From a virus, in IMG/VR virus record IMGVR_UViG_3300010042_000017, positions 1 through 34,095 of that record: DNA of 34,095 nucleotides; one strand, given 5' to 3'. This document shows positions 1 to 34,095 of this stretch, piece after piece. Position numbers and translations under genes: made by a program. Every line of letters begins with the position of its first letter. Positions within the stretch are counted from its first letter, which is position 1. Under the pieces are notes generated by a model. The model had not been told where the DNA came from and did not search any database. It saw nothing but the letters and a program-made list of their open reading frames with translations.

Positions 1-1
1 C

Positions 2-130
2 GATGCGGCGGCCCGTGCCGCGTCTGCCGCCGCCGATGCCGCCGCCTATGCCGCCGATGCCGCCGATGCCGCCGATGCCCGCATTGAACAGGCGAACAAA
101 TTGGTTGAATTACTCGGTGCGGCGTCATGA
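2..130 (+). CDS. 3' end of an Ala/Asp-rich protein (partial, runs in from the left edge)
   Basis: Frame 2 is open from the left edge and stops with TGA at 128-130. It reads as an Ala-rich run with repeated Asp-Ala-Ala triplets, then a short helical tail (Ile-Glu-Gln-Ala-Asn-Lys-Leu-Val-Glu-Leu-Leu). The stop overlaps the start of the next gene as ATGA (127-130), the same coupling used throughout this genome, and this is the main reason to prefer this frame over the Pro/Met-rich frame beside it. The upstream part is outside the window, so the protein cannot be identified. Its place just before the portal block would suit a terminase-proximal gene, but that is only an inference. Confidence 0.55.
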   Translation, partial: DAAARAASAAADAAAYAADAADAADARIEQANKLVELLGAAS

Positions 131-333
131 TGATACGCCTGTTAAATTTTGCCGCCGCGTCGTTTGTTGTCGGATCGATGGCGCTCGTGTTGTTCTTTTC
201 CATATGGACACTGGCGTGTTTTCTTACGTGGCAAAGTTTGCCGTTCGATTGGGGCGTTGTTCGGCTCAGTTGCGCCATAGGAATGGTTTTTGGTGCGATT
301 GTTGCCCTAGGTGACAAAGGCGACGAGTGGTGA
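127..333 (+). CDS. small membrane protein, function unknown
   Basis: The gene encodes 68 residues and starts at the ATG that overlaps the preceding stop as ATGA. Two hydrophobic stretches are visible, roughly residues 8-33 (Ala/Val/Leu/Phe/Trp-rich) and 40-62, so a two-helix inner-membrane protein is likely. The tail is short and charged (Asp-Lys-Gly-Asp-Glu-Trp). I do not recognise a family. It sits in a run of small genes ahead of the portal, a place where phages often carry dispensable genes. The ATGA coupling and the coherent membrane topology support it as real. Confidence 0.6.
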   Translation: MMIRLLNFAAASFVVGSMALVLFFSIWTLACFLTWQSLPFDWGVVRLSCAIGMVFGAIVALGDKGDEW

Positions 334-457
334 CCCGCTATGGCCGCCGCGCCAGACACGCACCCGAACCGCCCGCATTTATACACCGCCAGACACGCCA
401 AGGTGACGAGATAGCTTGCTCATGTGGCAAACGCTGGCCCGTTGGAGAGGACCACCC

Positions 458-670
458 ATGATATTAGAGACTGGAAAGCTTAACCCGGATTACACAATTC
501 CGATGATTTTGCATTGTCCGGATTGTGGTATTCGTCATATCGATGAGGGGCCGTTTGCAGAGTCGCCCCACCACACCCACGCCTGCCAAGGTTGCGGGCT
601 AGTTTGGCGACCGGCGAAAGTTAACACTCACGGCGTCCAATTTCTCCCAGGTTATCGGAACGAGCCATGA
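458..670 (+). CDS. zinc-ribbon protein, small phage protein
   Basis: The gene encodes 70 residues. The ATG at 458 is chosen because GGAGAGG at 444-450 gives a good Shine-Dalgarno sequence seven bases upstream; an in-frame ATG at 416 lacks one. Two Cys pairs, Cys-Pro-Asp-Cys-Gly near residue 19 and Cys-Gln-Gly-Cys-Gly near residue 42, are separated by a His-rich stretch (His-His-Thr-His). This forms a typical zinc ribbon. Small proteins with this layout, including the Gly-Leu-Val-Trp-Arg-Pro segment after the second knuckle, are frequent in proteobacterial phages, where their function is unknown. The stop overlaps the next start as ATGA. Confidence 0.75.
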   Translation: MILETGKLNPDYTIPMILHCPDCGIRHIDEGPFAESPHHTHACQGCGLVWRPAKVNTHGVQFLPGYRNEP

Positions 671-867
671 GCCGTTCAACCGCAGGCGCCAAATCCGCCC
701 GTCTCCGCCAGGAAGCTGCACAACCCGGTTACGACGCATTTGCCGAGTTGATCGCAGAGGGCCATTCGATCGGGTCCGCGGCCCGCACGCTCGGCAAGTC
801 GCAGGCGTGGGGCACGAAAGTCATGGCCCGTATGCGTGCTGACCTTGGGGTGCCGCTGCATGATTGA
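667..867 (+). CDS. small helix-turn-helix protein
   Basis: The gene encodes 66 residues and its ATG overlaps the previous stop (ATGA at 667-670). Residues 26-60 look like a homeodomain-like helix-turn-helix: a helix ending in Glu-Gly, then Ser-Ile-Gly-Ser-Ala-Ala-Arg-Thr-Leu-Gly as the first helix and turn, then a basic helix with Lys-Val-Met-Ala-Arg-Met-Arg. This pattern occurs in small terminase subunits and in small regulators. The position between small genes and the portal makes a packaging or DNA-recognition role possible, but the protein is short for a terminase small subunit. The assignment stops at DNA-binding. Confidence 0.6.
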   Translation: MSRSTAGAKSARLRQEAAQPGYDAFAELIAEGHSIGSAARTLGKSQAWGTKVMARMRADLGVPLHD

Positions 868-1345
868 CCATGTGCGGGAGTATGCCGAGGCGCTTTATCG
901 GTCCGCTGGTCCAGACGCGCAGCTAGGGGCGGATATTATCGATGTGTGCGATAACGCCACGCTCGGAGAGGAATATTCCTACATATTTGGCGGCGTGACA
1001 CCCGAGCAAACGTCTGAAATAATTACGCAGTTGGAGGGTGTTGAAGTCGCCTTTACCGCACCGTTCGAGGATGACGCATTTTGGCTCGGGCACGATGCGC
1101 CGCATTGGATCAGCGATGTTCAGAAGGTCACACCAGGAGAAATGCAGCGGGTCTGGCAACAATATGCAGCGATTTGCGATGAATTGGTGATGGCTGAATA
1201 TTCCGACGAGCAGGCCGCATTGTCCGTCCAATCCATAGTTGGTCAGTTGCGAGACGTGCGCCAAGCCCTGATAGACGGCGGCGCATTGGACGAGGGTGAC
1301 ACCGATGGGGATATTGCCGCGCTTGTCAGGTATCTGCTACCGTGA
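860..1345 (+). CDS. hypothetical acidic protein ahead of the portal
   Basis: The gene encodes 161 residues from the ATG at 860, which overlaps the end of the preceding gene by eight bases. An in-frame ATG at 836 would add a Cys-containing extension lying wholly inside the upstream gene, so 860 is preferred. The protein is acidic and helical and has no signal peptide or membrane segment. I do not recognise a domain. It lies 12 bases before the portal gene in the same operon, so it may be virion- or packaging-related, but nothing in the sequence shows this. The gene also contains the candidate promoter for the portal gene near its 3' end. Confidence 0.6.
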   Translation: MIDHVREYAEALYRSAGPDAQLGADIIDVCDNATLGEEYSYIFGGVTPEQTSEIITQLEGVEVAFTAPFEDDAFWLGHDAPHWISDVQKVTPGEMQRVWQQYAAICDELVMAEYSDEQAALSVQSIVGQLRDVRQALIDGGALDEGDTDGDIAALVRYLLP

Positions 1346-1349
1346 TACG
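1323..1349 (+). promoter_or_regulatory. candidate promoter for the portal gene, close to its start codon
   Basis: TTGTCA at 1323-1328 and GATACG at 1344-1349 are separated by 15 bases. TGATAC ends nine bases before the portal ATG. No Shine-Dalgarno sequence precedes that ATG. The same TGATAC-N9-ATG layout with a TTG element 22 bases before ATAC appears at 13003 and 16171. This suggests short-leader or leaderless transcripts. The reading is by eye only. Confidence 0.3.
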
Positions 1350-1357
1350 CACCGCCC

Positions 1358-3130
1358 ATGCGCGCACTTACCGATAGTTTGCAAAATGTGATATCCGGTC
1401 TTGGCGGAGGGTCGGACAAATCCGCCTACAACCGCTATTCCATGATAAACATGATCAGCCAGGGGCAGATTGACAGTGCTTACCGATCGTCTGGCATGTG
1501 CCGTAAGGTGCATGACCTAATACCTTCGGAGATGTGCCGCGCGGGTCGTGACTGGCAGGCTGATGATGCGGATATAACACTGCTGTCGGCTGCTGAGAAA
1601 TCCCTGCAATTATGGGCCAAACTGTACGATGCGGAACGCAAGGCACGCTTGTACGGCGGCGCTGCAATCCTGCTCGGTGTGGACGGTCAGGGTACGCCCG
1701 ACCAGCCGTTGGACCCCAGCCGCATTCGCAAGGGCCAGCTAAAATATGCAACGGTCCTGACGTGCCACCAGCTTTCATATCAAGATATAATTTACGACCC
1801 GAATAACCCGTATTTTGGCGAGCCAGAATATTACATGTTGCGCAACGGCACGATGGTGGATCCGTCGCGCGTCATCCCCGTCATCCGCCAGGCGCTCCCC
1901 AATAGCGACCTTGGGCAATATTGGGGCGACCCGCTGCTCATGTCGCTATGGTCCAGCCTGACGAGCAGTGACGCTGCGTACGGCTATACCGCGGCGCTCA
2001 TGGCCGAATTAAAATCAGATACGATAAGTATCCCCGGCCTCGGCAAGAACCTGACGACTGCCGAATATGAGGGGCGGCTGATGAAGCGTGTGCAAATGGC
2101 GCAGCTTTTCCAGTCGATGTTCAACGTAAAGCTGATCGATGGTGGCGACGGGTCCGAGGGTTCGGGCGAAACGTGGGATACGCGCCAGGTTGCGCTTACC
2201 GGCATTCCCGATCTGCTCACGGCGTTTGTGGCGCGTGTGGCGGCCGAAACGGACATTCCCGTTACGCGGCTGTCCGGTATCAGCCCCGGCGGCATGCAAT
2301 CGACGGGCAAAGGCGAGCAGCAGGATTTTGAAAAGCACATCGCCAGCCGCCAGACGACCGACCTTACGCCCGTGCTGGATAGGCTCGATGCGGTCATGCT
2401 GCCCAGCGTGTTTGGTACGGCCAAACCCGACGCATGGTGGTCATATGCACCACTTAGCCAGATGACTGAGAGCGAACGGGCCGACGTGCAGTTCAAACGT
2501 GCGCAAGCGTTCCAGATTCGCGTCAATAGCGGTGCGATCAATGCCGATGCGTTGGGTGAGGCCGAGGTTAACTCAATGATTGAGAGCGGCGATTACCCCG
2601 GTCTGGAGGAAGCTGTTGCCAAGCACGGCATGGAACCGGACGAGGTTGACTCGACCGAGATAGTGCCTGAGATTGAAACGATACCGCCCGCTCCGCTAAA
2701 TGACGCAGCACCCCGCACGCTGTACGTGCGCCGAGATGTGGTCAATCGTGCCGAAATTATTAAATGGGCAACCGCACAGGGCTTCACCGATATTGTGCCG
2801 GATTTGCACGTGACGATAATTTACAGTCGCGAGTCGGTCGATTGGATGAAAATTGGTGAAGCGTGGCAAAGCAAGATTGAAATTGGTGCAGGCGGCCCAC
2901 GTCTGGTGGAACCGCTCGGTGACGCCAAAGCCGTGCTGCTGTTTTCATCCAGCGAATTGAAATGGCGCAATGAACATATGCGTGAAATGGGCGCATCATT
3001 CGATTACAGCGAATACCAGCCGCACATGACGATCACGTATGGCGATGCGCCGGATTTGGCGACTGTCCAGCCGTACACGGGCAAAATTGTGCTGGGGCCG
3101 GAAATATTTGAGGAATTGCGTGCTAATTGA
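1358..3130 (+). CDS. DUF1073-type portal protein fused to a C-terminal Acb1-like 2H phosphoesterase
   Basis: The protein has 590 residues. Residues 1 to about 430 match the DUF1073 / Phage_portal_3 family, which forms the dodecameric portal through which DNA is packaged. Seen here are the Lys-Val-His-Asp-Leu-Ile-Pro start region and the late Pro-Val-Thr-Arg-Leu-Ser-Gly segment typical of portals. From about residue 448 a second domain begins. It carries two His-x-Thr motifs, His484-Val-Thr486 and His556-Met-Thr558, each inside a beta-strand pattern. This is the signature of 2H phosphoesterases and of the anti-CBASS nuclease Acb1, which cleaves cyclic nucleotide signals. Both motifs are intact, so the domain may be active. 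The link to CBASS is known for Acb1 relatives and is inferred here. Confidence 0.88.
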   Translation: MRALTDSLQNVISGLGGGSDKSAYNRYSMINMISQGQIDSAYRSSGMCRKVHDLIPSEMCRAGRDWQADDADITLLSAAEKSLQLWAKLYDAERKARLYGGAAILLGVDGQGTPDQPLDPSRIRKGQLKYATVLTCHQLSYQDIIYDPNNPYFGEPEYYMLRNGTMVDPSRVIPVIRQALPNSDLGQYWGDPLLMSLWSSLTSSDAAYGYTAALMAELKSDTISIPGLGKNLTTAEYEGRLMKRVQMAQLFQSMFNVKLIDGGDGSEGSGETWDTRQVALTGIPDLLTAFVARVAAETDIPVTRLSGISPGGMQSTGKGEQQDFEKHIASRQTTDLTPVLDRLDAVMLPSVFGTAKPDAWWSYAPLSQMTESERADVQFKRAQAFQIRVNSGAINADALGEAEVNSMIESGDYPGLEEAVAKHGMEPDEVDSTEIVPEIETIPPAPLNDAAPRTLYVRRDVVNRAEIIKWATAQGFTDIVPDLHVTIIYSRESVDWMKIGEAWQSKIEIGAGGPRLVEPLGDAKAVLLFSSSELKWRNEHMREMGASFDYSEYQPHMTITYGDAPDLATVQPYTGKIVLGPEIFEELRAN

Positions 3131-3956
3131 CCTACCGGCAGCCGCTCGCGCGCAAGGTATGCGTCGCAGCAAGCCCCTACCGCTCATCACGACCACACAA
3201 GAGCAACGTAACCGTCTGTACCGTTGCTACGCGCCGGTTGTGGAAGCATGGCGCGTCGGTGCGCGTGAGCAACTATTACCCGTGTACGGGCGCACCATAA
3301 CGTCGATAACGGACAGCATCCCCGAGTATGAGCAAGCCGAAGCGAACCTAGCCGAGCAGATAGCGCGGCTGGTGTTGAATATTACGGCCACAGGCGGCGT
3401 GCTGGATGCATGGGCGGTCAGTCTGGAGCAATGGCATCGCCGGCGGTTCGTGGCGGGCGCTTTGTCGGCAAGTGGCGTGGATCTGTCCGCCATGATCGGT
3501 CCGGCCGATGCGCGGCTAAGCGTTGAACAATCGATCGCGTGGAACACGTCGCTCATACGGGACGTATCGGACGAGACGCGCCGCCGCGTGGCAAATGCGT
3601 TTTTTGCGGGGTTCCAGGCACGTACGCCCGCGCGCGAGTTGGGCAAACAGATAGACGCAGCAGCCGGGCTGGGGCGCAAGCGGTCCGCTCGAATCGCGGC
3701 CGACCAAACGGTCAAGCTGGCGGCTTCGCTCGATGCGGAACGCCAACGGTCGGTCGGTATCGTTGAATGGGTGTGGAGGCACAGCGGCAAGGCCCACCCA
3801 CGGCTTGACCATGTGGCGCGCAACCTGAAGCATTATGGCGATACGGCGGCAATTGCGCGCGAGATTGGCGTGTTGCCCCCACCGGCCGATTTGCCAGGCC
3901 AATTGCCGTATTGTGGTTGTGTGCGGCAAAGTTTCTTGCGTCTTGACGAGGATTAA
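3120..3956 (+). CDS. minor head protein, SPP1 gp7 / Mu F family
   Basis: I place the start at GTG 3120, which overlaps the portal stop and has GAGGAA four bases upstream; ATG 3159 is an alternative and would remove 13 residues. The C-terminal part shows the family signature: a Trp-Arg-His-Ser-Gly-Lys-Ala-His-Pro-Arg segment about 60 residues from the end, and a final Pro-Tyr-Cys-Gly-Cys-Val-Arg. In the family these belong to the Mu F-like fold of minor capsid proteins, which sit inside the head at the portal. The position directly after the portal fits. A long antisense frame over this gene is a shadow. Confidence 0.85.
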   Translation: MLIDLPAAARAQGMRRSKPLPLITTTQEQRNRLYRCYAPVVEAWRVGAREQLLPVYGRTITSITDSIPEYEQAEANLAEQIARLVLNITATGGVLDAWAVSLEQWHRRRFVAGALSASGVDLSAMIGPADARLSVEQSIAWNTSLIRDVSDETRRRVANAFFAGFQARTPARELGKQIDAAAGLGRKRSARIAADQTVKLAASLDAERQRSVGIVEWVWRHSGKAHPRLDHVARNLKHYGDTAAIAREIGVLPPPADLPGQLPYCGCVRQSFLRLDED

Positions 3957-4015
3957 CCGCGTACCGTCCACGCGGACCACACGATAAAAATAATTGCCAA
4001 TTTTGCCGGGTATAT

Positions 4016-4351
4016 TCACAGCGCCACCACCCACCGATAGCCCCGTCCACGAACGGTCTGTATGGGGTTAATGCCGAACGTAGCGAGGAATTTTGCACGC
4101 ATCCGGCAAATGTAAACATTTACATGGTTACTATCGCCCTCATACGACTGCCGTTCCGCAATAGCGCCGTAAGATATCGCCACATCCCCAGCTTTGACAA
4201 TTGCCCACAAAGCGGAGCGTTCGTTAGGCGTAAAATAAACCGATCGTCCGTCCCGCTCGGGGTCACCGTACGGTCGAATTATAAACCCGTCCCGTTCGAT
4301 CGGTTTATCAACCTCCATGTCGTACCCGCAATTCGGGCAGCAACCGCTCAT
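4016..4351 (-). CDS. stand-alone winged-helix (OmpR/PhoB-type) DNA-binding protein with N-terminal Cys motif
   Basis: The gene encodes 111 residues from ATG 4351; a longer in-frame extension to 4483 would cover the upstream small gene. The N terminus carries Cys-Cys-Pro-Asn-Cys-Gly, half of a zinc ribbon. Residues about 35-110 match the C-terminal effector domain of response regulators: Phe-Thr-Pro-Asn-Glu beginning the first helix, a recognition helix with Val-Tyr-Ile-Cys-Arg-Met-Arg-Ala-Lys, and the final Thr-Val-Arg-Gly-Arg-Gly-Tyr-Arg-Trp hairpin. No receiver domain is present. It ends a three-gene minus-strand cassette and overlaps its upstream neighbour as ATGA. It is probably a phage regulator; its target is unknown. 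Confidence 0.8.
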   Translation of the reverse strand: MSGCCPNCGYDMEVDKPIERDGFIIRPYGDPERDGRSVYFTPNERSALWAIVKAGDVAISYGAIAERQSYEGDSNHVNVYICRMRAKFLATFGINPIQTVRGRGYRWVVAL

Positions 4352-4524
4352 GACCACAACCACCCGGCAAAATACACAATGCCGACCACACCGCCAAGCG
4401 CGACCGGGAAGTGCCACGGGTGTTCGTGCGTTCGGTTGATCCAAAAAGCGAACCACAGGGTAACGACGGCAAATACCGTGCAAACGTAGGCGATTACCGC
4501 CAGGACGGATAAAACATGGCTCAT
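4348..4524 (-). CDS. 58-residue two-helix membrane protein
   Basis: The minus-strand reading frame starts at ATG 4524 and ends with TGA at 4350-4348. Both ends are coupled: its ATG overlaps the stop of the 217-residue gene (ATGA, 4524-4521), and its stop overlaps the start of the winged-helix gene (ATGA, 4351-4348). Two hydrophobic segments, about residues 4-28 and 39-57, are separated by a short Asn-Arg-Thr-His-Glu-His loop, giving a hairpin membrane topology. The function is unknown. Double ATGA coupling makes this small gene convincing although no family is recognised. Confidence 0.7.
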   Translation of the reverse strand: MSHVLSVLAVIAYVCTVFAVVTLWFAFWINRTHEHPWHFPVALGGVVGIVYFAGWLWS

Positions 4525-5174
4525 TTGCCCGACTCCCTGAGAGCGGTTACAACCTCGTCCATTAGATCGGCTGGTATTTGATAACCCGGCAAACCCTTAT
4601 CGATGTAAATAGATGTCAAGTCGCCTAGACGTTCCGACAGCGTTGGCGGTTTGGGGAGCATGTCGTTAAGTTTCTCAATCGTTGGGGTTCCTTCAAACCA
4701 GCCACCTTTTAGAAACTCATCGCGAATATGCCGCACGGTCCGTTCGTCTGGTACGAATGGCCCTTCGGGGGCAGGAAACCATGTGGGCATGGCACGCGGG
4801 CGGTAACCGATAATGTCGGCAGGGTCTCCCCCGTAAGGGCGATACCAAATTGACTGACCGGAATACCGCGTGCCATCACGTAACAGCACGTACCCACCAT
4901 CCCAATCAGTCGGCGCAGCATCACCACCCGGCCAATATTTAAAACCGGCGGACGTTGCTGCGTAATACGGATGGTCGGTGGGCAGATAGATAAATTCGAT
5001 ACAAGCCCATTCCTTCGATGAAAATTTTACAGACTGGGGAATAAGTCGGTTAGCAGGGGACACCAGCCATCCGTCCGTAAACCCCTCGGTCCGACTCCAG
5101 TCAAACGCCTGGTCCGTGGCCAGCCACTCCGGCCGCTTACCGTCAACGCGTATCGCTTCGCCAAATTCAACCAT
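4521..5174 (-). CDS. hypothetical protein, first gene of a minus-strand cassette
   Basis: The gene encodes 217 residues. The ATG at 5174 has AGAGGGAG about eight bases upstream on the minus strand. The protein is rich in Trp, Tyr, Gly and Pro through residues 10-150, followed by a helical acidic tail. No catalytic motif, signal peptide or membrane segment is visible. It opens the 4016-5174 cassette, which points against the surrounding late genes and is fronted by the dyad at 5217-5232. This is the usual look of a moron inserted between structural genes. I do not recognise the family. Confidence 0.7.
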   Translation of the reverse strand: MVEFGEAIRVDGKRPEWLATDQAFDWSRTEGFTDGWLVSPANRLIPQSVKFSSKEWACIEFIYLPTDHPYYAATSAGFKYWPGGDAAPTDWDGGYVLLRDGTRYSGQSIWYRPYGGDPADIIGYRPRAMPTWFPAPEGPFVPDERTVRHIRDEFLKGGWFEGTPTIEKLNDMLPKPPTLSERLGDLTSIYIDKGLPGYQIPADLMDEVVTALRESGK

Positions 5175-5216
5175 GTGATTCGCTCCCTCTAATTACGACC
5201 CGCACCCTATCGCCCC

Positions 5217-5232
5217 TTGACGTAACCGTCAA
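5217..5232. promoter_or_regulatory. TTGAC-N6-GTCAA dyad between divergent genes (copy 1)
   Basis: The dyad is perfect, with a 6-bp spacer. It lies between the minus-strand gene starting at 5174 and the + strand gene starting at 5279. On the minus strand the TTGACG half can act as a -35 with GATAGG 15 bases further. On the + strand TTGCGC starts at 5242, exactly 25 bases after the dyad start, with a weak TTAC element 22 bases later. The same 25-base spacing occurs at three other copies. Confidence 0.6.
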
Positions 5233-5278
5233 TATAAATTATTGCGCCGTTGCGCAATTTCGCTTACGCCTACCGCCC

Positions 5279-6391
5279 ATGCGCATTAACGTAGCAGATC
5301 GGATGGAAATTAGCGGCACCAGCCGCACGGCTGACGGCTACCTGGTGGCTGACGCTCCGTTCGCTCGGATTGGCATTTATGAATATGCCGGACGCGAAAT
5401 GGGCATGCCCGAAAAAACTACAGTGAAAATTCAGCGCGACGGCGATGTGGTATTCTCCGATGCCTCAATGGCGTCGTTTTCTCATAAACCTATCACGCTC
5501 GGCCACCCCCCGGTAAATGTAAACCGGGACAATTGGTCAAAATTTGCAAAAGGGTACACTGGCGATTGGGTGAAGCAGGACGGCAAAGTTGTTCGCACGC
5601 CTATGATCGTTAAAGCGGGGGATGCGATCGACGCCGTTGAGGCGGGAACGGTTGAACTATCCGCCGGGTATAGTGTCGAGGTGGATATGACCCCCGGCAT
5701 TAACGATGAAGGTGAAGCCTACGATGGCCGCATGGTAGGCGATATTATAGGCAATCATATCGCAATCGTACCGCGCGGACGTGCGGGCAGCATGTGCCGC
5801 ATTGGCGATGCTTGGGATTTTAACGACGACGACAGTAAGGAAACCCCCATGACGACAAAGACCATTACGTTTGACGGGCTGCCCCTGCTCGTCACCGATG
5901 CAGCTGAGGCCGCAATTGCAAAGCGTGACGCACAGTTGCTCGATGCTGCCGCAGCGCTGACCGCCGAGCAGGGCAAAGTTGCCACGCTGACCACCACGAT
6001 CAGCACGAAAGACGCTGAAATCGTGACGATCACCGCCGCTCGTGACGCCGCAGTGGTTACCCCCGCCAAGCTGGCCGAAATGGTCGCTGCACGGGCCGCA
6101 ACGGTTGCTGACGCCAAGGTGCTTGCGCCTTCGCTGACCGTGACCGACGCGATGACCGACGCAGATATTCGCAAGGGTGTCGTGCTGGCAAATGTGGGCG
6201 ATGCGGCCAAGGATTGGACCGACGAACAGTTTGCAGCATCGTTTGCCACGCTCCCCCGCGCGGGCGGTACGGCGATGACCGACGGGATCCGCGCCACTTT
6301 CCTCACACCGTCCGTTGGCTCACATGCCGCATCGGAATCGGCTTGGCAGGATAGCGTCAACGACCTCAATGCCAGCCGTACGGCCAAGTAA
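5279..6391 (+). CDS. DUF2213 head maturation protease / scaffold protein
   Basis: The protein has 370 residues. Residues 1 to about 185 match DUF2213, a herpesvirus-like prohead protease family in phages with DUF1073 portals. Visible landmarks are Ser-His-Lys-Pro-Ile-Thr near residue 69, Glu-Leu-Ser-Ala-Gly-Tyr-Ser near 127, and Gly-Asn-His-Ile-Ala-Ile-Val-Pro-Arg-Gly-Arg near 160, the likely Ser/His catalytic region. After about residue 190 the sequence changes to Ala/Thr-rich helices of the kind seen in scaffolds, with an internal in-frame ATG at 5849. The start ATG lacks a Shine-Dalgarno sequence and follows a candidate short-leader promoter. The capsid genes downstream fit the role. Confidence 0.82.
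   Translation: MRINVADRMEISGTSRTADGYLVADAPFARIGIYEYAGREMGMPEKTTVKIQRDGDVVFSDASMASFSHKPITLGHPPVNVNRDNWSKFAKGYTGDWVKQDGKVVRTPMIVKAGDAIDAVEAGTVELSAGYSVEVDMTPGINDEGEAYDGRMVGDIIGNHIAIVPRGRAGSMCRIGDAWDFNDDDSKETPMTTKTITFDGLPLLVTDAAEAAIAKRDAQLLDAAAALTAEQGKVATLTTTISTKDAEIVTITAARDAAVVTPAKLAEMVAARAATVADAKVLAPSLTVTDAMTDADIRKGVVLANVGDAAKDWTDEQFAASFATLPRAGGTAMTDGIRATFLTPSVGSHAASESAWQDSVNDLNASRTAK
5849..6391 (+). CDS. possible nested scaffold protein from an internal start
   Basis: Within the DUF2213 gene an in-frame ATG at 5849 is preceded by TAAGGAA (5836-5842), a usable Shine-Dalgarno sequence at about six bases. Translation from here would give a 180-residue protein covering only the Ala/Thr-rich helical C-terminal part. 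Lambda (C and Nu3) and related phages make their scaffold this way from the protease gene. The main gene's own start has no Shine-Dalgarno sequence, so the internal site looks better than the annotated one. Expression is inferred; the frame alone cannot prove it. Confidence 0.4.
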   Translation: MTTKTITFDGLPLLVTDAAEAAIAKRDAQLLDAAAALTAEQGKVATLTTTISTKDAEIVTITAARDAAVVTPAKLAEMVAARAATVADAKVLAPSLTVTDAMTDADIRKGVVLANVGDAAKDWTDEQFAASFATLPRAGGTAMTDGIRATFLTPSVGSHAASESAWQDSVNDLNASRTAK

Positions 6392-6403
6392 GGATTAGCG
6401 AAC

Positions 6404-6853
6404 ATGGCACTTCAGACCTCTTATACGCAGTTTCAGATTCAGGGCTTCCCGGGCATGTCAATGGACATGTCGGAGTGGGACGCCTCCACTAAGACTGCCA
6501 CAGCAACGATCGCCTTTGGCGCCCCCGTCCAGCGTGTCGCTGGTGGCGGATGTGCACCACTGACCAGCGGCGAATATATCGGCATCGCGGCCGCACAGCA
6601 CCTCGTAACCGGCAACGGCGATACGTACGTGCAGTACGATAACGTGCCGGTCGTCAATGAAGGCGTGTGGGGCGGCATCGCCAATGCCGCCTTTGCCGAG
6701 GGCATCGCGGTCAATTGGGATAGCGCCACGGGTCGCTGGACCAACGCCTCGGTTGCTGGTGCAATCTATGCCGTCCCCGGTGTCGAGGCTGAAACGGCTT
6801 CAACCGGTATCGGCGCGTTTTTCATTGTGCGGCTCCGCCGCGTGCCCTCGTAA
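6404..6853 (+). CDS. head decoration / structural cement protein
   Basis: The gene encodes 149 residues and its ATG has AAGGA nine bases upstream. The sequence is beta-rich, with Val-Gln-Arg-Val-Ala-Gly-Gly-Gly-Cys and Tyr-Ile-Gly-Ile-Ala-Ala segments. These resemble the cement or decoration proteins that usually lie between the maturation protease and the DUF2184 major capsid gene. It has no signal peptide. It is placed 12 bases upstream of the major capsid gene in the same transcript. The family match is from pattern and position, so the exact class is uncertain. Confidence 0.65.
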   Translation: MALQTSYTQFQIQGFPGMSMDMSEWDASTKTATATIAFGAPVQRVAGGGCAPLTSGEYIGIAAAQHLVTGNGDTYVQYDNVPVVNEGVWGGIANAAFAEGIAVNWDSATGRWTNASVAGAIYAVPGVEAETASTGIGAFFIVRLRRVPS

Positions 6854-6865
6854 GGAGCCACTAAC

Positions 6866-7828
6866 ATGCAGAATTTTCTCGATGCTCCACAGGCTGCGCT
6901 GGCGTACCTGACAAACCAGGCATATTCGATCAATCCGGTCGTTTATAAAACGAAATTCCCCGAATTGGATTTCGGCAAGCTGGTCTATGTCGATACGAGC
7001 GCTCCCGAGTGGACGCCCGGTATCGTTACGTTCATTTCGAACGGCGTGGGTAAGGCCGAATGGCAAGCCGGCGGCGCCAAGGATGTGCCAAAGGCCGAAG
7101 TTCAGCGCGATATCTCGACCGTCAAGGCGCACATGGCCGCCATTGGTTACGGGTATAATATCGAGGAATTGGGCCAGTCTCAGTTGCTCGGCATGAACCT
7201 TCCCGCCGATAAGGCAATGGCCGCACGTCGCGCCTATCAGGAGTTCATGTGGAACGTATCCCTTACGGGTGACGCCACCAAGAATTTGCTGGGCCTGGCT
7301 AACTCGGCTGGCGTCACCACGGGCACCGCGCCTGCGGATGGCACCGGTTCGGTTACGACATGGTTTGACGGTTCGGGTAACCAGACCAAGACCAGCGCAC
7401 AGATTGTTCGCGACTTTAACGGCATGCTGACCGGCGTCTGGACCGGTTCGCTTACGGTTGAAATGGCGGATACGGTGCTTTTGCCGTACGATATCATTTC
7501 GTATCTTGGCGCAACGCCAATGTCCGGCACAAACAGCGAAACGATCCTTTCGTTCCTGCTTCGCAATAACATCTATACGGCAACCACGGGCCAGACGCTC
7601 CTGATTGTCGGTGTTCTCGGCCTCAACACAGCCGGTTCGGGTTCCACCCGCCGTGCGGTTGCGTACAAGAACGCTCAGGATGTTGTTAAGCTGCACCTTC
7701 CAATGCCGCACAAATTCCTGCCGGTTTATCAGGATGGCGCTTTTGCATACGAAGTGCCCGGCATCTTCCGGACCGCTGGTGTCGAGGTTATCCGCACTGG
7801 CGCATTCCGCTATCTGGACGGGATTTAA
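6866..7828 (+). CDS. major capsid protein, DUF2184 family
   Basis: The protein has 320 residues and its ATG follows AAGGAG. It resembles DUF2184 major capsid proteins, which have the HK97 fold and assemble the shell. Recognisable stretches are the N-terminal Ala-Leu-Ala-Tyr-Leu-Thr-Asn-Gln with an aromatic Tyr-Ser-Ile-Asn, Gly-Tyr-Gly-Tyr-Asn-Ile-Glu-Glu-Leu near residue 95, Ala-Ala-Arg-Arg-Ala-Tyr-Gln-Glu near 118, and a C-terminal Ala-Gly-Val-Glu-Val-Ile-Arg. The gene follows protease and decoration genes as expected. Smooth codon use and strong ribosome binding suggest high expression. A 303-codon antisense frame here is a shadow. Confidence 0.87.
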   Translation: MQNFLDAPQAALAYLTNQAYSINPVVYKTKFPELDFGKLVYVDTSAPEWTPGIVTFISNGVGKAEWQAGGAKDVPKAEVQRDISTVKAHMAAIGYGYNIEELGQSQLLGMNLPADKAMAARRAYQEFMWNVSLTGDATKNLLGLANSAGVTTGTAPADGTGSVTTWFDGSGNQTKTSAQIVRDFNGMLTGVWTGSLTVEMADTVLLPYDIISYLGATPMSGTNSETILSFLLRNNIYTATTGQTLLIVGVLGLNTAGSGSTRRAVAYKNAQDVVKLHLPMPHKFLPVYQDGAFAYEVPGIFRTAGVEVIRTGAFRYLDGI

Positions 7829-7831
7829 ATC

Positions 7832-8128
7832 ATGGCGAAATATACCCTCACGAACATCAGCAACGGTCCTAAGGTTGTTAACAGCACCCCGCCCGTTACG
7901 CTCCAGGTGGGCGAAACCCGCGCGGATCTGGAAATTAACGACGACGAAGCCTTGTCTCAGGGTGGAACGGGCTGGTTCGACGGTTTCGACGGCACCAAGG
8001 GTCTGTCCGGCTATAACAAGGCCGAACTGACCGACATTGCTTTGCTGGAGGGTGTGGAAATTGCACCCACCGCCAATAAGGCCGAGATTGTCGCCGCCAT
8101 CGAAGCGAAGCGCGCCGAAAATAACTAA
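7832..8128 (+). CDS. small head-region protein with C-terminal HeH/LEM-like helix pair
   Basis: The gene encodes 98 residues and starts three bases after the capsid stop. The first 60 residues are beta-rich. The last 35 residues, with Asn-Lys-Ala-Glu-Leu-Thr-Asp-Ile-Ala and Asn-Lys-Ala-Glu-Ile-Val-Ala-Ala-Ile, form two short helices typical of HeH/LEM or Rho-N-like modules found at the ends of small phage head proteins. The role is unknown; a decoration or connector-associated function is possible from its position. The gene is followed immediately by a strong stem-loop. Confidence 0.6.
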   Translation: MAKYTLTNISNGPKVVNSTPPVTLQVGETRADLEINDDEALSQGGTGWFDGFDGTKGLSGYNKAELTDIALLEGVEIAPTANKAEIVAAIEAKRAENN

Positions 8129-8136
8129 GCATACGT

Positions 8137-8162
8137 ACCGGGGTGCCTCACGGTGCCCCGGT
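8137..8162 (+). terminator. stem-loop after the capsid block
   Basis: ACCGGGGTGCC (8137-8147) pairs with GGTGCCCCGGT (8152-8162) over 11 base pairs, counting two G-U pairs, with a TCAC tetraloop. It lies nine bases after the stop of the preceding gene and before the Shine-Dalgarno sequence of the next. No U-tract follows, so it may be a partial terminator or an RNA-processing or stability element rather than a full terminator. Confidence 0.5.
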
Positions 8163-8184
8163 CACGGGCATAAGGGACCGTAAA

Positions 8185-8616
8185 ATGTCGCTCAGTAATT
8201 CAATGGAAAACTACTTGCTGGGGCTGATTTTTAACGGCACCGCAATTCCCAATCTTGCCGACAATGCGGCATCGTCTCCCCTGACGAGCATTTTCATTGC
8301 GCTACACACGGCTGACCCTGGCGAAACCGGCACACAGGCGACCAGTGAGGCGGCATATACTAGCTACGCCCGCGTGGCCGTTGCGCGCACCACAGGCGGT
8401 TTCCCCGCACCATCTGCCGGCGCCATCAGCCCAGCGGCAAATATCGATTTCCCGGCGGGTACGGGCGGTTCGGGCACGGTGACTCATTTCTCGGCGGGTG
8501 CTGCGGTGTCTGGCGCGAGTGTCATTTATTTCAGCGGGACCGTTACGCCAAACATTGTCACGGGTACCGGGATTATTCCTAGACTCACCCCGGCGACAGT
8601 TTTTTCGCTCGATTAA
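8185..8616 (+). CDS. virion protein of the gp80-like / tail-fiber-like class
   Basis: The gene encodes 143 residues from ATG 8185, chosen because AAGGGA lies eight bases upstream; the longer in-frame start at 8143 would lie inside the stem-loop. The protein shows a familiar pattern in phage virion proteins: a helical start (Ser-Asn-Ser-Met-Glu-Asn-Tyr-Leu-Leu), then Phe-Ile-Ala-Leu-His-Thr-Ala-Asp-Pro-Gly, then Tyr-Ala-Arg-Val, and a glycine-rich beta region. These are variously named tail-fiber-like or gp80-like proteins. It is probably structural; its exact location on the particle is unknown. Confidence 0.6.
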   Translation: MSLSNSMENYLLGLIFNGTAIPNLADNAASSPLTSIFIALHTADPGETGTQATSEAAYTSYARVAVARTTGGFPAPSAGAISPAANIDFPAGTGGSGTVTHFSAGAAVSGASVIYFSGTVTPNIVTGTGIIPRLTPATVFSLD

Positions 8617-8649
8617 TTAGTCTGATATTTCATCGTAGGATGGCCCCAC

Positions 8650-8838
8650 ATGTCCAAACCCAAAATATCAGCAGCCGTAGGCACCTCGGCCAATAGCGTC
8701 GGCAACCCCGCGCTTGGACAACGTATTCAGCAAGCCATGTCCGACGCTGTAACTGCGGCGCATGAGGCCGGGATTACCGATGATGCCGAAGTGCGCGAAT
8801 TGATGCTTGCGGCACGGGAAGCCGTAAAGGCCGAGTAG
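8650..8838 (+). CDS. 62-residue hypothetical protein
   Basis: A short gene with GTAGGATGG upstream of its ATG. The N terminus is polar (Ser-Ala-Ala-Val-Gly-Thr-Ser-Ala), and residues 22-62 form a helical, Ala/Glu-rich segment. No domain is recognised. It ends one base before the GTG start of the next gene, which suggests translational coupling. Position among virion genes suggests a small structural or assembly protein, with no direct evidence. Confidence 0.5.
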   Translation: MSKPKISAAVGTSANSVGNPALGQRIQQAMSDAVTAAHEAGITDDAEVRELMLAAREAVKAE

Positions 8839-8839
8839 C

Positions 8840-9712
8840 GTGAATTACGCGGATCTCGTCAAATTTACCACAACGAAAACCGGCACAGGCTTGACGGGCT
8901 GGACGGGGTTTGTCGCGAACGATCAGGGGCGGTTACCTGCCGCTGGTGGCGTCATTGATGGTTTGCCCTATCCCGTCTTTGTTCAGGATAGCAGCGGGCG
9001 TATCGGCGGCACCGGGGTGTTCTCGGCCAGCGGCACGATAATGGCATTCACGCCTGTTACCGGCTCAATGATCACATTGAGCGGCACGGCTGTTGTGTAC
9101 ATTTCGCCGCTCGCATCCAATCTAAACCCCTGGTATTGGGCGCCCCCGCTCGCCTCGTCCGTTTCGCTGCGGTCTGGCGATGCCACCAACGTAACGCTGA
9201 CCGATGATCCGGATGTTGGCCTGATTGCCGAATTGGCCGCTGGCGCTACGACGGGCTATCGGATGCGCGGTTATGAAATCACCGTCCCAGTATCGGGCGA
9301 TTGGTGGGTGGCAATCCGCCTTCAGGCAAACCTCATTCCGCTCTCAAATGCTGGCGGGGTAGGCATCCAGGCATTCGAATCGGCCACGCTTAAATATTAT
9401 GGCCTGCAACTGCAAAGCATCCTGCAGCTTCAGGCCCGTCGCGGTCAAATTGACGGCTTAACCGGGGCTGGTGCGACAACATTCACCACCACGGCAGGGC
9501 CTACCGCGTTCTTGCGGGTCACCTATAATTCCGCTGCGACGACATACACGCTAGCGTATTCGATCAGCGGAAAAAAATGGGTCAACATAGAGACCAGCCC
9601 AGCGCTCGGGTACATGACGACAAAGGCCGACAAGTGCTTCATCGGGATCATGCAGAACGATAACAGCGTTGCCCAGTCGTTTGTGGTTGATCATTTGAGC
9701 AAGAGCTTCTGA
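8840..9712 (+). CDS. concanavalin/LamG-like virion protein
   Basis: The protein has 290 residues from a GTG start one base after the preceding stop. It is almost wholly beta-strand in pattern. Residues about 100-290 resemble a concanavalin-like lectin fold: Trp-Trp-Val-Ala-Ile-Arg-Leu, Phe-Leu-Arg-Val-Thr-Tyr, Tyr-Ser-Ile-Ser-Gly-Lys-Lys-Trp and a closing Phe-Val-Val-Asp-His. Such domains are common in phage fibers and head decorations that bind glycans. The gene overlaps the next start by one base (TGATG). No enzymatic motif is seen, so glycan binding is an inference from fold. Confidence 0.6.
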   Translation: MNYADLVKFTTTKTGTGLTGWTGFVANDQGRLPAAGGVIDGLPYPVFVQDSSGRIGGTGVFSASGTIMAFTPVTGSMITLSGTAVVYISPLASNLNPWYWAPPLASSVSLRSGDATNVTLTDDPDVGLIAELAAGATTGYRMRGYEITVPVSGDWWVAIRLQANLIPLSNAGGVGIQAFESATLKYYGLQLQSILQLQARRGQIDGLTGAGATTFTTTAGPTAFLRVTYNSAATTYTLAYSISGKKWVNIETSPALGYMTTKADKCFIGIMQNDNSVAQSFVVDHLSKSF

Positions 9713-10107
9713 TGCGCATTGCCCTCATCCGCACAAGTGACCGCACTGTTTGCCAGATTTGCGAGCTTGGAAGCGAGGTTTTTCCCGTTGGCGTTGACGT
9801 CGAATATTTGACCGAAGCTGATTGGGTCGATGAACCGCAAGACGGCGCGATCTGGAACGGCGAACGTCCCGCGCAATTCAGCATGCCGGTGCCGAGCAAA
9901 GTATCCAAGATGCAAATTCGCAACGCGCTTTGGGATTTGGGCGTCATGCCGGGGGTAAAAGCGTATCTTGCGCAGGCAGACGGGCGGACAAATGATGCAT
10001 GGGATTGTGCCGATTACATCAGCTATGACGATCCGCTCATCAACATTGCAGCCCAAGCCCTCAACATCGATAAGGATGCGCTGTTTCTCTTAGCCGCTGC
10101 TAGTTAA
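9712..10107 (+). CDS. hypothetical protein, possible fiber-assembly partner
   Basis: The gene encodes 131 residues with its ATG overlapping the end of the lectin-like gene. The first half is beta-rich with aromatic and acidic residues. The second half contains a helix (Ser-Lys-Met-Gln-Ile-Arg-Asn-Ala-Leu) and Trp-Asp-Cys-Ala-Asp-Tyr. This resembles the C-terminal part of small tail-fiber assembly or tail-appendage proteins in which an alpha-helical segment follows the fiber gene. The resemblance is weak. Direct adjacency to a fiber-like gene supports a partner role. Confidence 0.45.
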   Translation: MRIALIRTSDRTVCQICELGSEVFPVGVDVEYLTEADWVDEPQDGAIWNGERPAQFSMPVPSKVSKMQIRNALWDLGVMPGVKAYLAQADGRTNDAWDCADYISYDDPLINIAAQALNIDKDALFLLAAAS

Positions 10108-11001
10108 ATGCCCGGCTTCAACGGCATTGGCTTCGACCAGATCGGCGGCAGTGTCGTTGCGGGTGCTACGATATCGGCCGCAGTTGGCAGTGCAAGCGGT
10201 GCCAGCACAGTTACAGCCATTGGACGTGCTCTTGCTCCAGCGATCGGTGCGGCAAGCGGCACAAATACCACCACAGCGGTCGGTCGTGCACTCAAACCGG
10301 GCGTAGGCGCCGCCCCAGCCACAGGTGCCGCAACTGCAACCGGTCGGGGCGTACGACCGGGCATTGGTGCGGCACCCGCAACCGGAACGGCCCTGGCCAC
10401 AGGTCGCGCGGTCGCACCGGCAATTGGTGCAGCGAGCGGTACGGGTGATGCGAGCGGGTCCAGTGGTGGGTCAACGGTATCCTCGGCGGTTGGCGCGGCC
10501 AGCGCAACCGGTACGGCAACAGCCACAGCCGCCGGTGTTGCCCCAGCTACAGGTGCCGCCAGCGCAACCGGCACGGCAAGTGCTACAGCGCGAGGCGTTG
10601 CGCCCGGCGTGGGCAGTACGGCCGCCAGTGGTACAGCAACAGCCGCAGCCGCCGGTATCGCCCCGGCGGTCGGTACTGCTGCCGGCACGGGCAACGCAAG
10701 CGGCGTTGCGCCGGGTGTCATAATTTCATCCGCTGTCGGCACGGCCAGTGCGAGCGGTGCAGCAACGGCCACGGGTCGCGCGTATGCGACTGGCGTGGGT
10801 ATCTCCGCAGGGTTTGGCGTTGCGGTCGGTTTTGGGTCGTCGATATTCGCTGCTGTCGGTATTGCGGGCGGTGTCGGCACGGCCTATGCGTTGAGCGGAG
10901 AAGGTTTGCCCGTTCCGCCCCGCCGGACGGCATATAGTGGAGCGCGCGGCGGGCTGGCGGTGTCGGCATCTCGCAATCGTACCGCGTATAGTGTAGGATA
11001 A
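10108..11001 (+). CDS. Gly/Ala/Thr repeat protein of twelve 20-residue units
   Basis: The protein has 297 residues. Residues 25-266 consist of about twelve units of 20 residues (two of them 22) with the consensus Ala/Gly-Val/Ile-Gly-Ala-Ala-Ser-Ala-Thr-Gly-Thr-Ala-Thr-Ala-Thr-Gly-Arg-Gly-Val-Ala-Pro. The regular alternation of small residues suggests a stacked, fibrous or polyglycine-like structure. The last 31 residues break the pattern, are basic, and carry Arg-Thr-Ala-Tyr-Ser twice. It starts directly after the preceding gene's stop and precedes a fiber-adaptor-like gene, so a fiber or appendage protein is likely. I know no named family with this unit. Confidence 0.6.
   Translation: MPGFNGIGFDQIGGSVVAGATISAAVGSASGASTVTAIGRALAPAIGAASGTNTTTAVGRALKPGVGAAPATGAATATGRGVRPGIGAAPATGTALATGRAVAPAIGAASGTGDASGSSGGSTVSSAVGAASATGTATATAAGVAPATGAASATGTASATARGVAPGVGSTAASGTATAAAAGIAPAVGTAAGTGNASGVAPGVIISSAVGTASASGAATATGRAYATGVGISAGFGVAVGFGSSIFAAVGIAGGVGTAYALSGEGLPVPPRRTAYSGARGGLAVSASRNRTAYSVG
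10180..10905 (+). repeat. in-frame repeat array, period about 60 bp
   Basis: The coding repeats of the Gly/Ala protein form a DNA array with a 60-bp period and two 66-bp units. Copies have diverged at codon level. GC-rich periodicity keeps an antisense frame open over most of the array (10104-10880), which is not a gene. Arrays of this kind can change copy number by slippage. Confidence 0.7.
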
Positions 11002-11005
11002 TCAT

Positions 11006-11743
11006 ATGGCTATTACATGGCGCTCCAAAGACCCCGACGAAATTGATACACGGCGCCATGATTTTACGGCGTTTATGGATCCGGGCGAAGGGGTCGTTTC
11101 CTACACCGCGATTGTAATTGCCGGTACGGTGATTATGAACAACCCGCTCCCGAGCGTGGCATTTACCGATACCTATGCCGATTATATGCTTGCGGGCGGT
11201 GTCGATGGCGAAACAGCCGTGTTCGACGTGGCAATTGTCACCGACGCGGGCCGCCGTCTCGATGAAACAATCATCATGGGTGTGGTCAGCACGTACCAGC
11301 CCGTCGGTGTCCCCGGTTACGTGCAGCCCAGCGTTGCGGATTTGATCACGCGTTATCCGTCATTTGCGGCGGTGTCACCTGAGACAATCCAGGCGTATTT
11401 GACCGATGCGGCGCGTGATGTGGACGAGACGTGGACCGAGGGTGATTTTACACGGGCAATTATTGTCCGCGCGTGCGATTTGATGACTGCGCAAGGCATT
11501 GGTGTCAGTGAGGCTGGTGCAGCGCTCGGGTCGGGTCTGGCAAGCGTAAAAAGCGGCACGTTATCGGTCAGTTATAGCAGCGATGCGCAACGTGACGCGG
11601 CGGCCGGTATCAGCATTTATAGCCGTCTATGGGCGGAATTGGTCCAGAAAAACAAGGGCGGCCCGCGCGTCACCGTGCCAATATCGCTCGGATCCGGTTG
11701 CGTATTTCCCGCGCACGACTCGCCTTTGTTCGGTCATTATTAA
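11006..11743 (+). CDS. fusion of a fiber-tail-adaptor-like domain and a DUF4054 head-tail connector
   Basis: The protein has 245 residues and its ATG has AGGAT seven bases upstream. Residues 1 to about 95 match the small Ig-like protein found beside fiber genes: Trp-Arg-Ser-Lys-Asp-Pro-Asp-Glu at the start, a strand ending Tyr-Met-Leu-Ala-Gly-Gly, and Thr-Asp-Ala-Gly-Arg-Arg-Leu-Asp-Glu. Residues about 108-245 match DUF4054, a gp6-like head-tail connector: Thr-Arg-Tyr-Pro-Ser-Phe, Ala-Ala-Arg-Asp-Val-Asp, and Ser-Val-Lys-Ser-Gly-Thr-Leu-Ser-Val. These are usually separate proteins. The gene converges with the next cassette, sharing overlapping stop codons. Confidence 0.7.
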   Translation: MAITWRSKDPDEIDTRRHDFTAFMDPGEGVVSYTAIVIAGTVIMNNPLPSVAFTDTYADYMLAGGVDGETAVFDVAIVTDAGRRLDETIIMGVVSTYQPVGVPGYVQPSVADLITRYPSFAAVSPETIQAYLTDAARDVDETWTEGDFTRAIIVRACDLMTAQGIGVSEAGAALGSGLASVKSGTLSVSYSSDAQRDAAAGISIYSRLWAELVQKNKGGPRVTVPISLGSGCVFPAHDSPLFGHY

Positions 11744-12291
11744 GATATAGTGGCGGTAAATATGGTACGTGGGGTAACGCACCACTCAATGTCGCACACT
11801 TTTGAAAACGTCTCGTCCGTACATACCCGATAAATGGCCCGCGTCATTCCGTATCTGTCAATTTGCCAAGTGAACGGGCCAATTTCGCGCCCCATTGACA
11901 TTTTCATAACGTCAAGCGCGCTTTGTGGCTGGCCGCTTACGACATAATCGCCGGGCACCACGGCGGGCCGCATCCGCTTAATCTGGACGGTAAATTCTTC
12001 AGTTGCGCCGCGATCGTCAGCCTCGGGCTTGCGGAATGATTGAGCGTTGAAGGCGTGTACGCCGGGGTATTCGTTAAATTGCAAATACCAGCCGGGCGTA
12101 CCGTCACATAGCGCATTGCCGGCGGTTACGTTTCGCACACGGCAAATGTCGTTCATTTTTGGACCTTCGCCCGGAAAATATCCGTACCATGTGCCGTCAG
12201 CAATACAAACGGCCAAATCCCCAACGCGCCAATCCTCATTGATCGGTGGGCGCTTTTGCTCAGGTGGCTGGGGACGTTTGAAGGGCCACAT
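11740..12291 (-). CDS. hypothetical protein, last gene of the second minus-strand cassette
   Basis: The gene encodes 183 residues from ATG 12291, chosen because AGGAGA lies nine bases upstream on the minus strand; the in-frame extension to 12402 lies inside the neighbouring gene. The central segment Arg-Val-Gly-Asp-Leu-Ala-Val-Cys-Ile, then a Gly-Pro turn, then Trp-Tyr-Leu-Gln-Phe and Ala-Gln-Ser-Phe-Arg-Lys-Pro resembles a beta-barrel-like module widespread in small accessory phage proteins of unknown function. The N terminus is basic and Pro-rich. Its stop overlaps that of the convergent connector gene by four bases. Confidence 0.65.
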   Translation of the reverse strand: MWPFKRPQPPEQKRPPINEDWRVGDLAVCIADGTWYGYFPGEGPKMNDICRVRNVTAGNALCDGTPGWYLQFNEYPGVHAFNAQSFRKPEADDRGATEEFTVQIKRMRPAVVPGDYVVSGQPQSALDVMKMSMGREIGPFTWQIDRYGMTRAIYRVCTDETFSKVCDIEWCVTPRTIFTATIS

Positions 12292-12292
12292 G

Positions 12293-12640
12293 TTAGGTGT
12301 CTCCTGTACGGGCGCGGGTGATGGCGGCGCGGATGAGGGCGACAACACGAACATCCTCTGCATCGTGAATTCCGTTGATCGTAATTTCAGCGAAGGGGCC
12401 AAAGTGTTTTTCAGCGGCCTCCAGCGCTTCCAGCAATTGCGGTGCGGCGGCGATAAGGCGGGCGTTGGCGTGTATCTCTTTGTCGCCTCGCGCCGAGCGC
12501 CAGTATGTCTGCACGAAGCCGTCCCAGTGGACGATACCGCAATCGTGCTCGTCTGAGAAAACGCCGGGGCGCCCGCTCAATGGATTGCCGGCATCATCGA
12601 TAATGACGCGCCATGGCCCCGGAGTATGCGCCCCGCTCAT
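12293..12640 (-). CDS. small phage protein with Thr-Pro-Gly-Pro-Trp start and Asn-Ala-Arg-Leu-Ile motif
   Basis: The gene encodes 115 residues. The N terminus His-Thr-Pro-Gly-Pro-Trp and the later Ala-Asn-Ala-Arg-Leu-Ile-Ala-Ala-Ala-Pro-Gln-Leu-Leu-Glu-Ala-Leu are a well-known pair of motifs in hypothetical phage proteins of about this length. The family has no established function. Its ATG overlaps the upstream gene's stop (ATGA, 12640-12637), and its own stop is one base from the next start, so the three genes of this cassette are co-translated. Confidence 0.75.
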   Translation of the reverse strand: MSGAHTPGPWRVIIDDAGNPLSGRPGVFSDEHDCGIVHWDGFVQTYWRSARGDKEIHANARLIAAAPQLLEALEAAEKHFGPFAEITINGIHDAEDVRVVALIRAAITRARTGDT

Positions 12641-12894
12641 GATGCTGGGCTCGTGGGGGTGGAGACCTCTTGGTGCACAAGCGCCAAGGTTCGTTCACGG
12701 GCTTCGTCGCGAGACAGCCCACGATTGAGGAACATCACATGAGCTTCAGCATCACGTCGATCACCCCAGTGATGGCAGGGGACGAAGGTTCCATGGTGCG
12801 GGCCACGAAGGATGTAGCCGACTGAAGTCCAGCCTACGTTAAAGTCGCAGGGCTTGGTCTCCCACGGTAAGCTGTCGTCTGGCCTGTTGCCCAT
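12637..12894 (-). CDS. hypothetical protein, first gene of the second minus-strand cassette
   Basis: The gene encodes 85 residues. ATG 12894 is preceded on the minus strand by GGAGATACGAG, a usable Shine-Dalgarno sequence. The middle of the protein is rich in His, Trp and Gly (His-His-Gly-Thr-Phe-Val-Pro-Cys-His-His-Trp), which could bind metal. The second half is a helix with Arg-Asp-Glu-Ala-Arg-Glu-Arg. No family is recognised. A promoter reading from the dyad at 12943-12958 (TTGACG, 14 bases, TATAGA) lies about 40 bases upstream. Confidence 0.65.
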   Translation of the reverse strand: MGNRPDDSLPWETKPCDFNVGWTSVGYILRGPHHGTFVPCHHWGDRRDAEAHVMFLNRGLSRDEARERTLALVHQEVSTPTSPAS

Positions 12895-12942
12895 CTCGTA
12901 TCTCCGTCAGGCTGGGTGCCTGTGCGAATCACTCTATATAAT

Positions 12943-12993
12943 TTGACGCAACCGTCAACCCCTATAATTGCACCCGTGCGTGCGGCATGATAC
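12943..12993. promoter_or_regulatory. TTGAC-N6-GTCAA dyad (copy 2) with divergent promoters
   Basis: The dyad occupies 12943-12958. On the minus strand TTGACG is followed after 14 bases by TATAGA, for the cassette starting at 12894. On the + strand TATAAT (12963-12968) runs into TTGCAC (12968-12973), a -35 candidate starting 25 bases after the dyad, with TGATAC at 12988-12993. TGATAC ends nine bases before the ATG at 13003, which has no Shine-Dalgarno sequence. The layout matches the 5217 and 13500 copies. Confidence 0.6.
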
Positions 12994-13002
12994 ACCCTCG
13001 CC

Positions 13003-13350
13003 ATGACGCTACAATCCATCATATCCGGCGCGCTATTGTCCGCACTGCCCCCGCTTTATCCTGAAGGCGTGTTGATCCGCGTGATTCGCACCGAGCAGCC
13101 TAATGGTGATGTTACAATCGTTACCCAATCACAGGCGGTTAAGGTGCAGCGCGAACCGGCAACGGAACGCATGCGCCAGGCGGCGGGCTATACCGATCGC
13201 GATACGGCTTTGATCGTTTTGCAGACTGGCGGTGTGCAGATAACCACCGATGACCAGATCACGGATGCCGAGGGCACCACATGGGCGGTCGCATCGGCTG
13301 AATACGACGCAGCGTTGTCGCATTGGGTGGTTCACGGTCAACCCGCTTAA
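13003..13350 (+). CDS. putative head closure / neck protein
   Basis: The gene encodes 115 residues. It has a helical start (Ser-Ile-Ile-Ser-Gly-Ala-Leu-Leu-Ser-Ala-Leu), then Gly-Val-Leu-Ile-Arg-Val-Ile-Arg, and a beta-rich second half with Val-Gln-Ile-Thr-Thr-Asp-Asp-Gln and Trp-Ala-Val-Ala-Ser-Ala. This layout is like the stopper proteins that follow DUF4054 connectors. It resumes the + strand head-to-tail gene order after the minus-strand cassette. The assignment rests mostly on order and length. Its ATG has no Shine-Dalgarno sequence but sits just behind a promoter-like TGATAC. Confidence 0.5.
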   Translation: MTLQSIISGALLSALPPLYPEGVLIRVIRTEQPNGDVTIVTQSQAVKVQREPATERMRQAAGYTDRDTALIVLQTGGVQITTDDQITDAEGTTWAVASAEYDAALSHWVVHGQPA

Positions 13351-13361
13351 TTTGCCCCGTT

Positions 13362-13428
13362 GTTAGACTTTTGGGTGGGTACTTAATCCGCCGATCCCGG
13401 GCCACCTTTGATACTTCCGCAGTCTAAC
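13362..13428. other. structured 67-base element in a 230-base non-coding gap
   Basis: GTTAGAC (13362-13368) and GTCTAAC (13422-13428) form a perfect 7-bp closing stem. Inside it, GGTGGGT (13374-13380) pairs with ATCCGCC (13386-13392) over seven pairs including two G-U, with loop ACTTA. The gap 13351-13580 holds no convincing gene. The element is not a tRNA: it has no T-loop motif and the arm lengths do not fit. It could be a small RNA, a processing signal or a weak terminator. Confidence 0.4.
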
Positions 13429-13499
13429 CATTATCAACAGTCGTGGGGCCGCCGTCTGCTTATGAATCCCAGGGCGGTGTGAAACGATGCTGCGCGCGG

Positions 13500-13553
13500 T
13501 TGACGGTATTGTCAATCTATATAATTGCCGCCCGCCTCGCACGGTGCTATACC
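13500..13553 (+). promoter_or_regulatory. TTGAC-N6-GTCAA dyad (copy 3) and promoter for the gene at 13581
   Basis: The dyad is at 13500-13515, followed by TATAAT at 13520-13525 running into TTGCCG (13525-13530), which starts 25 bases after the dyad. TATACC lies at 13548-13553, 17 bases after TTGCCG, an ideal -35/-10 spacing. The downstream gene starts at 13581 with a clear Shine-Dalgarno sequence. No minus-strand gene lies to the left, so this copy serves only the + strand. Confidence 0.6.
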
Positions 13554-13580
13554 GTCCGCAACTTTACACGGAGCAAAATC

Positions 13581-14090
13581 ATGGCGGGCGTAACAGCGGA
13601 TATTGGCTTGAACATTTCGGCCAGTCTGGTCGGCACTGGTGACCTCGGTAATCCCCGCCTGCAAATCGCCCCTGTGCGCGAGGCATTGCAGCTTTTACCA
13701 GGCACGCTCACGGTCGGTCAGGCTGACATTATGTTTGCCGATACGCGCACGCTGGCCGCTTCCGCAACGGAAAATCTGGACCTTACCGGCACGCTGATCA
13801 ACGCCTTTGGCGCCACGATCAACGCTGCTGAAATTGTCATGATTTACATCAAGGCGGCAAAGGCCAACGTCAACAGCATCATCGTCGGCAACGTCGCAAA
13901 CGGCTTCGTCGGTCCGCTTGGCGCGACTGGTCAATATACGATCAAGCCGGGTGAATATTATCTGGCGGTCAGCGCGAGCGGCTGGGGCGTCACTGCTGCC
14001 ACCGCCGATCTGCTCAAAATCCTCAACGGTGGCGCGGGTACGGCGGTTTCGTACGATGTGGTTATCATTGGCCGTACGGTCGCTGCGTAA
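13581..14090 (+). CDS. virion structural protein, possibly decoration or tail-associated
   Basis: The gene encodes 169 residues from ATG 13581, chosen for CGGAG nine bases upstream; the in-frame extension to 13443 would cross the promoter region. The protein is beta-rich and strongly ordered: Gly-Asn-Pro-Arg-Leu-Gln-Ile-Ala-Pro-Val, Glu-Ile-Val-Met-Ile-Tyr-Ile-Lys-Ala, Gly-Pro-Leu-Gly-Ala-Thr-Gly, Gly-Glu-Tyr-Tyr-Leu-Ala-Val-Ser-Ala. Proteins like it lie between connector and tail completion genes in other alphaproteobacterial phages. It has its own strong promoter, which suggests abundant expression. The exact role is unknown. Confidence 0.6.
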   Translation: MAGVTADIGLNISASLVGTGDLGNPRLQIAPVREALQLLPGTLTVGQADIMFADTRTLAASATENLDLTGTLINAFGATINAAEIVMIYIKAAKANVNSIIVGNVANGFVGPLGATGQYTIKPGEYYLAVSASGWGVTAATADLLKILNGGAGTAVSYDVVIIGRTVAA

Positions 14091-14263
14091 TGGCTCGGTG
14101 GCGCTTCACGAAAGACTATGATCACAAGTGGCCGTCGCGGGCCGTATCGGCGTATAAAGCCGGTTTTGTGGGCGTGCTCAAACGTGAAGTGCTGCTAGGC
14201 GCTCAAGCGCGCAACGCTGTTGAATCGGTGGATCCGCCAGAGTCCGATAATGGCGGCGAATGA
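14090..14263 (+). CDS. 57-residue conserved small phage protein
   Basis: The frame starts at ATG 14090, overlapping the previous stop as TAATG, and stops at 14261-14263. The protein begins Met-Ala-Arg-Trp-Arg-Phe-Thr-Lys-Asp-Tyr-Asp, continues with Ala-Val-Ser-Ala-Tyr-Lys-Ala-Gly, and ends in an acidic tail. Small proteins with this same opening are common in the head-tail region of alphaproteobacterial phages. Their function is unknown. It overlaps the next gene by 14 bases. The family resemblance plus coupling at both ends makes it convincing. Confidence 0.72.
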   Translation: MARWRFTKDYDHKWPSRAVSAYKAGFVGVLKREVLLGAQARNAVESVDPPESDNGGE

Positions 14264-14666
14264 TCCGACCCTATACGTCCGGCAAGCAATCGTTACCCGG
14301 CTTAAAATCGATGTGTCGGCCGTTGCGAGCCGGGTTTATGGTCGATCGCCACCAGCGGCACCCGTCTGGCCGTTTATCCGCGTGGCGGTTGACGACGTGG
14401 AACCGTTCACGGCGCAATGCCTGCGGGGCGCAACGGTCAATCTAACAGTCCATACATTCGCCAAAGGTGACGAGGATAACGCCGTAGCGTTGCTCAATCG
14501 GACCGTTGCTGATGCGCTATCGAGCAAACCGCTGGTGTTGACCGACTCGCCTATTCCGGCTGAGTTACGGCGCATGCAATGGTTGCGGTCGCAAATTATT
14601 CGTGATACCGACGAGGCCACAGGATGGCACGGTATCGTTTCATTCCAAGGAACCGTTAGCAGTTAG
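14250..14666 (+). CDS. tail completion protein, DUF3168-like
   Basis: The gene encodes 138 residues from ATG 14250; a TTG start at 14220 is possible but would lengthen the overlap. Matching features of the DUF3168 tail terminator family are Val-Arg-Gln-Ala-Ile-Val near the start, Val-Tyr-Gly-Arg-Ser-Pro-Pro-Ala-Ala-Pro-Val-Trp-Pro-Phe-Ile-Arg, and Val-Asn-Leu-Thr-Val-His-Thr-Phe. In the family the protein caps the tail tube and joins it to the head. The gene precedes the tail tube gene as expected. Confidence 0.8.
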   Translation: MAANDPTLYVRQAIVTRLKIDVSAVASRVYGRSPPAAPVWPFIRVAVDDVEPFTAQCLRGATVNLTVHTFAKGDEDNAVALLNRTVADALSSKPLVLTDSPIPAELRRMQWLRSQIIRDTDEATGWHGIVSFQGTVSS

Positions 14667-14677
14667 GGAGCCACACC

Positions 14678-15121
14678 ATGGCCGTACCGAGTGTCATTGA
14701 AGGCCGTTTTGTCGTTATCTCCGCTGGTGACGGCGCCGGTCCCGAAGTTTTCACGCCGCTTTGCGGTTTGTTCGTTACCGCTTTCAATCGCACCGTTAAC
14801 AGCCAGGACCGCGCGCTGCGCGACTGCACCAATCCGACCGAGATTCCTTGGCGCGTAACGATCGTCAATTCCAAGCAATTCGATATCACGCTTGGCGGTG
14901 TTTATAATCTGGACAACCGCGCCACGATCGATGCGCTTTGGGGCGAAAAGGTCAATTATCGCCTGACCATTTTCGAAGACGACGGCATTACGGACGTTGG
15001 ATATTGGGAAGGCAACTTCACGGCCACAGCGGTCAATAGCGGCGCACCCGAAACGGATCTGACTTCGCTTGAAATTACGCTGGCTTCAAACGGCCCCGTA
15101 TTGTGGGTTGACGCTACCTGA
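14678..15121 (+). CDS. major tail tube protein
   Basis: The protein has 147 residues with AGGGAG about nine bases before the ATG. It resembles TP901-1-like tail tube proteins: a beta-strand start with Phe-Val-Val-Ile-Ser-Ala, Arg-Ala-Leu-Arg-Asp-Cys, Gln-Phe-Asp-Ile-Thr-Leu-Gly-Gly-Val-Tyr, and Leu-Thr-Ser-Leu-Glu-Ile-Thr-Leu-Ala-Ser-Asn-Gly. In the family it polymerises into the tube around the tape measure. It follows the tail completion gene and is followed directly by a strong stem-loop. Placement and pattern together give good support. Confidence 0.8.
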   Translation: MAVPSVIEGRFVVISAGDGAGPEVFTPLCGLFVTAFNRTVNSQDRALRDCTNPTEIPWRVTIVNSKQFDITLGGVYNLDNRATIDALWGEKVNYRLTIFEDDGITDVGYWEGNFTATAVNSGAPETDLTSLEITLASNGPVLWVDAT

Positions 15122-15130
15122 CGCTCGGTA

Positions 15131-15165
15131 ACGGACCGCTTTGCTGGAAGTGCTTGGCGGTCCGT
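15131..15165. terminator. terminator-like stem-loop between convergent genes
   Basis: ACGGACCGC (15131-15139) and GCGGTCCGT (15157-15165) form a perfect 9-bp stem with a 17-base loop, followed on the + strand by the AT-rich ATTAATATTAT. It lies between the stop of the tail tube gene and the end of the convergent gene at 15173, so it could serve both strands. There is no run of U, so strength is uncertain. Confidence 0.6.
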
Positions 15166-15172
15166 ATTAATA

Positions 15173-15379
15173 TTATGCAGCGCCCTCCATGCAGATTGCC
15201 TCGAATTGCGCGAGTCGAACGGCTTCCATAATTTTTTCGAAATTTTCCGCCGTCTGGTGAGTGGTCCGACCCCGCCGACGTGGGCCGCTTTCCACTCGCT
15301 CCAGCAAATCCGCGCACATACGCTTGATTTCGTTTGTGGCTACGACGCGGCGCTCCACTGGGTCCATATGAGCGTTCAT
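15173..15379 (-). CDS. 68-residue helical protein, lone gene of the third minus-strand cassette
   Basis: The ATG at 15379 is preceded on the minus strand by GAGGGG about ten bases away; an in-frame second ATG lies four codons in. The protein is helical and charged (Glu-Ile-Lys-Arg-Met-Cys-Ala-Asp-Leu-Leu-Glu-Arg, Asn-Phe-Glu-Lys-Ile-Met-Glu-Ala-Val-Arg). A basic stretch, Pro-Arg-Arg-Arg-Gly-Arg, lies in the middle and might bind nucleic acid. No family is recognised. Like the other two cassettes it points against the late genes and has a TTGAC dyad upstream. Confidence 0.6.
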   Translation of the reverse strand: MNAHMDPVERRVVATNEIKRMCADLLERVESGPRRRGRTTHQTAENFEKIMEAVRLAQFEAICMEGAA

Positions 15380-15448
15380 AATGAAAGGCCCCCTCAGGCC
15401 GTTCGGACATTGGCGGAATGCCGTCCGATAACCAACACATACGAGCGT

Positions 15449-15502
15449 TTGACCGCCCCGTCAACCCCCTAATTTGACAATACCGTCAATGCGCCCCATA
15501 CC
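15449..15502. promoter_or_regulatory. tandem TTGAC-N6-GTCAA dyads (copies 4 and 5) with divergent promoters
   Basis: Two perfect dyads lie at 15449-15464 and 15474-15489, exactly 25 bases apart. The second also acts as a -35 on the + strand: TTGACA (15474-15479), 17 bases, then CATACC (15497-15502), six bases before the ATG at 15509. That ATG has no Shine-Dalgarno sequence, so the transcript may be leaderless. On the minus strand the first dyad gives TTGACG with CGTATG 15 bases on, toward the gene at 15379. Confidence 0.6.
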
Positions 15503-15508
15503 GCCTGC

Positions 15509-15970
15509 ATGCAGACACATTTACCGCTGCCGTTCGCGGACGGCACTTATCAATTTCGCCTCACTCTCCCCGGTATTGCCGAGGTGCAACGTAAAACCGG
15601 CGTGGCGTTTGGCCTTATGCTGCCGCTGCTCACACAGGGCGTTTACGTTGATCAGGATGGCAATATTGCGCAAGGCGACCCGACCGCGACCGGCGCTTGG
15701 ACGCCTGAACTGGTTTATGAAGTGCTGCGCCAGGGTCTCATAGGCGGCAAGTCGGGCCTTGTAGATGGCGAGCCGGTCGAGGTAACGGCGCTGGTGGCAA
15801 ATGCGCTTATCGAGGCATATGTGCTTCCCACGCCCATCTATGCCCACTGGATAACGGCGGTCAATGTTGTCCGGGCGTTCATGGTGGGCTTTGTCCCCCC
15901 GGTCCCTCAACCGGCGGCGGCCGAGGAAAAACGCAAACCTCGGAAACGCTCAACTACGCCGCGTACCTAA
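15509..15970 (+). CDS. tail assembly chaperone, gene-transfer-agent type (TAC_11-like)
   Basis: The protein has 153 residues. Residues 5-35 (Leu-Pro-Phe-Ala-Asp-Gly-Thr-Tyr then Arg-Leu-Thr-Leu-Pro-Gly-Ile-Ala-Glu-Val-Gln-Arg-Lys-Thr-Gly) match the chaperone family found in gene transfer agents, which protects the tape measure during tail assembly. The C terminus turns Pro/Ala-rich and then basic, as in upstream halves of frameshifted chaperone pairs. A run of five A at 15927-15931 within codons GAG GAA AAA CGC could allow a -1 shift into the following 58-codon frame. The gene lies between tail tube and tape measure as expected. Confidence 0.82.
   Translation: MQTHLPLPFADGTYQFRLTLPGIAEVQRKTGVAFGLMLPLLTQGVYVDQDGNIAQGDPTATGAWTPELVYEVLRQGLIGGKSGLVDGEPVEVTALVANALIEAYVLPTPIYAHWITAVNVVRAFMVGFVPPVPQPAAAEEKRKPRKRSTTPRT
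15926..15932 (+). other. possible -1 frameshift site in the tail chaperone gene
   Basis: The zero-frame codons are GAG GAA AAA CGC. AAA preceded by A allows the lysine tRNA to slip back one base. The -1 frame is open from here through 16158 and joins the next small reading frame. The heptamer is not the classical G-GGA-AAN of lambda, so the site is plausible rather than certain. Confidence 0.35.
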
Positions 15971-15981
15971 CCGACTGCGCA

Positions 15982-16158
15982 ATGATGAATCGTGACCCGG
16001 CGTCTATGACGTATTGGGAATGGCAAGCGTTACTATGGACGTGGAACGATCGGCACAATCCCGACAAGAAGTCACGACCGGCTGAGAATTTGCCAAAGAT
16101 CGATCCGCGCCGTGCTGCTGCAGCTATGGCAAAGGTTGCGGCACGGGATGCGGCATGA
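15982..16158 (+). CDS. second half of the tail assembly chaperone (58 codons, probably expressed by frameshift)
   Basis: From ATG 15982 the frame gives 58 residues and a TGA at 16156-16158, in the -1 frame relative to the chaperone. It contains Met-Thr-Tyr-Trp-Glu-Trp-Gln-Ala-Leu-Leu-Trp-Thr-Trp-Asn, typical of the downstream part of tail chaperones that recruits the tape measure, and a basic Ala-rich helix at the end. The ATG has no Shine-Dalgarno sequence, and the -1 frame is open back past the A-run in the upstream gene. Both facts favour production as an extension of the chaperone. Independent initiation remains possible. Confidence 0.6.
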   Translation: MMNRDPASMTYWEWQALLWTWNDRHNPDKKSRPAENLPKIDPRRAAAAMAKVAARDAA

Positions 16159-16162
16159 TACC
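16136..16162 (+). promoter_or_regulatory. candidate short-leader promoter for the gene at 16171
   Basis: TTGCGG (16136-16141) and GATACC (16157-16162) are 15 bases apart. TGATAC (16156-16161) ends nine bases before the ATG at 16171, the same spacing as at 1358 and 13003. The string TGCGGCATGATAC is shared with the region before 13003. No Shine-Dalgarno sequence precedes the ATG. Confidence 0.3.
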
Positions 16163-16170
16163 GTGCGCGC

Positions 16171-16578
16171 ATGTCCCGCTTTGGCAAAATTCTCCGCTCG
16201 GCAGCGGGCGCGCAACTGGAGCGGGACATAGCCCAAGCGCTATCGGTTGCGGCTGACCGTGTGAAAACGGAATCACAAATATCAATCACGACCGGCGCGG
16301 TCAGTGGTGCCGCTCACGTCCCGTCTGCGCCAGGCGAACCCCCAAATAACGATACGGGCGGTCTTGCTGCGTCCCATGAGGTTGAGCCGGTGGCGTGGAA
16401 CCATTATCGCGTGGTCGTTGGCGCCCGGTATGCCGTGCCGCTCGAAACCGGGTCGTCTCGCATGGCGGCCCGTCCATTCCTTGGGCCAGCGGCACGTAAG
16501 GTCCGCCCGGCAATGAACAAATTAGTGGCTCGTGCTGTAAAACAGGCGGTTGCACGCGCGGTCAGGAGTAACCCATAA
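16171..16578 (+). CDS. HK97 gp10-like neck/tail protein
   Basis: The gene encodes 135 residues. Family features are a helical N terminus with Gln-Leu-Glu-Arg-Asp-Ile-Ala-Gln-Ala, the central Ala-Pro-Gly-Glu-Pro-Pro-Asn-Asn-Asp-Thr-Gly-Gly-Leu, then Ala-Arg-Tyr-Ala-Val-Pro-Leu-Glu-Thr-Gly-Ser-Ser and Ala-Arg-Pro-Phe-Leu-Gly-Pro-Ala. In the family these are head-tail joining or tail completion factors. It is normally placed before the DUF3168 gene; here it lies between the chaperone and the tape measure. The protein ends in a very basic helix. The start is ATG 16171. Confidence 0.8.
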   Translation: MSRFGKILRSAAGAQLERDIAQALSVAADRVKTESQISITTGAVSGAAHVPSAPGEPPNNDTGGLAASHEVEPVAWNHYRVVVGARYAVPLETGSSRMAARPFLGPAARKVRPAMNKLVARAVKQAVARAVRSNP

Positions 16579-16579
16579 T

Positions 16580-19033
16580 ATGGCGATTGTTGCCGAGGAA
16601 CTGGTTGCCGATCTGATCGTGCGGAGCGGTAAGCTACGTACCGAAATGAACAGCACGGCTGGTTTTTACGATCAAAAAATCAACCAGATGGACCGCAGCA
16701 CAAAGCGGCTGGCAACGGACGTGGTTGCGTCCAATAACCGCATTGCTGGGTCGTTCCGTGGGCTGGGCACGGCGCTCGGCGCGGTGTCGATCGTGGCACT
16801 CGCATCCGGCCTGTTAAAATTGGCCGATGCTGCCAAGAATATCGATGCGCAGTTACGACTGGCAACGGCGGGTTTTGGCACGTTCGGCCAAGCGACCGAG
16901 GATGTGCGGCGCATCAGTGAGCAGACACGCGCGGGGCTAGAAGAAACCAGCCAGCTATATGCAAACTTTGCCCGCAACGGTAAAGACCTTGGTTTGACAC
17001 AGGCTCAGGTGGCGCAGGCAACAACCACTGTTGCTCAAGCGTTCAAAATCAGTGGTGCAACGACTGTGGAAGCGGCGCAAGGTACGCGCCAGCTTGTCCA
17101 GGCGCTACAGTCCGGCGTGTTGCGTGGTGACGAATTTAACACGATAATGGAAGCGGCCCCCCGTCTCGCAAAGTTGCTGGCGGATAGTCTTGGTGTACCG
17201 ATCGGCGCATTGCGCAAGATGGCCGAGGAAGGAAAACTGACCGCAGCGGCGCTATCTGCGGCGCTTACGGATACGGAATTTACCAAGGTTCTGGACGCTG
17301 AATTTAAAAAATTGCCGATCACTTTTGATCAAGCAATGACTAAAATTTACAACAGTGCAATTGTCACGTTCGGAGCGTTTGACCAAGGCGGCGAATTTTC
17401 CACAGCAATTGCAAATTTTATCGTCAGCGGGTCGGACGGTTTTGAAGACCTATCTAAAGCCGCTGAGAATTTCGGTATCGGCGTGCGCGGTACGCTTGAG
17501 GGGTTGGGGTCCGCCTTTTCGCCCTTTGTCGATGCGGGCATCGCGGCATTTGAAACGCTTGGCATATCGCTGGCAAATTTTAGCGCTGACGGCCGTAAGG
17601 AAATATCCGGCTTGCTCGGTGCGCTTGATCAATTCGACAAATGGGCCGGATTTAGCAACGGCATAAATGTGTTCGGTACGCAAATCGGCGGTAACGCACA
17701 GGGCCGTTTCGACGCGGCCGGTCGTGCCTCGGATGCACGCCTACAAGGTAATGCCCGCGATCGGATGGCGAATGATCGGTTTGGCTTCGGGCCGGGGGGT
17801 CTGCAGGGTTTCGTCCAGAACGGCTATGGTACAGGTGCGGGCCTTACAGGCGGTGGGCGGCGTACACCGACCGCAACGGGCGGCAGTGGTCGCAAGCGTA
17901 CCGGACGCACCGCAGCCAGCCCGCTCGACCCGGAGGCATTTGCGCGCGAGGAAGCGGCCCTAAACGCGGAAATTCTTGGTGAAAAACAGGACGAATTGGC
18001 CGAGGCGCAAGCCCGCACCGCTGAAGCAATCCGCCAGATCAACGCGGATAAGAAATACACCGATGTACAAAAGGAGCGGCTGGTTGCCCTCACTGGTACG
18101 CTCGGTGCGGCGCAGGAAGCTGCCATCGCTGCAAAACGTGCCGCCAAAGCCGAGGAAGACGCCGCAGATGCCCGCGTATCCGATCTGGAAAACCAGCGTG
18201 ACGTGATACGCAGTGCCGACGGTATAGCCGACACGCGCCAAAAGCGGCTGGACCAAGAACTGGAATTAATCCGGATCGGTTACGCCATCGAGCGGGAAAA
18301 ATTGAACGAATTGGCGCTGTCGAAAGATGTGGCCGAAGCGACCCGCGCCCGCGCGCGTCTGGCGTTGTTGCCCACCCTCCAGCAAAATGAGGAAGCCGGC
18401 GTTCGGCGCGACAACGAATCGCCATTGGCACGTTATCGGCGCGATATTGCCGAAATGGGCAATAATTATAATGATGAATTTGAGCGCATACAGGTCGATG
18501 GTCTGGACGCGCTCAATGATGGCATTACCGACACGATCAGCAATGTGATTAAATTGGGTGGCGTTTTTGGTAGCGTCGTCGATCAGATAGTTGCTGATCT
18601 TATCCGCGTGGCTGTCCAGCAAGCAATTATCAAGCCGCTTACAAACGCGCTGGGCGGGCTGTTTGGCGGTGGTGGAGCGGGTGCCATATCGAACCTGGGC
18701 GGCAATTCGTTCAGTGTCAGCGGAGGCGCATTTACCCCCGGTCGTGCGTCTGGCGGTCCGGTCAGTGGTGGTAAAATGTACCGCGTGAACGAAGCCGGCG
18801 GGCCTGAGTATTTCCAACCATCGGGTGATGGGCGGATAATTCCACTTGGTCAAGTTGCGCAATCCGCGTCCGCCATGGAGTCGGGCAGTCCGACCATCAT
18901 TGTCAATATTCCGCAGAATAACAATTTTGCCGGTGGCGCTGCAACGCAAGAGGATGTTGTACGTATGGCAAGCCTCACGCGCGAGTCGGCTATACAAGGC
19001 ACGATCGAAGCGCTAGGCAGGCGTTCACGATGA
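16580..19033 (+). CDS. tail tape measure protein
   Basis: The protein has 817 residues from ATG 16580, which has AGGAG upstream. Residues about 85-220 match the tape measure core domain: Asp-Ala-Gln-Leu-Arg-Leu-Ala-Thr, Thr-Ser-Gln-Leu-Tyr-Ala-Asn-Phe-Ala-Arg, Gly-Val-Leu-Arg-Gly-Asp-Glu-Phe-Asn, Leu-Thr-Ala-Ala-Ala-Leu. Long Ala/Glu-rich coiled coils follow (about 455-620). Near the end are a hydrophobic, Gly-rich segment and Gly-Gly-Pro-Glu-Tyr-Phe-Gln-Pro, usual for the family. The protein sets tail length; by the rule of about 0.15 nm per residue a tail of roughly 120 nm is expected. Its stop overlaps the next start. Confidence 0.92.
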   Translation: MAIVAEELVADLIVRSGKLRTEMNSTAGFYDQKINQMDRSTKRLATDVVASNNRIAGSFRGLGTALGAVSIVALASGLLKLADAAKNIDAQLRLATAGFGTFGQATEDVRRISEQTRAGLEETSQLYANFARNGKDLGLTQAQVAQATTTVAQAFKISGATTVEAAQGTRQLVQALQSGVLRGDEFNTIMEAAPRLAKLLADSLGVPIGALRKMAEEGKLTAAALSAALTDTEFTKVLDAEFKKLPITFDQAMTKIYNSAIVTFGAFDQGGEFSTAIANFIVSGSDGFEDLSKAAENFGIGVRGTLEGLGSAFSPFVDAGIAAFETLGISLANFSADGRKEISGLLGALDQFDKWAGFSNGINVFGTQIGGNAQGRFDAAGRASDARLQGNARDRMANDRFGFGPGGLQGFVQNGYGTGAGLTGGGRRTPTATGGSGRKRTGRTAASPLDPEAFAREEAALNAEILGEKQDELAEAQARTAEAIRQINADKKYTDVQKERLVALTGTLGAAQEAAIAAKRAAKAEEDAADARVSDLENQRDVIRSADGIADTRQKRLDQELELIRIGYAIEREKLNELALSKDVAEATRARARLALLPTLQQNEEAGVRRDNESPLARYRRDIAEMGNNYNDEFERIQVDGLDALNDGITDTISNVIKLGGVFGSVVDQIVADLIRVAVQQAIIKPLTNALGGLFGGGGAGAISNLGGNSFSVSGGAFTPGRASGGPVSGGKMYRVNEAGGPEYFQPSGDGRIIPLGQVAQSASAMESGSPTIIVNIPQNNNFAGGAATQEDVVRMASLTRESAIQGTIEALGRRSR

Positions 19034-19677
19034 CCGATTACGCTTGGCCTGAGGGGTTGTGTCCCGATCGCGTCAGTTTCTCGCTTGAGACGCAGACGGG
19101 CCGCAACGTGTCGCCTCTTACGCGCCAGCAAAAGACATATGAATTGACCGCGCCGCTATGGCGTTGCACAATTATGTTCACCGGCAACTATCGTGGCGTG
19201 CGCGGCCGTAATGACCCGTACGGTCAGCAGAATATCGGCGGTCGGGTTGACGCATTACTGGCAAAGTTGCGCGGTGGCGCAAACCGGCTGTCAATTTATG
19301 ATTTTGATCGCCCGTTGATCCGCGGCACCAATGATGGATGGTCGCTGACAAATACGGCTGTTGCGGCGGGTGCCGAGACGGCCACCATTTCCGGTTTCAT
19401 GCCAAATACGCCCGCGTTTCTCGCTGGTGACTATGTGGGCGGTGACGGTCGGCCGCATCTGGTGCTGGACGATGTGACGGCCAATTCTAGCGGTGTGGCG
19501 ACAATATCCGTTTACCCGCCTTTCATCGCATCCATTGCGAGTGGCGCCATGTTGTACGGCAAAGCCCCGGGCTGGTTCCGTCTCACAGGTGACGAATACG
19601 GCCAGGTCATGCCAGACCTTGGCGGTGACGTGACATATCAGCTAGAATTTCTGGAGGATCCGTACAGTGGCGCATGA
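19030..19677 (+). CDS. minor tail protein (distal tail region)
   Basis: The protein has 215 residues and its ATG overlaps the tape measure stop (ATGA). It opens Trp-Pro-Glu-Gly-Leu-Cys-Pro-Asp-Arg-Val-Ser-Phe, followed by Trp-Arg-Cys-Thr-Ile-Met-Phe-Thr-Gly and Tyr-Gln-Leu-Glu-Phe-Leu-Glu-Asp at the end, a mostly beta pattern like distal tail proteins that cap the tube. The position directly after the tape measure is that of distal tail or gpM-like proteins. The family assignment is by order and general pattern, not by a decisive motif. Confidence 0.65.
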   Translation: MTDYAWPEGLCPDRVSFSLETQTGRNVSPLTRQQKTYELTAPLWRCTIMFTGNYRGVRGRNDPYGQQNIGGRVDALLAKLRGGANRLSIYDFDRPLIRGTNDGWSLTNTAVAAGAETATISGFMPNTPAFLAGDYVGGDGRPHLVLDDVTANSSGVATISVYPPFIASIASGAMLYGKAPGWFRLTGDEYGQVMPDLGGDVTYQLEFLEDPYSGA

Positions 19678-20299
19678 TCTGGACCCCGCCCTACAAGCGG
19701 CCATAGACGCGCCGTCGGTCCGCCCGTTCCTTGCAATCCATATCGATTTACCCGATCCGGTCCGCGTATTTACCGGTCAGGGCACAATGCTGGTCGGTGG
19801 TCAAACTTTTATCGGTGGTGCCGGGTTCGGGTCGATTGATACTATATCGGAAGGCACCGACGGATCGGCCGTTGCGGTTCGTGTAGCGCTTTACAAGATA
19901 CCGGCGGAGTTGGCCGCTGACGTGGAAGCACAGGCCACCAAGGGCGCGCTTATGGAAGTGTTCCTAGGCGCACTCACGGCTGATTTTCGCACGGTTGTCG
20001 GGTTCAAGCTGGTCTGGAAAGGCCGCCTCGATACTTACGAAATTAACGACGGTGGCGAATCGCTGAGCGTGACGATTACCGGTGAAAGCCGGATGCGCGA
20101 TCAGCGGCGGCCGGCAATCAAACGCTACACGAACGAATACCAGCAACGCAAATATCCAGGCGATAAGTTTTTTGAATACGTGCCGCAAATGGCCGAAATT
20201 CCCATTTTATGGGCACGCGCGTCACAAGACGCCACGGGTGGGGGTGGGGGTGGCTCAGGCGGCGGGTCGCTTGGCGGCAGCGGAAACGCTTACCTATGA
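19667..20299 (+). CDS. minor tail protein, DUF2163/gpL-like
   Basis: The protein has 210 residues from GTG 19667, with GGAGGAT upstream inside the preceding gene, which it overlaps by 11 bases. Features: Val-Arg-Pro-Phe-Leu-Ala-Ile-His-Ile-Asp-Leu near the start, Arg-Val-Phe-Thr-Gly-Gln-Gly, Trp-Lys-Gly-Arg-Leu-Asp-Thr-Tyr, and Thr-Gly-Glu-Ser-Arg-Met-Arg-Asp. These fit the tail-tip hub proteins that follow the distal tail protein in such phages. The C terminus is a run of Gly and Ser, probably a flexible linker. Four-base overlap with the next gene. Confidence 0.65.
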   Translation: MAHDLDPALQAAIDAPSVRPFLAIHIDLPDPVRVFTGQGTMLVGGQTFIGGAGFGSIDTISEGTDGSAVAVRVALYKIPAELAADVEAQATKGALMEVFLGALTADFRTVVGFKLVWKGRLDTYEINDGGESLSVTITGESRMRDQRRPAIKRYTNEYQQRKYPGDKFFEYVPQMAEIPILWARASQDATGGGGGGSGGGSLGGSGNAYL

Positions 20300-20622
20300 C
20301 CCTTGACTGGCGCACCCGGCAATGTGCCGATACCCCTGTTGAAACCGCCAGCGCTATTACCGGTCGTGACATATGGGCCGAATTAGGCGGACGACCCGGT
20401 AACTGGCGGGAAGCGGCAGACCTGTATCGTCGGTGCAATGCGCGGTCATTGGTGGAGGTGGTCAGCACCGTTTTAGGGCAACCGGTACCTGACGTGCGCG
20501 TGGCGCGACGTGGCGATATCGCTATGGTGCGCGGGTGCCTTGGCGTGGTGCGCGGTGACGTGATAGAGTGCGAAGGCGACAACGTACCGTTACGGGACGC
20601 GCAAGCCGTCTGGAGACTGTAA
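20296..20622 (+). CDS. DUF6950-like tail-tip protein lacking the usual Cys/His pair
   Basis: The gene encodes 108 residues from ATG 20296 (ATGA overlap); a longer frame to 20209 would lie inside the upstream gene. The end Arg-Arg-Gly-Asp-Ile-Ala-Met-Val and Val-Pro-Leu-Arg-Asp-Ala-Gln-Ala-Val-Trp-Arg-Leu matches the closing part of DUF6950 proteins, which occupy the place of NlpC/P60 peptidases in many phage tail tips. The N-terminal segment does not show the Asp-Cys that would be expected for a peptidase, so this copy is probably inactive or only structural. Confidence 0.6.
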   Translation: MTLDWRTRQCADTPVETASAITGRDIWAELGGRPGNWREAADLYRRCNARSLVEVVSTVLGQPVPDVRVARRGDIAMVRGCLGVVRGDVIECEGDNVPLRDAQAVWRL

Positions 20623-20623
20623 T

Positions 20624-22888
20624 TTGGGTAAAGTCGTAAAAGTGGTTATCGGTGTGGTCGTTGCGGTCGGCATTATTGCGCTTGCTGCACCGACTGGTGG
20701 TTTGTCGCTCGGCTTGGCGGCAGCGCTCGGCACGTCTGCGGCTGTGGCGTCGGCAATTATCGGGGTCGGCCTGACTTTAGTTGCCGGTATCGCCATGAAG
20801 GCGCTCGGCCTGACTCCGCGTATTGGAACACCATCGGCGGGCAACGCTGCGCCCACGATATTTCGCCAGGCCATTGCAGAGTCGCATATCGTGTACGGTA
20901 AGCGCCGCGTGGGCGGTTTGATCGTATTTTTCCACCCTCGCACAGTTGGTGGTCTCTATTATCGGTATTTCGTAATCGCACATTGCGGCCATCAGGTGCA
21001 GGGCAACCCGGTCTGGATGCTCAATGACGAGATTGTAACGGTCAATTCAGGCACAGGACTGGTAACGTCCGGCCCGTATGCAAACGCCGCGTGGTTGTGG
21101 TTTGGGCGCGGGACGGCCAGTGAGACGGCCAATGCCGACTTTGTGGCTGAGTGCGCCGGAAAATGGACCACAGCGCACAAAGGCAACGGGGTCGCAAAGA
21201 CCTATGCGCGTTTCAAGATGACTGACGAGGTTATACAGGCCGGTATGCCAAACATCACGGTCATCATTGATGGGCGTGACGAGGTGCGCGACCCGCGGAC
21301 CGATACGATCGGCTATAGCCGTAACGCCAGCATGATTTTTAACGACTGGATGCAAATGCCGCGTGAGGAAGGCGGCTTTGGTGCCTATGCGGATGAAATG
21401 CCTGATGACGTATGGCAGTCGGCACAAGCGAACGTGTGCGACGAAACGGTGCCCGCCGAGGTTGGCACAGAAGCGCGGTATGCGCTCGATGCGGTCATTG
21501 TGACCGGTTCCGCCCCGTCTGATATTCGCGATACGTTGGTGGTCAATTGCGCCGGCTCGTTCACTTATAGCAGTGGCGTATTTTTGATGCGTCCGGGCTA
21601 TTACGTGCCGTCGATGCACACATTGACCGAGGGTGACGTTGCCAGCGCAATAACGGTCAGCCCGTTTGACAGCGGAGACAGCACCGCAAATCAGGTGGCT
21701 GGCGTCTATGTCAGCCCCGATCAGGGGTATAGCGGTGCAGCATTTAACACTCAGGGCGCGCCGCTGACCGACATTCGCCAGATGGATCTGGATTTGCCGT
21801 TTGTTACAAGCCGGTATCGGGCCGAGCGCATTGCATCGATTATGCTACGTCGCGCCCTTGCGGAAAAATCCGTAACGTGGCCGATGAACCTTGCGGGTCT
21901 ACCGGTCGGAACGCTCGATAGCGTCACGCTCGATACATCGCGCTACAATCTGTCAAACTATGAGTTTACTGTGCGCAATTGGGACATAACGGCTGACTAT
22001 GGTATCGTCCTATCGTTGCGTGAGGAAAACGCCGAGATTTACGACGAGCCGACCCATTATGCGGTCGGTGCCGTTCCGACGATCGATAGCGCAACACCGA
22101 TCAGCACCGGCCAGGTGTCCATATCGCTCCCCACCGTCCTGACGTACCCAGCGGATTATCTCGGCAATATCGTTACGTTGGATCCAGATGTGATTAGTCC
22201 CTTGGTGACGCAAAGTGGCGTATCGCTTAAACTGTCCGACGCCACAAACTACTCGGTGTCAGTGGCCGGTGTGACTGGTATGTTGGATAACACCAATGGG
22301 TCTAGCACAAAGGGTAATTACACCCTTACGAGCATTGACAGCAATTTTGCGTCGGTGACCTATACCATCACGGTCAACGGCGTCACGTTCCCGCCAATTA
22401 CGGTCCCTATCCAGAAACAAATAGGCGTCCCCCCGTCACTAGGCGGCAGTGGATCGAAAATTGCCAGCGATAACAGTTTCAACGCGATTAATACGACCAG
22501 CTATGTCGCAATTACCGATACGATTATCGTCACCCTTGCATCCGGTGAATCGCTATACGGCACGGCACCGCTGGATTATAATGTATCCGCATCGGGCGGT
22601 ATTGTTGAAGCGCGCACCGCAACGGCGCAATGGGAATATCGTCTGGTCGGCGCCGGGTCGTGGTTGAACATGGGAACGGGCATTACCGGCAGTCTCGCAT
22701 ACTCAAGCGGCAATACCGGCGGCTTTGAACCGGAGCCGATCGCGGCGGTGCCGGGGCATGGTGATTTTAATCAAAGCGTAGGCGGATTGACGGCGGGCGA
22801 TTACGAATGTCGCCTGTCTGCTCATACCAACACGACGGGGCGCGACGTGACGTTCAACGGCGTTGCCACGATTGAGGCTAAGGTGTAA
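20624..22888 (+). CDS. tail tip / host specificity protein (gpJ-like)
   Basis: The protein has 754 residues and starts with TTG one base after the preceding stop. Residues 3-60 contain two long hydrophobic stretches, common at the N terminus of tail-tip proteins. Residues about 85-150 show Phe-Arg-Gln-Ala-Ile-Ala-Glu-Ser-His-Ile-Val-Tyr-Gly-Lys-Arg-Arg-Val-Gly-Gly, the usual beginning of the central tail hub. After residue 470 the sequence becomes a series of beta domains. The last 120 residues look like an independent receptor-binding or fiber-anchoring part. The rare TTG start may limit its copy number, as only a few hubs are needed. Confidence 0.8.
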   Translation: MGKVVKVVIGVVVAVGIIALAAPTGGLSLGLAAALGTSAAVASAIIGVGLTLVAGIAMKALGLTPRIGTPSAGNAAPTIFRQAIAESHIVYGKRRVGGLIVFFHPRTVGGLYYRYFVIAHCGHQVQGNPVWMLNDEIVTVNSGTGLVTSGPYANAAWLWFGRGTASETANADFVAECAGKWTTAHKGNGVAKTYARFKMTDEVIQAGMPNITVIIDGRDEVRDPRTDTIGYSRNASMIFNDWMQMPREEGGFGAYADEMPDDVWQSAQANVCDETVPAEVGTEARYALDAVIVTGSAPSDIRDTLVVNCAGSFTYSSGVFLMRPGYYVPSMHTLTEGDVASAITVSPFDSGDSTANQVAGVYVSPDQGYSGAAFNTQGAPLTDIRQMDLDLPFVTSRYRAERIASIMLRRALAEKSVTWPMNLAGLPVGTLDSVTLDTSRYNLSNYEFTVRNWDITADYGIVLSLREENAEIYDEPTHYAVGAVPTIDSATPISTGQVSISLPTVLTYPADYLGNIVTLDPDVISPLVTQSGVSLKLSDATNYSVSVAGVTGMLDNTNGSSTKGNYTLTSIDSNFASVTYTITVNGVTFPPITVPIQKQIGVPPSLGGSGSKIASDNSFNAINTTSYVAITDTIIVTLASGESLYGTAPLDYNVSASGGIVEARTATAQWEYRLVGAGSWLNMGTGITGSLAYSSGNTGGFEPEPIAAVPGHGDFNQSVGGLTAGDYECRLSAHTNTTGRDVTFNGVATIEAKV

Positions 22889-22897
22889 GGGCGGAAC

Positions 22898-23257
22898 ATG
22901 GCAACAAGTACAGACGGCGCAGGGCTTCTGCACATCCGCACACCGCGGCAACGGTCGTTCTCCCGAACGATCACGTTCAAAGCCGTTGACCTGTCCGCGC
23001 TGACATGGAAAGCCGAGATTCGATCAGTGTTGATTAGCGGTCCAGACGTGCCCGCACTTGTACAAGAAATTACCGTTTCAGATAGCTACGTGGGGACCGA
23101 TACGGTTGTGGAGTTGTCGATTAGCGCTGCCGATATCCAAGATTTACCATCGTCAGAACGACCGAATGATGACTTACAATTATGGTGGTCGTTGATCGCC
23201 GAGGATGGTCGGGTTTTGTACGGGCGTTTCATCGTTGAGGGGGATGCAACAGAATGA
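22898..23257 (+). CDS. small beta-rich tail protein preceding the spike
   Basis: The gene encodes 119 residues. The pattern Arg-Ser-Phe-Ser-Arg-Thr-Ile-Thr-Phe, Leu-Thr-Trp-Lys-Ala-Glu-Ile-Arg, Leu-Gln-Leu-Trp-Trp-Ser-Leu and Val-Leu-Tyr-Gly-Arg-Phe-Ile-Val-Glu-Gly is that of small Ig-like or BppU-like domains that join fibers or spikes to the tail tip. It overlaps the spike gene by four bases (ATGA), which supports a joint function. The family name is not certain. Confidence 0.55.
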   Translation: MATSTDGAGLLHIRTPRQRSFSRTITFKAVDLSALTWKAEIRSVLISGPDVPALVQEITVSDSYVGTDTVVELSISAADIQDLPSSERPNDDLQLWWSLIAEDGRVLYGRFIVEGDATE

Positions 23258-25206
23258 GCGACGTTGACGTTACTCTGACTGGTGACCCGATTTTGGTTAC
23301 TATCGATGATGAGATTATCGAGGTAGTTGTTGCTCTGCGCGGTCCGATCGGTCCCCCTGGACCGGATACGGAGGATGCGTTAGCGCTGTTGGGTGAACCT
23401 GAGGGCGCGGGTATCGTTGGCTATGACCCCGCCGAGACGTACCCTGATGGTACGGTTGGTGCGGCTCTTGTGGACGTGCCATATGCAGCCAGCGCCATGT
23501 ACGAGCTAAAAGACCGACCGCGCCCGTCATTGCGACCTAATGCGACATTCATCGCAGCGTTGCTTTCCGGCACGACAAATGGTGGGATACTTGGCGACAG
23601 TATATCTGATGCGTCAGGTACATCCTATGCGAATAGCGCGGTGGCCTTGTTGCAATCGGAATTACGCAGGCGATATCGTTACCATACGTGGAATTTTATT
23701 AACCGGTCTATCGGGGGGCGCAGCACTGCACAACTTGCGGATACCACTTATGTGGCCGGCGGTGGGGGCGGTCAGTTTACCGTTCCAGCCCCTACAGGTT
23801 TGACCCGTACAACCAATATAAATTATTGGACCACAGGTTCAGTCAACGGGAAAACATGGCTTAATCATGCTAAAGACGACGCGCTGGATTGGGTATTTCG
23901 TTTAACAGGCGAAAATGACGGAACCGATTCGTTTCCGTATTCTACCAATTCACAGACGATCGTGGACCTCGTAGGCGGTACTCGTCCAGACCTGCCGACA
24001 TTTAACTGGACAAAATTACCGTGGATGGTTTTAAAAGCCGGGGTGATTACCGCGGGCGTATCGGTCAACGACCGCCGCGGTCGTCAGTCGCTTGCTGATT
24101 ACGACCGCCATTACGCAATTCGCAATGGACTCGGGTTGCTCGACTGGAATGCTTACGAACAAATGTTAGTCGCTGGCCGCCGGGTTGAACTGCGCCCGTG
24201 GGATGACACGAGCGTATGGCAGGCAGCGTGGGGAAACCCCTCACTATCTGGCACGACCGGCACTTTCAATAAATCTGGCACCTCCCTGACCGGCAATGGC
24301 GCGGTTCGATTTTTCACACCAACGCGGGATTTACGTTTCAGCGCTAACATAACTGCAACCGTAAGCGGGTCTGTATATCTGATCACCGCACGGGAACGGC
24401 CGAGTGAGGGCGGGTGGTCTATCCAAGGCGATCTGGACAGTGGTTATATCCGGCTTTACAGTCGTGGAGTATTAACGGCACTCACCGATCCGCCCGTGCC
24501 GGTAACTCCCGTCAACACGGCCGTATGGGTTTATGTAGAATTTGATGCTGCATATATCCGAGTTTACCACAATGGTACAAAGGTGGCAGATTGGTTCTAC
24601 CCCGCCGGTATGGAAGAGGGTACATATCAGATTGGATGGGCTGCCGGTCAGGGCACGTTTGCTAACACCGAGATCGTGGCTGCACCAGACACCCCAGCAT
24701 CTTTGCCGTTTTTCTCAGACGCACAGATATATTCGGATACTCTACACCACCCTAACGGTTTGGGTGCGCGTAAGATTATTCATGCCTCGGTTATGGATTT
24801 TCTTGATGATTTTCATAACGATGTGATGACTCGGACGTACCCAATCACTGCGCGCTCCACTGCCAATATTGTGGCGGCTGATGCGGCTGCGGATGTGCCG
24901 GGGGCATCCGTGACGTTCATGGCGGGCGTTTTGCAGGATATCCCGGTATCAATCGAGTTTGGGTATCTAAATTCGGCTGGAGCGTCGGGTTTAGTTATTT
25001 TACAACTTGATGGTACCGCGCAAGTTAGTTGGTATTTGCGCCCCACCGGATCCGAGACAGAAAATCGCCAGGAGACGTGGGAGATTATGCTACCTAATGT
25101 TCCACCGGGGCTTCACACGGTGAAATTGCTGTGGAGCAAATTAGGTGTTACCAGCAACGGTGACGGTAATACGCGCAGAATTACAGCACAGGTGAAACCA
25201 GCATGA
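23254..25206 (+). CDS. tailspike with SGNH esterase domain and inserted lectin-like module
   Basis: The protein has 650 residues. An N-terminal attachment part includes a collagen-like Gly-Pro-Ile-Gly-Pro-Pro-Gly-Pro near residue 30. The SGNH hydrolase blocks are all present: Gly-Asp-Ser116-Ile-Ser (block I), Ser-Ile-Gly-Gly-Arg (block II), Gly-Glu-Asn221-Asp-Gly (block III), and Asp495-Thr-Leu-His498 (block V). About 270 residues separate blocks III and V; residues about 320-480 in this gap look like a LamG/concanavalin-type glycan-binding domain. The residues after 525 form another beta domain. It probably removes acetyl or acyl groups from host surface polysaccharide during adsorption. The base composition looks more AT-rich than in neighbouring genes. 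Confidence 0.82.
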   Translation: MSDVDVTLTGDPILVTIDDEIIEVVVALRGPIGPPGPDTEDALALLGEPEGAGIVGYDPAETYPDGTVGAALVDVPYAASAMYELKDRPRPSLRPNATFIAALLSGTTNGGILGDSISDASGTSYANSAVALLQSELRRRYRYHTWNFINRSIGGRSTAQLADTTYVAGGGGGQFTVPAPTGLTRTTNINYWTTGSVNGKTWLNHAKDDALDWVFRLTGENDGTDSFPYSTNSQTIVDLVGGTRPDLPTFNWTKLPWMVLKAGVITAGVSVNDRRGRQSLADYDRHYAIRNGLGLLDWNAYEQMLVAGRRVELRPWDDTSVWQAAWGNPSLSGTTGTFNKSGTSLTGNGAVRFFTPTRDLRFSANITATVSGSVYLITARERPSEGGWSIQGDLDSGYIRLYSRGVLTALTDPPVPVTPVNTAVWVYVEFDAAYIRVYHNGTKVADWFYPAGMEEGTYQIGWAAGQGTFANTEIVAAPDTPASLPFFSDAQIYSDTLHHPNGLGARKIIHASVMDFLDDFHNDVMTRTYPITARSTANIVAADAAADVPGASVTFMAGVLQDIPVSIEFGYLNSAGASGLVILQLDGTAQVSWYLRPTGSETENRQETWEIMLPNVPPGLHTVKLLWSKLGVTSNGDGNTRRITAQVKPA

Positions 25207-25403
25207 TTGCGCATCATAAAACCAAACTTGACGGTGGCGCCGAACTGCGCGTGTCCAAGGAATTGCTCGCCTCAATGACTGCAGAGGATCGTAAGGATCT
25301 CCTAGAACGCGAAAAGGAGCATCACCAGAATCTCTGGCCGGACAAGCAAGCGGCGCGTAATATGTTTCGCCCGGTTGAAGTAAAACAGGACTATCCCAAA
25401 TGA
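25203..25403 (+). CDS. 66-residue hypothetical protein after the spike
   Basis: The ATG overlaps the spike stop (ATGA at 25203-25206). The protein is polar and helical: Leu-Arg-Val-Ser-Lys-Glu-Leu-Leu-Ala, Asp-Leu-Leu-Glu-Arg-Glu-Lys-Glu-His-His. It has no membrane segment or known motif. It begins the chain of overlapping small genes leading to lysis, and its stop overlaps the next start in the same way. No function is assigned. Confidence 0.6.
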   Translation: MIAHHKTKLDGGAELRVSKELLASMTAEDRKDLLEREKEHHQNLWPDKQAARNMFRPVEVKQDYPK

Positions 25404-25573
25404 CCGCACACGAACACGCCAAACATATTCGCAACACGCTCAAACGGCTGGAAGCGGCCATGCGCGAGCACCACAAAGCGCTCCAGCAAGCCCTTGAAGA
25501 ATTGGGACCAGGTGCGGGTATCAGCGGCCCGGATATCGGCGTGCTGGGCGGCGGAACGAATAAAACCGAATGA
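25400..25573 (+). CDS. 57-residue His/Lys-rich helical protein
   Basis: The frame runs from ATG 25400 (overlapping the previous stop, ATGA) to TGA 25571-25573, which overlaps the next start. The first 37 residues form a charged helix with several His; the rest is Gly-rich (Gly-Pro-Gly-Ala-Gly-Ile-Ser-Gly, Gly-Val-Leu-Gly-Gly-Gly). No family is recognised. Start-stop coupling on both sides is the main support. Confidence 0.6.
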   Translation: MTAHEHAKHIRNTLKRLEAAMREHHKALQQALEELGPGAGISGPDIGVLGGGTNKTE

Positions 25574-25995
25574 TCTTTTACGGCGCCTTGCTCGCGTTCA
25601 CGCTTTGGGCGACATGGCGCGATGTTGACCTGCGATGGGTGGCGTTCGCGCTATTCGCATCGTGGGCAATGTCCAACTTTATCTGGCATTACGGCACGCC
25701 ACACGACCGCCCCGGCGTGTACACTATGGCTGAAATGCTGGTCGCCTGTGCAGCATATATTGCCGGTCGGTCATCAATTTGCGCCATTGCGGTTGTTTCT
25801 GTCTGCGCAAATGTGGCGTTTGCCTCTATCATTAACCCCAATGTCGGCCATATTAGATTATATGAGCAGTTAACTAATTGTTTTTTCATGCTTGAATGTC
25901 TTCTGGCAATTCGAGCGGGGTTATCTGATGTTCATTTCTTTGGTTGGTTTGGCGTTCGTGGGGTGGCTGCTCAATCGCATGCTGACCGCCCGTGA
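25570..25995 (+). CDS. multi-pass membrane protein in the lysis region
   Basis: The protein has 141 residues with about four hydrophobic segments (roughly 2-17, 23-43, 55-88 in two parts, and 100-115). A charged, His-containing loop with Tyr-Gly-Thr-Pro-His-Asp-Arg lies after the second. The ATG overlaps the previous stop (ATGA) and the stop overlaps the next GTG. It could be a holin or antiholin by topology and position, yet similar proteins in other phages are only called membrane proteins. The C-terminal tail is soluble. Confidence 0.6.
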   Translation: MIFYGALLAFTLWATWRDVDLRWVAFALFASWAMSNFIWHYGTPHDRPGVYTMAEMLVACAAYIAGRSSICAIAVVSVCANVAFASIINPNVGHIRLYEQLTNCFFMLECLLAIRAGLSDVHFFGWFGVRGVAAQSHADRP

Positions 25996-26315
25996 TAGAC
26001 ATAGCGACGGGGATTGAGGCGGTCCGCCCGTACATCAGCACCGGGGCAATAGTGGCACTGCTTGCCATAGCGTCACGTCTGTACCTGACCAATCGCAAAA
26101 TGAGCCTTGACGGTTACGGGCCGCTTATCGAAGCGCTCCAGAACGATGCTAAGAATATCCGTGAGTTGCTTTCCGCATGTCAGGAACAACACCGCTCGGC
26201 CGCCCGCCAGGCTGATGATTTGAGAAAAGAGGTGGACGGTCTGAAGCGTGCCATTGCGCAAAATAGCCAAAGCACGGCTTTTCAGATAATCGCCAGGGAT
26301 GACGACAATGGATGA
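25992..26315 (+). CDS. membrane-anchored coiled-coil protein
   Basis: The gene encodes 107 residues from GTG 25992, overlapping the previous stop (GTGA). One hydrophobic segment spans residues 16-32. After it the protein is a charged coiled coil (Gln-Asn-Asp-Ala-Lys-Asn-Ile-Arg-Glu-Leu-Leu, then Arg-Lys-Glu-Val-Asp-Gly-Leu-Lys-Arg-Ala). This is the build of small phage proteins placed just before the endolysin, some of which act in lysis or superinfection exclusion. The exact function cannot be read from the sequence. It overlaps the endolysin start. Confidence 0.6.
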   Translation: MIDIATGIEAVRPYISTGAIVALLAIASRLYLTNRKMSLDGYGPLIEALQNDAKNIRELLSACQEQHRSAARQADDLRKEVDGLKRAIAQNSQSTAFQIIARDDDNG

Positions 26316-26982
26316 CGCAGCACTATTCGAGGTAATCCGGCAAATTAAATGGGCCGGACCGGGTAAATTGACACAGGTCGAGGTGGATGCGGTAAATGCC
26401 GTGTTGCACCCCGCTCCATCCCGCCCGTTTGACGAAGCGCGGTTTTTTACCATATTGCGCGCCTCTCTTGGCCCGTTTGATCAATCTCAAGTGGATGGTT
26501 TTAAAACCGTGCTGGCGGCCACGTTTGGTGCCCCAATTGCATACGCCGCATATATGCTGGCAACGGCATGGCACGAAACCGCATTTACAATGCAGCCCGT
26601 GCGCGAGGCGTATTGGCTCAGTGAGGAATGGCGCAAGCAAAACCTCCGATATTATCCGTGGTATGGGCGTGGCTATGTTCAACTGACGTGGGAAGCGAAT
26701 TACATCAAAGCCGATGCGGAATGCACCGCTGCCGGAATGATTAAAGCGGGGCAACTTACCGCCGATCCAGACGTGGCAATGCGGCCAGACGTAGCGGCGT
26801 TTATCATGCGCCACGGTATGGACGCCGGGTGGTTTACTGCCAAGAAAATGTCGGATTATCTGCCATCGAGCGGACCGGCGACTCTTGCACAATTTACGTC
26901 GGCACGTCGCATAATCAACGGCACGGATAAAGCGGAAAAGATTGCCGGTATCGCCATGACGATGCAAGGCGCCTTGGGGTGA
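26308..26982 (+). CDS. endolysin, chitinase/lysozyme-like (GH19-type)
   Basis: The gene encodes 224 residues from ATG 26308, chosen because AGGGA lies eight bases upstream; ATG 26299 is three codons earlier. The domain at residues about 70-150 has Leu-Ala-Thr-Ala-Trp-His-Glu-Thr-Ala, whose Glu is the likely catalytic acid, then Tyr-Tyr-Pro-Trp-Tyr-Gly-Arg-Gly-Tyr-Val-Gln-Leu-Thr-Trp, a substrate-groove segment shared by GH19-type chitinases and phage lysozymes. The end Arg-Arg-Ile-Ile-Asn-Gly-Thr-Asp is also typical. No signal peptide is seen, so release needs a holin. Confidence 0.85.
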   Translation: MDDAALFEVIRQIKWAGPGKLTQVEVDAVNAVLHPAPSRPFDEARFFTILRASLGPFDQSQVDGFKTVLAATFGAPIAYAAYMLATAWHETAFTMQPVREAYWLSEEWRKQNLRYYPWYGRGYVQLTWEANYIKADAECTAAGMIKAGQLTADPDVAMRPDVAAFIMRHGMDAGWFTAKKMSDYLPSSGPATLAQFTSARRIINGTDKAEKIAGIAMTMQGALG

Positions 26983-27365
26983 CCGAGCGAGAGCTAGACG
27001 CCATGTTGCGGCGGCTCATGTCGCCCATCCCGGCGTCGGCTGCTACGGTTGACCGTTTGACCGATAAGCATGTGCTGCTCGCAATTGCTATGGGCCTGGT
27101 TGTCATATTACTGGCTATCATCCTCGGCTTGTTTCTCACGCCGCGCGCTTTGCCAAATTGGGCTGAAAATGTGTTCGTGTCGATCGCCACGGCCAGCGCT
27201 TTAAAGCTTGGCGATTGCGTCAATGCGATTGTTGCTTTATCCAGCGGGCGGTCAGTGGAGCGTCTCGGCACACAACTTGCCAGCACGACACCGACACCGG
27301 ACATAGCGGCCGCCACTGGAAAGCCCGAGGATCCGGTTCACACCGTTGAGGAAAAACCGCTATGA
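26979..27365 (+). CDS. membrane protein after the endolysin, holin candidate
   Basis: The gene encodes 128 residues from GTG 26979 (GTGA overlap with the endolysin stop). A 24-residue hydrophobic segment at about 31-54 is followed by a weaker one at about 63-85, with an acidic and Thr/Pro-rich soluble tail. Two segments next to an endolysin and before spanins make it the best holin candidate here, but several other membrane proteins lie close by and no family motif decides. The stop overlaps the next start. Confidence 0.55.
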   Translation: MTERELDAMLRRLMSPIPASAATVDRLTDKHVLLAIAMGLVVILLAIILGLFLTPRALPNWAENVFVSIATASALKLGDCVNAIVALSSGRSVERLGTQLASTTPTPDIAAATGKPEDPVHTVEEKPL

Positions 27366-27490
27366 TCAAACGCACCATTGGCCTGATTAGCCGCCGCTAT
27401 CGGTTCCGCCCCAGCATCACCGGTTTGTGGGTATCCAAGGCATACGCACTGCTACATCCCGCAACGACCGTCCGTGAGCGCGTGTCATGA
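27362..27490 (+). CDS. 42-residue basic peptide
   Basis: The frame begins at ATG 27362 (ATGA overlap with the preceding stop) and ends with TGA 27488-27490, which overlaps the Rz-like gene's ATG. The peptide is basic (Lys-Arg, Ser-Arg-Arg-Tyr-Arg-Phe-Arg) and amphipathic. No family is recognised. It fills exactly the space between two coupled genes, which is the reason to call it. Without that context the length alone would not be convincing. Confidence 0.5.
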   Translation: MIKRTIGLISRRYRFRPSITGLWVSKAYALLHPATTVRERVS

Positions 27491-27849
27491 TTATAACGTG
27501 GCTGGCCGGCATTGTCGGTCCGCGCCTCGTTCGTCCGGTTTTAATCGTTGGGGCGGTGTTGCTGGTATTGTCGGTGCTTGGCGTCGGTAAATGCGTGTAT
27601 GATCGTGGGGAGCGTGCACAAGTGCGTCAGACCGAGCGTAGCAGTGAAGCCATTGCCGATGCAGCCGAGAATGCCGTTGCCGTAATTACGAACCGTACCG
27701 AGGCAGACCGCGGGTTTGACGCGATCGTATCGGAAGCTGCAAAGGATATCGAAAATGCGCCAAATGCCGCTATTGCTCATGACGCCGCTCTTTCTGCTGT
27801 GTGTCAGTTGCCAATCTATAGTAAAGACCCCGCCTGCACGGTGCGTTAG
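27487..27849 (+). CDS. inner-membrane spanin, Rz-like
   Basis: The gene encodes 120 residues. The N terminus has a membrane anchor at about residues 16-36. After it comes a charged, helical periplasmic part (Glu-Arg-Ala-Gln-Val-Arg-Gln-Thr-Glu-Arg-Ser-Ser-Glu-Ala) and a Cys-containing end (Ala-Val-Cys-Gln-Leu-Pro, Pro-Ala-Cys-Thr). Rz proteins have this build and fuse inner and outer membranes with Rz1 in the last step of lysis. The partner lipoprotein gene starts inside this gene in another frame, the classical nested arrangement. The ATG overlaps the previous stop. Confidence 0.75.
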   Translation: MIITWLAGIVGPRLVRPVLIVGAVLLVLSVLGVGKCVYDRGERAQVRQTERSSEAIADAAENAVAVITNRTEADRGFDAIVSEAAKDIENAPNAAIAHDAALSAVCQLPIYSKDPACTVR

Positions 27850-28066
27850 TCTCATCCCCGCCGCTTGGAGCGGTGGCGTCCCCGGTGCGCCATTACCGGT
27901 TGCGGTTGCGGGTGGCACACCCTTGGAGCAAGCGCTGGAAACGGCTAAACGTGCCCTTGCGTGGGGTGTGGCTCAAAGCGGGCAGCTATCCAAGGCAAAT
28001 GGACGCATTGGCGACACGATCGATATTTTCGGACGTTGCGAGGCGCTGGTTAACGCTGCTCGGTAG
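27755..28066 (+). CDS. outer-membrane spanin lipoprotein, Rz1-like, nested in Rz
   Basis: The gene encodes 103 residues from ATG 27755, with AAGGAT eight bases upstream, all inside the Rz-like gene; a longer frame from 27716 has no such site. The N terminus is a lipoprotein signal: Met-Pro-Leu-Leu-Leu-Met-Thr-Pro-Leu-Phe-Leu-Leu-Cys-Val-Ser-Cys. The second Cys, preceded by Val-Ser, is the probable lipidated residue. The mature part is Pro/Ala/Gly-rich with a helical end. The overlap with Rz is 95 bases. It converges with, and slightly overlaps, the first minus-strand gene at the right. Confidence 0.75.
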   Translation: MRQMPLLLMTPLFLLCVSCQSIVKTPPARCVSLIPAAWSGGVPGAPLPVAVAGGTPLEQALETAKRALAWGVAQSGQLSKANGRIGDTIDIFGRCEALVNAAR

Positions 28067-28394
28067 TGTCAGAGAGCGATGCGCGGACACGTGGGCGATC
28101 CTCAAACGCCGCATCTATGCTCTGCACGATTTCATAGTGGGAGAGGAGTCGCCCATCCTTGCTTTCGTGATAGTATTCGCTGTCGTTCATGCTGAGGTGG
28201 CTAAGTATGAAGTACGGAGCTTCGTCGGAGAAAACGCCTTCCCGGATCACCTGCTTGTACATGTAATGCCGCTTTCTGCGGGCACCGATGAAGTGAAACA
28301 CTTTGATGATGTCGCCGATCATGATTTCCCGGCCATGCTTATCGTACAGCCCCTCACTCAACTCCCCCGCGATCTCGCGCGCCTGGTCGGTCAT
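28050..28394 (-). CDS. YopX-like small phage protein
   Basis: The gene encodes 114 residues from ATG 28394, with GGAGAAA upstream on the minus strand; longer in-frame starts lie in the neighbouring gene. The segment Tyr-Asp-Lys-His-Gly-Arg-Glu-Ile-Met-Ile-Gly-Asp-Ile-Ile-Lys-Val-Phe, then Tyr-Met-Tyr-Lys-Gln-Val and Tyr-Phe-Ile-Leu-Ser-His-Leu, forms a beta pattern seen in YopX-like and similar small phage proteins whose function is unknown. It is the last gene of the minus-strand chain 29688-28050. Its 3' end overlaps the spanin gene by 17 bases. Confidence 0.65.
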   Translation of the reverse strand: MTDQAREIAGELSEGLYDKHGREIMIGDIIKVFHFIGARRKRHYMYKQVIREGVFSDEAPYFILSHLSMNDSEYYHESKDGRLLSHYEIVQSIDAAFEDRPRVRASLSDTTEQR

Positions 28395-28696
28395 GGGGTT
28401 TCTCCGGGGATATTGGGGCCGGTATCCGGTTTGAGGGAATAATCCCCGGCTTCGTGGACCGAAGGCCATATCACGCGAACAACCTCGTCCAGCGGCGTGT
28501 TGAGGAATCTCCAAGGCAGGCTGGCCACAATCCAGAAATCATCATCCACACGAATGTAAATTACGCCGTCCGGATATCCAGGGTTCTGGCCGGGGGCAAA
28601 TAGCTCGCGGTTGAAGTCCCATGAGGGGATTTCATCGTGCCAACCGTATAGAGGCGCGTCCTTGCTCTCGGCTTTCCATCCCAGCAGATCCATCAC
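28391..28696 (-). CDS. hypothetical protein in the minus-strand early chain
   Basis: The gene encodes 101 residues. Its ATG overlaps the upstream stop (ATGA, 28696-28693) and its stop overlaps the next start. The protein is rich in Trp, Asp and Pro, with Val-Ile-Tyr-Ile-Arg-Val-Asp-Asp-Asp-Phe-Trp-Ile-Val-Ala near the middle, a compact beta domain. No family is recognised. Context indicates an early or accessory gene. Confidence 0.65.
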   Translation of the reverse strand: MMDLLGWKAESKDAPLYGWHDEIPSWDFNRELFAPGQNPGYPDGVIYIRVDDDFWIVASLPWRFLNTPLDEVVRVIWPSVHEAGDYSLKPDTGPNIPGETP

Positions 28697-29289
28697 TCTC
28701 CCCCTTCATCGCGCGCGGGCGGGGTGGCGAGTTCGAGCCAAGTGTCTGCATGGCATTCCACATCGAGAGCACACCAACAGGCCAAATTCTTGCCGCGCAG
28801 TTCGGCAGCGCGATCCATTAAAAAGGCGCGGTCTGCGTTCGACATGGAGGCGATGTCAGCATCGAAGTCGGCCTTGGTGGACCCCGCGTAATTTCCGTAG
28901 GGGCTAGGGCGGCTGACCTTCACCGTATTGGGCGGCATCCGCCAGCCTTTGGTGCGACGTAATTGAACGCGGATCGGCATCACCTTCCTCCTTGCGGGGG
29001 GGGTTACGGCGACGCGAATAATCTCCAGACATCGTGGGCAGCAATGAGCCAGAATTGCGTTCGTTTGCCGATCCAGCGCCTTTCGCAGTTCGTCCGCCTC
29101 ACCCCGCGCGGTTGCTGCGCGTTCGTCGGCGTAGGCGAGCATTGCGCGCACGACATTCGGATAATATTCTGTGTCCACGTCCCTGCGAATGTCAGCGGCA
29201 ATAGAATCGCGACACACCCCGCCGAATTTCTCAACGGTCTGCGCAAATATCTCCCGTGCCCGTGCCCGCGCATCGTTCTGGTCGGTCAT
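28693..29289 (-). CDS. fusion of a helical domain with a DUF4326 domain
   Basis: The protein has 198 residues from ATG 29289 (GGAGACCC upstream). Residues 1-102 are helical and contain Cys-Cys-Pro-Arg-Cys. Residues 104-198 match DUF4326, a small domain of phages and bacteria: Met-Pro-Ile-Arg-Val-Gln-Leu-Arg-Arg, Pro-Asn-Thr-Val-Lys-Val-Ser-Arg-Pro, and Gly-Lys-Asn-Leu-Ala-Cys-Trp-Cys-Ala-Leu-Asp-Val-Glu-Cys-His-Ala-Asp. The joint has eight C in a row followed by AAGGAGGA and ATG 28980, exactly like a separate gene start. Two separate genes fused by a C-tract length change is therefore possible. The domain's activity is unknown. Confidence 0.68.
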   Translation of the reverse strand: MTDQNDARARAREIFAQTVEKFGGVCRDSIAADIRRDVDTEYYPNVVRAMLAYADERAATARGEADELRKALDRQTNAILAHCCPRCLEIIRVAVTPPARRKVMPIRVQLRRTKGWRMPPNTVKVSRPSPYGNYAGSTKADFDADIASMSNADRAFLMDRAAELRGKNLACWCALDVECHADTWLELATPPARDEGGE

Positions 29290-29450
29290 GATGGGTCTCC
29301 GGGGTGGCGTTCGAACGACAGCGCGGCCAAAGCAACGAAGACCAAAGGGTAAGCGAAGATGAACCCGCCCCACTGCCAAATTGCGGGAGGCCAGATGTTG
29401 AGCCACGCCCCGGAGGCAATGCCACAAAGGAATATGGTGCGTCGTTTCAT
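29286..29450 (-). CDS. 54-residue membrane protein
   Basis: The frame starts at ATG 29450, two bases past the stop of the preceding gene (TGAA-ATG), and its stop overlaps the next start (ATGA, 29289-29286). An extension upstream to 29564 would lie wholly in the neighbouring gene. Two hydrophobic segments, about residues 5-22 and 25-44, contain many Trp and Ile. It is probably a small inner-membrane protein. No family is recognised. Confidence 0.6.
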   Translation of the reverse strand: MKRRTIFLCGIASGAWLNIWPPAIWQWGGFIFAYPLVFVALAALSFERHPGDPS

Positions 29451-29451
29451 T

Positions 29452-29688
29452 TCAGAAAGTCCATGTTTTGTCGGCCAAAACCTCTTCAAGTGTCCGCTCG
29501 CCGCGATCCACCGCTTGCAAATCAGCGACCTTTTCGCAGTGCTCGCGATGCGAATTCCATTCACTTGCGGCGTTGGATTTTGCGCCTTTGTTCATCCACA
29601 TGGCCGACTGCCAGCCACATGAGCAGGCGCACTGAACCCCGATACTGAAACGAGCTTTGTGGTCGGGATTTGTTTTGCGTCGAGCCAT
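29452..29688 (-). CDS. small Cys/His protein, first gene of the chain controlled by the RHH operators
   Basis: The gene encodes 78 residues from ATG 29688, which has GGAGG eight bases upstream on the minus strand; the nine-residue extension to 29715 would start inside the operator. The middle has Cys-Ala-Cys-Ser-Cys-Gly-Trp and later His-Arg-Glu-His-Cys-Glu, a probable zinc site of the kind found in small phage proteins. The second half is an acidic helix. It lies opposite the ribbon-helix-helix gene with the four operator copies between and inside them, so it is probably repressed by that protein. Confidence 0.68.
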   Translation of the reverse strand: MARRKTNPDHKARFSIGVQCACSCGWQSAMWMNKGAKSNAASEWNSHREHCEKVADLQAVDRGERTLEEVLADKTWTF

Positions 29689-29707
29689 TTCACTTGCCTC
29701 CGTAGTT

Positions 29708-29796
29708 GATATCACCTAAATAGATGATATCTTTTACGAGTGCAATAGGTGATATCAACAAAATGGCAGGCTTGGCAGAAAAAACGATATCACCTA
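29708..29796. promoter_or_regulatory. four-copy operator (TAGGTGATATC) around the RHH gene start
   Basis: TAGGTGATATC or its complement occurs at 29708-29718 (reverse), 29721-29731 (forward, one mismatch), 29746-29756 (forward) and 29786-29796 (reverse). The first two form a near-perfect 24-bp palindrome. The last lies inside codons 8-12 of the RHH gene. The cluster covers the divergent promoter area, so binding would block both the RHH gene and the gene at 29688. Confidence 0.7.
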
Positions 29797-29960
29797 TCCC
29801 GGCATCCGTGGGCAGGCCGCGAATCAATGGGGAGCAGACTCCCGCACGCTTCCGTGACGGCACCCTTGCGCGGATCGACGCCATGCTGGTGGACAATGAG
29901 AAGCGTTCCGACTTCATCCGGGAGGCCGTGGAGCGCGAAATCAAGCGCCGGTCTGCGTAA
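29763..29960 (+). CDS. ribbon-helix-helix repressor (CopG/Arc-like)
   Basis: The gene encodes 65 residues from ATG 29763; an upstream in-frame ATG at 29724 lies inside the operator and lacks a Shine-Dalgarno sequence. Residues 28-65 fit a ribbon-helix-helix fold: a strand with Ala-Arg-Phe-Arg-Asp-Gly-Thr, a first helix Leu-Ala-Arg-Ile-Asp-Ala-Met-Leu, a turn with Asn-Glu-Lys-Arg-Ser, and a second helix Asp-Phe-Ile-Arg-Glu-Ala-Val-Glu-Arg-Glu-Ile. The N-terminal 25 residues are a polar, Pro-rich arm. It is the only + strand gene in the early region. The operators around its start suggest autorepression. An antitoxin role is possible for this fold, but no toxin is adjacent. Confidence 0.8.
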   Translation: MAGLAEKTISPIPASVGRPRINGEQTPARFRDGTLARIDAMLVDNEKRSDFIREAVEREIKRRSA

Positions 29961-29964
29961 CCGC

Positions 29965-30534
29965 TCACTTCCCCTCTCCCCCAGCGGCGGGGCGAATCTG
30001 TACGCCGCAATCGCATTCGCCAAGCCATTCGCCGTCTGCGCGGTGAACGTCGCCAGTGTCGTCGCAATGAGGGCAGCGATTCCCAGCATCGGCGGGCGTT
30101 AGGGCTGCGAGTGCTGCGCGGGCCTTGGCTACAATCCGGTTCGGATCATGCTCGCCTTGCGTCGAAGCGTAACAAACGATCGCGTCAAGGTACGGCTCAA
30201 GTTCTTCCAATGCTTCCAGCGCGACATCCCGCACCGCAGGCCCATCGCTGAGTGGGGTGGCCGAAGCGCGCTCGTAAATTTCATTCGCGGCGTTTGTGAT
30301 CGTCTCCAAAGCCGTTTCGGGATCGGGGAACACGTCCTTGGCGTCTGCGCACATCGAAACCAGTTGGCCCAGTTCCTCGATATGGCTCATCCGGGCTTCA
30401 CGCATTGGGGCTGGCATCCTCTCTGCCGCCGCGTTCGCCCTCGCAAAGACGTTCGCCAAGGTGCCCCCATCCACAATCGCAGGCGCAAGGATCGGCTGCG
30501 CACCGGGGAAGCTGGCGGGTTTGGTTTTGGTCAT
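29965..30534 (-). CDS. zinc-knuckle accessory protein
   Basis: The gene encodes 189 residues from ATG 30534; a longer frame to 30786 covers two smaller coupled genes and is rejected. The first 140 residues are acidic and helical. The end has Cys-Pro-His-Cys-Asp-Asp-Thr-Gly-Asp-Val-His and, after a turn, Gly-Glu-Cys-Asp-Cys, a four-Cys zinc knuckle. The protein is typical of early phage accessory proteins of unknown role. Its start overlaps the stop of the 40-residue gene upstream (ATGA). Its end converges with the RHH gene, four bases apart. Confidence 0.65.
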   Translation of the reverse strand: MTKTKPASFPGAQPILAPAIVDGGTLANVFARANAAAERMPAPMREARMSHIEELGQLVSMCADAKDVFPDPETALETITNAANEIYERASATPLSDGPAVRDVALEALEELEPYLDAIVCYASTQGEHDPNRIVAKARAALAALTPADAGNRCPHCDDTGDVHRADGEWLGECDCGVQIRPAAGGEGK

Positions 30535-30653
30535 GAGAAAATCCAGTATGCAAGCGGGGTAAGAACTACGCAGCAGATCAGCGCGAACCGGCCAAGACCC
30601 GGCATTGCAGCGAGGGATTGCTGACATGGCGTGCAAGTGCAGCCGGGGTTCAT
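30531..30653 (-). CDS. 40-residue Cys-rich membrane peptide
   Basis: The frame starts at ATG 30653, overlapping the stop of the preceding gene (ATGA, 30653-30650), and its TGA (30533-30531) overlaps the next start. The N terminus has Cys-Thr-Cys-Thr-Pro-Cys, followed by one hydrophobic segment (about residues 20-39). A shorter start at 30605 is possible but removes the Cys motif. Double coupling supports it. Small peptides with Cys-x-Cys-x-x-Cys at the N terminus occur in many proteobacterial phages without known function. Confidence 0.6.
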   Translation of the reverse strand: MNPGCTCTPCQQSLAAMPGLGRFALICCVVLTPLAYWIFS

Positions 30654-30808
30654 GCTGCAAACTCCCGTCGGAATGCTTCCTCACGGACACCCCAAGCCCT
30701 GGTGCGAACCATCCAGTCCTGACGCAGTGCATCAACAGCAGCCTGTGCCGCGCGGTGCTCCTGTTTGGCCTTGTCAAGACGGGCAAATGCGCGTTGTTCT
30801 TTATTCAT
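30650..30808 (-). CDS. 52-residue basic helical protein
   Basis: The frame starts at ATG 30808 (ATGA overlap with the preceding gene's stop) and ends with TGA 30652-30650, which overlaps the next start. It is one long, charged helix: Asn-Lys-Glu-Gln-Arg-Ala-Phe-Ala-Arg-Leu-Asp-Lys-Ala-Lys, then Arg-Gln-Asp-Trp-Met-Val-Arg. A nucleic acid or protein binding role is possible but unsupported. Coupling on both sides supports the call. Confidence 0.6.
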   Translation of the reverse strand: MNKEQRAFARLDKAKQEHRAAQAAVDALRQDWMVRTRAWGVREEAFRREFAA

Positions 30809-30996
30809 GAGAAAAATCCAATCGCAAACATCGTGCCGGCAAAACTGGCCACAATTGCAAACACGTCACCCCACGTAACAGACGGCACATGCTGCTCGGG
30901 TAGGAGCGAATCCGGCAAATCGATCGGTAGCGGTCCCTCGGTGGGCGTGGCGGCCGCGCTGTAGCGGCTGGCGGGTCTGGATTGGCGGTATGACAT
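30805..30996 (-). CDS. 63-residue protein with C-terminal membrane segment
   Basis: The ATG at 30996 is preceded on the minus strand by GAGGGAG at eight bases; the six-residue extension to 31014 has no such site. Residues 1-40 are polar and Pro-rich. Residues 44-62 are a single hydrophobic segment, so this is probably a tail-anchored membrane protein. It is the first gene of a four-gene minus-strand chain (30996 to 29965), downstream of a promoter whose -35 lies in the dyad at 31035-31050. Confidence 0.62.
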   Translation of the reverse strand: MSYRQSRPASRYSAAATPTEGPLPIDLPDSLLPEQHVPSVTWGDVFAIVASFAGTMFAIGFFS

Positions 30997-31034
30997 ATCG
31001 GTAATCTCCCTCAATGCGAATCATATCGCACAGA

Positions 31035-31050
31035 TTGACGGTCCCGTCAA
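31035..31050. promoter_or_regulatory. TTGAC-N6-GTCAA dyad (copy 6), promoter of the 30996 chain
   Basis: This is a perfect dyad between the polymerase gene and the next minus-strand gene. The polymerase stop codon (31047-31049) lies inside the dyad. On the minus strand TTGACG is followed after 17 bases by GATATG, then TGATTCGCA, a string also found at the same distance in the minus-strand promoter at 12943. It serves only minus-strand genes here. Confidence 0.6.
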
Positions 31051-33266
31051 CCCTTACGGTATCGGCGCCCTCTCCAGCCACCCGATGCACGTATAGGCCA
31101 AGTCGTGGCGTAGCTTGGCATCGTTGCCATGATCCGTTCCGCTTCCTCGACACTGCCCCAGCCAGCGGGCACCTCAAATACGTCCTCGTCATACACGCCC
31201 AGCACCATTCGATACCCCGCAGCCCATGCCGCTTCTATCCCAAAGCGTTGTATGTCGTGCGCCACGGCCTGGTCGATATTCTCGAAAACGCGGCTTCCCC
31301 ACGTGTCCATGCAAACCCACCCGACCATACCGTATTTCGGGTTGCTGTTTTCAGTCCAATAGCTGATCGCCAACGTGCCGGGGCGTTTCTCACTCGGCCG
31401 CAACGACGGGTGATGATAGGTTAATTCCCGGCCTGACAACAGTCGGATTTTTAACATGGTGCCACGCATGAAAAACTGGCACCCGATACATTCGAATACC
31501 ATGCCCGAGTTTTGGATCGCTTGAATAACAGCGCCTTCAACACCGTACAGTCGCGGCACAAATTGGCCGAATTTCCAATCGCCTTGCCCACCCCATGATT
31601 CGACAATTGCCGGGGATGCCGCGCGCCATGCTAGAATTATCCGTTTAATGTCATCGTCGGTCTTATTCGCCTCGTCGGGGTCAAAAGCCCGCCAAGCACC
31701 AATCCACCCGCCGTAACCTAGCGCCAACTCGGCGACCTTACCGATGTTTTGCCGGTCGGGGTGATGTTCTCCATGCAGGGCGGCGTATTCGGTATAAAAT
31801 TCGTATGTGCGGCCGGTTATCTTGGCGGCCGATTCCAGATAGATGTCCCGTTTGGCGTTGAACGTGTCGATGCGCCATTGCTCTCCGGTCATGCATGCGG
31901 CCACTACCGCCTCAATTGCGCTATAATCCGAGGCGATAAGATCCATTCCCTCCCCAGCGATGAACATGCCCCGCACGCAGCCGGATATGGCAAGCAACGC
32001 GTCACCGAAAAACCACTCAACCAACTCCAGCGAGCGGCTGGCTATAATTTCCAGCACATGGTCGGCCATTTCGGGCTTCCATGCCAAACGCTGCACCGGA
32101 TGGGGCAAGGCGCCGCACCAGGGGCAAGCGTTATGGGTAGGGAGCGCCGGGCGGGCGCAGGCGTAGCATGTGGACAGCTTAGGCCCGGCTTTCGGCAAAT
32201 TGAGCGGTTGCGGCCCGCTGCCGGTGGGACGACCGGTTCGGGCGCCGTGGTGTACGATCAAATTGCGTAACCGGTTATCGTCGCTGCACTGATTTTCAAT
32301 CGCTATCAGTTTCTTGACGCTGGCCGACCCGACCGCTGCGCGGCATTCCAGCACGGCGCGGGCGTCGGCGGGTAAGTCATCGCGTGCTAGGGCTTGCTCC
32401 ACCGCGTCACTATCGAGCGAGTGCATATAAACGCCCTTAGCAGATAGCCATCCGACCAATTTTTGCACTTGGGACGGCTCAAGACCGCCAGTCAACCCTC
32501 GGCAAAGCGCCCCGTATTTTTCAAGTGCTTGGTTTAACACAGCGATACAATCCCGAACGGCCGCCCGATCGATGGCAATGCCCCGCCAGTTTATTTCCTG
32601 GTCAAGCAGCCAGAAACGCAATTCGGCCGGCGTCATCGGCTCCATGCGGTCGGACGCGGAACACTCGGATAAAACGTCGGTGTCGCAATATTGCTGGTAT
32701 CGTTCAAATTCGGCGGGTTCATCCGACGGCAAAATGCGGCGTCGCGGGTCCGCCTTGGTCGGATTGCGCGGCATGGAAAATTTAGTCATCAACCGCTTGC
32801 CCTCGGGATCCTTCAAAATCGGGGACCCGGTGGCTTGGGCCAGTTTTTCAAGGCCGCCGGGGTAGCTGTTGACGCGCGCCGTTGCCATGCTGCAGCGGAT
32901 GCGGTCGGGTCGGAGCGCGGGAAAGCCGTACCGGGGCGTCAAGACGTGGTGGAATGCGAGGCGTTCAAACATCGCGTTGTGAAATTCGATCTCCCCGCCC
33001 GCTTCGATCCATTCGATAAGCGGGGTTGGCAGTGGATCGCCGGGCCGCCACCGCATGGTGAAGCCCTCGGGCCAATCCGGCAGGCGGTAGGAGAGGGTCA
33101 GGACGTCAGCGGTCGGGTGCTCCCAATAGCGATTTGCGCCAACGACCGGCAATCCCTTCTTGCCAGCGGGCGCACCGGGTGGACCGACCCACCGTTGCCG
33201 AGCTTCGTCCCAAAAATAACCAGCTTCGCTATACGATTCAACGTCACCCGTTGCATGGTCACCCAT
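31047..33266 (-). CDS. family A DNA polymerase with 3'-5' exonuclease domain
   Basis: The protein has 739 residues from ATG 33266 (GTG 33293 would add nine). Numbering from the longer form: exonuclease motifs Asp17-Val-Glu19, His-Asn-Ala-Met-Phe-Glu at 105-110 and Tyr-Cys-Asp-Thr-Asp-Val at 202-207. Polymerase motif A is Asp-Tyr-Ser-Ala-Ile-Glu at 456-461. Motif B is Arg514 to Lys519 and Tyr527-Gly-Gly. Motif C is Tyr-Asp702-Glu703 where the usual form is His-Asp-Glu. Four Cys at 376, 379, 390 and 393 form a zinc ribbon inserted before the palm. It replicates the phage genome. Its start overlaps the DUF6378-like gene by eight bases. Confidence 0.87.
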   Translation of the reverse strand: MGDHATGDVESYSEAGYFWDEARQRWVGPPGAPAGKKGLPVVGANRYWEHPTADVLTLSYRLPDWPEGFTMRWRPGDPLPTPLIEWIEAGGEIEFHNAMFERLAFHHVLTPRYGFPALRPDRIRCSMATARVNSYPGGLEKLAQATGSPILKDPEGKRLMTKFSMPRNPTKADPRRRILPSDEPAEFERYQQYCDTDVLSECSASDRMEPMTPAELRFWLLDQEINWRGIAIDRAAVRDCIAVLNQALEKYGALCRGLTGGLEPSQVQKLVGWLSAKGVYMHSLDSDAVEQALARDDLPADARAVLECRAAVGSASVKKLIAIENQCSDDNRLRNLIVHHGARTGRPTGSGPQPLNLPKAGPKLSTCYACARPALPTHNACPWCGALPHPVQRLAWKPEMADHVLEIIASRSLELVEWFFGDALLAISGCVRGMFIAGEGMDLIASDYSAIEAVVAACMTGEQWRIDTFNAKRDIYLESAAKITGRTYEFYTEYAALHGEHHPDRQNIGKVAELALGYGGWIGAWRAFDPDEANKTDDDIKRIILAWRAASPAIVESWGGQGDWKFGQFVPRLYGVEGAVIQAIQNSGMVFECIGCQFFMRGTMLKIRLLSGRELTYHHPSLRPSEKRPGTLAISYWTENSNPKYGMVGWVCMDTWGSRVFENIDQAVAHDIQRFGIEAAWAAGYRMVLGVYDEDVFEVPAGWGSVEEAERIMATMPSYATTWPIRASGGWRGRRYRKG

Positions 33267-33585
33267 GAGGATCGACGTACCGCGCACTGCCACCAGCCAG
33301 CGGTAACGGCCGGGTCAGTTTATCATCCGGTGCGCACCGGTCCTCGACCAGCTTGGCGTATCCGGCAATGTCATGCCAATTGTCGCGATACTCAGGGTCG
33401 CCGGACAGCACTCGGGCAATCTTGTCGGCAATGACGGTCAACGCCTGGCGCTTGTCCGCCGTAAGACGCTCCCATCCCGACGTATTACGCATATCGGTTT
33501 GGAGCGTTTGCGCGATTGCAGCGTGGTCGGTAAAGTCGCCGTAGCGTGCGCCACGCTCGGCTAGTGTAGCATTTATATCAGACAT
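33259..33585 (-). CDS. DUF6378-like phage protein
   Basis: The gene encodes 108 residues from ATG 33585, with AAGGAT about eight bases upstream. The segment Ala-Glu-Arg-Gly-Ala-Arg-Tyr-Gly-Asp-Phe-Thr-Asp-His-Ala near the start, Lys-Arg-Gln-Ala-Leu-Thr-Val-Ile-Ala-Asp-Lys-Ile-Ala-Arg, and Asp-Asn-Trp-His-Asp-Ile-Ala-Gly-Tyr-Ala match DUF6378, a small helical protein common in replication regions of phages. Acidic and His residues could bind metal and nucleotide, as in the related all-alpha nucleotide hydrolases, but this is an inference. Confidence 0.75.
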   Translation of the reverse strand: MSDINATLAERGARYGDFTDHAAIAQTLQTDMRNTSGWERLTADKRQALTVIADKIARVLSGDPEYRDNWHDIAGYAKLVEDRCAPDDKLTRPLPLAGGSARYVDPHG

Positions 33586-33607
33586 AAATATATCCTTATA
33601 TTGCCCA

Positions 33608-33644
33608 CCCGGCGGGCGCGGAGGGGGCACGCCATCCCGCCGGG
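33608..33644 (-). terminator. stem-loop between the ssDNA-binding and DUF6378-like genes
   Basis: CCCGGCGGG (33608-33616) and CCCGCCGGG (33636-33644) form a perfect 9-bp GC stem with a 19-base loop. On the minus strand it follows the ssDNA-binding gene's stop by about ten bases. No U-tract follows. It may lower expression of the polymerase genes relative to the binding protein. Confidence 0.5.
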
Positions 33645-33654
33645 CGAACCCCTG

Positions 33655-34095
33655 TTAGCCGGTCTTGGTCATGAACCCGCCAGCAATCATTTTCTCATCG
33701 GTCCAGCCCTTGGCGTGGAACTGCTCGCGCGTGCCACCCTGCGCCATAGCGGTCATGGTGTAAACCGGCTCCGGTGCGGGGATATTTGCGTAATCCGCAT
33801 ACGGCTCAGGCGTATGGACCGAGGCAGTCGTTGAGGCGTCCGGAATAGCTGCAGCAGCCGATGGGGTGGCCGCAGGGGCAGAGTTTGGGATTTCGGCCGG
33901 TGCCTGCGGTGTGGCCGTGGCGCCAGCGGGTAGCACGGGCGCAGCATTGCCGAACACCTGATCCGCGGACGGGCCGTTTGCGATACGCTTGCCATGCCCG
34001 ATCAATGCGACCATTTTAAGGTTGCGGTACATTCCGGGGCTGTCTGCGCTGTTGTTCGGTGTGGTATCGCCGCCAATTTGCACATAGTCGCCGCA
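33655..34095 (-). CDS. ssDNA-binding-like protein, DUF2815-type (partial, 5' end outside)
   Basis: The frame is open to the right edge, so the start is outside the window; the GTG at 34083 is internal, as the residues before it continue the pattern. Gly-Asp-Tyr-Val-Gln-Ile-Gly-Gly, Pro-Gly-Met-Tyr-Arg-Asn-Leu-Lys-Met-Val and Leu-Ile-Gly-His-Gly match the last strands of DUF2815, an OB-fold-like family found before phage family A polymerases. After it comes an Ala/Pro-rich linker of about 60 residues and a C-terminal part with Ala-Lys-Gly-Trp-Thr-Asp-Glu-Lys-Met. The position upstream of the polymerase supports a replication role. Confidence 0.68.
   Translation of the reverse strand, partial: CGDYVQIGGDTTPNNSADSPGMYRNLKMVALIGHGKRIANGPSADQVFGNAAPVLPAGATATPQAPAEIPNSAPAATPSAAAAIPDASTTASVHTPEPYADYANIPAPEPVYTMTAMAQGGTREQFHAKGWTDEKMIAGGFMTKTG

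Follow-up and report, generated by a model that had tools for sequence, protein, structure and literature searches.

A phage portal protein with a linker-tethered, putative Acb1-type phosphodiesterase domain that is exchanged between portals as a cassette

Acb1 has been described as a stand-alone protein that is made during infection. In the Acb1 protein of phage T4, residues H44, T46, H113 and T115 are catalytic, Y12, W74, F107 and W147 stack on the bases of the bound nucleotide and E141 contacts the adenine (Hobbs et al., PMC9117128). Activity on cGAMP and cAAA was seen for nine out of nine additional homologues of Acb1, and in T4 infection the activity emerges at about 15 min, alongside the late CBASS response (PMC9117128). 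The joining of an Acb1 domain to a phage portal is already visible in the portal of the Pseudanabaena phage Pam3 (8hds) and in family databases. A literature search that covered few subscription papers found none on portal-fused Acb1, on its exchange from portal to portal or on fusions to proteases.

Here we analyzed a protein with the same two-domain architecture as the Pam3 portal, which is encoded in a 34,095-nucleotide stretch of viral DNA (IMG/VR record IMGVR_UViG_3300010042_000017), referred to as the window in the following. The gene, its parts and the head genes downstream of it are:

1358..3130, plus strand: portal-Acb1 fusion gene, complete ORF of 590 aa from ATG to TGA
1466..2515, plus strand: Phage_portal_3 (DUF1073, PF06381) domain, residues 37–386 (Pfam E 2.5e-87; 8hds Z 28.4)
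2627..2707, plus strand: flexible linker, residues 424–450 (pLDDT <50 for most of 430–448)
2714..3124, plus strand: Acb1 2H phosphodiesterase domain, residues 453–589 (Pfam PF23474 E 1.9e-32; 7t27 Z 15.6)
2807..2815, plus strand: catalytic motif 1, H484-V-T486, corresponding to T4 H44 and T46 (alignment to T4 Acb1)
2909..2911, plus strand: E518 at the T4 W74 position, a departure from Acb1 (alignment)
3023..3031, plus strand: catalytic motif 2, H556-M-T558, corresponding to T4 H113 and T115 (alignment to T4 Acb1)
3110..3112, plus strand: E585, predicted counterpart of the adenine-contacting T4 E141 (sequence alignment)
3120..3956, plus strand: head morphogenesis gene (phrog_324 E 1.1e-26), GTG start overlapping the portal stop
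5279..6391, plus strand: DUF2213 head maturation protease (Pfam E 6.7e-48; phrog_530 E 1.1e-77)
6404..6853, plus strand: capsid cement protein of the E217 gp24/Pam3 gp6 type
6866..7828, plus strand: major capsid protein

The original prediction that this gene encodes a portal with a C-terminal Acb1-like 2H fold is substantiated by both profile matches, by the superpositions on 8hds and 7t27 and by the position of the gene in a head module, with the morphogenesis, maturation protease, cement and major capsid genes downstream. Both His-x-Thr motifs were read from the ORF at residues 484–486 and 556–558, where they had been predicted. The link between DUF1073 and Acb1 likewise shows up in the family databases, as two Pfam matches on one protein and in the naming by InterPro. 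The C-terminal domain scores 112 bits against PF23474 (cut-off 27), while gp57B of phage T2, an Acb1 of the T4 type, reaches 203 bits. Hence, this model was not built only on portal fusions. Among the sequences of the PDB, the Pam3 portal matches over nearly the full length including the Acb1 part (E 9e-105), and FBB1 Acb1 (7t26) gives a match that is independent of the portal (E 1e-7). The Pfam models for LigT/2',5' RNA ligases (PF02834, PF13563) gave no match at E values up to 1 for the window protein; some fused relatives match them weakly, far below Acb1. NCBIfam returned only the portal family HI1409 for the window protein, below the cut-off of that family, and a Pfam match to Flavi_NS5_thumb (E 0.22) was dismissed as chance. 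PHROG 755 (57B/Acb1) retains the name 'RNA ligase', which many T4-like records also bear.

The AlphaFold model of the window protein, which was built from 93 fused proteins, has a mean pLDDT of 89.8 and consists of two confident parts with a disordered linker (about residues 424–450) between them. For the Acb1 domain, the pLDDT means of 10-residue blocks lie between 89 and 98. Comparison of the predicted fold with Acb1 had been proposed as a check, and residues 453–590 indeed adopt a 2H phosphoesterase fold in the model, superimposing on the Acb1–cGAMP structure 7t27 over 128 residues with an rmsd of 1.9 Å. The portal part in turn superimposes on Pam3 8hds. The sequence of the 8hds chain comprises 621 residues, of which 442 are modelled, and the alignment extends up to residue 417; the Acb1 part is thus missing from the Pam3 portal structure, for which flexible attachment or proteolytic loss are possible reasons that fit equally. 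Because the C-terminal barrel of the homologous E217 portal projects into the head (PMC10329688), the Acb1 domain is most likely directed towards the inside of the procapsid. By analogy to the 12 chains of the 8hds entry, the window portal would be dodecameric in the virion. That about twelve portal-borne copies could enter the cell, as had been suggested, found no such backing, as we found no evidence for injection, the E217 barrel faces the head and the Pam3 domain is not in the model. Injection of the Acb1 domain together with the DNA is possible but unsupported.

The window domain shares the 2H fold and the HxT/HxT tetrad with T4/FBB1 Acb1 (gp57B; 7t26, 7t27; 30% identity), but is fused to a portal, whereas the T4 and FBB1 enzymes are free-standing proteins of about 150 aa. 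When aligned to T4 Acb1, all four residues of the tetrad are present as H484, T486, H556 and T558. Furthermore, Y456 takes the position of T4 Y12, Y550 that of F107 and E585 apparently that of the adenine-contacting E141. Two of the four base-stacking aromatics are absent, since E518 stands in place of W74 and the window protein ends before the position of the lid residue W147. The domain had been described as intact, which holds for its catalytic tetrad and needs qualifying for its stacking residues. Judged from the sequence, the catalytic chemistry is very probably kept, while the base pocket appears changed relative to T4 Acb1; given E518 and the missing lid, substrate or efficiency may differ from those of the T4 enzyme. 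W496 or W503 might stand in for the missing aromatics. The GTG start of the head morphogenesis gene overlaps the last bases of the portal gene (window 3120–3130), and the latter stops short of the lid tryptophan position. The portal–Acb1 proteins of Rhizobium phage RHph_TM3_3_3 and Pseudomonas phage psageK9, annotated as portal or hypothetical, resemble the window protein in having no lid tryptophan; psageK9 is 56% identical to it in the domain and 32.5% in the portal. Pam3, in contrast, retains the lid tryptophan and carries HxS as its second motif.

To place these residues in a wider context, we aligned 160 Acb1 domains, which represent 154 loci and six reference fusions and include some near-identical sequences. 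H484, T486, H556 and E582 are invariant in all 160, and position 558 is occupied by threonine in 103 and by serine in 57. Glutamate is found at the T4 W74 position in 137 of the 160 and at the E141 position in 115, while at the lid position 76 have an aligned tryptophan and 65 a gap. One of the search patterns included motif 1, the conservation of which is hence partly selected, whereas motif 2 was in no pattern; the 29 loci found by the other pattern alone all have HVT as motif 1 as well. In the alignment of the 93 fused proteins, 24 of the 27 invariant columns fall into the Acb1 domain. The median dN/dS, computed on pairs that are 80–99% identical, is 0.096 for the domain and 0.098 for the portal. 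The Acb1 domain is thus under strong purifying selection. We also considered a free Acb1 made from an internal translation start and rejected it: an in-frame ATG or GTG with a Shine-Dalgarno-like sequence near the domain occurs in 17 of 140 loci, compared to 19.4 in control stretches, and none is present in the window. A free domain would therefore need proteolysis.

Comparison of the two parts of these proteins reveals that they do not share their history. The window protein and that of RHph_TM3_3_3 share 67% of the domain and only 34% of the portal, while the L002 protein and that of RHph_TM3_3_3 share 83% of the portal and 58% of the domain. Over 10,011 pairs, the portal thirds correlate with each other (Spearman 0.68–0.82) far better than with the Acb1 domain (0.19–0.28). 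An identity of at least 80% in the last portal third is combined with less than 65% in the domain in 183 pairs, compared to 0–3 pairs with the same contrast between neighbouring portal thirds, although pairs are not independent and these counts describe a pattern, not events. Portal and domain trees reject each other in the AU test (lnL difference 1505 and 5341; fast trees and fewer replicates than recommended). At the DNA level, 50 pairs are similar across the domain and dissimilar in the 5' portal, 24 of which also lack similarity just downstream; in the pair L056/L065, a match of 89% begins 45 nt ahead of the domain, ends 10 nt short of the stop and is confined to this stretch. That the domain simply evolves slowly is ruled out as the cause of such high identities by DNA identity of up to 89% across the domain between portals that share 37% of their protein sequence, and also by the reverse case of L085/L036 (portal 95%, domain 58%). 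General mosaicism inside the portal is ruled out because the portal thirds agree with each other. Hence, the Acb1 domain has been repeatedly exchanged between portals as a cassette. Phage_portal_3 portals of the same fold and the same place in the head module, namely those of E217, T1 and the loci L004 and L005, have no C-terminal phosphodiesterase, and the absence from L004 and L005 indicates that portals do not need Acb1.

While the domain is fused to a portal of the Phage_portal_3 type in 139 of the 154 loci, it also occurs on other procapsid proteins. Portal_Mu portals and HK97-type Phage_portal portals carry it at four loci each, always at the C-terminus (assigned by Pfam for two of each and by similarity for the rest). 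In L155, it precedes a Peptidase_S78 prohead protease (Pfam) as an N-terminal domain, and in L159–L161 it likewise precedes a DUF2213 protease, with an adjacent portal that lacks the domain encoded in the same locus. These fusions resemble the window in placing Acb1 on a procapsid protein and differ in the terminus and in the use of a protease instead of the portal; the DUF2213 protease of the window belongs to the family that bears Acb1 in L159–L161. The Portal_Mu, Phage_portal and DUF2213 groups each form one clade of the domain tree. Together with the Peptidase_S78 fusion, these separate clades mean that fusion of the domain to procapsid proteins took place on several occasions. On the Rhizobium rhizogenes K84 plasmid pAtK84c (10410–10847; L169:4001–4438), a free-standing gene of about 145 aa that matches Acb1 is located near repA and an integrase, and similar matches are found on other Rhizobium and Agrobacterium plasmids. 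This gene is annotated as 'phage prohead protease', a name probably inherited from the Acb1–protease fusions. A 158-aa Acb1-like frame in Rhizobium mongolense (L164:3884–4357), in which the middle of the domain is unmatched, looks like a decayed remnant.

We further analyzed the lysogens for SMODS, the nucleotidyltransferase domain of CD-NTases, which marks CD-NTases and not whole CBASS operons. SMODS was found above the cut-off in 15 of 50 lysogens, and in 28 of 297 and 39 of 346 control genomes from the order and the family of G001, respectively. Among the 27 lysogens assigned to the Rhizobiaceae from their names, ten encode a CD-NTase, compared to 39 of the 346 control genomes (p 0.0009; p 0.0004 when lysogens also seen in the control are removed), which is a correlation over related genomes of one family and is limited by draft quality. 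Type I restriction, employed as a control defence, is not enriched (8/27 versus 125/346, p 0.54), indicating that the CD-NTase excess does not reflect a general load of defence genes. The order-level Portal_3 sample consisted of six genomes, too few for a comparison of CD-NTases between portals with and without Acb1.

We consider it probable that the portal subunit carries a catalytically competent Acb1-type enzyme on a flexible tether, which cleaves adenine-containing cyclic nucleotides in the cytoplasm during the late phase; the original prediction had been cautious in treating the enzymatic activity of this protein as inferred, and this caution was justified. Cleavage of cyclic di- or trinucleotides would occur 3' of adenosine as in T4 Acb1, at a time when portal subunits and procapsids build up and CBASS typically responds. 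Expression with the head genes would couple signal destruction to head assembly in time and place, with no need for a gene under its own regulation, and swapping of the cassette would resemble that of an accessory counter-defence module. The exchange between dissimilar portals and the fusions to other head-assembly proteins suggest a head-attached way of disarming CBASS. The domain might instead be an active 2H phosphodiesterase for another substrate, such as a cyclic nucleotide unrelated to CBASS or the 2',3'-cyclic or 2',5'-linked ends of RNA or tRNA. Enzymes of the 2H superfamily act on varied substrates, the T4 W74 position is E518 here and glutamate in most relatives, the lid tryptophan is missing from the window protein and many others, and PHROGs name the T4-type family 'RNA ligase'. 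The profile match, however, is to Acb1 and not to LigT or RNA ligase, the Y12, F107 and E141 positions are kept and the lysogens are enriched in CD-NTases, so that we regard another substrate as unlikely.

A role of the domain in the virion itself has to be weighed as well. As part of a virion protein whose C-terminus faces the head lumen in E217, it could serve portal assembly, scaffold binding or DNA packing, with its activity irrelevant; this is very improbable, given that the catalytic histidines never change in an otherwise variable domain, that it is exchanged independently of the portal body and found on unrelated proteins, that related portals (L004, L005) do without it and that a disordered linker connects it to the portal. 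Alternatively, the head maturation protease could release it from the portal, and the freed domain would stay in the head until it leaves with the DNA and acts immediately on infection. The absence of the domain from the Pam3 virion portal model, the maturation protease encoded in the window and the relatives that bear the domain on this very protease would all fit such a delivered enzyme. We recognised no cleavage site in the portal, though, flexibility explains the missing Pam3 density equally well, T4 Acb1 is functional upon synthesis in the cell and release would depend on proteolysis as there is no internal start, which renders delivery improbable.

More tentatively, Acb1 counter-defence may have been built repeatedly into the procapsid, as signal destruction by an enzyme tethered to the portal or protease at the assembling head, or by packaging and delivery with the genome, with the module moving between unrelated portals; we hold this to be conceivable but somewhat doubtful. 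If true, counter-defence can be part of the virion assembly line, being attached to head maturation proteases and to portals of at least three families. It would also offer a testable case of signal destruction coupled to head assembly, a stage that is sensed by several defences: a CBASS system senses the prohead protease (as reviewed in PMC12409349) and SpbK senses a portal (PMC12847820). Moreover, it would be a warning that essential structural genes may harbour anti-defence domains which escape gene-by-gene annotation.

The portals nearest to that of the window (L115 and L140) come from Phenylobacterium and an alphaproteobacterial MAG, with 42.6% and 38.5% identity, respectively, hinting at an alphaproteobacterial host. 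On the minus strand, the window further contains an ORF of 748 aa (31047–33293) that matches DNA polymerase family A with 31.5 bits, slightly below the Pfam cut-off of 34.3.

Follow-up and report, generated by a model that had tools for sequence, protein, structure and literature searches.

We identified six perfect TTGAC-N6-GTCAA dyads in the window, the whole 34,095-nt stretch of viral DNA that we analyzed, and their sequence and surroundings indicate that they are very probably protein-binding sites that overlap the start signals of both early genes and inserted reverse-strand genes. That the dyads form a regulon is strongly supported. We further consider it likely that they are operators within early promoters, at which a TetR-like protein of about 100 amino acids (PHROG 8723, hereafter mini-TetR) would repress both the early promoters and its own gene.

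All six dyads pointed out in an earlier, sequence-only reading of the window were found again (Table 1), against 0.02 expected from dinucleotide shuffles. The motif is the largest family among all dyads with 5-bp arms and spacers of 0–14 in the window; in 20 simulated sequences the largest dyad family of any kind had two to four copies. The 5 + 5 symmetry is perfect at every site. As that reading had also held, the 6-bp spacer is invariant, TTGAC and GTCAA being almost never paired at any other spacing in the window, and CC precedes GTCAA in five dyads. On one strand or the other, each dyad opens with TTGACGG. The claimed placement at gene boundaries was confirmed as well: all six centers are intergenic, in a window whose intergenic share is about 8% by a hand-made gene list, and the only overlap is that of the dyad at 31035–31050, which enters the end of the polymerase gene by four bases. 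At 5217, 12943, 13500, 15449, and 31035 the TTGACGG arm points toward a gene that has a Shine-Dalgarno-like sequence and whose start codon lies 39–70 nt away.

Table 1. Dyads in the window and the genes that they adjoin (spacer, distance between −35 and −10 hexamers in bp).
Feature	Position	Strand	Description
Dyad 1	5217..5232	-	TTGACGGTTACGTCAA on minus strand; proposed operator; −35 TTGACG, −10 TAGGGT, spacer 17; Shine-Dalgarno present; cassette start 5174, 43 nt away
Dyad 2	12943..12958	-	TTGACGGTTGCGTCAA on minus strand; −10 candidate TAGAGT, spacer 16; cassette start 12894, 49 nt away
Dyad 3	13500..13515	+	TTGACGGTATTGTCAA; TATAAT at spacer 14; start codon of plus-strand gene (13582) 67 nt away
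Dyad 4	15449..15464	-	TTGACGGGGCGGTCAA on minus strand; −10 candidate TATGTG, spacer 17; gene start 15379, 70 nt away
Dyad 5	15474..15489	.	Second of tandem pair with dyad 4, centers 25 bp apart
Dyad 6	31035..31050	-	Polymerase gene 3′ end; −10 candidate either GATATG at spacer 17 or TATGAT at spacer 19; oriented toward gene starting at 30996
Reverse-strand cassette 1	4016..5174	-	Gene 4521–5174 and winged-helix gene 4016–4351
Reverse-strand cassette 2	11740..12894	-	Three small genes; 12293–12640 matches phrog_1273 (function unknown)
Reverse-strand cassette 3	15173..15379	-	68-aa gene with GAGGGGG-type Shine-Dalgarno
Gene behind dyad 3	13581..14090	+	phrog_22694 (unknown function)
Family A DNA polymerase	31047..33293	-	Query for relatives, independent of dyads
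Small early gene	30805..30996	-	Directly behind dyad 6

The sites at 5217, 12943, and 15449/15474 are more readily interpreted as promoters for the minus-strand cassettes than for plus-strand structural genes. The first gene of cassette 1 has a homologue in a related contig (G037), where it likewise lies directly behind a dyad. The gene behind dyad 3 has no counterpart in the structural relatives compared and is probably another insertion. Dyad 5 shows no convincing −10 on its minus side and is possibly an auxiliary operator; tandem pairs occur in relatives too. Dyad 2, like dyad 3, has a TATAAT at spacer 14 on its plus side. A search of viral contigs for a dyad with TATAAT at this spacing gave 57 single matches, none accompanied by mini-TetR, so spacer 14 is no marker of the regulon. 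The sequence TATAATTGC was considered as a late promoter of the window and set aside, there being just two exact copies.

To place these sites in a wider context, we examined two sets of relatives. The first was chosen by dyads alone (tandem dyads) and contained eight contigs with at least five dispersed dyads (5–12 each), which have the replication module of the window in common. All eight encode mini-TetR, and three of them played no part in building the mini-TetR profile. Among the other 49 tandem-dyad contigs PHROG 8723 gave three clear matches and one weak match that resembles an ordinary TetR; tandem dyads alone are therefore not diagnostic. The second set comprised 81 loci retrieved by polymerase homology only, independently of the dyads. 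Here TTGAC-N6-GTCAA tops all combinations of 5-bp arms and spacer, with 72 copies and 0–4 for other spacers; within the stretch fetched, the perfect dyad is missing from 46 of the 81 loci. Mini-TetR is present in 40 loci, and in 15 of these a dyad lies no more than 70 nt upstream of its gene (1.4 expected in 250 nt). The same arrangement is found in two cultured phages, JD001 of Klebsiella and Scuro of Acinetobacter, with the dyad 43 and 35 nt, respectively, from an annotated TetR gene. Moreover, 16 of 80 polymerase relatives carry a dyad at the 3′ end of the polymerase gene, the position of dyad 6, against 1.7 expected. Several mini-TetR phages, for example VP16C and Stenotrophomonas B2, are without the perfect TTGAC dyad.

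The sites in relatives lie mainly at gene boundaries, a mostly favorable outcome of the search for equally good dyads inside genes, and those in late regions mostly face inserted reverse-strand cassettes. Dyads are almost absent from relatives by structural genes (portal, capsid), and PHROG 8723 was found in none of the 23 capsid/portal relatives that served as negative control, which indicates that regulon and virion genes do not travel together. A tail-protein scan yielded nothing. Two other repeats were noted and rejected: GATCG-N6-CGATC in a Sphingomonas contig (L040), whose five copies are apparently inside coding frames and were judged to be due to chance, and the TTCTCCCG hairpins of another contig (L044), which are probably host-type repeats.

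In the relatives one arm of the dyad is the −35 box, a −10 hexamer follows 17 bp away and the start codon stands about 40–70 nt from the dyad. Both hexamers are near consensus, and the promoters of the relatives are of the sigma-70 type (TTGACA-like −35 and TATAAT-like −10, 16–18 bp apart); the sites of the window, where the −10 boxes are weak, agree with this type in part. One TTGAC arm would supply the −35 hexamer while the other would fall inside the 17-bp spacer, and a dimer occupying the dyad would mask the core promoter. TTGAC being the −35 consensus, the dyad might instead be two −35 boxes placed back to back, one for each of two divergent promoters that host RNA polymerase reads with neither an operator nor a dedicated regulator; the sites at 5217, 12943, and 15449 do lie between divergent genes, and some sites have −10-like hexamers on both sides. 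We regard this as very improbable. Both arms are kept where a single gene lies downstream (13500 and 31035 in the window; 9863 and 29902 in JD001), and the −10 peak at spacer 17, with at least four of six matches in 45% on the start-codon side, is mostly lost on the opposite side (16%). In addition, the dyad of PY6 has a different half-site (TAGCG) and is placed between the −35 and −10 boxes, which indicates that dyad and −35 are separable.

Mini-TetR is probably the protein that binds the dyads in related phages, as the comparisons of their genomes suggest. Members of PHROG 8723, a family of unknown function, were found by tblastn in 98 phage records, of which 65 belong to Klebsiella phages, and the family occurs in Jedunavirus phages too; its gene lies near helicase and primase genes, often with the same dyad ahead. 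Pfam TetR_N scored above the cut-off in four of six members tested and below it in two, and structure prediction gave a confident TetR-like model whose best PDB fold matches are TetR proteins. The proteins are mostly 92–110 aa long and the model consists of the helix-turn-helix helices plus short helices up to residue 98; by size and model, the large C-terminal ligand-binding and dimerization domain is not present.

The binder could be a different protein, be it another gene of the replication module, a host factor or one of the two candidates put forward by the sequence-only reading, the winged-helix protein (4016–4351) and the HTH protein (667–867). The winged-helix protein does have an OmpR-type DNA-binding domain (Trans_reg_C match) and is encoded under a dyad. 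It is, however, the second gene of the cassette that this dyad fronts, the HTH_1 match of the other protein is below threshold, and for neither did a homologue turn up among the dyad-bearing contigs with which the window was compared; these two proposals are not supported. The entire replication module co-occurs with the dyads, and as dyad and mini-TetR both travel with it, another of its genes could be the binder; nevertheless, no HTH protein other than mini-TetR was seen to have a dyad repeatedly placed right in front of its gene. The involvement of a host factor is unlikely, since the dyad accompanies the phage replication module over contigs with GC contents of 0.43–0.68 and hosts from Klebsiella to Acinetobacter. 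Taken together, a binder other than mini-TetR seems improbable. The window contains no mini-TetR gene, and helicase, primase, and terminase are missing too, which suggests that it is truncated; we infer that the mini-TetR gene lies in the missing part of this phage's genome.

With mini-TetR as the most likely reader of the dyads, the early promoters would be fired by host RNA polymerase, mini-TetR would build up, and by negative feedback it would then shut down its own gene together with the early operons and the late-region cassettes on the reverse strand. Left unrepressed, these cassettes would collide with late transcription. Mini-TetR might also bind the dyads and activate, or be a lysogeny repressor instead of an early shut-off factor, and the weak −10 boxes of the window could call for an activator. 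These variants are possible but unlikely: activation should not be needed at the near-consensus promoters of the relatives, and no integrase was found among the window proteins searched. At TetR-type operators, a dimer over the −35 box and spacer normally blocks the polymerase. The earlier idea of one shared regulator acting on dispersed dyads is well supported. The proposal that early and late parts share one signal is better stated as the same operator on early-type promoters ahead of cassettes that are inserted, on the reverse strand, into the late region.

Dispersed phage operators are known from the stoperators of mycobacteriophages L5 and L1 (the L1 operators are described in PMC1934351) and the repeated elements of SPbeta. 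As in those systems, many copies of one short operator occur genome-wide at promoters, probably with one phage-encoded reader. The stoperators, however, are asymmetric 13-bp sites for the immunity repressors of temperate phages, whereas here a symmetric 16-bp dyad merges with the −35 box and is probably bound by a TetR-like protein of about 100 aa. With TetR, QacR, EbrR, and NalC, mini-TetR shares the TetR_N helix-turn-helix and, as a putative feature, a palindromic operator over the promoter ahead of its own gene; it differs in lacking the ligand-binding C-terminal domain, in seemingly acting on many promoters and in having no evident effector. The cassettes resemble morons, being small, on the reverse strand of the late region and equipped with their own promoter, but unlike morons they share an operator with the early operons and so belong to one regulon. 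The dyad had been said to match neither FNR nor CRP sites, and rightly so. Inverted TTGA..TCAA or the 5-6-5 geometry is common to these and FixK sites, yet FNR/FixK sites are TTGAT-N4-ATCAA (14 bp), while each of the six dyads here has C as the fifth base and a spacer of 6, and spacer 4 is absent; CRP arms are TGTGA, and no FNR/FixK/CRP-type protein accompanies the dyads. No description of a phage mini-TetR regulon was found in the literature searched, most subscription papers lying outside the reach of that search.

On balance we lean toward the reading that a ligand-free mini-TetR and dispersed dyads over early promoters constitute an undescribed gene-control system in many phages of Alpha- and Gammaproteobacteria. 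Through it early genes would be shut off, reverse-strand cassettes could be plugged into late operons and be silenced late by the operator, and specificity would drift by lineage, with TTGAC in most and TAGCG in PY6. The finding gives a testable function to the widespread PHROG 8723 and an operator motif for the annotation of early promoters throughout these phages; it also suggests a route by which reverse genes may be added to a late operon while late expression remains undisturbed.

The sequence-only reading had reported six perfect TTGAC-N6-GTCAA dyads, all at gene boundaries, and both observations held: the six copies, against 0.02 expected, are listed in the table below, and all six centers are intergenic in a window of which roughly 8% is intergenic. 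When all dyads with 5-bp arms were counted across spacers of 0–14, this was the largest family in the window (simulated sequences reached four copies at most), and TTGAC..GTCAA was nearly absent at other spacers. With the strand chosen per site, TTGACGG opens all six dyads, and in five this arm is directed at a start codon 39–70 nt away with a Shine-Dalgarno-like sequence. Three of these five front minus-strand cassettes, one the plus-strand gene at 13582, and one the gene after the polymerase.

This linear, 34-kb virus record encodes portal, capsid, tail, lysis, and polymerase proteins. It is probably incomplete: the last gene extends past the contig end, and the proteins searched included no helicase, primase, large terminase subunit, or integrase. 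Among named genomes, Sphingomonas oleivorans has the nearest capsid relative (76% identity), which makes an alphaproteobacterium the probable host. The dyad is nearly missing from capsid/portal relatives (one match in 25 records, none in five further ones). Gene 416–670, near the portal gene, is 82% identical to a gene directly preceding the primase gene in IMG/VR contig G037, and this difference in location is a sign of mosaic rearrangement. Within the virion gene block, 10108–11001 encodes a 297-aa Ala/Gly/Thr-rich protein built from degenerate short repeats.

To find the regulator, we scanned IMG/VR for two dyads at most 30 bp apart, obtaining 57 contigs; of 31 searched whole, eight carry 5–12 dispersed dyads, which there too lie mostly at gene boundaries (genes called as simple longest-ORF picks). 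Chosen by dyads only, these eight have replication genes in common with the window or with one another: polymerases 60% (G037), 58% (G036), and 36% (G054) identical to that of the window, and ssDNA-binding, helicase, and primase-type genes that recur within the group of eight. Each of the eight also carries a gene for a small TetR-like protein, mini-TetR; five of them, together with four reference phages, supplied the search profile, and the remaining three are independent matches. All six members tested belong to PHROG 8723 (annotated function unknown). An AlphaFold2 model (99 residues, all-helical, confident at pLDDT 93.9) has TetR-family regulators as its best PDB matches, with partial coverage of those longer proteins and modest E-values, and among its best viral matches are two proteins of only 97 and 98 aa. 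By this model mini-TetR is TetR-like, but it lacks the ligand-binding domain of the TetR family. We infer that the window phage also encodes it.

As an unbiased set, we retrieved 81 loci (1.39 Mb) by polymerase homology only. Their commonest 5-bp-arm dyad is again TTGAC-N6-GTCAA, with 72 copies in 35 loci against 0–4 for each other spacer, and many loci hold a single perfect dyad or none in the stretch fetched. The profile found mini-TetR in 40 loci, in 15 of which a TGAC-N6-GTCA dyad lies within 70 nt upstream of its gene (1.4 expected within 250 nt). A dyad at the polymerase gene 3′ end, the position of the window's sixth, occurs in 16 of 80 loci against 1.7 expected. PHROG 8723 was found in none of 23 capsid/portal relatives, the negative control; the association is to be read with the caveat that dyads and mini-TetR travel together with one replication module.

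We then scored hexamers with at least four of six matches to TATAAT, by spacer, around the dyads of eleven relatives. On the start-codon side they peak at 45% at spacer 17 (0–19% at other spacers), against 16% at spacer 17 on the opposite side. Thus one dyad arm is the −35 box, and the other lies within the promoter spacer. The window candidates are weak or oddly spaced, so the promoter reading there leans partly on the relatives. An exact TATAATTGC occurs at 12963–12971 and 13520–13528, 4 bp past two dyads on the plus side; its spacer of 14 differs from the relatives' pattern, and it is perhaps a host-specific −10.

Dyads of the window with −10 candidates, and dyads of Pseudoalteromonas phage PY6
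Genome	Dyad	Position	−10 candidate	Spacer	Location
Window	TTGAC-N6-GTCAA	5217	TAGGGT	17	
Window	TTGAC-N6-GTCAA	12943	TAGAGT	16	
Window	TTGAC-N6-GTCAA	13500	TATAAT	14	
Window	TTGAC-N6-GTCAA	15449	TATGTG	17	
Window	TTGAC-N6-GTCAA	15474			
Window	TTGAC-N6-GTCAA	31035	GATATG	17	
PY6	TAGCG-N6-CGCTA	7108, 8015, 12383, 19993, 28189			five gene starts

Among cultured phages, tblastn found mini-TetR in 98 records, 65 of them Klebsiella phages. The Jedunavirus JD001 has seven perfect dyads and several one-arm variants; nine of 11 counted sites lie 40–68 nt from an annotated start codon, 43 nt separate site 29902 from the annotated TetR gene, and sites 4781, 9863, 16431, and 18563 precede plus-strand genes within the minus-strand late region. 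The perfect TTGAC dyad is missing in several mini-TetR phages. In Acinetobacter phage Scuro there are five TGACA-N4-TGTCA dyads, and one of these lies 35 nt from the TetR gene of the phage. PY6 (PP806536), which encodes mini-TetR, has a distinct dyad inside TTGAC-N18-TA promoters (TTGAC..TACACT-type, hexamer spacer 17). The PY6 dyad may be the operator for a variant with altered specificity, a suggestive fit to drifting specificity with the logic kept. The 166-aa mini-TetR proteins of Scuro (21424–21924) and SppYZU01 (38065–38565) show two apparent tandem helix-turn-helix copies by profile matches.

Finally, a dyad stands at the start of all three reverse cassettes of the window and, within the late blocks of contigs G046 and G049, of most multi-gene ones. 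The homolog of cassette gene 4521–5174 in G037 (11821–12588) occupies a different genomic place and yet, as in the window, lies directly behind a dyad (at 11781), as if gene and promoter-operator traveled together. G046 (L168–L170) carries three copies of one dyad promoter and gene start, near 226, at 6262–6831, and at 23730–24401; two of these genes have their first ~130 residues in common and end in differing Ala/Asp/Tyr-rich repeats. In Lichenifustis flavocetrariae (L044), repeated TTCTCCCG..CGGGAGAA hairpins at 2655, 8031, 9625, 12276, and 12392, around phage-like genes, are REP-like or terminator-like.

A mini-TetR dimer sitting on the dyad would overlie the −35 hexamer together with the neighboring part of the spacer, where a repressor usually binds. 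Considering that the dyad is placed before mini-TetR's own gene, early operons, and reverse cassettes, the simplest reading, with binding, sign, and timing inferred, is that mini-TetR represses these promoters: negative feedback would end early transcription, and reverse-strand cassettes would be silenced ahead of head-on late transcription.

Follow-up and report, generated by a model that had tools for sequence, protein, structure and literature searches.

Palindromes overlapping the -35 element as probable operators of a short TetR-like regulator in a phage genome

Introduction

Regulators of the TetR family, with KstR, SaFadR and PA2196 on operator DNA among the solved examples, have an HTH domain and a palindromic operator, and the regulator gene lies near its own operator. 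The phage system described here resembles them in these respects and differs in that its regulators (mini-TetR) are phage-borne, mostly 81-114 aa long and have several operators per genome. The late activators Ogr of phage P2, a zinc-finger protein, and delta of phage P4 recognise a site, TGT-N12-ACA, near -55. The likeness to the present system is a dyad at a constant place upstream of late promoters, whereas in relatives of the phage studied here the mini-TetR dyad overlaps the -35 element. CI and Cro of phage lambda share with it divergent promoters, operators placed over promoter elements and a tandem arrangement of sites at intervals of about 24 bp, but the present regulator has a TetR fold in place of that of lambda repressor and many single-gene operators scattered over the genome.

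Genes similar to tetR have been noted in phages phiPLPE, CP-T1 and 138 (Comeau et al. 2012, PMC3391216). In the available part of that article such regulators are tied to osmotic stress and proposed to have been co-opted from bacteria; nowhere does its main text use the words operator, promoter, motif or palindrom-. In phages JD001, CP-T1, SppYZU01 and Scuro a 'putative TetR transcriptional regulator' is like the one described here in its position downstream of a helicase gene and in the same palindromes. No description of the operator was found in the accessible portions of open-licence PMC papers, including PMC3391216 and PMC7012835.

The window analysed here, the whole stretch of 34,095 nt, carries dyads that are probably operators overlapping the -35 element and bound by a self-repressing, phage-encoded mini-TetR (phrog_8723), as judged from the sequence comparisons below.

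Results

Exact dyads in the window

The window contains six exact copies of TTGAC-N6-GTCAA, compared with 0.04 expected in order-3 Markov sequence (Table 1). When up to two mismatches were allowed, 25 dyads were counted against 11.5 in shuffles. The copies at 5217, 12943, 13500 and 15449 are all four dyads of the first-pass annotation, and three of these four lie in divergent regions, opposite minus-strand genes. The two further copies are at 15474, listed previously as a second dyad, and at 31035. The palindrome TTGCG-N6-CGCAA at 5242, which has the same geometry, was added to the set as a variant; a terminator-like stem is also flagged there. An Rfam search gave no match. Start codons near the window dyads are found at +54, +58, +60, +60, +62 and +64.

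Table 1. Putative operators, promoter elements and neighbouring genes in the window (distances of start codons are from the first base of the dyad).
Feature	Position	Strand	Evidence
m4521, inverted accessory gene	4521..5174	-	homologs in G417, G418, L005
putative -10 TAGGGT for m4521, 17 bp from dyad TTGACG	5204..5209	-	top 2.5% of random positions, regulon -10 model
putative operator dyad TTGACGTAACCGTCAA, between m4521 (-) and DUF2213 gene (+)	5217..5232	.	exact dyad
AATTATTGC block; TATTGC 17 bp from TTGACG, candidate -10; TTG of first-pass annotation begins at 5242	5237..5245	+
variant palindrome TTGCG-N6-CGCAA, 25 bp from 5217, same geometry	5242..5257	.	read from sequence
DUF2213 capsid-region gene	5279..6391	+	Pfam DUF2213 6.7e-48
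m12637, inverted accessory gene, ATG +64 with SD	12637..12894	-
putative -10 TAGAGT for m12637, 16 bp from TTGACG	12931..12936	-	top 1% of random positions
putative operator dyad TTGACGCAACCGTCAA, between m12637 (-) and g13003 (+)	12943..12958	.	exact dyad
TATAATTGC block; TAATTG 16 bp from TTGACG	12963..12971	+
g13003, late-region gene, ATG +60, without SD	13003..13350	+	late-region homologs in L009, L010
putative operator dyad TTGACGGTATTGTCAA	13500..13515	.	exact dyad
TATAATTGC block	13520..13528	+
alternative -10 TATACC, 17 bp from TTGCCG (13525)	13548..13553	+
g13581 (phrog_22694), SD-led, ATG +81	13581..14090	+
m15173, inverted accessory gene, ATG +85 with SD	15173..15379	-
weak -10 TATGTG for m15173, 17 bp from TTGACG	15436..15441	-
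putative operator dyad TTGACCGCCCCGTCAA	15449..15464	.	exact dyad
second putative operator dyad TTGACAATACCGTCAA	15474..15489	.	exact dyad
tail tube protein gene	15509..15970	+	phrog_8985 2.8e-10
m30805 (small protein), ATG +54 from dyad 31035, SD-led	30805..30996	-
putative operator dyad TTGACGGTCCCGTCAA, overlaps polA end, upstream of m30805 (-)	31035..31050	.	exact dyad

The palindrome and its promoter geometry in relatives

The same palindrome occurs in three phages related by replication or capsid genes and in many members of a helicase clade. The polA relatives G417 and G418 have five and three exact dyads and the more distant G004 has three; in GenBank, one relaxed dyad was counted in the examined stretch of each of the polA relatives TPWB-08 and Stenotrophomonas B2. 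None was found in the scanned loci of capsid and DUF2213 relatives; one dyad match in locus L018 was judged by eye to be coding.

For the clade, 80 loci were chosen through the helicase; these are related and include near-duplicates, so that the counts are not independent. In this set 3,328 palindrome patterns were ranked, and TGAC-N6-GTCA came out on top (246 occurrences, 22.2 expected, z 47); a reversed control pattern occurs 14 times. On the gene-ward sides the dyad's own TTGAC forms a -35 element, with a TANNNT -10 located 17 bp downstream (T.65 A.84 ... T.63 at offset 23-28, 91 sides), and start-codon distances peak at 55-69 (74 of 155 sides). Five named phages carry 10, 7, 5, 5 and 2 dyads (control 0, 0, 0, 1 and 0), and an annotated start lies 48-68 nt away in 16 of these 29 dyads (random 0.026). 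The proteins encoded downstream are of early types, namely helicase, topoisomerase, methyltransferase and ssDNA-binding, and phrog_11133 makes up 22 of 67. With multiple exact dyads, a -10 at N17 and starts at +50-70, the window follows the same regulon pattern. That the dyad would be the binding site of a regulator, as proposed in the first-pass annotation, is strongly supported.

Cooperative pairing of dyads with a strict 25-bp spacing was considered as a rule and rejected, as close pairs in relatives lie at varied distances (25, 27, 28, 30, 41, 44, 45 and 57), the 25-bp pair being one phage, G004, counted twice via two loci. Tandem dyads at 25 bp were seen in three contigs, two with one shared terminator-like element and the third being G004.

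A short TetR-like protein accompanies the palindrome

A short TetR-like open reading frame is encoded in 71 of the 80 loci. A dyad lies within 100 bp upstream of this gene in 26 of the 71, where random stretches gave 1.07 on average and 5 at most; the other 45 have no exact dyad there, and 12 of the 71 are without any TGAC-N6-GTCA. Dyads are present in seven of the nine loci lacking a TetR match, several of which end shortly past the helicase. Among the relatives of the window, the protein is found in all three dyad-bearing records (G417, G418, G004) and in none of ten capsid relatives that showed no dyad. It is annotated as a TetR regulator in four of the five named phages: Klebsiella JD001, Vibrio CP-T1, Shewanella SppYZU01 and Acinetobacter Scuro. 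Stenotrophomonas phage B2 also has an annotated TetR gene, yet a single dyad in 36 kb. A tblastn search with one mini-TetR against GenBank phages returned nothing at 0.01, despite annotated TetR genes in syntenic places.

Single sequences score slightly below the Pfam cut-off (22.0-23.7 against 24), and a profile of 41 members (A2) matched TetR-family PDB chains at 1.3e-11. The structure model (113 aa; pLDDT 89.3, pTM 0.80) consists of a single HTH domain and a few additional helices; when it was aligned to TetR-family chains the highest Z was 10.6 (3pas, rmsd 2.9 over 94 residues), and Foldseek alone gave no match at E <=0.001. By profile and fold, the protein of most relatives has the N-terminal TetR HTH domain for DNA binding. 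Most members, at 81-114 aa, do not extend to a full C-terminal ligand-binding/dimerisation domain, the solved TetR chains compared being 173-215 aa long. The name 'short TetR-like regulator' is used in place of full-length TetR because the members are too short for a ligand-binding domain. In a group of about 160-169 aa a second HTH-like stretch is apparently present, as read from the sequences.

No TetR match was found in the 34-kb linear record of the window. The region syntenic to helicase-TetR-primase of G417 would fall past its right edge, and by synteny the phage's own TetR gene should lie beyond it. Two genes in the window were considered as regulator. The OmpR-like winged-helix gene at 4016-4483 was dropped because dyad-bearing relatives share TetR instead. 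A ribbon-helix-helix-looking frame at 29724, without Pfam or PDB match, was modelled alone (pLDDT 67) and gained no support.

Promoters on the two strands of the window

Scored with the regulon -10 model, the minus sides of 5217 and 12943 are the best in the window and elsewhere the scores are weak, being poor at 15449 (-), 15474 (+) and 31035 (-). Both of these best sides face genes with strong SDs; m4521 starts with ATG at +58 (SD energy -7.7), and its homologs in G417 and G418 also have the dyad at the promoter. The layout of JD001, MSW-3 and CP-T1 is like that of the window, with minus-side starts at 55-60, and the + strand genes facing the inverted block start 17-18 nt from the dyad's first T. 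From these observations the dyads could serve the minus-strand accessory genes only, the + strand similarities being incidental or left from duplication of one cassette. This is a doubtful reading, though one with some claim, and it is opposed by the 13500 site, which has the dyad and the TATAATTGC block, yet no minus-strand start of a frame of at least 55 aa within 170 nt. Exact TATAATTGC, too, occurs in the window solely at 12963 and 13520. Three of the four + strand ATGs are at +60-62, as in the regulon; the -10 hexamers on that strand (TATTGC, TAATTG, TAATTG and AATTTG) are just fair or poor.

The TTG element at 25 bp

The first-pass annotation had placed a -35 element at a TTG outside the dyad and read the fixed distance as contact between regulator and polymerase. 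Its measurements were reproduced: at all four sites the distance from the first T of the dyad to the TTG is exactly 25 bp, TATAATTGC (12963, 13520) or AATTATTGC (5237) bridges the two, TTAC or ATAC follows 22, 22, 24 and 24 bases after TTG (5264, 12990, 13549, 15498), and the last TTG is itself a second dyad (15474). When the 44-mers downstream of the dyads were rotated at random 20,000 times, a test picked after the fact and with four sites, a shared TTG column arose in 1e-4 of the rotations and any shared trinucleotide column in 0.0015.

On this basis a dyad-bound regulator may contact polymerase at a separate promoter with TTG as -35, ATAC as -10 and leaderless late mRNAs of 5279, 13003 and 15509. 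SDs are indeed absent at these three genes (energy +1.9 at the DUF2213 gene, ATG +62 from dyad 5217) and present at 13581, whose -10 is further away. The 15474 dyad also offers TTGACA 17 bp from CATACC (15497-15502), 6 nt before the ATG at 15509; this ATG, of the tail tube gene, is at +60 from 15449 and +35 from 15474. Such a promoter is nevertheless unlikely. In relatives TTG at +25 was seen on five of the 155 gene-ward sides that lead to an SD-led start, and it was absent from all 214 sides without a frame. The -10 scores are ordinary, being reached by random positions in 25%, 13%, 6% and 23% of cases, and the matching ATAC spacing at 1358 and 16171 comes from the TGA of the preceding gene. 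A scan for dyad-N4-TATAATTG returned nothing, and six matches to the full layout, each in a record with a single dyad, were judged chance.

In relatives the -35 lies inside the dyad, and the TTG of the window falls on the -10 position (offset 23-28). Varying spacing, which the first-pass annotation had named as evidence against its reading, is seen on the + side, where the starts at 17-18 nt in relatives contrast with 60-62 in the window. With no enrichment of TTG at 25 bp in relatives and a start distance that varies, there is no support for polymerase contact at a fixed distance. Most simply, the constant 25 bp reflects the distance from the -35 in the dyad to the -10 in the TATAATTGC block of a regulon promoter.

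Discussion

We propose that the 16-bp palindrome TTGAC-N6-GTCAA holds the -35 hexamer of a promoter whose -10 lies 17 bp downstream. As the -35 is inside the palindrome, a bound dimer would exclude RNA polymerase and so keep it off promoters that drive genes of the early, replication and accessory kinds. The regulator's own promoter would likewise be blocked, resulting in a self-limiting early shut-off. In the window, the inverted accessory genes m4521 and m12637 would clearly use this promoter type and m15173 and m30805 more weakly, and + strand late genes opposite accessory genes would share the operator. The sequences display the TetR fold of the protein and the clade-wide palindrome, with its -35/-10/ATG geometry and its position ahead of the regulator gene. 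From these we infer that the TetR protein binds the dyad and acts there as a repressor, and that the regulator gene of the window phage is off the contig.

Another protein could bind the dyad, either a host regulator or some other HTH protein of the phage, for example the XRE-like product encoded behind the G004 dyad at 26580. We regard this as quite improbable, TetR being the factor common to G417, G418, G004 and most of the clade loci. For a host regulator, the 3.9-Mb genome of Sphingomonas oleivorans, which may not be the host of the window phage, has two dyads and no enrichment, and dyad plus TATAATTG (up to one mismatch) was seen in none of 397 genomes of its family. Unrelated contigs L037 and L038 do have similar TTGACC dyads among stem-like repeats, but chance or terminator-like palindromes can hardly account for the excess in the window, the first rank in the 80 loci and the fixed -10 and start geometry.

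A two-way switch is also conceivable, if distinctly unlikely, in which, in divergent regions, dyad-bound mini-TetR shuts the early inverted gene and simultaneously activates the late structural gene of the opposite strand from a promoter at the constant 25 bp. If so, one short sensor-less phage protein would time both halves of the programme, and the second operator over the late -35 (15449/15474) would re-close the late promoter at high concentration.

With the dyads taken as repressor operators over the -35, phrog_8723, a family listed as unknown, would gain a probable function together with a specific site of action. Members occur in many uncultured phages as well as in phages that infect Klebsiella, Vibrio, Edwardsiella, Shewanella and Acinetobacter. 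A testable regulon would take the place of the loose osmotic-stress guess, and for annotation of the clade, a palindrome with a -10 at 17 bp would mark an early promoter. The window would then exemplify a phage regulon of single-gene promoters, in which the operator is the -35 element and which has entered the structural operon along with accessory genes in inverted orientation.

Results

Dyads of the window and its relatives

The first-pass annotation had placed four plus-strand dyads 25 bp ahead of a TTG, and the coordinates proved correct (Table). The dyad is the palindrome TTGAC-N6-GTCAA (relaxed form TGAC-N6-GTCA; offsets are counted from its first T). In the window, a linear virus record of 34,095 bases, six exact copies were found against 0.04 expected. 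The TTG column common to the four sites was reached in 1e-4 of random rotations, and three of these sites lie between a minus-strand gene and a plus-strand gene.

Coordinates of dyads and other features
Record	Position	Feature
Window	416-867	66-aa protein with LysR-type HTH stretch (HTH_1 5.3e-05, below cut-off) and adjoining zinc-ribbon protein
Window	1358-3130	Portal gene
Window	4016-4483 (-)	Orphan OmpR-type winged-helix protein (Trans_reg_C 5.7e-09) with CxxC pair
Window	5217	Exact dyad, TTG 25 bp on
Window	5242	TTGCG-N6-CGCAA, dyad geometry with other letters (by eye)
Window	10108-11001	Gly/Ala-rich protein gene made of 60-bp-period repeats
Window	12943	Exact dyad, TTG 25 bp on
Window	13360-13430	Intergenic inverted repeat GTTAGACT...AGTCTAAC, long loop (by eye)
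Window	13500	Exact dyad, TTG 25 bp on
Window	15449	Exact dyad, TTG 25 bp on
Window	15474	Exact dyad; TTGACA, 17 bp, CATACC
Window	31035	Exact dyad
G417	11781	Dyad overlapping helicase gene 3' end
G418	33647	Relaxed dyad just upstream of m4521 homolog
G418	36000	Dyad overlapping helicase gene 3' end
L037	653-712	Three tandem TTGACC-N4-GGTCAA units
L038	169-228	Three tandem TTGACC-N4-GGTCAA units

A DNA polymerase search yielded G417 and G418, two relatives at about 60% identity that carry five and three exact dyads respectively. A third, G004, also with three, was located via a tandem dyad pair 25 bp apart; it is distantly related to the window in capsid genes and to G417 and G418 in replication genes. 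In G417 a dyad precedes the homolog of m4521, a minus-strand accessory gene of the window, with a -10 of TAGGGC 17 bp on (TAGGGT in the window). Where the dyad overlaps the helicase gene, the putative operator is partly coding. The tandem units of L037 and L038, which are unrelated contigs, lie near strong stem-loops.

Promoter geometry across the clade

With the aligned helicases of G417, G418 and G004 as query, 164 loci were obtained, the best 80 of which (1.40 Mb) were analyzed; they include these three records and some near-duplicates, and related sequences inflate the counts. Of 3,328 half-site/gap patterns, none was as over-represented as TGAC-N6-GTCA (246 seen, 22.2 expected, z 47; reversed non-complemented control, 14). 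At least one copy occurred in 66 of the 80 loci and the full TTGAC-N6-GTCAA in 35.

After removal of repeats and of sides too close to a locus end, 475 oriented dyad sides were retained: 155 gene-ward sides with an ORF start and SD-like word 28-100 nt downstream, 214 without an ORF start, and the remainder with a start lacking an SD. Start codons of the gene-ward sides peaked at 55-69 (74/155). In 91 of them, picked for TTGAC and a start at 40-75 without reference to the -10, the top column outside the palindrome was A at offset 24 (0.84), with T at 23 (0.65) and 28 (0.63). These columns mark a -10 hexamer separated from the TTGACN hexamer by exactly 17 bp.

The clade -10 zone, 22-28 nt from the first T, coincides with the TTG (offset 25-27) that had been read as a -35 element and with the TATAATTGC block (offset 20-28). 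TTG at +25 occurred on 5 of the 155 gene-ward sides and on none of the 214 without an ORF. The 25-bp spacing is most simply explained as the usual separation of -35 and -10 within a single promoter. The site at 15474 matches the clade geometry directly, with an ordinary -10 score, and three of the four plus-strand starts (+60, +60 and +62) fall inside the clade peak. The fit of the plus-strand promoters is not clean; their hexamers TATTGC, TAATTG, TAATTG and AATTTG score 3.0, 2.4, 2.4 and -0.3, against a core median of 3.6 and a random 95th percentile of 3.2. A second plus-strand promoter with its -10 at ATAC may give leaderless transcripts, which the starts at 5279, 13003 and 15509, all lacking an SD, would suit; an SD is present at 13581 and at four minus-strand genes. 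Both promoters may exist together. The inverted repeat upstream of g13581, the gene starting at 13581, had no Rfam match.

A small TetR-like protein accompanies the dyads

G417, G418 and G004 have in common a small HTH protein, encoded between the helicase and primase genes, which matches phrog_8723 (function unknown; E 1e-11 to 5e-21) and scores slightly below the Pfam TetR_N cut-off. A 41-member profile reached TetR proteins of the PDB at 1.3e-11. The structural model (pLDDT 89.3, pTM 0.80) gave no Foldseek match at or below 0.001, the listed rows being TetR-type, and a second-look aligner superposed it on TetR proteins with Z up to 10.6. This mini-TetR was present in all three dyad-bearing records versus none of ten capsid relatives without a seen dyad.

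An iterated profile detected mini-TetR in 71 of the 80 loci. In 26 of the 71, the 100 bp preceding its start contained a TGAC-N6-GTCA (random stretches: mean 1.07, maximum 5, 200 draws); the runner-up pattern, at 12, was the same palindrome shifted one base inward. In many of these dyads, read by eye, TTGAC is followed 17 bp on by a -10, for example TAGTAT, TAATAT or CATACT. No exact dyad was close upstream in 45 of the 71, and 12 loci were devoid of any TGAC-N6-GTCA. Seven of the nine loci without a TetR match hold dyads, several being truncated near the helicase. In Stenotrophomonas phage B2, one dyad occurs alongside a TetR gene. A TetR-like subset of about 160-169 aa (L101, L109, L112 and others, L158, L161) seemingly has two HTH-like stretches. 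The window's 34,095 bases contain no mini-TetR match; by synteny with G417, where polA precedes helicase, TetR and primase, its putative regulator would lie to the right of the window.

Named phages and genes behind the dyads

Five phages were chosen by hand among 40 listed of 1,752 helicase-matching records. In the fetched stretches TGAC-N6-GTCA occurred 10, 7, 5, 5 and 2 times in Klebsiella JD001, Edwardsiella MSW-3, Vibrio CP-T1, Acinetobacter Scuro and Shewanella SppYZU01, and the control pattern 0, 0, 0, 1 and 0 times. A putative TetR regulator is annotated in all except MSW-3, where the gene, annotated hypothetical, was recognised by position and sequence. An annotated start lay 48-68 nt from a first T at 16 of the 29 dyads (random 2.6%); seven of the other 13 are inside annotated genes without a start in range. 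JD001, MSW-3 and CP-T1 each have a dyad flanked on one side by an inverted block, with its start at 55, 58 or 60, and on the other by a plus-strand gene starting only 17-18 nt away. This is the layout of 5217 in the window, but with a different plus-strand spacing.

Downstream proteins were listed (82) and, with TetR genes left out by hand, 67 were scanned. The genes are of early type: helicase, topoisomerase, methyltransferases, ssDNA-binding protein and endonuclease. The commonest family was phrog_11133 (unknown function; 22/67). The 25 families shown included two endolysin families and no structural family.

Gene content of the window and host-side searches

Portal, DUF2213, major head and tail tube genes are on the plus strand and DNA polymerase on the minus strand. 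In capsid genes the window is closest to a prophage of Sphingomonas oleivorans, with which it shares 76% identity in the major capsid protein. The dyad family was not found in any capsid relative scanned, the 3.9 Mb S. oleivorans genome held two dyads with no host-side enrichment found, and the extended pattern was absent from all 397 genomes of its family. On these negative results, the dyads are not tied to the capsid genes and seem unlike a host regulon.

The C-terminal 125 residues of the portal protein match phrog_755 ('RNA ligase', 6.3e-17) and carry two HxT motifs by eye, suggesting fusion with a 2H phosphoesterase-like domain. The OmpR-type gene is in an inverted block within the head operon. 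A zinc-ribbon protein, 74% identical to one in G417, adjoins the 66-aa HTH protein.

Discussion

TetR-like genes in such phages have been published (PMC3391216), in a paper that suggests a tie of the regulators to osmotic stress and whose main text does not mention promoters or operators. No account of the dyad operator was found in the open-licence papers searched.

From the sequences we infer binding, repression and timing as follows. The dyad, as the putative mini-TetR operator, covers a near-consensus -35, so repression would be the natural effect, and since the regulator gene carries its own operator, it would limit itself. Having no sensor domain, mini-TetR could act as a concentration timer that shuts early genes. 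The dyad regulon is probably one of TetR-type repression, and the window a probable member of it.
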